From Siphonodentalium dalli (taxonomy: Eukaryota > Mollusca > Scaphopoda > Gadilida > Siphonodentaliidae), in assembly GCA_032622095.1 (NCBI GenBank), contig CP136069.1, forward strand, positions 166,772,394 through 166,836,393: DNA of 64,000 bases, read 5' to 3'. Below, piece by piece: positions 1 to 64,000 of this stretch. A program made the position numbers and the translations under genes. The notes beneath the pieces were generated by a model. It was given only the letters and a program-made list of their open reading frames with translations, had not been told where the DNA came from and did no database searches. Each line of letters starts with the position of its first letter. Positions within the stretch are counted from its first letter, which is position 1.

Positions 1-488
1 CGCAAAAAAAATTTGCGAAAATTTTGCCCCCACCTAAACCCCAAAAATATAAGTTCGTCCCTGTTCAAAACTTGTTTTCGTATCAAGTTGCTAATGATTA
101 ACTGCATAGAAGCTCTCAAATTTGGATATCCTGCATGCCATAGCCAGACACAGGATATGAAATAAATCGAGTTTGGCTAACCATGGGCGACAACTCTGTG
201 GCGAAAGCGCGGACATAAATTGTAATGCATTCACCCAATAGGGCATACTGAGTTGTACATATGGTCCAAATTTGGAGTCTCTGCTGCTCATATTTTTCGA
301 GATACAGCAAACCCATTTGTTCACAAAAGGGGAGATAACTCTGAAAATCAAGCGCGGACAATATCCTATATAGTCTATTGACCTAGAATTATTATAGGTC
401 TATATACGTACGAAATTCCAGATCTCTATATATTGTACTTCCAGAGATATAAGAGTTACAAAATTGCTAAGAATAATAATAATAATAA
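1..488 (+). repeat. Tail of a family D repeat unit, cut by window start
   Basis: This is the right-hand part of a D unit. It matches 55182-55670 almost base for base; one visible difference is a T at about 296 where 55440-55500 reads G. It contains the C-rich tract after TTTGCG, two copies of the 150 bp monomer (GGCGACAACTC near 188 and GGGAGATAACTC near 330, each followed by GCGGACA), and ends in an (ATA)n tract. Here the next module is the L1 head; at the equivalent point after D1 the next module is L5. Confidence 0.85.
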
Positions 489-530
489 CTAGAGGTCAGA
501 TTCCATGGAATCAGATATACTTCCATGGTA

Positions 531-555
531 TTCCATCCCATCCCATCCCATCCCG
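531..555 (+). repeat. CATCC pentanucleotide microsatellite in L1
   Basis: Four tandem CATCC words follow the left hairpin arm. L2 and L3 have the same number and L4 has one fewer, so this is a short, variable tract at the edge of the long head. Confidence 0.8.
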
Positions 556-556
556 A

Positions 557-816
557 CCTGACCTTGGTCTTCAAAATGGTCAATCGAAGGTCAAATCGGG
601 TAAAACATGCGGATTTCCACGAAATTTGATACCTAGGGGTACTTTTGTCCGGGGAGTCTTTTGGGCGGGTCAAGTCGTGACCCCGACCTGACATTGACAT
701 TCGAAATGGTAAGTTCAAGGTCAAATCGAGTAAAACGATCGGATTTCGACGAAATTTTATACCTAGGAAAACTTTTGTCCGGGGAGTGTTTTGGACAGGT
801 CAAATCGTGACAATAT
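557..816 (+). repeat. 130 bp tandem dimer inside L1
   Basis: Two monomers start at about 557 and 687, each opening with CCTGAC and carrying AAGGTCAAATCG, GATACCTAGG-like and TTTTGTCCGGGGAGT words. The monomers are clearly diverged from each other but preserved between L copies. In L2 the second monomer has lost about 25 bp near 16040. I do not see this dimer in L5. Confidence 0.75.
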
Positions 817-974
817 GTTACTTTTACAGTAGAGCGGACATACCTATATAGTATATCGGTGAGCATATTCATGCATTTGCCTTGCTTCTTGCTAAGTCCG
901 TTTGAATTTGCGTCATGAAGAGAGGGTTTGAATTTGAGTAATATATATCACCCGTCACAACGTTATACGCTACC

Positions 975-1605
975 AGGGTTAAACCGTTCAATATAAATCA
1001 TTAAAAAGTGTACTAATCTTGCGTTTATATACTACTTATCACATCCACTCATCGAAAAGTTTTTATCTCAATATATGATTTTCGGAGTAATTTTGCCCAT
1101 TTGATCTTCGGTGGAATTTTCCAAATCTGAACCCACCCGACACAAACACTCCCTTGAGCAGGTTGCGTTTATATTAGAGAGGTCAAATTTTAGAGTCATA
1201 CCTACAGTATACCGGCTTATGTACCACCGCATTAAACTCGCTCCTACATCGGCCCGTTTGGATTTGGGGCTAAAAATCGGCTAGTGATAGACTACAGAAG
1301 TATACATATTTATGATATATAGCGTTGTCACGAGTAAACCGTTCCGTTCCATCTGAAAATTAGAAAATTGCGCTCTAGATGCGCGTGAACACTAGCTATC
1401 AGATGTACTCGTCAAAAAAAAAATTCTCGATGTTTGAATTTGAAGTATAGCGGTCAAGATTTGGGGGGGGGGGGCGTGAATAGAATATCCAAATGTACCT
1501 GCTACGGCATTACCTTGCTCTTTAATTAGCCCTTTTGGATTTGGTGGGAAGAATAGGTGCATTTTCCTGTTCCCCGTATAGCGGAAAGGGGTATATATAT
1601 ATAGT
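975..1605 (+). repeat. About 357 bp tandem dimer inside L1
   Basis: Two diverged monomers share AAACCGTTC near 982 and 1338, a CATCCACTC/GATGTACTC-like word, a GATTTTCGG-like word and GCCC(G/T)TTTGGATTTGG near the end. The second monomer of L1-L3 lacks about 110 bp that L4 keeps (about 47688-47785). The poly-G run near 1460 lies where this segment was lost. The same monomer recurs about three times in L5 (56640-57660), which links the long heads of the two families. Confidence 0.7.
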
Positions 1606-1697
1606 CACGCATTTCAATCAGTTTGGATATAAAGTTTAAATATACACAGTTATATGCCTATATATTTAATACTAATATATTTTCTTATAAATTAATA

Positions 1698-1783
1698 GCG
1701 CAGTGCGTAGTCGAGTGGTCAGAGCGTCAAACCTTCAGTTTGTGTTTTTATTGCGACGTGAGTTCGAATCCCGTCAAATTATC
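1698..1783 (+). pseudogene. tRNA-like Pol III unit, L1 copy 1
   Basis: An A-box match (TAGTCGAGTGG) and a B-box match (AGTTCGAATCC, 10 of 11 to GGTTCGANTCC) are spaced as in a tRNA gene. A T7 run at 1784-1790 follows, as expected of a Pol III terminator. U8 and A9 are present. The anticodon arm can pair as CAAA/TTTG with a 7-nt loop, but position 33 is C, not T. The D stem is broken (GTC against AGC) and the 5' and 3' ends do not form an acceptor stem. The long variable region and D loop resemble class II tRNAs (Leu or Ser). I read it as a tRNA-derived pseudogene or SINE-like head, not a working tRNA. Confidence 0.65.
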
Positions 1784-1969
1784 TTTTTTTATTTTTTATT
1801 TTTAACATGTTTTGGTGTATTTTAATCATCAAATACGAATAATACCAAACTAAAGATAATGTAAAGATGCTTTTTATATTCGATTTCAATCAGTTTGGAT
1901 ATAAAGTTTAAATATACACAGTTATATGCCTACATATTTAATACTAATATATTTTCTTATAAATTAACA

Positions 1970-2053
1970 GCGCAGTGCGTAGCCGAGTGGAGAGAGCGTC
2001 AAACATTCAGTTTGTGTTTTATTGCGACGTGAGTTCGAATCCCGTCAAATTAT
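1970..2053 (+). pseudogene. tRNA-like Pol III unit, L1 copy 2
   Basis: Second copy, 272 bp downstream. The A box is TAGCCGAGTGG, the B box is unchanged and a T7 run begins at 2055. The anticodon loop reads CATTCAG where copy 1 reads CCTTCAG, and the D-loop side differs (GGAGAGAGC against GGTCAGAGC). The acceptor stem is also absent. The B box is kept while structural stems drift, consistent with a promoter relic. Confidence 0.65.
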
Positions 2054-2155
2054 CTTTTTTTATTTTTTATTTTTAACATGTTTTGGTGTATTTTAATCAT
2101 CAAATACGAATAATACCAAACTAAAGATAATGTAAAGATGCTTTTTATATTCGAT

Positions 2156-2954
2156 AAATAACTAGAATATAAACAATATACAAATTGATCTTACGAAACT
2201 GATGATGTTTGCATGTTTCTATGTGTTTATCGTTGTTATCGCAAATGGAATAATTGGCTATACGTCGTCATTACGTTAGTAGAAATATACACCATATAAC
2301 GAAGTCTTGTGTGATCAAATTAATGTAATGTTTGTATTTTGTTTGGTTGTATATGATATGCAGTGCGTTGAAGATGCGAAAGAAAATACAAAAGTGAAAT
2401 GCACGCACGCAGATAGCTCATGACACACTATACACGATAAAATGATAATTTACCACACACCATGGGCTACACAATTTACGAATAGGTGGGTTTATATTAA
2501 AATCCAAGTTATTTGCTTTATAACGGCTCCGATATGAACTCATACCAATATAGCACTCTGGAAATGATTGTTGGAATTCGACGGGCGTTCTATCAGTTCT
2601 CTGGTAGAGGAATGAGACTGGCCCGCGGCAAGACGGGTGTATTCGAATCGGAGGTAGGTTCCATCCCACGGAGGATGGGGTAGCCGGAGGAAGGAGAGAG
2701 GGGAGTGACAAATTTTTGGCGTATATATAGATAATATATATTATATATATAAGCGGAATTATTTTGAAGAGCTCTTTTCATTTGACTGAGAAAAAAATAA
2801 TGTTCTAAGTCCAAAAGTTTTGGTTGAAATATTGGAGCCTTTTTCAAAAAGTGAAAACAAAATGAACGACTTTTCTGGGACAGGTCGATGTGGATCCGTT
2901 TTGGACTCTGGATTTCCCAAAAGTCATCTCCGTTTCGCGTGTAGCATAATCTGA
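2156..2954. other. Right part of L1: gene-free AT-rich sequence with small hairpins
   Basis: No reading frame here is convincing. It includes a weak tRNA-like pair of words (TGGTAGAGGAA near 2600 and TATTCGAATC near 2641), a 6 bp hairpin CCATCC-CACGGA-GGATGG at 2661-2678, and an alternating AT stretch at about 2718-2753. This part is conserved across L1-L4, and L4 differs at only a few bases near 49380-49425. The role is unknown. Confidence 0.55.
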
Positions 2955-3582
2955 ATCTTCGGAGGAGATGTGTTATCAAGCACATGGGCCCAAATTGCAA
3001 ACTTTGAGGGCCCGTAACTCTTGCATTTCTTCTCGGATTTCAAAAATCCTTTCCGGTATGAGTTTGTTTTCGTTCGGGAAATACATAAACTTAAATATAT
3101 GAATGTCAATCAAAATTTTATTTTGCAAACAATTTGCCCCCCACCCCAGTGTCAAAATATATGTCCGACCCTGTCAAAATTTCCTTCTCTGACTAAACTG
3201 ACAACGGTCAACACGATTATGAAAACCACATGCAGTTATCTGGAATGATACAAGAGGACAACAGAGTACAATCAAATAGAGGTTTGCCAACTATGGGCGG
3301 TAACTCCTCAGGGAAAGCGCGGACACAAGTTCTGAAGCCCGTGGGCAGTAGGGCATATCGAGATGTGTATACAGTCCAATTTTCGATGCTCTGCTCCTTA
3401 TAATTTCCGAGATAATAAAATGACATTTTTTCATATAAAGGGAGATAACTCCACGGGGTAAATGCGGACAATATCCGTTATGAGCCAAAGGCATAGAACT
3501 CATTTACCCCAACATACTTACCAAACTTGAGTTTTCTAGTACTAATACATTCCGAGATTTGGGCGTTGAAAAATACTGTAGT

Positions 3583-3610
<28 letters not shown>
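2955..3610 (+). repeat. Common tail (A type) attached to L1
   Basis: From ATCTTCGGAGG to the ATA tract this is the same as the last 656 bp of an A unit (for example 4697-5352). It marks it as A type: GTTATCAAGCAC near 2973 and GAAGCCCG near 3332. L1 plus this tail makes a complete long-head unit. Confidence 0.9.

Positions 3611-3611
<1 letters not shown>
3583..3611 (+). repeat. (ATA)n microsatellite at a unit joint
   Basis: About 9.7 ATA repeats separate the tail of one unit from the head of the next. Within the window the length goes with module type: about 9.7 repeats between A units, 7.7 between C units, 3.7 between B units, about 5.3 where an L head follows, and about 5.7 after a mini-unit. 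Confidence 0.95.
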
Positions 3612-3613
<2 letters not shown>

Positions 3614-3786
3614 AAAATAATCGAAAAAGGGCCATAACTCTGTTAAAAGATATTGGACCAACATCCGGATACCATTATTTTTAGTAGACCTTAGATGCCT
3701 TCATTCGCTAGAGATTTCGCGGTCCTCCTCCCATTAGTTTCTGAGTATTTCCAATTAAACAGAAAACGGCCGCAGTAGAAAAACAA

Positions 3787-3817
3787 TATACTTCCTTGGT
3801 TACACCATGGAAGTATA
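3787..3817. other. A/B/C-type head hairpin
   Basis: Outer arms TATACTTCC and GGAAGTATA pair over 9 bp. After a T-T mismatch, TGG pairs with CCA around a TTACA loop. The same hairpin starts at 5529, 7271, 9013, 10755, 12497, 14239, 19059, 20791, 22518, 22738, 24480, 26222, 31071, 32806, 34541, 36276, 38011, 39746, 39966, 41709, 43453, 45195, 50559, 52283, 52503 and 54246. It is followed by a short ATA run. In mini-units that run goes straight into the next unit. Confidence 0.85.
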
Positions 3818-4287
3818 ATAATAGGATCAATCATGAGTGGAAAGAATCGCAGTTTATGGACGGAAAATATGAAGTATGGTGATTATATGTTGTCCTAATA
3901 TGTGTAGGTTGATCTCAAGTGTTTGGACGTGACCCCACCCCTGCCTCGAAATTGGGTGACGGGATTGGGAAAACATCAACCCCTGGCACAAACTGCTAAG
4001 TTTGAGGCCCCGTAACTTCGTCAGTTTCCAACGGATTTTAAAGTTGTTTCCAGTTTTGTGATTTGCGGCTGACATAGATTGCATAGTATAAATTTCATCT
4101 GATTTGGATACGGATAACACTTTGATTATTGGAAAGCATATGGGCCCAAATTCAAACTTGTACGGCCAAGATCTCCGCCATTTTCCAACGTATTTACGAT
4201 CTGTGTTCAGCTTCGAGATCGGCTGATGTTGCAGATATTATATTCCAAGTTTCATCTGATTCCGAGAAGAATTAAAATTCGGCACCA

Positions 4288-4312
4288 CGGACCACCCCTC
4301 CCCAGACCCACA
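4288..4312 (-). other. G-rich tract on the minus strand, recurring
   Basis: The plus strand reads ACCACCCCTCCCCAGACCC, so the minus strand has runs of three, four and four G plus GG. This could form a two-tier quadruplex. The same tract lies about 300 bp downstream in each unit (near 4586), so two copies recur per 1.7 kb across A, B and C arrays. Confidence 0.5.
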
Positions 4313-5324
4313 ATAATGAACCGACACTGGCAACATTTGGCCCACCGCGTGCCGTCTCCAGTCCGTACGCATTTTCGTATCAGATGACATCCTATGTTCG
4401 ATATCTTCGGAGGAGATGTGTTATCAAGCACATGGGCCCAAAATTGCAAAGTTTGAGGGCCCGCGATTCTTTTAGTTTTCGATGGATTTTCGAAATTCGT
4501 CCAGTTTCTAGATCGGCTGATGTTGCAGATGTTATATTCCAAGTTTCATCTGATTCCGAGAAGAATTAAAAATTGGTACCACGGACCACCCCTCCCCAGA
4601 CCCACAATAATGAACCGACACTGACAAAATTTGGCCCACCGCGTGCCCTCTTCCGTCCGCACACGTTGGCGTATCAGCTGACATCCAAACTTCGACATCT
4701 TCGGAGGAGATGTGTTATCAAGCACATGGGCCCAAATTGCAAACTTTGAGGGCCCGTAACTCTTGCATTTCTTCTCGGATTTCAAAAATCCTTTCCGGTA
4801 TGAGTTTGTTTTCGTTCGGGAAATACATAAACTTAAATATATGAATGTCAATCAAAATTTTATTTTGCAAACAATTTGCCCCCCACCCCAGTGTCAAAAT
4901 ATATGTCCGACCCTGTCAAAATTTCCTTCTCTGACTAAACTGACAACGGTCAACACGATTATGAAAACCACATGCAGTTATCTGGAATGATACAAGAGGA
5001 CAACAGAGTACAATCAAATAGAGGTTTGCCAACTATGGGCGGTAACTCCTCAGGGAAAGCGCGGACACAAGTTCTGAAGCCCGTGGGCAGTAGGGCATAT
5101 CGAGATGTGTATACAGTCCAATTTTCGATGCTCTGCTCCTTATAATTTCCGAGATAATAAAATGACATTTTTTCATATAAAGGGAGATAACTCCACGGGG
5201 TAAATGCGGACAATATCCGTTATGAGCCAAAGGCATAGAACTCATTTACCCCAACATACTTACCAAACTTGAGTTTTCTAGTACTAATACATTCCGAGAT
5301 TTGGGCGTTGAAAAATACTGTAGT

Positions 5325-5352
<28 letters not shown>

Positions 5353-5355
<3 letters not shown>

Positions 5356-7066
5356 AAAATAATCGAAAAAGGGCCATAACTCTGTTAAAAGATATTGGAC
5401 CAACATCCGGATACCATTATTTTTAGTAGACCTTAGATGCCTTCATTCGCTAGAGATTTCGCGGTCCTCCTCCCATTAGTTTCTGAGTATTTCCAATTAA
5501 ACAGAAAACGGCCGCAGTAGAAAAACAATATACTTCCTTGGTTACACCATGGAAGTATAATAATAGGATCAATCATGAGTGGAAAGAATCGCAGTTTATG
5601 GACGGAAAATATGAAGTATGGTGATTATATGTTGTCCTAATATGTGTAGGTTGATCTCAAGTGTTTGGACGTGACCCCACCCCTGCCTCGAAATTGGGTG
5701 ACGGGATTGGGAAAACATCAACCCCTGGCACAAACTGCTAAGTTTGAGGCCCCGTAACTTCGTCAGTTTCCAACGGATTTTAAAGTTGTTTCCAGTTTTG
5801 TGATTTGCGGCTGACATAGATTGCATAGTATAAATTTCATCTGATTTGGATACGGATAACACTTTGATTATTGGAAAGCATATGGGCCCAAATTCAAACT
5901 TGTACGGCCAAGATCTCCGCCATTTTCCAACGTATTTACGATCTGTGTTCAGCTTCGAGATCGGCTGATGTTGCAGATATTATATTCCAAGTTTCATCTG
6001 ATTCCGAGAAGAATTAAAATTCGGCACCACGGACCACCCCTCCCCAGACCCACAATAATGAACCGACACTGGCAACATTTGGCCCACCGCGTGCCGTCTC
6101 CAGTCCGTACGCATTTTCGTATCAGATGACATCCTATGTTCGATATCTTCGGAGGAGATGTGTTATCAAGCACATGGGCCCAAAATTGCAAAGTTTGAGG
6201 GCCCGCGATTCTTTTAGTTTTCGATGGATTTTCGAAATTCGTCCAGTTTCTAGATCGGCTGATGTTGCAGATGTTATATTCCAAGTTTCATCTGATTCCG
6301 AGAAGAATTAAAAATTGGTACCACGGACCACCCCTCCCCAGACCCACAATAATGAACCGACACTGACAAAATTTGGCCCACCGCGTGCCCTCTTCCGTCC
6401 GCACACGTTGGCGTATCAGCTGACATCCAAACTTCGACATCTTCGGAGGAGATGTGTTATCAAGCACATGGGCCCAAATTGCAAACTTTGAGGGCCCGTA
6501 ACTCTTGCATTTCTTCTCGGATTTCAAAAATCCTTTCCGGTATGAGTTTGTTTTCGTTCGGGAAATACATAAACTTAAATATATGAATGTCAATCAAAAT
6601 TTTATTTTGCAAACAATTTGCCCCCCACCCCAGTGTCAAAATATATGTCCGACCCTGTCAAAATTTCCTTCTCTGACTAAACTGACAACGGTCAACACGA
6701 TTATGAAAACCACATGCAGTTATCTGGAATGATACAAGAGGACAACAGAGTACAATCAAATAGAGGTTTGCCAACTATGGGCGGTAACTCCTCAGGGAAA
6801 GCGCGGACACAAGTTCTGAAGCCCGTGGGCAGTAGGGCATATCGAGATGTGTATACAGTCCAATTTTCGATGCTCTGCTCCTTATAATTTCCGAGATAAT
6901 AAAATGACATTTTTTCATATAAAGGGAGATAACTCCACGGGGTAAATGCGGACAATATCCGTTATGAGCCAAAGGCATAGAACTCATTTACCCCAACATA
7001 CTTACCAAACTTGAGTTTTCTAGTACTAATACATTCCGAGATTTGGGCGTTGAAAAATACTGTAGT

Positions 7067-7094
<28 letters not shown>
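5353..7094 (+). repeat. A unit 2
   Basis: Identical in length to unit 1 and shares its A at the equivalent site (6366), which no later A unit in this block shows. That pairs units 1 and 2 as the most recent duplication or conversion at this end of the array. Confidence 0.95.
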
Positions 7095-7097
<3 letters not shown>

Positions 7098-8808
7098 AAA
7101 ATAATCGAAAAAGGGCCATAACTCTGTTAAAAGATATTGGACCAACATCCGGATACCATTATTTTTAGTAGACCTTAGATGCCTTCATTCGCTAGAGATT
7201 TCGCGGTCCTCCTCCCATTAGTTTCTGAGTATTTCCAATTAAACAGAAAACGGCCGCAGTAGAAAAACAATATACTTCCTTGGTTACACCATGGAAGTAT
7301 AATAATAGGATCAATCATGAGTGGAAAGAATCGCAGTTTATGGACGGAAAATATGAAGTATGGTGATTATATGTTGTCCTAATATGTGTAGGTTGATCTC
7401 AAGTGTTTGGACGTGACCCCACCCCTGCCTCGAAATTGGGTGACGGGATTGGGAAAACATCAACCCCTGGCACAAACTGCTAAGTTTGAGGCCCCGTAAC
7501 TTCGTCAGTTTCCAACGGATTTTAAAGTTGTTTCCAGTTTTGTGATTTGCGGCTGACATAGATTGCATAGTATAAATTTCATCTGATTTGGATACGGATA
7601 ACACTTTGATTATTGGAAAGCATATGGGCCCAAATTCAAACTTGTACGGCCAAGATCTCCGCCATTTTCCAACGTATTTACGATCTGTGTTCAGCTTCGA
7701 GATCGGCTGATGTTGCAGATATTATATTCCAAGTTTCATCTGATTCCGAGAAGAATTAAAATTCGGCACCACGGACCACCCCTCCCCAGACCCACAATAA
7801 TGAACCGACACTGGCAACATTTGGCCCACCGCGTGCCGTCTCCAGTCCGTACGCATTTTCGTATCAGATGACATCCTATGTTCGATATCTTCGGAGGAGA
7901 TGTGTTATCAAGCACATGGGCCCAAAATTGCAAAGTTTGAGGGCCCGCGATTCTTTTAGTTTTCGATGGATTTTCGAAATTCGTCCAGTTTCTAGATCGG
8001 CTGATGTTGCAGATGTTATATTCCAAGTTTCATCTGATTCCGAGAAGAATTAAAAATTGGTACCACGGACCACCCCTCCCCAGACCCACAATAATGAACC
8101 GACACTGGCAAAATTTGGCCCACCGCGTGCCCTCTTCCGTCCGCACACGTTGGCGTATCAGCTGACATCCAAACTTCGACATCTTCGGAGGAGATGTGTT
8201 ATCAAGCACATGGGCCCAAATTGCAAACTTTGAGGGCCCGTAACTCTTGCATTTCTTCTCGGATTTCAAAAATCCTTTCCGGTATGAGTTTGTTTTCGTT
8301 CGGGAAATACATAAACTTAAATATATGAATGTCAATCAAAATTTTATTTTGCAAACAATTTGCCCCCCACCCCAGTGTCAAAATATATGTCCGACCCTGT
8401 CAAAATTTCCTTCTCTGACTAAACTGACAACGGTCAACACGATTATGAAAACCACATGCAGTTATCTGGAATGATACAAGAGGACAACAGAGTACAATCA
8501 AATAGAGGTTTGCCAACTATGGGCGGTAACTCCTCAGGGAAAGCGCGGACACAAGTTCTGAAGCCCGTGGGCAGTAGGGCATATCGAGATGTGTATACAG
8601 TCCAATTTTCGATGCTCTGCTCCTTATAATTTCCGAGATAATAAAATGACATTTTTTCATATAAAGGGAGATAACTCCACGGGGTAAATGCGGACAATAT
8701 CCGTTATGAGCCAAAGGCATAGAACTCATTTACCCCAACATACTTACCAAACTTGAGTTTTCTAGTACTAATACATTCCGAGATTTGGGCGTTGAAAAAT
8801 ACTGTAGT

Positions 8809-8836
<28 letters not shown>
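7095..8836 (+). repeat. A unit 3
   Basis: 1742 bp. It has the majority base (GGCAAAATTT near 8105). No private difference stood out on reading. Confidence 0.95.
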
Positions 8837-8839
<3 letters not shown>

Positions 8840-10550
8840 AAAATAATCGAAAAAGGGCCATAACTCTGTTAAAAGATATTGGACCAACATCCGGATACCA
8901 TTATTTTTAGTAGACCTTAGATGCCTTCATTCGCTAGAGATTTCGCGGTCCTCCTCCCATTAGTTTCTGAGTATTTCCAATTAAACAGAAAACGGCCGCA
9001 GTAGAAAAACAATATACTTCCTTGGTTACACCATGGAAGTATAATAATAGGATCAATCATGAGTGGAAAGAATCGCAGTTTATGGACGGAAAATATGAAG
9101 TATGGTGATTATATGTTGTCCTAATATGTGTAGGTTGATCTCAAGTGTTTGGACGTGACCCCACCCCTGCCTCGAAATTGGGTGACGGGATTGGGAAAAC
9201 ATCAACCCCTGGCACAAACTGCTAAGTTTGAGGCCCCGTAACTTCGTCAGTTTCCAACGGATTTTAAAGTTGTTTCCAGTTTTGTGATTTGCGGCTGACA
9301 TAGATTGCATAGTATAAATTTCATCTGATTTGGATACGGATAACACTTTGATTATTGGAAAGCATATGGGCCCAAATTCAAACTTGTACGGCCAAGATCT
9401 CCGCCATTTTCCAACGTATTTACGATCTGTGTTCAGCTTCGAGATCGGCTGATGTTGCAGATATTATATTCCAAGTTTCATCTGATTCCGAGAAGAATTA
9501 AAATTCGGCACCACGGACCACCCCTCCCCAGACCCACAATAATGAACCGACACTGGCAACATTTGGCCCACCGCGTGCCGTCTCCAGTCCGTACGCATTT
9601 TCGTATCAGATGACATCCTATGTTCGATATCTTCGGAGGAGATGTGTTATCAAGCACATGGGCCCAAAATTGCAAAGTTTGAGGGCCCGCGATTCTTTTA
9701 GTTTTCGATGGATTTTCGAAATTCGTCCAGTTTCTAGATCGGCTGATGTTGCAGATGTTATATTCCAAGTTTCATCTGATTCCGAGAAGAATTAAAAATT
9801 GGTACCACGGACCACCCCTCCCCAGACCCACAATAATGAACCGACACTGGCAAAATTTGGCCCACCGCGTGCCCTCTTCCGTCCGCACACGTTGGCGTAT
9901 CAGCTGACATCCAAACTTCGACATCTTCGGAGGAGATGTGTTATCAAGCACATGGGCCCAAATTGCAAACTTTGAGGGCCCGTAACTCTTGCATTTCTTC
10001 TCGGATTTCAAAAATCCTTTCCGGTATGAGTTTGTTTTCGTTCGGGAAATACATAAACTTAAATATATGAATGTCAATCAAAATTTTATTTTGCAAACAA
10101 TTTGCCCCCCACCCCAGTGTCAAAATATATGTCCGACCCTGTCAAAATTTCCTTTTCTGACTAAACTGACAACGGTCAACACGATTATGAAAACCACATG
10201 CAGTTATCTGGAATGATACAAGAGGACAACAGAGTACAATCAAATAGAGGTTTGCCAACTATGGGCGGTAACTCCTCAGGGAAAGCGCGGACACAAGTTC
10301 TGAAGCCCGTGGGCAGTAGGGCATATCGAGATGTGTATACAGTCCAATTTTCGATGCTCTGCTCCTTATAATTTCCGAGATAATAAAATGACATTTTTTC
10401 ATATAAAGGGAGATAACTCCACGGGGTAAATGCGGACAATATCCGTTATGAGCCAAAGGCATAGAACTCATTTACCCCAACATACTTACCAAACTTGAGT
10501 TTTCTAGTACTAATACATTCCGAGATTTGGGCGTTGAAAAATACTGTAGT

Positions 10551-10578
<28 letters not shown>
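8837..10578 (+). repeat. A unit 4
   Basis: 1742 bp with a private C-to-T change at 10155 (CCTTTTCTG instead of CCTTCTCTG) in the tail. Confidence 0.95.
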
Positions 10579-10581
<3 letters not shown>

Positions 10582-12292
10582 AAAATAATCGAAAAAGGGC
10601 CATAACTCTGTTAAAAGATATTGGACCAACATCCGGATACCATTATTTTTAGTAGACCTTAGATGCCTTCATTCGCTAGAGATTTCGCGGTCCTCCTCCC
10701 ATTAGTTTCTGAGTATTTCCAATTAAACAGAAAACGGCCGCAGTAGAAAAACAATATACTTCCTTGGTTACACCATGGAAGTATAATAATAGGATCAATC
10801 ATGAGTGGAAAGAATCGCAGTTTATGGACGGAAAATATGAAGTATGGTGATTATATGTTGTCCTAATATGTGTAGGTTGATCTCAAGTGTTTGGACGTGA
10901 CCCCACCCCTGCCTCGAAATTGGGTGACGGGATTGGGAAAACATCAACCCCTGGCACAAACTGCTAAGTTTGAGGCCCCGTAACTTCGTCAGTTTCCAAC
11001 GGATTTTAAAGTTGTTTCCAGTTTTGTGATTTGCGGCTGACATAGATTGCATAGTATAAATTTCATCTGATTTGGATACGGATAACACTTTGATTATTGG
11101 AAAGCATATGGGCCCAAATTCAAACTTGTACGGCCAAGATCTCCGCCATTTTCCAACGTATTTACGATCTGTGTTCAGCTTCGAGATCGGCTGATGTTGC
11201 AGATATTATATTCCAAGTTTCATCTGATTCCGAGAAGAATTAAAATTCGGCACCACGGACCACCCCTCCCCAGACCCACAATAATGAACCGACACTGGCA
11301 ACATTTGGCCCACCGCGTGCCGTCTCCAGTCCGTACGCATTTTCGTATCAGATGACATCCTATGTTCGATATCTTCGGAGGAGATGTGTTATCAAGCACA
11401 TGGGCCCAAAATTGCAAAGTTTGAGGGCCCGCGATTCTTTTAGTTTTCGATGGATTTTCGAAATTCGTCCAGTTTCTAGATCGGCTGATGTTGCAGATGT
11501 TATATTCCAAGTTTCATCTGATTCCGAGAAGAATTAAAAATTGGTACCACGGACCACCCCTCCCCAGACCCACAATAATGAACCGACACTGGCAAAATTT
11601 GGCCCACCGCGTGCCCTCTTCCGTCCGCACACGTTGGCGTATCAGCTGACATCCAAACTTCGACATCTTCGGAGGAGATGTGTTATCAAGCACATGGGCC
11701 CAAATTGCAAACTTTGAGGGCCCGTAACTCTTGCATTTCTTCTCGGATTTCAAAAATCCTTTCCGGTATGAGTTTGTTTTCGTTCGGGAAATACATAAAC
11801 TTAAATATATGAATGTCAATCAAAATTTTATTTTGCAAACAATTTGCCCCCCACCCCAGTGTCAAAATATATGTCCGACCCTGTCAAAATTTCCTTCTCT
11901 GACTAAACTGACAACGGTCAACACGATTATGAAAACCACATGCAGTTATCTGGAATGATACAAGAGGACAACAGAGTACAATCAAATAGAGGTTTGCCAA
12001 CTATGGGCGGTAACTCCTCAGGGAAAGCGCGGACACAAGTTCTGAAGCCCGTGGGCAGTAGGGCATATCGAGATGTGTATACAGTCCAATTTTCGATGCT
12101 CTGCTCCTTATAATTTCCGAGATAATAAAATGACATTTTTTCATATAAAGGGAGATAACTCCACGGGGTAAATGCGGACAATATCCGTTATGAGCCAAAG
12201 GCATAGAACTCATTTACCCCAACATACTTACCAAACTTGAGTTTTCTAGTACTAATACATTCCGAGATTTGGGCGTTGAAAAATACTGTAGT

Positions 12293-12320
<28 letters not shown>
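10579..12320 (+). repeat. A unit 5
   Basis: 1742 bp, consensus sequence as far as I can see by eye. Confidence 0.95.
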
Positions 12321-12323
<3 letters not shown>

Positions 12324-14034
12324 AAAATAATCGAAAAAGGGCCATAACTCTGTTAAAAGATATTGGACCAACATCCGGATACCATTATTTTTAGTAGACC
12401 TTAGATGCCTTCATTCGCTAGAGATTTCGCGGTCCTCCTCCCATTAGTTTCTGAGTATTTCCAATTAAACAGAAAACGGCCGCAGTAGAAAAACAATATA
12501 CTTCCTTGGTTACACCATGGAAGTATAATAATAGGATCAATCATGAGTGGAAAGAATCGCAGTTTATGGACGGAAAATATGAAGTATGGTGATTATATGT
12601 TGTCCTAATATGTGTAGGTTGATCTCAAGTGTTTGGACGTGACCCCACCCCTGCCTCGAAATTGGGTGACGGGATTGGGAAAACATCAACCCCTGGCACA
12701 AACTGCTAAGTTTGAGGCCCCGTAACTTCGTCAGTTTCCAACGGATTTTAAAGTTGTTTCCAGTTTTGTGATTTGCGGCTGACATAGATTGCATAGTATA
12801 AATTTCATCTGATTTGGATACGGATAACACTTTGATTATTGGAAAGCATATGGGCCCAAATTCAAACTTGTACGGCCAAGATCTCCGCCATTTTCCAACG
12901 TATTTACGATCTGTGTTCAGCTTCGAGATCGGCTGATGTTGCAGATATTATATTCCAAGTTTCATCTGATTCCGAGAAGAATTAAAATTCGGCACCACGG
13001 ACCACCCCTCCCCAGACCCACAATAATGAACCGACACTGGCAACATTTGGCCCACCGCGTGCCGTCTCCAGTCCGTACGCATTTTCGTATCAGATGACAT
13101 CCTATGTTCGATATCTTCGGAGGAGATGTGTTATCAAGCACATGGGCCCAAAATTGCAAAGTTTGAGGGCCCGCGATTCTTTTAGTTTTCGATGGATTTT
13201 CGAAATTCGTCCAGTTTCTAGATCGGCTGATGTTGCAGATGTTATATTCCAAGTTTCATCTGATTCCGAGAAGAATTAAAAATTGGTACCACGGACCACC
13301 CCTCCCCAGACCCACAATAATGAACCGACACTGGCAAAATTTGGCCCACCGCGTGCCCTCTTCCGTCCGCACACGTTGGCGTATCAGCTGACATCCAAAC
13401 TTCGACATCTTCGGAGGAGATGTGTTATCAAGCACATGGGCCCAAATTGCAAACTTTGAGGGCCCGTAACTCTTGCATTTCTTCTCGGATTTCAAAAATC
13501 CTTTCCGGTATGAGTTTGTTTTCGTTCGGGAAATACATAAACTTAAATATATGAATGTCAATCAAAATTTTATTTTGCAAACAATTTGCCCCCCACCCCA
13601 GTGTCAAAATATATGTCCGACCCTGTCAAAATTTCCTTCTCTGACTAAACTGACAACGGTCAACACGATTATGAAAACCACATGCAGTTATCTGGAATGA
13701 TACAAGAGGACAACAGAGTACAATCAAATAGAGGTTTGCCAACTATGGGCGGTAACTCCTCAGGGAAAGCGCGGACACAAGTTCTGAAGCCCGTGGGCAG
13801 TAGGGCATATCGAGATGTGTATACAGTCCAATTTTCGATGCTCTGCTCCTTATAATTTCCGAGATAATAAAATGACATTTTTTCATATAAAGGGAGATAA
13901 CTCCACGGGGTAAATGCGGACAATATCCGTTATGAGCCAAAGGCATAGAACTCATTTACCCCAACATACTTACCAAACTTGAGTTTTCTAGTACTAATAC
14001 ATTCCGAGATTTGGGCGTTGAAAAATACTGTAGT

Positions 14035-14062
<28 letters not shown>
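12321..14062 (+). repeat. A unit 6
   Basis: 1742 bp, consensus sequence as far as I can see by eye. Confidence 0.95.
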
Positions 14063-14065
<3 letters not shown>

Positions 14066-15792
14066 AAAATAATCGAAAAAGGGCCATAACTCTGTTAAAA
14101 GATATTGGACCAACATCCGGATACCATTATTTTTAGTAGACCTTAGATGCCTTCATTCGCTAGAGATTTCGCGGTCCTCCTCCCATTAGTTTCTGAGTAT
14201 TTCCAATTAAACAGAAAACGGCCGCAGTAGAAAAACAATATACTTCCTTGGTTACACCATGGAAGTATAATAATAGGATCAATCATGAGTGGAAAGAATC
14301 GCAGTTTATGGACGGAAAATATGAAGTATGGTGATTATATGTTGTCCTAATATGTGTAGGTTGATCTCAAGTGTTTGGACGTGACCCCACCCCTGCCTCG
14401 AAATTGGGTGACGGGATTGGGAAAACATCAACCCCTGGCACAAACTGCTAAGTTTGAGGCCCCGTAACTTCGTCAGTTTCCAACGGATTTTAAAGTTGTT
14501 TCCAGTTTTGTGATTTGCGGCTGACATAGATTGCATAGTATAAATTTCATCTGATTTGGATACGGATAACACTTTGATTATTGGAAAGCATATGGGCCCA
14601 AATTCAAACTTGTACGGCCAAGATCTCCGCCATTTTCCAACGTATTTACGATCTGTGTTCAGCTTCGAGATCGGCTGATGTTGCAGATATTATATTCCAA
14701 GTTTCATCTGATTCCGAGAAGAATTAAAATTCGGCACCACGGACCACCCCTCCCCAGACCCACAATAATGAACCGACACTGGCAACATTTGGCCCACCGC
14801 GTGCCGTCTCCAGTCCGTACGCATTTTCGTATCAGATGACATCCTATGTTCGATATCTTCGGAGGAGATGTGTTATCAAGCACATGGGCCCAAAATTGCA
14901 AAGTTTGAGGGCCCGCGATTCTTTTAGTTTTCGATGGATTTTCGAAATTCGTCCAGTTTCTAGATCGGCTGATGTTGCAGATGTTATATTCCAAGTTTCA
15001 TCTGATTCCGAGAAGAATTAAAAATTGGTACCACGGACCACCCCTCCCCAGACCCACAATAATGAACCGACACTGGCAAAATTTGGCCCACCGCGTGCCC
15101 TCTTCCGTCCGCACACGTTGGCGTATCAGCTGACATCCAAACTTCGACATCTTCGGAGGAGATGTGTTATCAAGCACATGGGCCCAAATTGCAAACTTTG
15201 AGGGCCCGTAACTCTTGCATTTCTTCTCGGATTTCAAAAATCCTTTCCGGTATGAGTTTGTTTTCGTTCGGGAAATACATAAACTTAAATATATGAATGT
15301 CAATCAAAATTTTATTTTGCAAACAATTTGCCCCCCACCCCAGTGTCAAAATATATGTCCGACCCTGTCAAAATTTCCTTCTCTGACTAAACTGACAACG
15401 GTCAACACGATTATGAAAACTACATGCAGTTATCTGGAATGATACAAGAGGACAACAGAGTACAATCAAATAGAGGTTTGCCAACTATGGGCGGTAACTC
15501 CTCAGGGAAAGCGCGGACACAAGTTCTGAAGCCCGTGGGCAGTAGGGCATATCGAGATGTGTATACAGTCCAATTTTCGATGCTCTGCTCCTTATAATTT
15601 CCGAGATAATAAAATGACATTTTTTCATATAAAGGGAGATAACTCCACGGGGTAAATGCGGACAATATCCGTTATGAGCCAAAGGCATAGAACTCATTTA
15701 CCCCAACATACTTACCAAACTTGAGTTTTCTAGTACTAATACATTCCGAGATTTGGGCGTTGAAAAATACTGTAGTATAATAATAATAATAA
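14063..15792 (+). repeat. A unit 7, last before L2
   Basis: Full unit except that its ATA tract is shortened to about 5.3 repeats where the L2 head begins. It carries T at 15421 (CTACATGC rather than CCACATGC), a variant shared only with the A unit at 24304-26045 in the next block. Confidence 0.95.
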
Positions 15793-16979
15793 CTAGAGGT
15801 CAGATTCCATGGAATCAGATATACTTCCATGGTATTCCATCCCATCCCATCCCATCCCGACCTGACCTTGGCCTTCAAAATGGTCAATCGAAGGTCAAAT
15901 CGGGTAAAACATGCGGATTTCCACGAAATTTGATACCTAGGGGTACTTTTGTCCGGGGAGTCTTTTGGGCGGGTCAAGTCGTGACCCCGACCTGACATTG
16001 ACATTCGAAATGGTAAGTTCAAGGTCAAATCGAGTAAAACTCCTAGGAAAACTTTTGTCCGGGGAGTGTTTTTGGACAGGTCAAATCGTGACAATATGTT
16101 ACTTTTACAGTAGAGGCGGACATACCTATATAGTATATCGGTGAGCATATTCATGCATTTGCCTTGCTTCTTGCTAAGTCCGTTTGAATTTGCGTCATGA
16201 AGAGAGGGTTTGAATTTGAGTAATATATATCACCCGTCACAACGTTATACGCTACCAGGGTTTAAACCGTTCAATATAAATCATTAAAAAGTGTACTAAT
16301 CTTGCGTTTATTTACTACTTATCACATCCACTCATCGAAAAGTTTTTATCTCAATATATGATTTTCGGAGTAATTTTGCCCATTTGATCTTCGGTGGAAT
16401 TTTCCAAATCTGAACCCACCCGACACAAACACTCCCTTGAGCAGGTTGCGTTTATATTAGAGAGGTCAAATTTTAGAGTCATACCTACAGTATACCGGCT
16501 TATGTACCACCGCATTAAACTCGCTCCTACATCGGCCCGTTTGGATTTGGGGCTAAAAATCGGCTAGTGATAGACTACAGAAGTATACATATTTATGATA
16601 TATAGCGTTGTCACGAGTAAACCGTTCCGTTCCATCTGAAAATTAGAAAATTGCGCTCTAGATGCGCGTGAACACTAGCTATCAGATGTAGTCGTCAAAA
16701 AAAAAATTCTCGATGTTTGAATTTGAAGTATAGCGGTCAAGATTTGGGGGGGGGGCGTGAATAGAATATCCAAATGTACCTGCTACGGCATTACCTTGGT
16801 CTTTAATTAGCCCTTTTGGATTTGGTGGGAAGAATAGGTGCATTTTCCTGTTCCCCGCTATAGCGGAAAGGGGTATATATATATAGTCACGCATTTCAAT
16901 CAGTTTGGATATAAAGTTTAAATATACACAGTTATATGCCTATATATTTAATACTAATATATTTTCTTATAAATTAATA

Positions 16980-17066
16980 GCGCAGTGCGTAGTCGAGTGG
17001 TCAGAGCGTCAAACCTTCAGTTTGTGTTTTTATTGCGACGTGAGTTCGAATCCCGTCAAATTATCT
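16980..17066 (+). pseudogene. tRNA-like Pol III unit, L2 copy 1
   Basis: Same A box (TAGTCGAGTGG), B box (AGTTCGAATCC) and T7 terminator as the first unit of L1. The T-rich trailer behind the terminator has an extra T. It lacks an acceptor stem. Confidence 0.65.
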
Positions 17067-17252
17067 TTTTTTATTTTTTTATTTTTAACATGTTTTGGTG
17101 TATTTTAATCATCAAATACGAATAATACCAAACTAAAGATAATGTAAAGATGCTTTTTATATTCGATTTCAATCAGTTTGGATATAAAGTTTAAATATAC
17201 ACAGTTATATGCCTACATATTTAATACTAATATATTTTCTTATAAATTAACA

Positions 17253-17337
17253 GCGCAGTGCGTAGCCGAGTGGAGAGAGCGTCAAACATTCAGTTTGTGT
17301 TTTATTGCGACGTGAGTTCGAATCCCGTCAAATTATC
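17253..17337 (+). pseudogene. tRNA-like Pol III unit, L2 copy 2
   Basis: Matches the second unit of L1 (A box TAGCCGAGTGG, loop CATTCAG), followed by a T7 run. It lies 273 bp after copy 1. Confidence 0.65.
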
Positions 17338-18240
17338 TTTTTTTATTTTTTATTTTTTAACATGTTTTGGTGTATTTTAATCATCAAATACGAATAATAC
17401 CAAACTAAAGATAATGTAAAGATGCTTTTTATATTCGATAAATAACTAGAATATAAACAATATACAAATTGATCTTACGAAACTGATGATGTTTGCATGT
17501 TTCTATGTGTTTATCGTTGTTATCGCAAATGGAATAATTGGCTATACGTCGTCATTACGTTAGTAGAAAATATACACCATATAACGAAGTCTTGTGTGAT
17601 CAAATTAATGTAATGTTTGTATTTTGTTTGGTTGTATATGATATGCAGTGCGTTGAAGATGCGAAAGAAAATACAAAAGTGAAATGCACGCACGCAGATA
17701 GCTCATGACACACTATACACGATAAAATGATAATTTACCACACACCATGGGCTACACAATTTACGAATAGGTGGGTTTATATTAAAATCCAAGTTATTTG
17801 CTTTATAACGGCTCCGATATGAACTCATACCAATATAGCACTCTGGAAATGATTGTTGGAATTCGACGGGCGTTCTATCAGTTCTCTGGTAGAGGAATGA
17901 GACTGGCCCGCGGCAAGACGGGTGTATTCGAATCGGAGGTAGGTTCCATCCCACGGAGGATGGGGTAGCCGGAGGAAGGAGAGAGGGGAGTGACAAATTT
18001 TTGGCGTATATATAGATAATATATATTATATATATAAGCGGAATTATTTTGAAGAGCTCTTTTTCACTTGACTGAGAAAAAAATAATGTTCTAAGTCCAA
18101 AAGTTTTGGTTGAAATATTGGAGCCTTTTTCAAAAAGTGAAAACAAAATGAACGACTTTTCTGGGACAGGTCGATTTGGATCCGTTTTGGACTCTGGATT
18201 TCCCAAAAGTCATCTCCGTTTCGCGTGTAGCATAATCTGA

Positions 18241-18882
18241 ATCTTCGGAGGAGATGTGAGGGACAAGCACATGGGCCCAAATTGCAAACTTTGAGGGCCC
18301 GTAACTCTTGCATTTCTTCTCGGATTTCAAAAATCCTTTCCGGTATGAGTTTGTTTTTCGTTCGGGAAATTACATAAACTTAAATATATGAATGTCAATC
18401 AAAATTTTATTTTGCAAAACAATTTGCCCCCCACCCCAGTGTCAAAATATATGTCTGACCCTGTCAAAATTTCCTTCTCTGACTAAACTGACAACGGTCA
18501 ACACGACTATGAAAACCACATGCAGTTATCTGGAATGATACAAGAGGACAACAGAGTACAATCAAATAGAGGTTTGCCAACTATGGGCGGTAACTCCTCA
18601 GGGAAAGCGCGGACACAAGTTCTGATGCCCGTGGGCAGTAGGGCATATCGAGATGTGCATACAGTCCAATTTTCGATGCTCTGCTCCTTATAATTTCCGA
18701 GATAATCAAATGACATTTTTTCAGATAAAGGGAGATAACTCCTCGGGGAAAACGCGGACAATATTCGTTATGCGACGATGGCATACAACTCTTTGATCCC
18801 AAGATACGTGCCAAGTTTTAGTTTGCTACTCCTGTTACTTTTCGAGTAATAAGGGTTGCAAAAGTGTCCAGTATAATAATAA
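18241..18882 (+). repeat. Common tail (B type) attached to L2
   Basis: Tail of B subtype, recognised by GATGCCCG near 18624, GATAATCAAATGAC near 18702 and the ending TTTTCGAGTAATAAGGG before a short ATA tract of about 3.7 repeats. Extra bases near 18356, 18370 and 18418 add to the run of likely consensus errors here. Confidence 0.85.
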
Positions 18883-20613
18883 TGAAAAATAATCGAAAAA
18901 GGGCCATAACTCTGTTAAAAGATATTGGACCAACATCCGGATACCATTATTTTTAGTAGACCTTAGATGCCTTCATTCGCTAGAGATTTCGCGGTCCTCC
19001 TCCCATTAGTTTCTGAGTATTTCCAATTAAACAGAAAACGGCCGCAGTAGAAAAACAATATACTTCCTTGGTTACACCATGGAAGTATAATAATAGGAAC
19101 AATCATGAGTGAAAAGAATCGCAGTTTATGGACGGAAAATATAAAGTATGGTGATTATATGTTGTCCTAACATGTGTAGGTTGATCTCAAGTGTTTGGAC
19201 GTGACCCCACCCCTGCCTCGAAATTGGGTGACGGGATTGGGAAAACATCAACCCCTGGCACAAAATGCTAAGTTTGAGGCCCCGTAACTCCGTTAGTTTC
19301 CAACGGATTTTAAAATTGTTTCCATTTTTGTGATTTGCTGCTAACATAGATTACATAGTATAAATTTCATCTGATTTGGAGACGGATAACACTTTGATTA
19401 TTGGAAAGCATATGGGCCCAAATTAAAACTTGGACGGCCAAAATCTCCGCCATTTTTCAACGGATTTACGATCTGTTTTCAGCTTCCAGATCGGCTGATG
19501 TTGCAAATGTTATATTCCAAGTTTAATCCGATTCCGAGAAGAATTAAAAAATTGGTACCACGGACCACCCCTCCCCAGACCCACAATACTGAACCGACAC
19601 TGGACAAATTTGGCCCACCGCGTGCCGTCTTCAGTCCGTACGCATTTTCGTATCAGATGACATCCTATGTTCGATATCTTCGGAGGAGATGTGTTATCAA
19701 GCACACGGGCCCAAAATTGCAAAGTTTGAGGGGCCGCAATTCTTTCAGTTTTTGATGGATTTTCGAAATTATTCCACTTTCTAGATCGGCTGATGTTGCA
19801 GATGTTAGATTCCCAAGTTTCATCTGATTCCGAGAAGAATTAAAAATTGGTACCACGGACCACCCCTCCCCAGACCCACAATAATGAACCGACACTGGCA
19901 AAATTTAGCCCACCGCGTGCCCTCTTCAGTCCGCACACATTGGCGTATCAGATGACATCCTATGTTCGATATCTTCGGAGGAGATGTGTTATCAAGCACA
20001 TGGGCCCAAATTGCAAACTTTGAGGGCCCGTAACTCTAGCATTTCTTCTCGGATTTCAAAAATCCTTTCCGGTATGAGTTTGTTTTCGTTCGGGAAATAC
20101 AATAAACTTAAATATATGAATGTCAATAAAAAATTTATTTTTCAAAAAATTTGCCCCCCACCCCCAGTGTCAAAATATATGTCCGACCCTGTCAAATTTT
20201 CCTTCTCTGACTAAACTGACAACGGTCCAACACGACTATGAAAACCACATGCAGTTATCTGGAATGATACAAGAGGACAACATAGTACAATCAAATAGAG
20301 GTTTGCCAACTATGGGCGGTAACTCCTCAGGGAAAGCGCGGACACAAGTTCTGATGCCCGTGGGCAGTAGGGCATATCGAGATGTGCATACAGTCCAATT
20401 TTCGATGCTCTGCTCCTTATAATTTCCGAGATAATCAAATGACATTTTTTCAGATAAAGGGAGATAACTCCTCGGGGAAAACGCGGACAATATTCGTTAT
20501 GCGACGATGGCATACAACTCTTTGATCCCCAAGATACGTGCCAAGTTTTAGTTTGCTACTCCTGTTACTTTTCGAGTAATAAGGGTTGCAAAAGTGTTCC
20601 AGTATAATAATAA
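18883..20613 (+). repeat. B unit 1 (1731 bp)
   Basis: Same module order as A units but with many base changes, for example TTGCTGCTAACATAG near 19336, an altered tail and the short ATA tract. It is 7 bp longer than the B unit at 50383. The extra bases sit in homopolymers (near 19550, 19812, 20100, 20165, 20228, 20529 and 20597), which points to sequencing error rather than real length. Confidence 0.9.
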
Positions 20614-22341
20614 TGAAAAATAATCGAAAAAGGGCCATAACTCTGTTAAAAGATATTGGACCAACATCCGGATACCATTATTTTTAGTAGACCTTAGATG
20701 CCTTCATTCGCTAGAGATTTCGCGGTCCCTCCTCCCATTAGTTTCTGAGTATTTCCAATTAAACAGAAAACGGCCGCAGTAGAAAAACAATATACTTCCT
20801 TGGTTACACCATGGAAGTATAATAATAGGAACAATCATGAGTGAAAAGAATCGCAGTTTATGGACGGAAAATATAAAGTATGGTGATTATATGTTGTCCT
20901 AACATGTGTAGGTTGATCTCAAGTGTTTGGACGTGACCCCACCCCTGCCTCGAAATTGGGTGACGGGATTGGGAAAACATCAACCCCTGGCACAAAATGC
21001 TAAGTTTGAGGCCCCGTAACTCCGTTAGTTTCCAACGGATTTTAAAATTGTTTCCATTTTTGTGATTTGCTGCTAACATAGATTACATAGTATAAATTTC
21101 ATCTGATTTGGAGACGGATAACACTTTGATTATTGGAAAGCATATGGGCCCAAATTAAAACTTGGACGGCCAAAAATCTCCGCCATTTTTCAACGGATTT
21201 ACGATCTGTTTTCAGCTTCCAGATCGGCTGATGTTGCAAATGTTATATTCCAAGTTTAATCCGATTCCGAGAAGAATTAAAAATTGGTACCACGGACCAC
21301 CCCTCCCCAGACCCACAATACTGAACCGACACTGGACAAATTTGGCCCACCGCGTGCCGTCTTCAGTCCGTACGCATTTTCGTATCAGATGACATCCTAT
21401 GTTCGATATCTTCGGAGGAGATGTGTTATCAAGCACACGGGCCCAAAATTGCAAAGTTTGAGGGGCCGCAATTCTTTCAGTTTTTGATGGATTTTCGAAA
21501 TTATTCCACTTTCTAGATCGGCTGATGTTGCAGATGTTAGATTCCAAGTTTTCATCTGATTCCGAGAAGAAATTAAAAATTGGTACCACGGACCACCCTC
21601 CTCCCAGACCCACAATAATGAACCGACACTGGCAAAATTTAGCCCACGCGTGCCCTCTTCAGTCCGCACACATTGGCGTATCAGATGACATCCTATGTTC
21701 GATATCTTCGGAGGAGATGTGTTATCAAGCACATGGGCCCAAATTGCAAACTTTGAGGGCCCGTAACTCTAGCATTTCTTCTCGGATTTCAAAAATCCTT
21801 TCCGGTATGAGTTTGTTTTCGTTCGGGAAATACATAAACTTAAATATATGAATGTCAATAAAAAATTTATTTTTCAAAAAATTTGCCCCCCACCCCAGTG
21901 TCAAAATATATGTCCGACCCTGTCAAATTTTCCTTCTCTGACTAAACTGACAACGGTCAACACGACTATGAAAACCACATGCAGTTATCTGGAATGATAC
22001 AAGAGGACAACATAGTACAATCAAATAGAGGTTTGCCAACTATGGGCGGTAACTCCTCAGGGAAAGCGCGGACACAAGTTCTGATGCCCGTGGGCAGTAG
22101 GGCATATCGAGATGTGCATACAGTCCAATTTTCGATGCTCTGCTCCTTATAATTTCCGAGATAATCAAATGACATTTTTTCAGATAAAGGGAGATAACTC
22201 CTCGGGGAAAACGCGGACAATATTCGTTATGCGACGATGGCATACAACTCTTTGATCCCAAGATACGTGCCAAGTTTTAGTTTGCTACTCCTGTTACTTT
22301 TCGAGTAATAAGGGTTGCAAAAGTGTCCAGTATAATAATAA
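20614..22341 (+). repeat. B unit 2 (1728 bp)
   Basis: Second B copy. It has indels near 20727, 21175, 21549, 21572, 21597 and 21645, mostly in homopolymers. After about 21.7 kb these stop and the sequence agrees with the B copy in the fourth block. Confidence 0.9.
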
Positions 22342-22561
22342 TGAAAAATAATCGAAAAAGGGCCATAACTCTGTTAAAAGATATTGGACCAACATCCGGA
22401 TACCATTATTTTTAGTAGACCTTAGATGCCTTCATTCGCTAGAGATTTCGCGGTCCTCCTCCCATTAGTTTCTGAGTATTTCCAATTAAACAGAAAACGG
22501 CCGCAGTAGAAAAACAATATACTTCCTTGGTTACACCATGGAAGTATAATAATAATAATAA
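22342..22561 (+). repeat. Mini-unit (220 bp) at the B-to-A switch
   Basis: Contains only the head: TGAAAAATAATCG, one GGGCCATAACTC monomer, the hairpin from 22518, then an expanded ATA run that leads directly into the next full head. Everything from the GATCAATCATGAG block to the tail is missing. The previous units are B type and the following three are A type. Confidence 0.9.
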
Positions 22562-24275
22562 TGAAAAATAATCGAAAAAGGGCCATAACTCTGTTAAAAG
22601 ATATTGGACCAACATCCGGATACCATTATTTTTAGTAGACCTTAGATGCCTTCATTCGCTAGAGATTTCGCGGTCCTCCTCCCATTAGTTTCTGAGTATT
22701 TCCAATTAAACAGAAAACGGCCGCAGTAGAAAAACAATATACTTCCTTGGTTACACCATGGAAGTATAATAATAGGATCAATCATGAGTGGAAAGAATCG
22801 CAGTTTATGGACGGAAAATATGAAGTATGGTGATTATATGTTGTCCTAATATGTGTAGGTTGATCTCAAGTGTTTGGACGTGACCCCACCCCTGCCTCGA
22901 AATTGGGTGACGGGATTGGGAAAACATCAACCCCTGGCACAAACTGCTAAGTTTGAGGCCCCGTAACTTCGTCAGTTTCCAACGGATTTTAAAGTTGTTT
23001 CCAGTTTTGTGATTTGCGGCTGACATAGATTGCATAGTATAAATTTCATCTGATTTGGATACGGATAACACTTTGATTATTGGAAAGCATATGGGCCCAA
23101 ATTCAAACTTGTACGGCCAAGATCTCCGCCATTTTCCAACGTATTTACGATCTGTGTTCAGCTTCGAGATCGGCTGATGTTGCAGATATTATATTCCAAG
23201 TTTCATCTGATTCCGAGAAGAATTAAAATTCGGCACCACGGACCACCCCTCCCCAGACCCACAATAATGAACCGACACTGGCAACATTTGGCCCACCGCG
23301 TGCCGTCTCCAGTCCGTACGCATTTTCGTATCAGATGACATCCTATGTTCGATATCTTCGGAGGAGATGTGTTATCAAGCACATGGGCCCAAAATTGCAA
23401 AGTTTGAGGGCCCGCGATTCTTTTAGTTTTCGATGGATTTTCGAAATTCGTCCAGTTTCTAGATCGGCTGATGTTGCAGATGTTATATTCCAAGTTTCAT
23501 CTGATTCCGAGAAGAATTAAAAATTGGTACCACGGACCACCCCTCCCCAGACCCACAATAATGAACCGACACTGGCAAAATTTGGCCCACCGCGTGCCCT
23601 CTTCCGTCCGCACACGTTGGCGTATCAGCTGACATCCAAACTTCGACATCTTCGGAGGAGATGTGTTATCAAGCACATGGGCCCAAATTGCAAACTTTGA
23701 GGGCCCGTAACTCTTGCATTTCTTCTCGGATTTCAAAAATCCTTTCCGGTATGAGTTTGTTTTCGTTCGGGAAATACATAAACTTAAATATATGAATGTC
23801 AATCAAAATTTTATTTTGCAAACAATTTGCCCCCCACCCCAGTGTCAAAATATATGTCCGACCCTGTCAAAATTTCCTTCTCTGACTAAACTGACAACGG
23901 TCAACACGATTATGAAAACCACATGCAGTTATCTGGAATGATACAAGAGGACAACAGAGTACAATCAAATAGAGGTTTGCCAACTATGGGCGGTAACTCC
24001 TCAGGGAAAGCGCGGACACAAGTTCTGAAGCCCGTGGGCAGTAGGGCATATCGAGATGTGTATACAGTCCAATTTTCGATGCTCTGCTCCTTATAATTTC
24101 CGAGATAATAAAATGACATTTTTTCATATAAAGGGAGATAACTCCACGGGGTAAATGCGGACAATATCCGTTATGAGCCAAAGGCATAGAACTCATTTAC
24201 CCCAACATACTTACCAAACTTGAGTTTTCTAGTACTAATACATTCCGAGATTTGGGCGTTGAAAAATACTGTAGT

Positions 24276-24303
<28 letters not shown>
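22562..24303 (+). repeat. A unit, block 2, first
   Basis: 1742 bp, back to A subtype with the long ATA tract. The C run in the tail is six bases (near 23831). Confidence 0.95.
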
Positions 24304-24306
<3 letters not shown>

Positions 24307-26017
24307 AAAATAATCGAAAAAGGGCCATAACTCTGTTAAAAGATATTGGACCAACATCCGGATACCATTATTTTTAGTAGACCTTAGATGCCTTCATTCG
24401 CTAGAGATTTCGCGGTCCTCCTCCCATTAGTTTCTGAGTATTTCCAATTAAACAGAAAACGGCCGCAGTAGAAAAACAATATACTTCCTTGGTTACACCA
24501 TGGAAGTATAATAATAGGATCAATCATGAGTGGAAAGAATCGCAGTTTATGGACGGAAAATATGAAGTATGGTGATTATATGTTGTCCTAATATGTGTAG
24601 GTTGATCTCAAGTGTTTGGACGTGACCCCACCCCTGCCTCGAAATTGGGTGACGGGATTGGGAAAACATCAACCCCTGGCACAAACTGCTAAGTTTGAGG
24701 CCCCGTAACTTCGTCAGTTTCCAACGGATTTTAAAGTTGTTTCCAGTTTTGTGATTTGCGGCTGACATAGATTGCATAGTATAAATTTCATCTGATTTGG
24801 ATACGGATAACACTTTGATTATTGGAAAGCATATGGGCCCAAATTCAAACTTGTACGGCCAAGATCTCCGCCATTTTCCAACGTATTTACGATCTGTGTT
24901 CAGCTTCGAGATCGGCTGATGTTGCAGATATTATATTCCAAGTTTCATCTGATTCCGAGAAGAATTAAAATTCGGCACCACGGACCACCCCTCCCCAGAC
25001 CCACAATAATGAACCGACACTGGCAACATTTGGCCCACCGCGTGCCGTCTCCAGTCCGTACGCATTTTCGTATCAGATGACATCCTATGTTCGATATCTT
25101 CGGAGGAGATGTGTTATCAAGCACATGGGCCCAAAATTGCAAAGTTTGAGGGCCCGCGATTCTTTTAGTTTTCGATGGATTTTCGAAATTCGTCCAGTTT
25201 CTAGATCGGCTGATGTTGCAGATGTTATATTCCAAGTTTCATCTGATTCCGAGAAGAATTAAAAATTGGTACCACGGACCACCCCTCCCCAGACCCACAA
25301 TAATGAACCGACACTGGCAAAATTTGGCCCACCGCGTGCCCTCTTCCGTCCGCACACGTTGGCGTATCAGCTGACATCCAAACTTCGACATCTTCGGAGG
25401 AGATGTGTTATCAAGCACATGGGCCCAAATTGCAAACTTTGAGGGCCCGTAACTCTTGCATTTCTTCTCGGATTTCAAAAATCCTTTCCGGTATGAGTTT
25501 GTTTTCGTTCGGGAAATACATAAACTTAAATATATGAATGTCAATCAAAATTTTATTTTGCAAACAATTTGCCCCCCACCCCAGTGTCAAAATATATGTC
25601 CGACCCTGTCAAAATTTCCTTCTCTGACTAAACTGACAACGGTCAACACGATTATGAAAACTACATGCAGTTATCTGGAATGATACAAGAGGACAACAGA
25701 GTACAATCAAATAGAGGTTTGCCAACTATGGGCGGTAACTCCTCAGGGAAAGCGCGGACACAAGTTCTGAAGCCCGTGGGCAGTAGGGCATATCGAGATG
25801 TGTATACAGTCCAATTTTCGATGCTCTGCTCCTTATAATTTCCGAGATAATAAAATGACATTTTTTCATATAAAGGGAGATAACTCCACGGGGTAAATGC
25901 GGACAATATCCGTTATGAGCCAAAGGCATAGAACTCATTTACCCCAACATACTTACCAAACTTGAGTTTTCTAGTACTAATACATTCCGAGATTTGGGCG
26001 TTGAAAAATACTGTAGT

Positions 26018-26045
<28 letters not shown>
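24304..26045 (+). repeat. A unit, block 2, second
   Basis: 1742 bp. T at 25662 (CTACATGC) is the same variant seen in the last A unit of block 1 at 15421, though the two are separated by L2 and the B units. Confidence 0.95.
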
Positions 26046-26048
<3 letters not shown>

Positions 26049-27776
26049 AAAATAATCGAAAAAGGGCCATAACTCTGTTAAAAGATATTGGACCAACATC
26101 CGGATACCATTATTTTTAGTAGACCTTAGATGCCTTCATTCGCTAGAGATTTCGCGGTCCTCCTCCCATTAGTTTCTGAGTATTTCCAATTAAACAGAAA
26201 ACGGCCGCAGTAGAAAAACAATATACTTCCTTGGTTACACCATGGAAGTATAATAATAGGATCAATCATGAGTGGAAAGAATCGCAGTTTATGGACGGAA
26301 AATATGAAGTATGGTGATTATATGTTGTCCTAATATGTGTAGGTTGATCTCAAGTGTTTGGACGTGACCCCACCCCTGCCTCGAAATTGGGTGACGGGAT
26401 TGGGAAAACATCAACCCCTGGCACAAACTGCTAAGTTTGAGGCCCCGTAACTTCGTCAGTTTCCAACGGATTTTAAAGTTGTTTCCAGTTTTGTGATTTG
26501 CGGCTGACATAGATTGCATAGTATAAATTTCATCTGATTTGGATACGGATAACACTTTGATTATTGGAAAGCATATGGGCCCAAATTCAAACTTGTACGG
26601 CCAAGATCTCCGCCATTTTCCAACGTATTTACGATCTGTGTTCAGCTTCGAGATCGGCTGATGTTGCAGATATTATATTCCAAGTTTCATCTGATTCCGA
26701 GAAGAATTAAAATTCGGCACCACGGACCACCCCTCCCCAGACCCACAATAATGAACCGACACTGGCAACATTTGGCCCACCGCGTGCCGTCTCCAGTCCG
26801 TACGCATTTTCGTATCAGATGACATCCTATGTTCGATATCTTCGGAGGAGATGTGTTATCAAGCACATGGGCCCAAAATTGCAAAGTTTGAGGGCCCGCG
26901 ATTCTTTTAGTTTTCGATGGATTTTCGAAATTCGTCCAGTTTCTAGATCGGCTGATGTTGCAGATGTTATATTCCAAGTTTCATCTGATTCCGAGAAGAA
27001 TTAAAAATTGGTACCACGGACCACCCCTCCCCAGACCCACAATAATGAACCGACACTGGCAAAATTTGGCCCACCGCGTGCCCTCTTCCGTCCGCACACG
27101 TTGGCGTATCAGCTGACATCCAAACTTCGACATCTTCGGAGGAGATGTGTTATCAAGCACATGGGCCCAAATTGCAAACTTTGAGGGCCCGTAACTCTTG
27201 CATTTCTTCTCGGATTTCAAAAATCCTTTCCGGTATGAGTTTGTTTTCGTTCGGGAAATACATAAACTTAAATATATGAATGTCAATCAAAATTTTATTT
27301 TGCAAACAATTTGCCCCCCCACCCCAGTGTCAAAATATATGTCCGACCCTGTCAAAATTTCCTTCTCTGACTAAACTGACAACGGTCAACACGATTATGA
27401 AAACCACATGCAGTTATCTGGAATGATACAAGAGGACAACAGAGTACAATCAAATAGAGGTTTGCCAACTATGGGCGGTAACTCCTCAGGGAAAGCGCGG
27501 ACACAAGTTCTGAAGCCCGTGGGCAGTAGGGCATATCGAGATGTGTATACAGTCCAATTTTCGATGCTCTGCTCCTTATAATTTCCGAGATAATAAAATG
27601 ACATTTTTTCATATAAAGGGAGATAACTCCACGGGGTAAATGCGGACAATATCCGTTATGAGCCAAAGGCATAGAACTCATTTACCCCAACATACTTACC
27701 AAACTTGAGTTTTCTAGTACTAATACATTCCGAGATTTGGGCGTTGAAAAATACTGTAGTATAATAATAATAATAA
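26046..27776 (+). repeat. A unit, block 2, last before L3
   Basis: Full unit with a shortened ATA tract before L3 and a seven-base C run near 27313. Confidence 0.95.
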
Positions 27777-28988
27777 CTAGAGGTCAGATTCCATGGAATC
27801 AGATATACTTCCATGGTATTCCATCCCATCCCATCCCATCCCGACCTGACCTTGGCCTTCAAAATGGTCAATCGAAGGTCAAATCGGGTAAAACATGCGG
27901 ATTTCCACGAAATTTGATACCTAGGGGTACTTTTGTCCGGGGAGTCTTTTGGGCGGGTCAAGTCGTGACCCCGACCTGACATTGACATTCGAAATGGTAA
28001 GTTCAAGGTCAAATCGAGTAAAACGATCGGATTTCGACGAAATTTTATACCTAGGAAAACTTTTGTCCGGGGAGTGTTTTGGACAGGTCAAATCGTGACA
28101 ATATGTTACTTTTACAGTAGAGCGGACATACCTATATAGTATATCGGTGAGCATATTCATGCATTTGCCTTGCTTCTTGCTAAGTCCGATTGAATTTGCG
28201 TCATGAAGAGAGGGTTTGAATTTGAGTAATATATATCACCCGTCACAACGTTATACGCTACCAGGGTTAAACCGTTCAATATAAATCATTAAAAAGTGTA
28301 CTAATCTTGCGTTTATATACTACTTATCACATCCACTCATCGAAAAGTTTTTATCTCAATATATGATTTTCGGAGTAATTTTGCCCATTTGATCTTCGGT
28401 GGAATTTTCCAAATCTGAACCCACCCGACACAAACACTCCCTTGAGCAGGTTGCGTTTATATTAGAGAGGTCAAATTTTAGAGTCATACCTACAGTATAC
28501 CGGCTTATGTACCACCGCATTAAACTCGCTCCTACATCGGCCCGTTTGGATTTGGGGCTAAAAATCGGCTAGTGATAGACTACAGAAGTATACATATTTA
28601 TGATATATAGCGTTGTCACGAGTAAACCGTTCCGTTCCATCTGAAAATTAGAAAATTGCGCTCTAGATGCGCGTGAACACTAGCTATCAGATGTAGTCGT
28701 CAAAAAAAAAATTCTCGATGTTTGAATTTGAAGTATAGCGGTCAAGATTTGGGGGGGGGGGGGGGCGTGAATAGAATATCCAAATGTACCTGCTACGGCA
28801 TTACCTTGGTCTTTAATTAGCCCTTTTGGATTTGGTGGGAAGAATAGGTGCATTTTCCTGTTCCCCGTATAGCGGAAAGGGGTATATATATATAGTCACG
28901 CATTTCAATCAGTTTGGATATAAAGTTTAAATATACACAGTTATATGCCTATATATTTAATACTAATATATTTTCTTATAAATTAATA

Positions 28989-29074
28989 GCGCAGTGCGTA
29001 GTCGAGTGGTCAGAGCGTCAAACCTTCAGTTTGTGTTTTTATTGCGACGTGAGTTCGAATCCCGTCAAATTATC
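28989..29074 (+). pseudogene. tRNA-like Pol III unit, L3 copy 1
   Basis: Identical by eye to the first unit of L1, with the same A and B boxes and T7 terminator. Confidence 0.65.
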
Positions 29075-29260
29075 TTTTTTTATTTTTTATTTTTAACATG
29101 TTTTGGTGTATTTTAATCATCAAATACGAATAATACCAAACTAAAGATAATGTAAAGATGCTTTTTATATTCGATTTCAATCAGTTTGGATATAAAGTTT
29201 AAATATACACAGTTATATGCCTACATATTTAATACTAATATATTTTCTTATAAATTAACA

Positions 29261-29344
29261 GCGCAGTGCGTAGCCGAGTGGAGAGAGCGTCAAACATTCA
29301 GTTTGTGTTTTATTGCGACGTGAGTTCGAATCCCGTCAAATTAT
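29261..29344 (+). pseudogene. tRNA-like Pol III unit, L3 copy 2
   Basis: Identical by eye to the second unit of L1, 272 bp after copy 1. A single change lies further downstream (AATTTAAAG near 29421 where L1 reads AATGTAAAG). Confidence 0.65.
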
Positions 29345-30244
29345 CTTTTTTTATTTTTTATTTTTAACATGTTTTGGTGTATTTTAATCATCAAATACGA
29401 ATAATACCAAACTAAAGATAATTTAAAGATGCTTTTTATATTCGATAAATAACTAGAATATAAACAATATACAAATTGATCTTACGAAACTGATGATGTT
29501 TGCATGTTTCTATGTGTTTATCGTTGTTATCGCAAATGGAATAATTGGCTATACGTCGTCATTACGTTAGTAGAAATATACACCATATAACGAAGTCTTG
29601 TGTGATCAAATTAATGTAATGTTTGTATTTTGTTTGGTTGTATATGATATGCAGTGCGTTGAAGATGCGAAAGAAAATACAAAAGTGAAATGCACGCACG
29701 CAGATAGCTCATGACACACTATACACGATAAAATGATAATTTACCACACACCATGGGCTACACAATTTACGAATAGGTGGGTTTATATTAAAATCCAAGT
29801 TATTTGCTTTATAACGGCTCCGATATGAACTCATACCAATATAGCACTCTGGAAATGATTGTTGGAATTCGACGGGCGTTCTATCAGTTCTCTGGTAGAG
29901 GAATGAGACTGGCCCGCGGCAAGACGGGTGTATTCGAATCGGAGGTAGGTTCCATCCCACGGAGGATGGGGTAGCCGGAGGAAGGAGAGAGGGGAGTGAC
30001 AAATTTTTGGCGTATATATAGATAATATATATTATATATATAAGCGGAATTATTTTGAAGAGCTCTTTTCACTTGACTGAGAAAAAAATAATGTTCTAAG
30101 TCCAAAAGTTTTGGTTGAAATATTGGAGCCTTTTTCAAAAATGAAAACAAAATGAACGACTTTTCTGGGACAGGTCGATTTGGATCCGTTTTGGACTCTG
30201 GATTTCCCAAAAGTCATCTCCGTTTCGCGTGTAGCATAATCTGA

Positions 30245-30894
30245 ATCTTCGGAGGAGATGTGAGGACAAGCACATGGGCCCAAATTGCAAACTTTGAGGG
30301 CCCGTAACTCTTGCATTTCTTCTCGGATTTCAAAAATCCTTTCCGGTATGAGTTTGTTTTCGTTCGGGAAATACATAAACTTAAATATATGAATGTCAAT
30401 CAAAATTTTATTTTGCAAACAATTTGCCCCCCACCCCAGTGTCAAAATATATGTCTGACCCTGTCAAAATTTCCTTCTCTGACTAAACTGACAACGGTCA
30501 ACACGACTATGAAAACCACATGCAGTTATCTGGAATGATACAAGAGGACAACAGAGTACAATCAAATAGAGGTTTGCCAACTATGGGCGGTAACTCCTCA
30601 GGGAAAGCGCGGACACAAGTTCTGATGCCCGTGGGCAGTAGGGCATATCGAGATGTGTATACAGTCCAATTTTCGATGCTCTGCTCCTTATAATTTCCGA
30701 GATAATAAAATGACATTTTTTCATATAAAGGGAGATAACTCTACGGGGTAAATGCGGACAATATCCGTTATGAGCCAAAGGCATAGAACTCATTTACCCC
30801 AACATACTTACCAAACTTGAGTTTTCTAGTACTAATACATTCCGAGATTTGGGCGTTGAAAAATACTGTAGTATAATAATAATAATAATAATAA
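30245..30894 (+). repeat. Common tail (C type) attached to L3
   Basis: C subtype tail: GTGAGGACAAGCAC, TGTCTGACCC near 30453, GATGCCCG near 30624, CTCTACGGGG near 30739 and an ATA tract of about 7.7 repeats. Confidence 0.9.
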
Positions 30895-32629
30895 TGAAAA
30901 ATAATCGAAAAAGGGCCATAACTCTGTTAAAAGATATTGGACCAACATCCGGATACCATTATTTTTAGTAGACCTTAGATGCCTTCATTCGCTAGAGATT
31001 TCGCGGTCCTCCTCCCATTAGTTTCTGAGTATTTCCAATTAAACAGAAAACGGCCGCAGTAGAAAAACAATATACTTCCTTGGTTACACCATGGAAGTAT
31101 AATAATAGGATCAATCATGAGTGGAAAGAATCGCAGTTTATGGACGGAAAATATGAAGTATGGTGATTATATGTTGTCCTAATATGTGTAGGTTGATCTC
31201 AAGTGTTTGGACGTGACCCACCCCTGCCTCGAAATTGGGTGACGGGATTGGGAAAACATCAACCCCTGGCACAAACTGCTAAGTTTGAGGCCCCGTAACT
31301 TCGTCAGTTTCCAACGGATTTTAAAGTTGTTTCCAGTTTTGTGATTTGCGGCTGACATAGATTGCATAGTATAAATTTCATCTGATTTGGATACGGATAA
31401 CACTTTGATTATTGGAAAGCATATGGGCCCAAATTCAAACTTGTACGGCCAAAATCTCCGCCATTTTCCAACGTATTTACGATCTGTGTTCAGCTTCGAG
31501 ATCGGCTGATGTTGCAGATGTTATATTCCAAGTTTCATCTGATTCGGAGAAGAATAAAAAATTGGTACCACGGACCACCCCTCCCCAGACCCACAATAAT
31601 GAACCGACACTGTCAAAATGTGGCCCAACGCGTGCCCTCTTCAGTCCGCACACATTTGCATTTCAGATGACATCGTATGTTCGATATCTTCGGAGGAGAT
31701 GTGGTCACAAGCACATGGGCCCAAAATTGCAAAGTTTGACGGCCTGCAATTATTTCAGTTTTCGATGGATTTTCGAAATTCTTTCAGTTTCTAGATCGGC
31801 TGATGTTGCAGATGATATATTTCAAGTTTCATCTGATTCCGAGAAGAATTAAAAATTGGTACCACGGACCACCCCTCCCCAGACCCACACTAATGAAGCG
31901 AAACTGGCAAAATTTGGCCCACCGCGTGCCCCCTTCCGTCCGCACACGTTGGCGTGTCAGATGTCATCCTATGTTCGATATCTTCGGAGGAGATGTGAGG
32001 ACAAGCACATGGGCCCAAATTGCAAACTTTGAGGGCCCGTAACTCTTGCATTTCTTCTCGGATTTCAAAAATCCTTTCCGGTATGAGTTTGTTTTCGTTC
32101 GGGAAATACATAAACTTAAATATATGAATGTCAATCAAAATTTTATTTTGCAAACAATTTGCCCCCCACCCCAGTGTCAAAATATATGTCTGACCCTGTC
32201 AAAATTTCCTTCTCTGACTAAACTGACAACGGTCAACACGACTATGAAAACCACATGCAGTTATCTGGAATGATACAAGAGGACAACAGAGTACAATCAA
32301 ATAGAGGTTTGCCAACTATGGGCGGTAACTCCTCAGGGAAAGCGCGGACACAAGTTCTGATGCCCGTGGGCAGTAGGGCATATCGAGATGTGTATACAGT
32401 CCAATTTTCGATGCTCTGCTCCTTATAATTTCCGAGATAATAAAATGACATTTTTTCATATAAAGGGAGATAACTCTACGGGGTAAATGCGGACAATATC
32501 CGTTATGAGCCAAAGGCATAGAACTCATTTACCCCAACATACTTACCAAACTTGAGTTTTCTAGTACTAATACATTCCGAGATTTGGGCGTTGAAAAATA
32601 CTGTAGTATAATAATAATAATAATAATAA
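30895..32629 (+). repeat. C unit 1 (1735 bp)
   Basis: First of five C units. Diagnostic states: ACGTGACCCACCCC with one C fewer than A near 31211, CACATTTGCATTTCAG near 31650, GTGGTCACAAGC near 31700 and GTGAGGACAAGC near 31994. Private state: AAAATGTGGCCC near 31616. A 146-codon plus-strand frame at 31412-31852 runs through two related monomers; its repeated SADVADVIFQ words come from the DNA repeat. Confidence 0.95.
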
Positions 32630-34364
32630 TGAAAAATAATCGAAAAAGGGCCATAACTCTGTTAAAAGATATTGGACCAACATCCGGATACCATTATTTT
32701 TAGTAGACCTTAGATGCCTTCATTCGCTAGAGATTTCGCGGTCCTCCTCCCATTAGTTTCTGAGTATTTCCAATTAAACAGAAAACGGCCGCAGTAGAAA
32801 AACAATATACTTCCTTGGTTACACCATGGAAGTATAATAATAGGATCAATCATGAGTGGAAAGAATCGCAGTTTATGGACGGAAAATATGAAGTATGGTG
32901 ATTATATGTTGTCCTAATATGTGTAGGTTGATCTCAAGTGTTTGGACGTGACCCACCCCTGCCTCGAAATTGGGTGACGGGATTGGGAAAACATCAACCC
33001 CTGGCACAAACTGCTAAGTTTGAGGCCCCGTAACTTCGTCAGTTTCCAACGGATTTTAAAGTTGTTTCCAGTTTTGTGATTTGCGGCTGACATAGATTGC
33101 ATAGTATAAATTTCATCTGATTTGGATACGGATAACACTTTGATTATTGGAAAGCATATGGGCCCAAATTCAAACTTGTACGGCCAAAATCTCCGCCATT
33201 TTCCAACGTATTTACGATCTGTGTTCAGCTTCGAGATCGGCTGATGTTGCAGATGTTATATTCCAAGTTTCATCTGATTCGGAGAAGAATAAAAAATTGG
33301 TACCACGGACCACCCCTCCCCAGACCCACAATAATGAACCGACACTGTCAAAATTTGGCCCAACGCGTGCCCTCTTCAGTCCGCACACATTTGCATTTCA
33401 GATGACATCGTATGTTCGATATCTTCGGAGGAGATGTGGTCACAAGCACATGGGCCCAAAATTGCAAAGTTTGACGGCCTGCAATTATTTCAGTTTTCGA
33501 TGGATTTTCGAAATTCTTTCAGTTTCTAGATCGGCTGATGTTGCAGATGATATATTTCAAGTTTCATCTGATTCCGAGAAGAATTAAAAATTGGTACCAC
33601 GGACCACCCCTCCCCAGACCCACACTAATGAAGCGAAACTGGCAAAATTTGGCCCACCGCGTGCCCCCTTCCGTCCGCACACGTTGGCGTGTCAGATGTC
33701 ATCCTATGTTCGATATCTTCGGAGGAGATGTGAGGACAAGCACATGGGCCCAAATTGCAAACTTTGAGGGCCCGTAACTCTTGCATTTCTTCTCGGATTT
33801 CAAAAATCCTTTCCGGTATGAGTTTGTTTTCGTTCGGGAAATACATAAACTTAAATATATGAATGTCAATCAAAATTTTATTTTGCAAACAATTTGCCCC
33901 CCACCCCAGTGTCAAAATATATGTCTGACCCTGTCAAAATTTCCTTCTCTGACTAAACTGACAACGGTCAACACGACTATGAAAACCACATGCAGTTATC
34001 TGGAATGATACAAGAGGACAACAGAGTACAATCAAATAGAGGTTTGCCAACTATGGGCGGTAACTCCTCAGGGAAAGCGCGGACACAAGTTCTGATGCCC
34101 GTGGGCAGTAGGGCATATCGAGATGTGTATACAGTCCAATTTTCGATGCTCTGCTCCTTATAATTTCCGAGATAATAAAATGACATTTTTTCATATAAAG
34201 GGAGATAACTCTACGGGGTAAATGCGGACAATATCCGTTATGAGCCAAAGGCATAGAACTCATTTACCCCAACATACTTACCAAACTTGAGTTTTCTAGT
34301 ACTAATACATTCCGAGATTTGGGCGTTGAAAAATACTGTAGTATAATAATAATAATAATAATAA
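32630..34364 (+). repeat. C unit 2
   Basis: 1735 bp. It has AAAATTTGGCCC where unit 1 has AAAATGTGG, and still has GGTACCACGGACC near 33299. Confidence 0.95.
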
Positions 34365-36099
34365 TGAAAAATAATCGAAAAAGGGCCATAACTCTGTTAA
34401 AAGATATTGGACCAACATCCGGATACCATTATTTTTAGTAGACCTTAGATGCCTTCATTCGCTAGAGATTTCGCGGTCCTCCTCCCATTAGTTTCTGAGT
34501 ATTTCCAATTAAACAGAAAACGGCCGCAGTAGAAAAACAATATACTTCCTTGGTTACACCATGGAAGTATAATAATAGGATCAATCATGAGTGGAAAGAA
34601 TCGCAGTTTATGGACGGAAAATATGAAGTATGGTGATTATATGTTGTCCTAATATGTGTAGGTTGATCTCAAGTGTTTGGACGTGACCCACCCCTGCCTC
34701 GAAATTGGGTGACGGGATTGGGAAAACATCAACCCCTGGCACAAACTGCTAAGTTTGAGGCCCCGTAACTTCGTCAGTTTCCAACGGATTTTAAAGTTGT
34801 TTCCAGTTTTGTGATTTGCGGCTGACATAGATTGCATAGTATAAATTTCATCTGATTTGGATACGGATAACACTTTGATTATTGGAAAGCATATGGGCCC
34901 AAATTCAAACTTGTACGGCCAAAATCTCCGCCATTTTCCAACGTATTTACGATCTGTGTTCAGCTTCGAGATCGGCTGATGTTGCAGATGTTATATTCCA
35001 AGTTTCATCTGATTCGGAGAAGAATAAAAAATTGGTACCAGGGACCACCCCTCCCCAGACCCACAATAATGAACCGACACTGTCAAAATTTGGCCCAACG
35101 CGTGCCCTCTTCAGTCCGCACACATTTGCATTTCAGATGACATCGTATGTTCGATATCTTCGGAGGAGATGTGGTCACAAGCACATGGGCCCAAAATTGC
35201 AAAGTTTGACGGCCTGCAATTATTTCAGTTTTCGATGGATTTTCGAAATTCTTTCAGTTTCTAGATCGGCTGATGTTGCAGATGATATATTTCAAGTTTC
35301 ATCTGATTCCGAGAAGAATTAAAAATTGGTACCACGGACCACCCCTCCCCAGACCCACACTAATGAAGCGAAACTGGCAAAATTTGGCCCACCGCGTGCC
35401 CCCTTCCGTCCGCACACGTTGGCGTGTCAGATGTCATCCTATGTTCGATATCTTCGGAGGAGATGTGAGGACAAGCACATGGGCCCAAATTGCAAACTTT
35501 GAGGGCCCGTAACTCTTGCATTTCTTCTCGGATTTCAAAAATCCTTTCCGGTATGAGTTTGTTTTCGTTCGGGAAATACATAAACTTAAATATATGAATG
35601 TCAATCAAAATTTTATTTTGCAAACAATTTGCCCCCCACCCCAGTGTCAAAATATATGTCTGACCCTGTCAAAATTTCCTTCTCTGACTAAACTGACAAC
35701 GGTCAACACGACTATGAAAACCACATGCAGTTATCTGGAATGATACAAGAGGACAACAGAGTACAATCAAATAGAGGTTTGCCAACTATGGGCGGTAACT
35801 CCTCAGGGAAAGCGCGGACACAAGTTCTGATGCCCGTGGGCAGTAGGGCATATCGAGATGTGTATACAGTCCAATTTTCGATGCTCTGCTCCTTATAATT
35901 TCCGAGATAATAAAATGACATTTTTTCATATAAAGGGAGATAACTCTACGGGGTAAATGCGGACAATATCCGTTATGAGCCAAAGGCATAGAACTCATTT
36001 ACCCCAACATACTTACCAAACTTGAGTTTTCTAGTACTAATACATTCCGAGATTTGGGCGTTGAAAAATACTGTAGTATAATAATAATAATAATAATAA
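34365..36099 (+). repeat. C unit 3
   Basis: 1735 bp. First unit with GGTACCAGGGACC (C to G near 35041), which units 4 and 5 keep. Confidence 0.95.
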
Positions 36100-37834
36100 T
36101 GAAAAATAATCGAAAAAGGGCCATAACTCTGTTAAAAGATATTGGACCAACATCCGGATACCATTATTTTTAGTAGACCTTAGATGCCTTCATTCGCTAG
36201 AGATTTCGCGGTCCTCCTCCCATTAGTTTCTGAGTATTTCCAATTAAACAGAAAACGGCCGCAGTAGAAAAACAATATACTTCCTTGGTTACACCATGGA
36301 AGTATAATAATAGGATCAATCATGAGTGGAAAGAATCGCAGTTTATGGACGGAAAATATGAAGTATGGTGATTATATGTTGTCCTAATATGTGTAGGTTG
36401 ATCTCAAGTGTTTGGACGTGACCCACCCCTGCCTCGAAATTGGGTGACGGGATTGGGAAAACATCAACCCCTGGCACAAACTGCTAAGTTTGAGGCCCCG
36501 TAACTTCGTCAGTTTCCAACGGATTTTAAAGTTGTTTCCAGTTTTGTGATTTGCGGCTGACATAGATTGCATAGTATAAATTTCATCTGATTTGGATACG
36601 GATAACACTTTGATTATTGGAAAGCATATGGGCCCAAATTCAAACTTGTACGGCCAAAATCTCCGCCATTTTCCAACGTATTTACGATCTGTGTTCAGCT
36701 TCGAGATCGGCTGATGTTGCAGATGTTATATTCCAAGTTTCATCTGATTCGGAGAAGAATAAAAAATTGGTACCAGGGACCACCCCTCCCCAGACCCACA
36801 ATAATGAACCGACACTGTCAAAATTTGGCCCAACGCGTGCCCTCTTCAGTCCGCACACATTTGCATTTCAGATGACATCGTATGTTCGATATCTTCGGAG
36901 GAGATGTGGTCACAAGCACATGGGCCCAAAATTGCAAAGTTTGACGGCCTGCAATTATTTCAGTTTTCGATGGATTTTCGAAATTCTTTCAGTTTCTAGA
37001 TCGGCTGATGTTGCAGATGATATATTTCAAGTTTCATCTGATTCCGAGAAGAATTAAAAATTGGTACCACGGACCACCCCTCCCCAGACCCACACTAATG
37101 AAGCGAAACTGGCAAAATTTGGCCCACCGCGTGCCCCCTTCCGTCCGCACACGTTGGCGTGTCAGATGTCATCCTATGTTCGATATCTTCGGAGGAGATG
37201 TGAGGACAAGCACATGGGCCCAAATTGCAAACTTTGAGGGCCCGTAACTCTTGCATTTCTTCTCGGATTTCAAAAATCCTTTCCGGTATGAGTTTGTTTT
37301 CGTTCGGGAAATACATAAACTTAAATATATGAATGTCAATCAAAATTTTATTTTGCAAACAATTTGCCCCCCACCCCAGTGTCAAAATATATGTCTGACC
37401 CTGTCAAAATTTCCTTCTCTGACTAAACTGACAACGGTCAACACGACTATGAAAACCACATGCAGTTATCTGGAATGATACAAGAGGACAACAGAGTACA
37501 ATCAAATAGAGGTTTGCCAACTATGGGCGGTAACTCCTCAGGGAAAGCGCGGACACAAGTTCTGATGCCCGTGGGCAGTAGGGCATATCGAGATGTGTAT
37601 ACAGTCCAATTTTCGATGCTCTGCTCCTTATAATTTCCGAGATAATAAAATGACATTTTTTCATATAAAGGGAGATAACTCTACGGGGTAAATGCGGACA
37701 ATATCCGTTATGAGCCAAAGGCATAGAACTCATTTACCCCAACATACTTACCAAACTTGAGTTTTCTAGTACTAATACATTCCGAGATTTGGGCGTTGAA
37801 AAATACTGTAGTATAATAATAATAATAATAATAA
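36100..37834 (+). repeat. C unit 4
   Basis: 1735 bp. Carries CAGGGACC and CCCAACGCG, the same states as unit 3. Confidence 0.95.
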
Positions 37835-39569
37835 TGAAAAATAATCGAAAAAGGGCCATAACTCTGTTAAAAGATATTGGACCAACATCCGGATACCATT
37901 ATTTTTAGTAGACCTTAGATGCCTTCATTCGCTAGAGATTTCGCGGTCCTCCTCCCATTAGTTTCTGAGTATTTCCAATTAAACAGAAAACGGCCGCAGT
38001 AGAAAAACAATATACTTCCTTGGTTACACCATGGAAGTATAATAATAGGATCAATCATGAGTGGAAAGAATCGCAGTTTATGGACGGAAAATATGAAGTA
38101 TGGTGATTATATGTTGTCCTAATATGTGTAGGTTGATCTCAAGTGTTTGGACGTGACCCACCCCTGCCTCGAAATTGGGTGACGGGATTGGGAAAACATC
38201 AACCCCTGGCACAAACTGCTAAGTTTGAGGCCCCGTAACTTCGTCAGTTTCCAACGGATTTTAAAGTTGTTTCCAGTTTTGTGATTTGCGGCTGACATAG
38301 ATTGCATAGTATAAATTTCATCTGATTTGGATACGGATAACACTTTGATTATTGGAAAGCATATGGGCCCAAATTCAAACTTGTACGGCCAAAATCTCCG
38401 CCATTTTCCAACGTATTTACGATCTGTGTTCAGCTTCGAGATCGGCTGATGTTGCAGATGTTATATTCCAAGTTTCATCTGATTCGGAGAAGAATAAAAA
38501 ATTGGTACCAGGGACCACCCCTCCCCAGACCCACAATAATGAACCGACACTGTCAAAATTTGGCCCAATGCGTGCCCTCTTCAGTCCGCACACATTTGCA
38601 TTTCAGATGACATCGTATGTTCGATATCTTCGGAGGAGATGTGGTCACAAGCACATGGGCCCAAAATTGCAAAGTTTGACGGCCTGCAATTATTTCAGTT
38701 TTCGATGGATTTTCGAAATTCTTTCAGTTTCTAGATCGGCTGATGTTGCAGATGATATATTTCAAGTTTCATCTGATTCCGAGAAGAATTAAAAATTGGT
38801 ACCACGGACCACCCCTCCCCAGACCCACACTAATGAAGCGAAACTGGCAAAATTTGGCCCACCGCGTGCCCCCTTCCGTCCGCACACGTTGGCGTGTCAG
38901 ATGTCATCCTATGTTCGATATCTTCGGAGGAGATGTGAGGACAAGCACATGGGCCCAAATTGCAAACTTTGAGGGCCCGTAACTCTTGCATTTCTTCTCG
39001 GATTTCAAAAATCCTTTCCGGTATGAGTTTGTTTTCGTTCGGGAAATACATAAACTTAAATATATGAATGTCAATCAAAATTTTATTTTGCAAACAATTT
39101 GCCCCCCACCCCAGTGTCAAAATATATGTCTGACCCTGTCAAAATTTCCTTCTCTGACTAAACTGACAACGGTCAACACGACTATGAAAACCACATGCAG
39201 TTATCTGGAATGATACAAGAGGACAACAGAGTACAATCAAATAGAGGTTTGCCAACTATGGGCGGTAACTCCTCAGGGAAAGCGCGGACACAAGTTCTGA
39301 TGCCCGTGGGCAGTAGGGCATATCGAGATGTGTATACAGTCCAATTTTCGATGCTCTGCTCCTTATAATTTCCGAGATAATAAAATGACATTTTTTCATA
39401 TAAAGGGAGATAACTCTACGGGGTAAATGCGGACAATATCCGTTATGAGCCAAAGGCATAGAACTCATTTACCCCAACATACTTACCAAACTTGAGTTTT
39501 CTAGTACTAATACATTCCGAGATTTGGGCGTTGAAAAATACTGTAGTATAATAATAATAATAATAATAA
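37835..39569 (+). repeat. C unit 5
   Basis: 1735 bp. Carries CAGGGACC and adds a C-to-T change giving CCCAATGCG near 38570. It is the last C unit before the switch to A. Confidence 0.95.
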
Positions 39570-39789
39570 TGAAAAATAATCGAAAAAGGGCCATAACTCT
39601 GTTAAAAGATATTGGACCAACATCCGGATACCATTATTTTTAGTAGACCTTAGATGCCTTCATTCGCTAGAGATTTCGCGGTCCTCCTCCCATTAGTTTC
39701 TGAGTATTTCCAATTAAACAGAAAACGGCCGCAGTAGAAAAACAATATACTTCCTTGGTTACACCATGGAAGTATAATAATAATAATAA
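39570..39789 (+). repeat. Mini-unit (220 bp) at the C-to-A switch
   Basis: Same content and length as the mini-unit at 22342, with hairpin start at 39746 and the ATA run joined straight to the next head. The units before are C and the four after are A. Confidence 0.9.
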
Positions 39790-41504
39790 TGAAAAATAAT
39801 CGAAAAAGGGCCATAACTCTGTTAAAAGATATTGGACCAACATCCGGATACCATTATTTTTAGTAGACCTTAGATGCCTTCATTCGCTAGAGATTTCGCG
39901 GTCCTCCTCCCATTAGTTTCTGAGTATTTCCAATTAAACAGAAAACGGCCGCAGTAGAAAAACAATATACTTCCTTGGTTACACCATGGAAGTATAATAA
40001 TAGGATCAATCATGAGTGGAAAGAATCGCAGTTTATGGACGGAAAATATGAAGTATGGTGATTATATGTTGTCCTAATATGTGTAGGTTGATCTCAAGTG
40101 TTTGGACGTGACCCCACCCCTGCCTCGAAATTGGGTGACGGGATTGGGAAAACATCAACCCCTGGCACAAACTGCTAAGTTTGAGGCCCCGTAACTTCGT
40201 CAGTTTCCAACGGATTTTAAAGTTGTTTCCAGTTTTGTGATTTGCGGCTGACATAGATTGCATAGTATAAATTTCATCTGATTTGGATACGGATAACACT
40301 TTGATTATTGGAAAGCATATGGGCCCAAATTCAAACTTGTACGGCCAAGATCTCCGCCATTTTCCAACGTATTTACGATCTGTGTTCAGCTTCGAGATCG
40401 GCTGATGTTGCAGATATTATATTCCAAGTTTCATCTGATTCCGAGAAGAATTAAAATTCGGCACCACGGACCACCCCTCCCCAGACCCACAATAATGAAC
40501 CGACACTGGCAACATTTGGCCCACCGCGTGCCGTCTCCAGTCCGTACGCATTTTCGTATCAGATGACATCCTATGTTCGATATCTTCGGAGGAGATGTGT
40601 TATCAAGCACATGGGCCCAAAATTGCAAAGTTTGAGGGCCCGCGATTCTTTTAGTTTTCGATGGATTTTCGAAATTCGTCCAGTTTCTAGATCGGCTGAT
40701 GTTGCAGATGTTATATTCCAAGTTTCATCTGATTCCGAGAAGAATTAAAAATTGGTACCACGGACCACCCCTCCCCAGACCCACAATAATGAACCGACAC
40801 TGGCAAAATTTGGCCCACCGCGTGCCCTCTTCCGTCCGCACACGTTGGCGTATCAGCTGACATCCAAACTTCGACATCTTCGGAGGAGATGTGTTATCAA
40901 GCACATGGGCCCAAATTGCAAACTTTGAGGGCCCGTAACTCTTGCATTTCTTCTCGGATTTCAAAAATCCTTTCCGGTATGAGTTTGTTTTCGTTCGGGA
41001 AATACATAAACTTAAATATATGAATGTCAATCAAAATTTTATTTTGCAAACAATTTGCCCCCCCACCCCAGTGTCAAAATATATGTCCGACCCTGTCAAA
41101 ATTTCCTTCTCTGACTAAACTGACAACGGTCAACACGATTATGAAAACCACATGCAGTTATCTGGAATGATACAAGAGGACAACAGAGTACAATCAAATA
41201 GAGGTTTGCCAACTATGGGCGGTAACTCCTCAGGGAAAGCGCGGACACAAGTTCTGAAGCCCGTGGGCAGTAGGGCATATCGAGATGTGTATACAGTCCA
41301 ATTTTCGATGCTCTGCTCCTTATAATTTCCGAGATAATAAAATGACATTTTTTCATATAAAGGGAGATAACTCCACGGGGTAAATGCGGACAATATCCGT
41401 TATGAGCCAAAGGCATAGAACTCATTTACCCCAACATACTTACCAAACTTGAGTTTTCTAGTACTAATACATTCCGAGATTTGGGCGTTGAAAAATACTG
41501 TAGT

Positions 41505-41532
<28 letters not shown>
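39790..41532 (+). repeat. A unit, block 3, first (1743 bp)
   Basis: A subtype; the extra base is a seventh C in the tail C run near 41059. Confidence 0.95.
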
Positions 41533-41535
<3 letters not shown>

Positions 41536-43248
41536 AAAATAATCGAAAAAGGGCCATAACTCTGTTAAAAGATATTGGACCAACATCCGGATACCATTAT
41601 TTTTAGTAGACCTTAGATGCCTTCATTCGCTAGAGATTTCGCGGTCCTCCTCCCATTAGTTTCTGAGTATTTCCAATTAAACAGAAAACGGCCGCAGTAG
41701 AAAAACAATATACTTCCTTGGTTACACCATGGAAGTATAATAATAGGATCAATCATGAGTGGAAAGAATCGCAGTTTATGGACGGAAAATATGAAGTATG
41801 GTGATTATATGTTGTCCTAATATGTGTAGGTTGATCTCAAGTGTTTGGACGTGACCCCACCCCTGCCTCGAAATTGGGTGACGGGATTGGGAAAACATCA
41901 ACCCCTGGCACAAACTGCTAAGTTTGAGGCCCCGTAACTTCGTCAGTTTCCAACGGATTTTAAAGTTGTTTCCAGTTTTGTGATTTGCGGCTGACATAGA
42001 TTGCATAGTATAAATTTCATCTGATTTGGATACGGATAACACTTTGATTATTGGAAAGCATATGGGCCCAAATTCAAACTTGTACGGCCAAGATCTCCGC
42101 CATTTTCCAACGTATTTACGATCTGTGTTCAGCTTCGAGATCGGCTGATGTTGCAGATATTATATTCCAAGTTTCATCTGATTCCGAGAAGAATTAAAAT
42201 TCGGCACCACGGACCACCCCTCCCCAGACCCACAATAATGAACCGACACTGGCAACATTTGGCCCACCGCGTGCCGTCTCCAGTCCGTACGCATTTTCGT
42301 ATCAGATGACATCCTATGTTCGATATCTTCGGAGGAGATGTGTTATCAAGCACATGGGCCCAAAATTGCAAAGTTTGAGGGCCCGCGATTCTTTTAGTTT
42401 TCGATGGATTTTCGAAATTCGTCCAGTTTCTAGATCGGCTGATGTTGCAGATGTTATATTCCAAGTTTCATCTGATTCCGAGAAGAATTAAAAATTGGTA
42501 CCACGGACCACCCCTCCCCAGACCCACAATAATGAACCGACACTGGCAAAATTTGGCCCACCGCGTGCCCTCTTCCGTCCGCACACGTTGGCGTATCAGC
42601 TGACATCCAAACTTCGACATCTTCGGAGGAGATGTGTTATCAAGCACATGGGCCCAAATTGCAAACTTTGAGGGCCCGTAACTCTTGCATTTCTTCTCGG
42701 ATTTCAAAAATCCTTTCCGGTATGAGTTTGTTTTCGTTCGGGAAATACATAAACTTAAATATATGAATGTCAATCAAAATTTTATTTTGCAAACAATTTG
42801 CCCCCCCCACCCCAGTGTCAAAATATATGTCCGACCCTGTCAAAATTTCCTTCTCTGACTAAACTGACAACGGTCAACACGATTATGAAAACCACATGCA
42901 GTTATCTGGAATGATACAAGAGGACAACAGAGTACAATCAAATAGAGGTTTGCCAACTATGGGCGGTAACTCCTCAGGGAAAGCGCGGACACAAGTTCTG
43001 AAGCCCGTGGGCAGTAGGGCATATCGAGATGTGTATACAGTCCAATTTTCGATGCTCTGCTCCTTATAATTTCCGAGATAATAAAATGACATTTTTTCAT
43101 ATAAAGGGAGATAACTCCACGGGGTAAATGCGGACAATATCCGTTATGAGCCAAAGGCATAGAACTCATTTACCCCAACATACTTACCAAACTTGAGTTT
43201 TCTAGTACTAATACATTCCGAGATTTGGGCGTTGAAAAATACTGTAGT

Positions 43249-43276
<28 letters not shown>
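41533..43276 (+). repeat. A unit, block 3, second (1744 bp)
   Basis: Eight-base C run near 42801, the longest of the set. The longer run shifts frames and is a likely place for a consensus error. Confidence 0.95.
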
Positions 43277-43279
<3 letters not shown>

Positions 43280-44990
43280 AAAATAATCGAAAAAGGGCCA
43301 TAACTCTGTTAAAAGATATTGGACCAACATCCGGATACCATTATTTTTAGTAGACCTTAGATGCCTTCATTCGCTAGAGATTTCGCGGTCCTCCTCCCAT
43401 TAGTTTCTGAGTATTTCCAATTAAACAGAAAACGGCCGCAGTAGAAAAACAATATACTTCCTTGGTTACACCATGGAAGTATAATAATAGGATCAATCAT
43501 GAGTGGAAAGAATCGCAGTTTATGGACGGAAAATATGAAGTATGGTGATTATATGTTGTCCTAATATGTGTAGGTTGATCTCAAGTGTTTGGACGTGACC
43601 CCACCCCTGCCTCGAAATTGGGTGACGGGATTGGGAAAACATCAACCCCTGGCACAAACTGCTAAGTTTGAGGCCCCGTAACTTCGTCAGTTTCCAACGG
43701 ATTTTAAAGTTGTTTCCAGTTTTGTGATTTGCGGCTGACATAGATTGCATAGTATAAATTTCATCTGATTTGGATACGGATAACACTTTGATTATTGGAA
43801 AGCATATGGGCCCAAATTCAAACTTGTACGGCCAAGATCTCCGCCATTTTCCAACGTATTTACGATCTGTGTTCAGCTTCGAGATCGGCTGATGTTACAG
43901 ATATTATATTCCAAGTTTCATCTGATTCCGAGAAGAATTAAAATTCGGCACCACGGACCACCCCTCCCCAGACCCACAATAATGAACCGACACTGGCAAC
44001 ATTTGGCCCACCGCGTGCCGTCTCCAGTCCGTACGCATTTTCGTATCAGATGACATCCTATGTTCGATATCTTCGGAGGAGATGTGTTATCAAGCACATG
44101 GGCCCAAAATTGCAAAGTTTGAGGGCCCGCGATTCTTTTAGTTTTCGATGGATTTTCGAAATTCGTCCAGTTTCTAGATCGGCTGATGTTGCAGATGTTA
44201 TATTCCAAGTTTCATCTGATTCCGAGAAGAATTAAAAATTGGTACCACGGACCACCCCTCCCCAGACCCACAATAATGAACCGACACTGGCAAAATTTGG
44301 CCCACCGCGTGCCCTCTTCCGTCCGCACACGTTGGCGTATCAGCTGACATCCAAACTTCGACATCTTCGGAGGAGATGTGTTATCAAGCACATGGGCCCA
44401 AATTGCAAACTTTGAGGGCCCGTAACTCTTGCATTTCTTCTCGGATTTCAAAAATCCTTTCCGGTATGAGTTTGTTTTCGTTCGGGAAATACATAAACTT
44501 AAATATATGAATGTCAATCAAAATTTTATTTTGCAAACAATTTGCCCCCCACCCCAGTGTCAAAATATATGTCCGACCCTGTCAAAATTTCCTTCTCTGA
44601 CTAAACTGACAACGGTCAACACGATTATGAAAACCACATGCAGTTATCTGGAATGATACAAGAGGACAACAGAGTACAATCAAATAGAGGTTTGCCAACT
44701 ATGGGCGGTAACTCCTCAGGGAAAGCGCGGACACAAGTTCTGAAGCCCGTGGGCAGTAGGGCATATCGAGATGTGTATACAGTCCAATTTTCGATGCTCT
44801 GCTCCTTATAATTTCCGAGATAATAAAATGACATTTTTTCATATAAAGGGAGATAACTCCACGGGGTAAATGCGGACAATATCCGTTATGAGCCAAAGGC
44901 ATAGAACTCATTTACCCCAACATACTTACCAAACTTGAGTTTTCTAGTACTAATACATTCCGAGATTTGGGCGTTGAAAAATACTGTAGT

Positions 44991-45018
<28 letters not shown>
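43277..45018 (+). repeat. A unit, block 3, third
   Basis: 1742 bp with a six-base C run and a private G-to-A change near 43897 (GATGTTACAG instead of GATGTTGCAG). Confidence 0.95.
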
Positions 45019-45021
<3 letters not shown>

Positions 45022-46749
45022 AAAATAATCGAAAAAGGGCCATAACTCTGTTAAAAGATATTGGACCAACATCCGGATACCATTATTTTTAGTAGACCTT
45101 AGATGCCTTCATTCGCTAGAGATTTCGCGGTCCTCCTCCCATTAGTTTCTGAGTATTTCCAATTAAACAGAAAACGGCCGCAGTAGAAAAACAATATACT
45201 TCCTTGGTTACACCATGGAAGTATAATAATAGGATCAATCATGAGTGGAAAGAATCGCAGTTTATGGACGGAAAATATGAAGTATGGTGATTATATGTTG
45301 TCCTAATATGTGTAGGTTGATCTCAAGTGTTTGGACGTGACCCCACCCCTGCCTCGAAATTGGGTGACGGGATTGGGAAAACATCAACCCCTGGCACAAA
45401 CTGCTAAGTTTGAGGCCCCGTAACTTCGTCAGTTTCCAACGGATTTTAAAGTTGTTTCCAGTTTTGTGATTTGCGGCTGACATAGATTGCATAGTATAAA
45501 TTTCATCTGATTTGGATACGGATAACACTTTGATTATTGGAAAGCATATGGGCCCAAATTCAAACTTGTACGGCCAAGATCTCCGCCATTTTCCAACGTA
45601 TTTACGATCTGTGTTCAGCTTCGAGATCGGCTGATGTTGCAGATATTATATTCCAAGTTTCATCTGATTCCGAGAAGAATTAAAATTCGGCACCACGGAC
45701 CACCCCTCCCCAGACCCACAATAATGAACCGACACTGGCAACATTTGGCCCACCGCGTGCCGTCTCCAGTCCGTACGCATTTTCGTATCAGATGACATCC
45801 TATGTTCGATATCTTCGGAGGAGATGTGTTATCAAGCACATGGGCCCAAAATTGCAAAGTTTGAGGGCCCGCGATTCTTTTAGTTTTCGATGGATTTTCG
45901 AAATTCGTCCAGTTTCTAGATCGGCTGATGTTGCAGATGTTATATTCCAAGTTTCATCTGATTCCGAGAAGAATTAAAAATTGGTACCACGGACCACCCC
46001 TCCCCAGACCCACAATAATGAACCGACACTGGCAAAATTTGGCCCACCGCGTGCCCTCTTCCGTCCGCACACGTTGGCGTATCAGCTGACATCCAAACTT
46101 CGACATCTTCGGAGGAGATGTGTTATCAAGCACATGGGCCCAAATTGCAAACTTTGAGGGCCCGTAACTCTTGCATTTCTTCTCGGATTTCAAAAATCCT
46201 TTCCGGTATGAGTTTGTTTTCGTTCGGGAAATACATAAACTTAAATATATGAATGTCAATCAAAATTTTATTTTGCAAACAATTTGCCCCCCCACCCCAG
46301 TGTCAAAATATATGTCCGACCCTGTCAAAATTTCCTTCTCTGACTAAACTGACAACGGTCAACACGATTATGAAAACCACATGCAGTTATCTGGAATGAT
46401 ACAAGAGGACAACAGAGTACAATCAAATAGAGGTTTGCCAACTATGGGCGGTAACTCCTCAGGGAAAGCGCGGACACAAGTTCTGAAGCCCGTGGGCAGT
46501 AGGGCATATCGAGATGTGTATACAGTCCAATTTTCGATGCTCTGCTCCTTATAATTTCCGAGATAATAAAATGACATTTTTTCATATAAAGGGAGATAAC
46601 TCCACGGGGTAAATGCGGACAATATCCGTTATGAGCCAAAGGCATAGAACTCATTTACCCCAACATACTTACCAAACTTGAGTTTTCTAGTACTAATACA
46701 TTCCGAGATTTGGGCGTTGAAAAATACTGTAGTATAATAATAATAATAA
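45019..46749 (+). repeat. A unit, block 3, last before L4
   Basis: Full unit with a shortened ATA tract ahead of L4 and a seven-base C run near 46287. Confidence 0.95.
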
Positions 46750-48024
46750 CTAGAGGTCAGATTCCATGGAATCAGATATACTTCCATGGTATTCCATCCC
46801 ATCCCATCCCGACCTGACCTTGGCCTTCAAAATTGTCAATCCAAGGTCAAATCGGGTAAAACAGACGGATTTCCACGAAATTTGATACCTAGGGGTACTT
46901 TTGTCCGGGGAGTCTTTGGGCGGGTCAAGTCGTGACCCCGACCTGACATTGACCTTCGAAATGGTCAGTTCAAGGTCAAATCGGGTAAAACGAACGGATT
47001 TCGACGAAATTTGATACCTAGGAAAACTGTTGTCCGGGGAGTGTTTTGGATAGGTCAAATCGTGACAATAGGTTACTTTTATAGTAGAGCGGACATACCT
47101 ATATAGTATATATGTGAGCATATTCATGCATTTGCCTTGCTTCTTGATAAGTCCGTTTGAATTTGCGTCATGAAGAGAGGGTTTGAATTTGAGTAATATA
47201 TATCACCCGTCACAACGTTGTACGCTACCAGGGTTAAACCGCTCAATATAAATCATTAAAAAGTGTACTAATCTTGCGTTTAGATACTACTTATCACATC
47301 CACTCATCGAAAAGTTTTTATCTCAATATATGATTTTCGGAGTAATTTTGCCCATTTGATCTTCGGTGGAATTTTCCAAATCTGAACCCACCCGACATAA
47401 ACACTCCCTTGAGCAGGTTGCGTTTATATTAGAGAGGTCAAATTTTAGAGGCATACCTACATTATGCCGGCTTATGTACCACCGCATTAAACCCGCGCCT
47501 ACATCAGCCCGTTTGGATTTGGGGCTAAAAATCGGCTAGTGATAGACTACAGAAGTATACATATTTATTATATATAGCGTTGTCACGAGTAAACCGTTCC
47601 ATCTGAAAATTCGAAAATGACACTTTAGATGCGCGTGAAAACTACCCATCAGATGTACTCGTCAAAATGTTTTTATCTCGATGTTTGAATGTTGCCCCTT
47701 TGCGATTTTCGGTGGAATTTACCAAAAGTCTCAACCCACCCCATCTTGCATTCTCCGCTGGGTAGGTTACTTTTAAAGTATAGCGGTCAAGATTGGGGGG
47801 GGGTGGCTTGAATAGAATATCCAAATGTACCTGCTACGGGCATTACCTTGCTCTTTAATTAGCCCGTTTGGATTTGGTGGGAAGAATAGGTGCATTTTCC
47901 CGTTCCCCGTATATAGCGGCAAGGGGTATATATAGTCACGCATTTCAATCAGTTTTGATATAAAGTTTATACACAGTTATATGCCTATATATTTAATACT
48001 AATATATTTTCTTATAAATTAACA

Positions 48025-48109
48025 GCGCAGTGCGTAGCTGAGTGGTGACAGCGTCAAACCTTCAGTTTGTGTTTTATTGCGACGTGAGTTCGAATCCCGT
48101 CAAATTATC
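48025..48109 (+). pseudogene. tRNA-like Pol III unit, L4 copy 1
   Basis: The A box TAGCTGAGTGG sits in a D arm whose stem pairs fully (GCT with AGC), unlike L1-L3. The B box is AGTTCGAATCC. The terminator is weaker: TACTA separates the unit from a T run near 48115. The acceptor stem is still missing. It is one of the two best-preserved copies structurally. Confidence 0.65.
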
Positions 48110-48432
48110 TACTATTTTTTTTTTTTTTTAACATGCTTTGGTGTATTTTAATCATCAAATACGAATAATACCAAACTAAAGATAATGTAAAGATGCTTTT
48201 TATATTCGGGGGGTGGCTTGAATAGAATATCCAAATGTACCTGCTACGGGCATTACCTTGCTCTTTAATTAGCCCGTTTGGATTTGGTGGAAAGAATAGG
48301 TGCATTTTCCCGTTCCCCGTATAGCGACAAGGGGTATATATAGTCACGCATTTCAATCAGTTTTGATATAAAGTTTATACACAGTTATATGCCTATATAT
48401 TTAATACTAATATATTTTCTTATAAATTAACA

Positions 48433-48517
48433 GCGCAGTCCTTAGCTGAGTGGCGAAAGCGTCAAACCTTCAGTTTGTGTTTTATTGCGACGTGAGTTCG
48501 AATCCCGTCAAATTATC
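48433..48517 (+). pseudogene. tRNA-like Pol III unit, L4 copy 2
   Basis: Also has a paired D stem (GCT/AGC), with the D loop reading GAGTGGCGAA. The 5' end reads CAGTCCTTAG rather than CAGTGCGTAG. A T-rich run starts near 48524. Confidence 0.6.
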
Positions 48518-48616
48518 TACTAGTTTTTTTTTTTTTTAACATGCTTTGGTGTATTTTAATCATCAAATACGAATAATACCAAACTAAAGGTAATGTAAAG
48601 ATGCTTTTTATATTCG

Positions 48617-48958
48617 AATCGGATATAAAACAATAAACACGTGGGTCGGTTTTCGCATATATAACATGAAGCGCGCTTAATGAACGTTCGGTCCGAAGAA
48701 TATAATGAGTGATTAACAACAACACACAAATAGTTTGAACGTAATCGAACAGAAAAGAGCGTTCTCTATAAGTAGATTCCTTTATGGTAGGAATAATGAG
48801 CGGATGTTTCACGTTTGCTTTTTTGACAAGACTTAAATGACGGAGTACGAAACTATCAGTGGTGTTTTAGTTTGCGAAAGTATAAAAGGAGTCATTTCCA
48901 ATTCGGCAGACATATACTCACGGAAAGAATTGAATGTCTATCAGCAGTATACTACGGT
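48617..48958. other. Segment present only in L4
   Basis: About 340 bp with no counterpart in L1-L3, where TTCGATAAATAACTAG joins directly to the AACAATATAC block. No reading frame, tRNA or terminal repeat stands out, so a deletion in L1-L3 seems more likely than a transposon insertion in L4. Confidence 0.65.
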
Positions 48959-49744
48959 TTATAACAATATACAAATTGATCTTACGAAACTGATGATGTT
49001 TGCATGTTTCTATGTGTTATCGTTGTTATCGCAAATGGAATAATTGGCTATACGTCGTCATTACGTTAGTAGAAATATACACCATATAACGAAGTCTTGT
49101 GTGATCAAATTAATGTAATGTTTGTATTTTGTTTGGTTGTATATGATATGCAGTGCGTTGAAGATGCGAAAGAAAATACAAAAGTGAAATGCACGCACGC
49201 AGATAGCTCATGACACACTATACACGATAAAATGATAATTTACCACACACCATGGGCTACACAATTTACGAATAGGTGGGTTTATATTAAAATCCAAGTT
49301 ATTTGCTTTATAACGGCTCCGATATGAACTCATACCAATATAGCACTCTGGAAATGATTGTTGGAATTCGACGGGCGTTCTAACAGTTCTCTGGTAGAGG
49401 AATGAGACTGGACCGCGGCATGACGGGTGTATTCGAATCGGAGGTAGGTTCCATCCCACGGAGGATGGGGTAGCCGGAGGAAGGAGAGAGGGGAGTGACA
49501 AATTTTTGGCGTATATATAGATAATATATATTATATATATAAGCGGAATTATTTTGAAGAGCTCTTTTCACTTGACTGAGAAAAAAATAATGTTCTAAGT
49601 CCAAAAGTTTTGGTTGAAATATTGGAGCCTTTTTCAAAAAGTGAAAACAAAATGAACGACTTTACTGGGACAGGTCGATTTGGATCCGTTTTGGACTCTG
49701 GATTTCCCAAAAGTCATCTCCGTTTCGCGTGTAGCATAATATGA

Positions 49745-50382
49745 ATCTTCGGAGGAGATGTGTTATCAAGCACATGGGCCCAAATTGCAAACTTTGAGGG
49801 CCCGTAACTCTAGCATTTCTTCTCGGATTTCAAAAATCCTTTCCGGTATGAGTTTGTTTTCGTTCGGGAAATACATAAACTTAAATATATGAATGTCAAT
49901 AAAAAATTTATTTTTCAAAAAATTTGCCCCCCACCCCAGTGTCAAAATATATGTCCGACCCTGTCAAATTTTCCTTCTCTGACTAAACTGACAACGGTCA
50001 ACACGACTATGAAAACCACATGCAGTTATCTGGAATGATACAAGAGGACAACATAGTACAATCAAATAGAGGTTTGCCAACTATGGGCGGTAACTCCTCA
50101 GGGAAAGCGCGGACACAAGTTCTGATGCCCGTGGGCAGTAGGGCATATCGAGATGTGCATACAGTCCAATTTTCGATGCTCTGCTCCTTATAATTTCCGA
50201 GATAATCAAATGACATTTTTTCAGATAAAGGGAGATAACTCCTCGGGGAAAACGCGGACAATATTCGTTATGCGACGATGGCATACAACTCTTTGATCCC
50301 AAGATACGTGCCAAGTTTTAGTTTGCTACTCCTGTTACTTTTCGAGTAATAAGGGTTGCAAAAGTGTCCAGTATAATAATAA
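49745..50382 (+). repeat. Common tail (B type) attached to L4
   Basis: B-type tail with CTCTAGCATTTC near 49807, GATAATCAAATG near 50202 and the short ATA tract. The joint itself reads GTTATCAAGCAC. It lacks the extra bases seen in the B tail after L2. Confidence 0.9.
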
Positions 50383-52106
50383 TGAAAAATAATCGAAAAA
50401 GGGCCATAACTCTGTTAAAAGATATTGGACCAACATCCGGATACCATTATTTTTAGTAGACCTTAGATGCCTTCATTCGCTAGAGATTTCGCGGTCCTCC
50501 TCCCATTAGTTTCTGAGTATTTCCAATTAAACAGAAAACGGCCGCAGTAGAAAAACAATATACTTCCTTGGTTACACCATGGAAGTATAATAATAGGAAC
50601 AATCATGAGTGAAAAGAATCGCAGTTTATGGACGGAAAATATAAAGTATGGTGATTATATGTTGTCCTAACATGTGTAGGTTGATCTCAAGTGTTTGGAC
50701 GTGACCCCACCCCTGCCTCGAAATTGGGTGACGGGATTGGGAAAACATCAACCCCTGGCACAAAATGCTAAGTTTGAGGCCCCGTAACTCCGTTAGTTTC
50801 CAACGGATTTTAAAATTGTTTCCATTTTTGTGATTTGCTGCTAACATAGATTACATAGTATAAATTTCATCTGATTTGGAGACGGATAACACTTTGATTA
50901 TTGGAAAGCATATGGGCCCAAATTAAAACTTGGACGGCCAAAATCTCCGCCATTTTTCAACGGATTTACGATCTGTTTTCAGCTTCCAGATCGGCTGATG
51001 TTGCAAATGTTATATTCCAAGTTTAATCCGATTCCGAGAAGAATTAAAAATTGGTACCACGGACCACCCCTCCCCAGACCCACAATACTGAACCGACACT
51101 GGACAAATTTGGCCCACCGCGTGCCGTCTTCAGTCCGTACGCATTTTCGTATCAGATGACATCCTATGTTCGATATCTTCGGAGGAGATGTGTTATCAAG
51201 CACACGGGCCCAAAATTGCAAAGTTTGAGGGGCCGCAATTCTTTCAGTTTTTGATGGATTTTCGAAATTATTTCACTTTCTAGATCGGCTGATGTTGCAG
51301 ATGTTAGATTCCAAGTTTCATCTGATTCCGAGAAGAATTAAAAATTGGTACCACGGACCACCCCTCCCCAGACCCACAATAATGAACCGACACTGGCAAA
51401 ATTTAGCCCACCGCGTGCCCTCTTCAGTCCGCACACATTGGCGTATCAGATGACATCCTATGTTCGATATCTTCGGAGGAGATGTGTTATCAAGCACATG
51501 GGCCCAAATTGCAAACTTTGAGGGCCCGTAACTCTAGCATTTCTTCTCGGATTTCAAAAATCCTTTCCGGTATGAGTTTGTTTTCGTTCGGGAAATACAT
51601 AAACTTAAATATATGAATGTCAATAAAAAATTTATTTTTCAAAAAATTTGCCCCCCACCCCAGTGTCAAAATATATGTCCGACCCTGTCAAATTTTCCTT
51701 CTCTGACTAAACTGACAACGGTCAACACGACTATGAAAACCACATGCAGTTATCTGGAATGATACAAGAGGACAACATAGTACAATCAAATAGAGGTTTG
51801 CCAACTATGGGCGGTAACTCCTCAGGGAAAGCGCGGACACAAGTTCTGATGCCCGTGGGCAGTAGGGCATATCGAGATGTGCATACAGTCCAATTTTCGA
51901 TGCTCTGCTCCTTATAATTTCCGAGATAATCAAATGACATTTTTTCAGATAAAGGGAGATAACTCCTCGGGGAAAACGCGGACAATATTCGTTATGCGAC
52001 GATGGCATACAACTCTTTGATCCCAAGATACGTGCCAAGTTTTAGTTTGCTACTCCTGTTACTTTTCGAGTAATAAGGGTTGCAAAAGTGTCCAGTATAA
52101 TAATAA
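50383..52106 (+). repeat. B unit, block 4 (1724 bp)
   Basis: A clean B copy, 4-7 bp shorter than the two at 18883 and 20614. It is the best reference for the B subtype in this window. It has one visible private change (TTATTTCAC near 51270 where the others read TTATTCCAC). Confidence 0.9.
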
Positions 52107-52326
52107 TGAAAAATAATCGAAAAAGGGCCATAACTCTGTTAAAAGATATTGGACCAACATCCGGATACCATTATTTTTAGTAGACCTTAGATGCCTTCAT
52201 TCGCTAGAGATTTCGCGGTCCTCCTCCCATTAGTTTCTGAGTATTTCCAATTAAACAGAAAACGGCCGCAGTAGAAAAACAATATACTTCCTTGGTTACA
52301 CCATGGAAGTATAATAATAATAATAA
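52107..52326 (+). repeat. Mini-unit (220 bp) at the second B-to-A switch
   Basis: Head-only module with hairpin start at 52283, matching the mini-units at 22342 and 39570 in length and content. Confidence 0.9.
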
Positions 52327-54041
52327 TGAAAAATAATCGAAAAAGGGCCATAACTCTGTTAAAAGATATTGGACCAACATCCGGATACCATTATTTTTAG
52401 TAGACCTTAGATGCCTTCATTCGCTAGAGATTTCGCGGTCCTCCTCCCATTAGTTTCTGAGTATTTCCAATTAAACAGAAAACGGCCGCAGTAGAAAAAC
52501 AATATACTTCCTTGGTTACACCATGGAAGTATAATAATAGGATCAATCATGAGTGGAAAGAATCGCAGTTTATGGACGGAAAATATGAAGTATGGTGATT
52601 ATATGTTGTCCTAATATGTGTAGGTTGATCTCAAGTGTTTGGACGTGACCCCACCCCTGCCTCGAAATTGGGTGACGGGATTGGGAAAACATCAACCCCT
52701 GGCACAAACTGCTAAGTTTGAGGCCCCGTAACTTCGTCAGTTTCCAACGGATTTTAAAGTTGTTTCCAGTTTTGTGATTTGCGGCTGACATAGATTGCAT
52801 AGTATAAATTTCATCTGATTTGGATACGGATAACACTTTGATTATTGGAAAGCATATGGGCCCAAATTCAAACTTGTACGGCCAAGATCTCCGCCATTTT
52901 CCAACGTATTTACGATCTGTGTTCAGCTTCGAGATCGGCTGATGTTGCAGATATTATATTCCAAGTTTCATCTGATTCCGAGAAGAATTAAAATTCGGCA
53001 CCACGGACCACCCCTCCCCAGACCCACAATAATGAACCGACACTGGCAACATTTGGCCCACCGCGTGCCGTCTCCAGTCCGTACGCATTTTCGTATCAGA
53101 TGACATCCTATGTTCGATATCTTCGGAGGAGATGTGTTATCAAGCACATGGGCCCAAAATTGCAAAGTTTGAGGGCCCGCGATTCTTTTAGTTTTCGATG
53201 GATTTTCGAAATTCGTCCAGTTTCTAGATCGGCTGATGTTGCAGATGTTATATTCCAAGTTTCATCTGATTCCGAGAAGAATTAAAAATTGGTACCACGG
53301 ACCACCCCTCCCCAGACCCACAATAATGAACCGACACTGGCAAAATTTGGCCCACCGCGTGCCCTCTTCCGTCCGCACACGTTGGCGTATCAGCTGACAT
53401 CCAAACTTCGACATCTTCGGAGGAGATGTGTTATCAAGCACATGGGCCCAAATTGCAAACTTTGAGGGCCCGTAACTCTTGCATTTCTTCTCGGATTTCA
53501 AAAATCCTTTCCGGTATGAGTTTGTTTTCGTTCGGGAAATACATAAACTTAAATATATGAATGTCAATCAAAATTTTATTTTGCAAACAATTTGCCCCCC
53601 CACCCCAGTGTCAAAATATATGTCCGACCCTGTCAAAATTTCCTTCTCTGACTAAACTGACAACGGTCAACACGATTATGAAAACCACATGCAGTTATCT
53701 GGAATGATACAAGAGGACAACAGAGTACAATCAAATAGAGGTTTGCCAACTATGGGCGGTAACTCCTCAGGGAAAGCGCGGACACAAGTTCTGAAGCCCG
53801 TGGGCAGTAGGGCATATCGAGATGTGTATACAGTCCAATTTTCGATGCTCTGCTCCTTATAATTTCCGAGATAATAAAATGACATTTTTTCATATAAAGG
53901 GAGATAACTCCACGGGGTAAATGCGGACAATATCCGTTATGAGCCAAAGGCATAGAACTCATTTACCCCAACATACTTACCAAACTTGAGTTTTCTAGTA
54001 CTAATACATTCCGAGATTTGGGCGTTGAAAAATACTGTAGT

Positions 54042-54069
<28 letters not shown>
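52327..54069 (+). repeat. A unit, block 4 (1743 bp)
   Basis: Single A unit with a seven-base C run near 53595. It is followed by another head-only module rather than by an L head. Confidence 0.95.
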
Positions 54070-54072
<3 letters not shown>

Positions 54073-54281
54073 AAAATAATCGAAAAAGGGCCATAACTCT
54101 GTTAAAAGATATTGGACCAACATCCGGATACCATTATTTTTAGTAGACCTTAGATGCCTTCATTCGCTAGAGATTTCGCGGTCCTCCTCCCATTAGTTTC
54201 TGAGTATTTCCAATTAAACAGAAAACGGCCGCAGTAGAAAAACAATATACTTCCTTGGTTACACCATGGAAGTATAATAAT
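54070..54281 (+). repeat. Mini-unit (212 bp) at the A-to-D switch
   Basis: Head with hairpin from 54246 and a short ATA run that passes directly into a family D head (ATTGGAAAAAAATAA). The change between two diverged families therefore falls at the same place as the changes between subtypes. Confidence 0.9.
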
Positions 54282-55670
54282 ATTGGAAAAAAATAATAAA
54301 TTGAATAACAATATACTTCCATATTAAAATATGGAAGTATAATAAGGGAATCGCGCGAAATTGATTGGTATGTCGATATTATGGTTTATTGACATTTCTG
54401 TGTTCAGTTGGAACGTTCTGGTGTGACCTCCACCCATGCCTCGAAATTTGGTGACGTGGATAGAAAAGTCGCCATATATCGGCCAATTTTCGAGATATCG
54501 AGCTAATTTTTGCGTCATTGTGTTCGTATGCGATGCCCCTTTATTATTTAGCAGGGTTCTGGTAAGGTATTGTGGCGATATTTTACTATGTAGGCCAATA
54601 TGTATGTTGTTCAGTACATACTTTTCGAATATCTCTGGCCTCTATCGACATAATACGGCAAGTAGGTAATCATTTAGAAGTACTAGAAATTCCCCATCGG
54701 ATGACACCAAAAACGTGACGATTGGTTGAAGGAATTTAAATCCACAGTGCATCTTCTGTAAACTTGATAAGAATGAAGTGGCCACACTTTCTACATTTGT
54801 CAACCGATTCACAAAATTCACTCATAATGGCCCTCAGTACATATTATAGATACTTCACAACAATTTTGGTTCAAATCGGAGACAATAAAAAAATGACAAA
54901 TTTTGACCCCTTCCCTAGTGCGGACAAATTTCATTGGATCTTGGTCAAAATTTCACCATTTCATCTTCTCTCTATGGACAACACACTCACATAAACCAAA
55001 TCCAGTTTATATGCGTCGTCTAGGAGGAGATAGAGTCATAAGCACTTTCTCCTCAATTGATGTATGAATACAATTTTCGATGGTCTGTAACTTGGACATT
55101 TCTCAACCGATTTACAAAATTCTTTCAGGAGGATCATTAGTACGTCCTATAGATACACGACAGTAAAAATAGTTGAAATCATCGCAAAAAAAATTTGCGA
55201 AAATTTTGCCCCCACCTAAACCCCAAAAATATAAGTTCGTCCCTGTTCAAAACTTGTTTTCGTATCAAGTTGCTAATGATTAACTGCATAGAAGCTCTCA
55301 AATTTGGATATCCTGCATGCCATAGCCAGACACAGGATATGAAATAAATCGAGTTTGGCTAACCATGGGCGACAACTCTGTGGCGAAAGCGCGGACATAA
55401 ATTGTAATGCATTCACCCAATAGGGCATACTGAGTTGTACATATGGTCCAAATTTGGAGTCTCTGCTGCTCATATGTTTCGAGATACAGCAAACCCATTT
55501 GTTCACAAAAGGGGAGATAACTCTGAAAATCAAGCGCGGACAATATCCTATATAGTCTATTGACCTAGAATTATTATAGGTCTATATACGTACGAAATTC
55601 CAGATCTCTATATATTGTACTTCCAGAGATATAAGAGTTACAAAATTGCTAAGAATAATAATAATAATAA
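54282..55670 (+). repeat. D unit 1 (1389 bp)
   Basis: Family D copy with hairpin at 54312-54341. It shares with A units the TGCCTCGAAATT...GGTGACG block (near 54436), AGGAGGAGAT-like and TCTCAACCGATTT words, the C-rich tract and the paired GACAACTC/GATAACTC monomers. It lacks the block of 290 bp monomers that makes A units longer. The ATA tract at the end leads into L5. It is nearly identical to D5. Confidence 0.9.
54312..54341. other. D-type head hairpin (14 bp stem, AA loop)
   Basis: A nearly perfect palindrome: TATACTTCCATATT pairs with AATATGGAAGTATA around AA. Other copies are at 58561-58590, 59937-59966, 60005-60034, 61402-61431, 62799-62828 and 62864-62893, all unchanged by eye. Its outer nine pairs are the same as in the A-type hairpin, while the inner part is different. 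Confidence 0.95.
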
Positions 55671-55680
55671 CTAGAGGGTT

Positions 55681-56130
55681 AAAATTCTGGCCTGCAGAAT
55701 TTTGATACTTCCATATAAATTCCCCATCCCCGATCACCATCCATAATTCAATCCTCCACCCACCGCTATTCAATCCTTACGCTTAAACCGCTTCATAACC
55801 CTGATATTTCAATAAGAACAACCTTAGTCGTAGCCGATCCATAATCACAACCCTTTCCATAGACATATATACAGCACTTAACTCTAACCCAATAAAATAC
55901 CCTGAACATATTCATTACCCTCCTGCAAACCATATCCATAGCTATACATTGACCTTACCATAACCCTTTCGATAAGCCTAGTCATACGTACACACGTACC
56001 CAAAACCAAATCCTTTGTAACACTGACACCATCACAATTTTGACATTCACAATTTCCACAACTGTAACCCAATTTATAAACCACATCATGTCCATAACAT
56101 TAACATTAAACATAACCCTGATCTACACAT
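55681..56130. other. G-poor segment with scattered AACCCT words
   Basis: The plus strand is rich in A, C and T and poor in G. Words such as ATAACCCT, CAACCCT and TAACCCA recur roughly every 20-60 bp (near 55796, 55848, 55948 and 56110). AACCCT is the complement of the TTAGGG telomere word, but here it is never in tandem. It may be a decayed minisatellite. Confidence 0.5.
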
Positions 56131-56640
56131 ATATATAATCCTATACTTAATGTATTATATAGTCAACAGGGTATAACATATTAAATATGAGTCAAAGAAT
56201 TCTGACCGGAAATTATGCTATTGATTAATATTGATTTCATTTCGAATATCTACTGGTCTAAAAATGTGTGGTTGTTCAGCTAACGAACAATAGTGGTTAC
56301 TTTTACCAGTGACCAGGTCTGTTCTAAAAATAAATCAATAACTTGTCCCAATTAAACATCTCATTTCATAATGAAATATTTGAAATAAATTCAATATGAG
56401 TTGATAGAAGTCTTTCCGGACAAGGGTCTTTAATTCATATTTATCATTTTGTATCCACAAAACTATTTCAAACTTGTTATTTAAAGAGTTAGTCATATTC
56501 TTAACCATTCACATTAAATTTTATAACTGTATACTCTCATCCGGGAGTATTTTTCTACATGATAAGTGAATGCATGTAATATCTATCGGGCACTTAATCT
56601 TGATTAACTCATTGGGCATTCATTTGAAAAGTTAAACAAA
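56131..56640. other. Single-copy AT-rich stretch in L5
   Basis: No match to other parts of the window was noticed. There is no convincing frame, RNA motif or terminal repeat. A short palindrome-like CTCATCCGGGAGTA lies near 56537. Confidence 0.4.
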
Positions 56641-57660
56641 TTCACCGAATTTCCACGTGGATAGTACCGACCACATCCAATTTGTTTTATCTCAATTTCT
56701 CCATTTTGTTCTTTGCGAGTTTAACTTGAAGTTGCCAAAAGCCTCGACCAACCGGTGCGTGTTCTCCGTTAGACGGATGGCTTTTATACCACAGTCAAAC
56801 TTTCAGGATGTATCTATTGTATACTGATGCAGATGCTCATAGATTTCACTCACTCCTTCATTATCCAGCCTGAAATTCGACTTTTGCCATATATCGATGT
56901 AGGCTGTGTTCCTATGCATGTAGTATGTATTACGCTATATATCGTCGCCACGAGTGAATCATTTGCTCTAAAACTTAAGAAATCGCACCAAAGTTGGGCG
57001 TTGGTTGATATCCCTTATCACAACCACACGTCAACAAAATTTTATATCCATATTTTATTTTTCCAAGTATTTTTAGACTTTTGGTTTTTGTTGGAATTTG
57101 CCAATATGTACCCACCTGAACACAAGCTGTCCTTTAGTCAGGTTGCTCTGTGAGTAGAAGGGTCAAACTTTGGGATATTAACAAAAATATATCAACGTAC
57201 CTGCTCCTGCATTACCTCGCTCCTTCATTAACCCTTTAGGATTTGGCCAGAAAAGTAGCTTAGTGATACAGCACTTAAATATACGTGTTAACATTACAAA
57301 GCCTCGCCACGGGTTAACCTTCAACCTTAGGGCAAATTAAGCAGATATCGATAAGTTGCGCTTGGATACTATCTATCATATCCACTATTCAAAATTTTGT
57401 TATATCGATGTTTGATTTTTAGACAATTTTTCCCCCTTTGATTTTCGTTGGAAATTGAAAAAAGTCTGAACTCACCGGAAGCTAGCATGCTGTTTGATAG
57501 TTCACTGGTACAGTAGAGCTGTCAAACTTTGGGGGGCTACCTACGGGATAATGCAGTACCTGCTCCTACATTAACCTTGCTCATCAATTAGGCCGTTGGA
57601 TTTGGCGCCAAAAATAAGTCATTTTTATTGTCGATGTCGTAGATCGGTAACGGTTAGGGA
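56640..57660 (+). repeat. About 357 bp monomers, three diverged copies, in L5
   Basis: CCACATCCAA near 56670, CACAACCACACG near 57018 and CATATCCACTATTC near 57376 mark three monomers about 355 bp apart. CGCCACGAG and CGCCACGGG recur 359 bp apart (56945 and 57304). The same words occur in the L1-L4 dimer (for example TGTCACGAGTAAACC near 1326), showing that L5 and L1-L4 share ancestry. Confidence 0.7.
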
Positions 57661-57739
57661 AAAAAACTTATAAATGCTATATTCCGGTGCGAATCACTCT
57701 TCCCATTCGGAAAAAGCAATAAAAATATTATACCGCTGG

Positions 57740-57880
57740 ACTTGTTTTTTGTTTTTTGTATTTTGTTTTTTTTTGTGCAAAATCTGCCGTTTACATCCGC
57801 CACCCGTCAGCCTGGTCTCACCACCCTCGGCCTGGTCTCACCACCCCGACCTGGTATCATTACCCAGCATGGTTTCCTCG
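57740..57880 (+). repeat. T-rich stretch and a 20 bp minisatellite
   Basis: Runs of T broken by single G or A (57743-57775) are followed by three to four imperfect copies of a roughly 20 bp repeat with core CCTGGT(C/A)TCA at 57811, 57831 and 57850. Confidence 0.7.
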
Positions 57881-57937
57881 CCTTCCCGGTTATGCTTCAT
57901 CCTCTCCCATGCTCCTTCATTAGCCAAATTATTAAAT

Positions 57938-58530
57938 TTTCGATGTGTTAAAACTTTGTCATTTCTCAACCGATTTCCAAAATTCTTTCAGGAGGATCAT
58001 CAGTACGTCCTATAGATACACGACAGTAAAAGTAGTTGAAATCATCGGAAAAAAAAAATTAGAAAATTTTGCCCCCACCCAAACCCCAAAAATATAAGTC
58101 CGTTCCTGTTCAAAACTTATTTGCATAGAAAGTTGCTAATAAGTAACTGCATAGAAGCCCTCATATCTGGCTACCTTGAATTTTATAGACGGACACAGGA
58201 TATGAAATAAATCGAATTTTGCGAATCATGGTCGACAACTCTGTAGGGAAAGCTCGGACATAAATTGTAATGCATGGACCCAATAGGGCATACTGAGTTG
58301 TACCTATGGTCCAAATTTCAAGTTGCTGCTATTCATACTTTCCGAGATACTGCAACCCCCATTTTTACACATAAAGGGAGATAACTGTGCAAAGCAAGTT
58401 AGGACAAAATCATATATAGTCCGAGTACCTACAACTATCATAGGGCTATAAACATACCAAAATCCAGCGCTCTATCTCTCATACTTCCTGAGATATAAGG
58501 GTTATAAAATTGCTTAGTATAATAAATAAT
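57938..58530 (+). repeat. Family D tail attached to L5
   Basis: From TTCGATGTGTTAAAAC onward this matches the tail of D2 (59322-59906), including AAAAAATTAGAAAATT-like sequence and GGGAGATAACTG. Relative to the A family, the head-tail joint lies some 50 bp further into the equivalent monomer. Confidence 0.85.
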
Positions 58531-59906
58531 ATTGGAAAAAAATAATAAATTGAATAACAATATACTTCCATATTAAAATATGGAAGTATAATAAGGGAAT
58601 CGCGCGGAATTGATTGTAATGTCGATTGTATGGTTTATTGATATTTCTGTGTTCAGTTGGAACGTTCTGGTGAGACCCCGACCCATGCCTCGAAATTTGG
58701 TGACGCGGGTAGAAAAGTCGCCATAAATCGGCCAATTTTGGAGATATCGAGCTAATGTTTGCGTCATTGTGTTCGTATTGGATGCCCCTATAATATTTAC
58801 TAGGGTTTTGGTGAGGTATTGCGCCGATATTTTACTATGTAGGCCAAAATGTATGTCGTTCAGTTCATACTTATCGGATATCTCTCGCCTCTATCGACAT
58901 ATTACGGCAAGTAGGTAATCGTTTAGAAGTACTGAAAATTCCCCATCGAATGACACCAAACACGTGACGATTGGTTGAAGGAATTCAAATTCATAGTGCA
59001 TCTTCTGTAAACTTGAAAAAAATGAAGGGGCCACAATTTCTACATTTTTCAACCGATTCACAAAATTCACTCATAGTGAAACTCTGTACATCTTATAGAT
59101 ACTTCACAACAATTTTGGTTCAAATCGGAGACAAAAAAAATATGACAATTTTTGCCCCCTCCCTAATACGGATCAATGTTTTTGGATCTTGGTCAAAATT
59201 GCACCATTTCGTCTTCTTTCTATGGATAACACGCTCGCATAAACCAAATCCAGTTCACATGCGTTGTCTAGGAGAAGATCTGGACACAAGCACTTTCTAC
59301 ACACAGACTTTATTAGTCCATATTCGATGTGTTAAAACTTTGTCATTTCTCAACCGATTTCCAAAATTCTTTCAGGAGGATCATCAGTACGTCCTATAGA
59401 TACACGACAGTAAAAGTAGTTGAAATCATCGGAAAAAAAAAATAGAAAATTTTGCCCCCACCCAAACCCCAAAAATATAAGTCCGTTCCTGTTCAAAACT
59501 TATTTGCATAGAAAGTTGCTAATAAGTAACTGCATAGAAGCCCTCATATCTGGCTACCTTGAATTTTATAGACGGACACAGGATATGAAATAAATCGAAT
59601 TTTGCGAATCATGGTCGACAACTCTGTAGGGAAAGCTCGGACATAAATTGTAATGCATGGACCCAATAGGGCATACTGAGTTGTACCTATGGTCCAAATT
59701 TCAAGTTGCTGCTATTCATACTTTCCGAGATACTGCAACCCCCATTTTTACACATAAAGGGAGATAACTGTGCAAAGCAAGTTAGGACAAAATCATATAT
59801 AGTCCTACAACTATCATAGGGCTATAAACATACCAAAATCCAGCGCTCTATCTCTCATACTTCCTGAGATATAAGGGTTATAAAATTGCTTAGTATAATA
59901 AATAAT
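58531..59906 (+). repeat. D unit 2 (1376 bp)
   Basis: A more diverged D copy, with GAGACCCCGACCC near 58672 where D1 has GTGACCTCCACCC, and many single-base changes. Its tail matches the L5 tail better than the D1 tail, so L5 and D2 form one subtype. The head-to-tail zone near 59300 (CTACACACAGACTTTATTAG) is private to it. Confidence 0.85.
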
Positions 59907-59974
59907 ATTGGAAAAAAATAATAAATTGAATAACAATATACTTCCATATTAAAATATGGAAGTATAATAATAAT
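59907..59974 (+). repeat. Family D mini-unit (68 bp)
   Basis: Only the D head (ATTGGAAAAAAATAA), the hairpin at 59937-59966 and an ATA run, joined straight to the next D head. It marks the change from the D2 subtype to the D3/D4 subtype. Confidence 0.9.
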
Positions 59975-61371
59975 ATTGGAAAAAAATAATAAATTGAATA
60001 ACAATATACTTCCATATTAAAATATGGAAGTATAATAAGGGAATCGCGTGAAATTGATTGGTATGTCGATATTATGGTTTATTGACATTTCTGTGTTCAG
60101 TTTGAACGTTCTGGTGTGACCTCCACCCATGCCTCGAAATTTGGTGACGTGGATAGAAAAGTCGCCATATCTCGGCCAATTTTTGAGATATCTTGCTAAT
60201 TTTTGCGTCATTGTGTTCGTATTTGATGCCCCTATAATATTTACCAGGGTTTTGGTGAGGTATTGTGCCGATATTTTATAATGTAGGCCAATATGTATGT
60301 TGTTCTATTCATACTTTTCGAATATCTCTCGCCTCTATCGACATAATACGGCAAGTAGGTAATCGTTTAGAAGTACTAGAAATTCCCCATCGAATGACAC
60401 CAAACACGTGACGATTGGTTGAAGGAATTTAAATTCATAGTGCATTTTCTGTAAACTTGAAAAAAAGGAAGTGGCCACAATTTCTACATTTCTCAACCGA
60501 TTCATAAAATTCACTCATAATGACACTCAGTACATCTTATAGATACTTCACAACAATTTTAGTTCAAATCAGCGACCAAAAACAATTGACAAATTTTGAC
60601 CCCCTCCCTAGTGCGGACAAATTTCATTGGACCTTGGTCAAAATTTCACCATTTCATCTTCTCTCTATAGATAAGACGCTCACATAAACCAAATCCAGTT
60701 TATATGCGTCGTCTAGGAGGAGATAGAGTCAAAAGCACTTTCTCCTCAATTGATGTATGAATACAATGTTCGATGGTCTGTAACTTGGACATTTCTCAAC
60801 CGATTTACAAAATTCTTTCAGGAGGATCATTGGTACGTCCTATAGATACACGACAGTAAAAATAGTTGAAATCATCGCAAAAAAAAAATTGCAAAAATTT
60901 TGCCCCCACCCAAACCCCAAAAATATAAGTCCGTCCCTGTTCAAAACTTTTTTTCGTATCAAGTTGCTAATGATTAACTGCATAGAAGATCTCAAATCTG
61001 GATACCTTGCATGCCATAGCCAGACACAGGATATGAAATAAATCGAGTTTTGCGAACCATGGGCGACAACTCTGTGGCGAAAGCGCGGACATAAATTGTA
61101 ATGCATTCACCCAATAGGGCATAATGAGGTGCACATATGGTCCATATTTGGAGTCTCTGCTGCTCATACTTTTCGAGATACAGCATCCCTATTTTTTCAC
61201 AAAAGGGGAGATAACTCTGTAAATCAAGGGCGGACAATATCCTATATAGTCTATTGACCTAGAATTAGTATAGGTCTATATACGTACGAAATTACAGATC
61301 TCTATATATTGTACTTCCAGAGATATAAGAGTTACAAAATTGCTAAGAATAATAATAATAATAATAATAAT
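59975..61371 (+). repeat. D unit 3 (1397 bp)
   Basis: Begins a pair with D4 that looks identical over 1397 bp. Diagnostic states include GCATTTTCTGTAAAC near 60442 and GCGACCAAAAAC near 60573. Confidence 0.95.
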
Positions 61372-62768
61372 ATTGGAAAAAAATAATAAATTGAATAACA
61401 ATATACTTCCATATTAAAATATGGAAGTATAATAAGGGAATCGCGTGAAATTGATTGGTATGTCGATATTATGGTTTATTGACATTTCTGTGTTCAGTTT
61501 GAACGTTCTGGTGTGACCTCCACCCATGCCTCGAAATTTGGTGACGTGGATAGAAAAGTCGCCATATCTCGGCCAATTTTTGAGATATCTTGCTAATTTT
61601 TGCGTCATTGTGTTCGTATTTGATGCCCCTATAATATTTACCAGGGTTTTGGTGAGGTATTGTGCCGATATTTTATAATGTAGGCCAATATGTATGTTGT
61701 TCTATTCATACTTTTCGAATATCTCTCGCCTCTATCGACATAATACGGCAAGTAGGTAATCGTTTAGAAGTACTAGAAATTCCCCATCGAATGACACCAA
61801 ACACGTGACGATTGGTTGAAGGAATTTAAATTCATAGTGCATTTTCTGTAAACTTGAAAAAAAGGAAGTGGCCACAATTTCTACATTTCTCAACCGATTC
61901 ATAAAATTCACTCATAATGACACTCAGTACATCTTATAGATACTTCACAACAATTTTAGTTCAAATCAGCGACCAAAAACAATTGACAAATTTTGACCCC
62001 CTCCCTAGTGCGGACAAATTTCATTGGACCTTGGTCAAAATTTCACCATTTCATCTTCTCTCTATAGATAAGACGCTCACATAAACCAAATCCAGTTTAT
62101 ATGCGTCGTCTAGGAGGAGATAGAGTCAAAAGCACTTTCTCCTCAATTGATGTATGAATACAATGTTCGATGGTCTGTAACTTGGACATTTCTCAACCGA
62201 TTTACAAAATTCTTTCAGGAGGATCATTGGTACGTCCTATAGATACACGACAGTAAAAATAGTTGAAATCATCGCAAAAAAAAAATTGCAAAAATTTTGC
62301 CCCCACCCAAACCCCAAAAATATAAGTCCGTCCCTGTTCAAAACTTTTTTTCGTATCAAGTTGCTAATGATTAACTGCATAGAAGATCTCAAATCTGGAT
62401 ACCTTGCATGCCATAGCCAGACACAGGATATGAAATAAATCGAGTTTTGCGAACCATGGGCGACAACTCTGTGGCGAAAGCGCGGACATAAATTGTAATG
62501 CATTCACCCAATAGGGCATAATGAGGTGCACATATGGTCCATATTTGGAGTCTCTGCTGCTCATACTTTTCGAGATACAGCATCCCTATTTTTTCACAAA
62601 AGGGGAGATAACTCTGTAAATCAAGGGCGGACAATATCCTATATAGTCTATTGACCTAGAATTAGTATAGGTCTATATACGTACGAAATTACAGATCTCT
62701 ATATATTGTACTTCCAGAGATATAAGAGTTACAAAATTGCTAAGAATAATAATAATAATAATAATAAT
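61372..62768 (+). repeat. D unit 4 (1397 bp)
   Basis: Same length as D3 with no difference noticed by eye, so it is a recent tandem duplicate. Confidence 0.95.
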
Positions 62769-62833
62769 ATTGGAAAAAAATAATAAATTGAATAACAATA
62801 TACTTCCATATTAAAATATGGAAGTATAATAAT
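62769..62833 (+). repeat. Family D mini-unit (65 bp)
   Basis: Second head-only D module, with hairpin at 62799-62828. It lies between the D3/D4 subtype and D5, which belongs to the D1 subtype, so it again marks a subtype change. Confidence 0.9.
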
Positions 62834-64000
62834 ATTGGAAAAAAATAATAAATTGAATAACAATATACTTCCATATTAAAATATGGAAGTATAATAAGGG
62901 AATCGCGCGAAATTGATTGGTATGTCGATATTATGGTTTATTGACATTTCTGTGTTCAGTTGGAACGTTCTGGTGTGACCTCCACCCATGCCTCGAAATT
63001 TGGTGACGTGGATAGAAAAGTCGCCATATATCGGCCAATTTTCGAGATATCGAGCTAATTTTTGCGTCATTGTGTTCGTATGCGATGCCCCTTTATTATT
63101 TAGCAGGGTTCTGGTAAGGTATTGTGGCGATATTTTACTATGTAGGCCAATATGTATGTTGTTCAGTACATACTTTTCGAATATCTCTGGCCTCTATCGA
63201 CATAATACGGCAAGTAGGTAATCATTTAGAAGTACTAGAAATTCCCCATCGGATGACACCAAAAACGTGACGATTGGTTGAAGGAATTTAAATCCACAGT
63301 GCATCTTCTGTAAACTTGATAAGAATGAAGTGGCCACACTTTCTACATTTGTCAACCGATTCACAAAATTCACTCATAATGGCCCTCAGTACATATTATA
63401 GATACTTCACAACAATTTTGGTTCAAATCGGAGACAATAAAAAAATGACAAATTTTGACCCCTTCCCTAGTGCGGACAAATTTCATTGGATCTTGGTCAA
63501 AATTTCACCATTTCATCTTCTCTCTATGGACAACACACTCACATAAACCAAATCCAGTTTATATGCGTCGTCTAGGAGGAGATAGAGTCATAAGCACTTT
63601 CTCCTCAATTGATGTATGAATACAATTTTCGATGGTCTGTAACTTGGACATTTCTCAACCGATTTACAAAATTCTTTCAGGAGGATCATTAGTACGTCCT
63701 ATAGATACACGACAGTAAAAATAGTTGAAATCATCGCAAAAAAAATTTGCGAAAATTTTGCCCCCACCTAAACCCCAAAAATATAAGTTCGTCCCTGTTC
63801 AAAACTTGTTTTCGTATCAAGTTGCTAATGATTAACTGCATAGAAGCTCTCAAATTTGGATATCCTGCATGCCATAGCCAGACACAGGATATGAAATAAA
63901 TCGAGTTTGGCTAACCATGGGCGACAACTCTGTGGCGAAAGCGCGGACATAAATTGTAATGCATTCACCCAATAGGGCATACTGAGTTGTACATATGGTC
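62834..64000 (+). repeat. D unit 5, cut by window end
   Basis: Matches D1 (54282 onward) without a visible difference. The window stops in the tail, at a point equivalent to about position 279 of this window. Confidence 0.95.

Follow-up and report, generated by a model that had tools for sequence, protein, structure and literature searches.

Probable non-autonomous Helitron/Helentron-type transposons nested in a 64-kb repeat array of Siphonodentalium dalli

The window, meaning the whole 64 kb stretch of DNA that was analysed, is a gapless tiling of repeat modules when the full sequence is decomposed. Four L heads, starting at 489, 15793, 27777 and 46750, open blocks which up to position 54281 measure 15304, 11984, 18973 and 7532 bp, bearing out the four blocks (15.3, 12.0, 19.0 and 7.5 kb), their L-headed order and their coordinates as given in a first-pass annotation. 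The matching tail which that annotation placed behind each L is confirmed by identity to the units compared, with T1 corresponding to A (99.8–100%), T3 to C (100%), T4 to B (99.8–100%) and T2 to B (98.1–98.3%). Its single orientation for all modules holds as well, the opposite-strand self-matches (self-BLAST, E 1e-5) consisting only of one palindromic repeat of the right flank, at 59937-60034 and 62799-62893. The layout continues rightward as a related family, with a head L' at 55671 and D units, and the layout is also seen in the 20 kb to the left and the 30 kb to the right of the window. A fourth copy of the mini-unit, 232 bp long and absent from the earlier list, lies at 54042. The features are as follows.

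1..488, reverse strand: tail of a D1 host unit, ending in (AAT)5AA, the insertion host of E1 (flank comparison).
489..54277, reverse strand: element E1, 29.5 kb long without the nested E2-E4, with 3' CTAG at 489, 15 A units and 5' TTATACTTCC at 54277.
489..2954, reverse strand: L1, the 3' region of E1, whose reverse strand ends CCATGGAAGTATA-TCT-GATTCCATGGAATC-TGACCTCTAG, followed by host TT.
2955..3582, reverse strand: T1, the unit tail joined to L1 (99.8–100% identity to the compared A tails).
3583..15792, reverse strand: A1-A7 of E1 and microsatellite up to the E2 insertion (unit comparison, tiling).
3583..3823, reverse strand: LF, an example of the 5' segment present in every unit, comprising (ATA)n, a ~205-bp linker ending in the hairpin ATACTTCCTTGGTTACACCATGGAAGTAT, and AATAATA.
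15793..22549, reverse strand: E2, nested in E1, with L2, T2, B1, B2 and 5' segment 22332-22549 (empty site; mini-unit microsatellite of 9 nt, B type).
22550..27776, reverse strand: E1 resumed, A8-A10 (unit comparison, empty site, tiling).
27777..39777, reverse strand: E3, nested in E1, with L3, T3, C1-C5 and 5' segment 39548-39777 (empty site; mini-unit microsatellite of 21 nt, C type).
39778..46749, reverse strand: E1 resumed, A11-A14 (unit comparison, empty site, tiling).
46750..52314, reverse strand: E4, nested in E1, with L4, T4, B3 and 5' segment 52097-52314 (empty site).
52315..54277, reverse strand: E1 resumed, A15 and terminal 5' segment m1 at 54042-54277 (microsatellite of 27 nt, A type).
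54278..55670, reverse strand: D1 host array resumed after E1 (unit comparison, empty site).
55671..62829, reverse strand: F, of the related D family, with L', TDx, Dx, an inner 5' segment, Dy1, Dy2 and a terminal 5' segment (termini, empty site).
62830..64000, reverse strand: D1 host array resumed after F, continuing to the right of the window (unit and flank comparison).

As assembled, there are 15 A units of 1742-1744 bp (1730-1731 bp directly after an insert), three B units of 1724-1731 bp and five C units of 1735 bp, with mini-units of 214 bp after B, 226 bp after C and 214 bp after the second B array. Full-unit identity is 99.8–100% within A and within C and 99.1–99.5% within B, falling to ~97% between A and C, ~94% between A and B and ~93% between B and C; the 5' segment is identical at all 214 columns in each of the four A/B/C pairs of units compared. 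Heads L1-L3 are 99.7–99.8% alike, and L4 (2995 bp, with an internal 408-bp duplication) differs from them by 3.7%, being 96.3% identical to L1. L also carries two copies of a tRNA-promoter-like stretch. Of the three levels of organisation previously described, the monomers and the 1.7-kb tandem units are present, the former weakly (~2-3 copies per unit, ~293-bp period, 84% and 69% alike), and the third level does not stand as a higher-order repeat. A longer C-run in A10-A12, A14 and A15, for which 87 of 3003 placements are as clustered, agrees with a single A array but is given no weight because it is a homopolymer difference.

On the reverse strand the L head is a Helitron/Helentron-type 3' end, composed of a subterminal repeat, a palindrome and CTAG, after which host TT follows, and the mini-unit is an element 5' end formed by TTATACTTCC and its hairpin. 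A reading in the forward orientation, with the 3' end at the mini-unit, was reversed by the CTAG/palindrome end and the empty sites. Canonical Helitrons end 3' in CTRR and have a palindrome some 11 nt upstream; L and L' agree with this, their palindromes stopping 10 nt short of the 3' terminus. In the L' of F the palindrome is AAAATTCTG..CAGAATTTT, and the end is again CTAG. The 5' end begins TTATAC and lacks the TC of canonical Helitrons. The empty sites of E1-E4 and F agree with proto-Helentron-type ends (5' TT, 3' CTAG, insertion between A and T, no target duplication), a call limited by the fact that in a (TTA)n target the two T are assignable to either side. Six CTAG-headed inserts were found in the D1 array over 114 kb, all of them running from CTAG to TTATACTTCC, with four different 3' ends among them. 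In each of the six the two ends share identical subterminal inverted repeats no shorter than 11 nt, and the 5' and 3' copies co-vary, matching perfectly over 14, 14, 13, 12, 11 and 11 nt; the value for E1 and F was reached by 0 of 1000 random 60-mer pairs. An inverted repeat complementary to the 5' subterminal repeat, a microsatellite and the 3' palindrome complete the Helentron/HINE feature set. The ratio of 5' hairpins to 3' ends is 16:1 in E1, 3:1 in E2, 6:1 in E3, 2:1 in E4 and 5:1 in F, i.e. the several-5'-ends, one-3'-end arrangement of tandem Helitron arrays.

Termini and empty-site comparison place E1 in the microsatellite of a D1 array, while E2, E3 and E4 each interrupt a (TTA)n microsatellite that links A units of E1. 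In-silico deletion of these three, from L to mini-unit, restores the 27-nt A-A junction exactly in 3/3 cases, and the joined flanks of E1 and of F each give 22 nt, the length of six uninterrupted D1-D1 junctions pattern-matched in the flanks. The length of the mini-unit microsatellite tracks the preceding array, being 9 nt after B (2/2), 21 nt after C (1/1) and 27 nt after A (1/1); the mini-unit is therefore the end of that element and not, as annotated earlier, the start of the A units, and the A units after each mini-unit are E1 resuming. The two termini, the insertion point ahead of TT with no duplication of the target, the exactness of the empty sites and the order of nesting are shown by these comparisons. 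All nine (TAA)n/CTAG termini over 114 kb share one direction, with none in the opposite one, and nine of the 20 fetched 5' hairpins that are followed by ATAA and a non-T base directly abut the CTAG of another element. The insertion point is near-constant at five triplets from the unit tail (6/6 in D1, 79 of 92 A-type tails genome-wide).

F is inserted in D1 in the same way as E1. With two unit types and an inner 5' end but only one L', it looks like a composite of two elements, and doubled 5' ends occur twice more in the left flank, there with no CTAG in front. Simple nesting therefore needs a composite step. Some joints also speak against the nest reading: seven D-D joints of the left flank measure 16 nt, not 22, in units with 98.8–99.0% D1 tails, and at three B-tail hosts beyond the window (L025, L034, L048) CTAG is preceded by 16 nt, compared with 9 nt at the window's five B-tail joints.

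Across the 2.23 Gb genome (9 contigs) the exact 36-nt 3' end occurs 1,129 times, and a reversed-pattern control 0 times. The first-pass annotation set scattered transposons aside, but the L head is the end of just such an element. In 20/20 sampled flanks TT follows CTAG (AA/CTAG on the other strand), which is the Helentron/HINE target preference, and 16 of these 20 ends lie in non-family DNA with varied flanks. At the 16 non-self sites the hexamer preceding AA scores 3.56/6 against AATAAT, compared with 2.07 (sd 0.34) within the same flanks, and 1 of 20,000 resamplings scored as high. In this small, hand-picked sample the target preference thus resembles AATAATAA, so that each element would carry a copy of its favourite target.

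The elements contain no gene, the longest listed stop-to-stop frame in the window being 185 aa; Pfam searches of 10 window frames gave no family over the cut-off and one weak PORR match. No structured RNA or tRNA was found in the window, and an Rfam search of 14035-20610 with E values up to 5 yielded nothing beyond a weak snoRNA match, on which grounds an origin from a tRNA/SINE or an rDNA spacer was set aside. The idea of a telomeric retroelement array was likewise rejected, none of the three telomere motifs tried being found in the window. One pattern and one stretch had no match in viral and plasmid collections. Helitron Rep domains are matched at least 151 times in the genome, with many of the matches inside long open frames, and Rep/OTU elements of 2,200-2,900 codons are present. 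Rep frames lie 15.6-28 kb from the nearest matching 3' end, and no autonomous copy was traced intact over its full length, which counts against the transposon reading. A locus identical to the E1 3' end over its first 114 bp is separated by 15.6 kb from a correctly oriented open frame with OTU and Rep domains; the 5' end of this putative partner was not found in the stretches fetched. We infer mobilisation by a Rep/Helicase, the candidate being an OTU-bearing Helitron gene of ~2,800 codons in the same genome.

Taken as a whole, the region is very probably a nest of non-autonomous Helitron/Helentron-type rolling-circle transposons on the reverse strand. An element would read 5'-TTATACTTCC (subterminal repeat and hairpin), a short segment, (TTA)n and the unit body, then tandem copies of the 5' unit, a single 3' region L, the 3' subterminal repeat, the palindrome and CTAG-3'. 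With the preferred (TTA)n target present in each unit, elements would land repeatedly in each other's arrays and, since just one of the two strands of (TTA)n offers TT, always in a single orientation; the model expects a strong preference for TTATTATT in one orientation. Copying of a nest would then begin at an outer 5' end and stop at the first 3' end reached, yielding composites with numerous 5' ends and a mixture of unit types, as in F. Identical units within one element may multiply by rolling-circle rounds that lack a 3' terminator, or by unequal exchange.

The insertion point is more regular than free insertion predicts, and some junctions may therefore be copies of one event. In one rival account, a single insertion in the A array was multiplied by unequal exchange, conversion later swapping in the B and C units and L4. 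This would explain three insertions at the same triplet, and the shared A/L junction spacing (79/92 genome-wide) and the 15 near-identical A units fit it; it is nevertheless unlikely, since four different 3'-end types at the same D1 position are impossible by copying one event, and L4 is 3.7% divergent with a 408-bp duplication of its own. An assembly artefact in block order, through collapsed or misjoined repeats, is very improbable: near-identical A units are hard to assemble in their true number, and 44692-62692 recurs inverted at C9:214776000-214794000 (18,001/18,001 identical), but the junctions are nucleotide-exact and biologically sensible and the same junction types occur at many other loci. 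The higher-order repeat with fixed grammar proposed at first pass, i.e. an L-plus-array block copied by unequal exchange, fares worse still, is contradicted by the data and can be given very little credence. Its blocks do recur in order and orientation, and L1-L3 are nearly alike; copies of such a repeat should, however, diverge together, whereas A units across blocks differ by at most ~0.2%, L4 by 3.7% and B from C by 7%, the mini-unit microsatellites match the upstream array, the empty sites are exact, and 16/20 sampled L heads lie in unrelated DNA. Least credible of all is microsatellite-mediated recombination or template switching that joined unrelated modules in the absence of transposition, for although the A-L, D-L, mini-A and A-D joints all fall within (ATA)n runs, most of the copies sampled lie in places other than the family's microsatellites, the CTAG end and the AA in front of it are constant (20/20), and paired ends co-vary across four end types, all of which contradicts this reading.

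Under the transposon reading, protein-free, young Helitron-type elements inserted in each other's TTA repeats can build large ordered arrays, a warning that higher-order grammar in an assembly can arise by transposition alone. How satellites and higher-order repeats originate usually has to be reconstructed long afterwards. The events here look recent, and insertion, nesting and amplification can be ordered stepwise because A units are 99.8–100% alike and empty sites are exact. Given the abundance of the family and its many identical 3' ends, both the target rule and the rolling-circle step are open to direct testing. A bolder proposal, to which we give somewhat less than an even chance, is that a living Helentron lineage carries its own landing site, (TTA)n at a fixed ~16-17 nt (five triplets) from the unit tail in one orientation, so that arrays recruit elements and nests are recopied as composites with ever more 5' ends. 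If true, this would be a self-feeding route to satellite-like, apparently higher-order DNA.

Coates et al. 2010 reportedly describe Helitron-like elements that disrupt (GAAA)n microsatellites in Lepidoptera; compared by title alone, insertion into a microsatellite is common to both systems. Xiong et al. 2016 are said to deal with Helitrons arrayed in tandem, in which several 5' ends go with a single 3' end. As outlined in the relevant sections of PMC4067079, the proto-Helentron of Phytophthora infestans shares with the present elements 5' TT, 3' CTAG, insertion between A and T and no target duplication, and OTU-like proteases, listed in a figure legend among the proteins of such elements, parallel the OTU of the candidate partner. 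It is, however, autonomous and ~14 kb long, whereas the elements here are non-autonomous with internal tandem 5' units (PMC4067079). HINE/DINE-1 elements, including Cg_HINE of the Pacific oyster, are portrayed in the pertinent passages with the same 5' subterminal repeat and complementary inverted repeat followed by a microsatellite, central repeats, 3' subterminal repeat, palindrome, T-rich/TT target and lack of target duplication, and also share the modular mixing of ends and repeats (PMC4067079; PMC7492417). As sketched there, Cg_HINE arrays reiterate a ~165-bp core that has a single flank on either side, whereas here the 1.4-1.7-kb unit itself contains the 5' end and the microsatellite (PMC7492417). 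The tandem arrays of that kind described in portions of PMC12628747 and PMC8268682, and the FoHeli composites of Fusarium (PMC5148889) resemble the present Helitron-type arrays in having many 5' ends and a single 3' end. In the sections concerned, the duplicated FoHeli 5' piece is typically <200 bp with one nested case, whereas nesting here is repeated, in one orientation and into the microsatellite of the element's own units (PMC5148889). Self-insertion, with the outer 5' end and the first 3' end then serving as the termini for transposition, explains composites such as F. Both self-insertion and arrays that combine several 5' ends with a single 3' end are already known; the self-carried landing pad and the near-constant insertion point are the new aspects.

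The modules named in the first-pass annotation tile the window (C9:166772394-166836393, in a genome of 2,226,750,531 bases in 9 contigs) completely, once a related family, D, is added. The four L heads start at 489, 15793, 27777 and 46750 and lead blocks of 15.3, 12.0, 19.0 and 7.5 kb, as first described, with a tally of 15 A, 3 B and 5 C units, each containing 2-3 diverged monomers of about 293 bp. The short mini-units already reported were confirmed, but that list was one short, as there are four in the window, the extra one at 54042. Searches of the window found no genes for protein, RNA or tRNA. Two elements occupy most of its length:

489..54277, reverse strand: E1, the outer element, consisting of A units and the head L1; E2 (L2 and B units), E3 (L3 and C units) and E4 (L4 and B units) are nested inside it
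55671..62829, reverse strand: F, a related D-family element headed by L'

Read on the reverse strand, the start of L (the 3' region of an element) is ...CCATGGAAGTATA-TCT-GATTCCATGGAATC-TGACCTCTAG|TT and the end of the mini-unit (the 5' end segment) is A|TTATACTTCCATGG-TGTAA-CCAAGGAAGTATA. In the L'/D family the 3' end, also on the reverse strand, is ...ATATGGAAGTAT-C-AAAATTCTG..CAGAATTTT-AACCCTCTAG|TT and the 5' end TTATACTTCCATAT..ATATGGAAGTATA. Both E1 and F lie in D1, a host array of D units, which over the window, 20 kb of left flank and 30 kb of right flank holds six CTAG-headed inserts that have 3' ends of four types. In all six the 3' subterminal repeat perfectly complements the insert's own 5' repeat (14, 14, 13, 12, 11 and 11 nt), and because these repeats co-vary across the inserts, the 5' and 3' ends belong together. 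Random 60-mer pairs reached the E1 value in 0/1000 cases and the F value in 0/1000. The 5' segment is oddly invariant, with 0/214 columns differing in the four A/B/C pairs compared against 50-113 of about 1,500 elsewhere, its 63-nt D version being identical in 7/7 window copies and that of an older element right of the window standing at 86%; this could reflect selection acting on the end, or conversion.

Removal of E2, E3 or E4 in silico rejoins the flanks as an exact, uninterrupted A-A junction (3/3), while removal of E1 or F leaves 22 nt, the length of six uninterrupted D1-D1 junctions found by pattern search in the flanks. The same search, which is blind to D units with a differently spelled tail, returned two 25-nt junctions, both of Dy units; the left flank also contains seven D-D joints of 16 nt, in units with tails 98.8-99.0% like D1. 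Microsatellite length in the mini-unit tracks the preceding array (9 nt after B, 21 after C, 27 after A), so the mini-unit is the 5' end of that array's element. The A units of all blocks form a single near-identical set (99.8-100%), B, C and L4 being more distant. From the empty sites, the mini-unit microsatellites and this near-identity it follows that the fixed grammar proposed initially (L, matching tail, B or C units, mini-unit, A units) is an inserted element followed by its host. The D1 array runs on at both sides of the window with more inserts (flanks L013-L017), two of which end CTAGAATTTTTAAACTTCC (6.8 and 10.5 kb), while another, of 7.3 kb, is an older relative of E1 with units 83-89% similar to A.

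These elements have paired ends and insert before TT, without target duplication and in a single orientation; over 114 kb, 9/9 (TAA)n|CTAG termini face one way and none is reversed. Movement would be of rolling-circle type, driven by a Helitron Rep/Helicase, and a circle joining before TT would enter (TTA)n one way only, since TT is on one strand only. Each unit carries a (TTA)n microsatellite and an array thus offers many targets. The point of insertion hardly varies: the D1 insertions lie 17 nt from the tail in 6/6 cases, and those at A-type tails 16 nt away in 79/92, the others at 13 (nine), 25 (two), 28 (one) and 17 nt (one). For four independent end types, free among about 7 triplets, we calculate a chance of agreement of about 1 in 340. 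The spacing would then be due either to an enzyme that measures its distance from the tail or to some A-type junctions being copies spread within composites; three B-tail hosts at 16 nt, as opposed to 9 nt at the window's B joints, are puzzling.

F combines Dx, two Dy units and two 5' ends, one inner and one terminal, with only one L', the layout predicted by a proposal for Fusarium in which one element inserts in another and the next transposition runs from the outer 5' end to the first 3' end (PMC5148889, excerpts). Such transposition also yields elements with several 5' ends. Two further doubled 5' ends, without a preceding CTAG, are present in the left flank, as would be expected of a D1 host that is a composite in its own right. 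Another route, attributed to Xiong et al. 2016 (excerpts of the review PMC12628747 and of PMC8268682), starts from a circle that loses its 3' terminator and leads to 5' copies in tandem and a single 3' end. The data fit both routes; unequal exchange may also be the origin of the 15 A units.

The exact 36-nt 3' end occurs 1,129 times in the genome (585 forward, 544 reverse), compared with 0 for the reversed-pattern control. Twenty flanks of 60 nt were hand-picked among the first 100 listed (first 65 Mb of contig C1, clusters thinned), and AA|CTAG is found in 20/20; own-family host sequence was recognised by eye in 4/20, such hosts probably being under-sampled because of the picking and thinning. 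The insertion sites show a target preference in this small sample: at the 16 non-family sites the 6 nt preceding AA score 3.56 of 6 for agreement with AATAAT, other offsets scoring 2.07 (sd 0.34), and an equally high fit arose in 1/20,000 resamplings of AA-followed windows. In a second set, made up of the 20 loci that best match a 712-bp piece of L1 (the window's copy included, and biased to the newest copies), 16 lie by eye in the microsatellite past a family unit tail, one adjoins a 5' end, one is within a 5' segment and two are elsewhere. Genome-wide there are 82 occurrences of the 5' hairpin with ATAA and then a non-T base after it. Of 20 fetched, nine directly abut the CTAG of a different element, two of the nine having the same flank; at least four of the others have one common flank and resemble the inner units of a variant array rather than ends. 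The stretch 44692-62692 recurs inverted at C9:214776000-214794000 (18,001/18,001 bases identical), which points either to a segmental duplication of very recent date or to the assembly having placed one piece twice. Many listed 3' ends form same-orientation clusters, some near contig ends:

C9:0.29-0.46 Mb, cluster of 3' ends
C9:214.51-214.88 Mb of 214.91 Mb, cluster of 3' ends
C1:0.06-0.35 Mb, cluster of 3' ends

The genome contains at least 151 Helitron Rep-domain matches, a figure for which 150 of 457 candidates were scored. Open frames of 2,239-2,864 aa occur in the lower-scoring class (about 90-111 bits). A second class is abundant, at 160-216 bits, with many open frames of ~1,600 aa and several equal-score copies. 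The first 114 bp of the E1 3' end reappear at C8:164598514, fused to other sequence, and 15.6 kb away is a correctly oriented 2,805-aa frame with a Rep domain and, in the N-terminal part fetched, an OTU domain; the stretches fetched showed neither the C-terminal part of this frame nor a matching 5' end. On C1, 22 Rep matches below 223.9 Mb, the limit of the 3'-end listing there, were compared with the 3' ends listed. Two 91-bit frames, of 2,691 and 2,739 aa, have a listed 3' end on the correct side at distances of 26 and 28 kb, a third long frame of 2,347 aa (111 bits) is 2.8 Mb from the nearest, a frame of the other class has one at 32 kb but on the wrong side, and the other 18 are >140 kb away. 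No complete autonomous copy was traced among these 22 matches or in the C8 stretches.

Repeat search identified tandem duplications in the L heads:

16893-17439, 271-272 bp, in L
1611-2155, 271-272 bp, in L
28902-29446, 271-272 bp, in L
47798-48616, 408 bp, in L4

The L duplication holds what we take to be a tRNA-promoter-like stretch (TAGCCGAGTGG ... GAGTTCGAATCC, then T runs), at which no tRNA was called. The middle part of L4 is longer than in L1-L3. In the B unit compared, the last ~150-170 bp (20435-20603; also other B tails) are only 60-87% identical to A and the rest 87-100%; by eye this end is like D ends, suggesting exchange between families.

A canonical Helitron was rejected, as 5' TC is absent. 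The structure of the window's elements agrees with HINE/Helentron elements (excerpts of PMC4067079 and PMC7492417), and their ends with the Phytophthora proto-Helentron, namely 5' TT, 3' CTAG and A|T (excerpts of PMC4067079). A likeness to bivalve repeat elements may serve as a literature lead rather than an identification. There are precedents for multi-5'-end arrays, for nested Helitrons and for microsatellite insertion. The literature covered, with few subscription papers, contained no report of a Helitron whose preferred target inside its own repeated unit leads to repeated same-orientation nesting.
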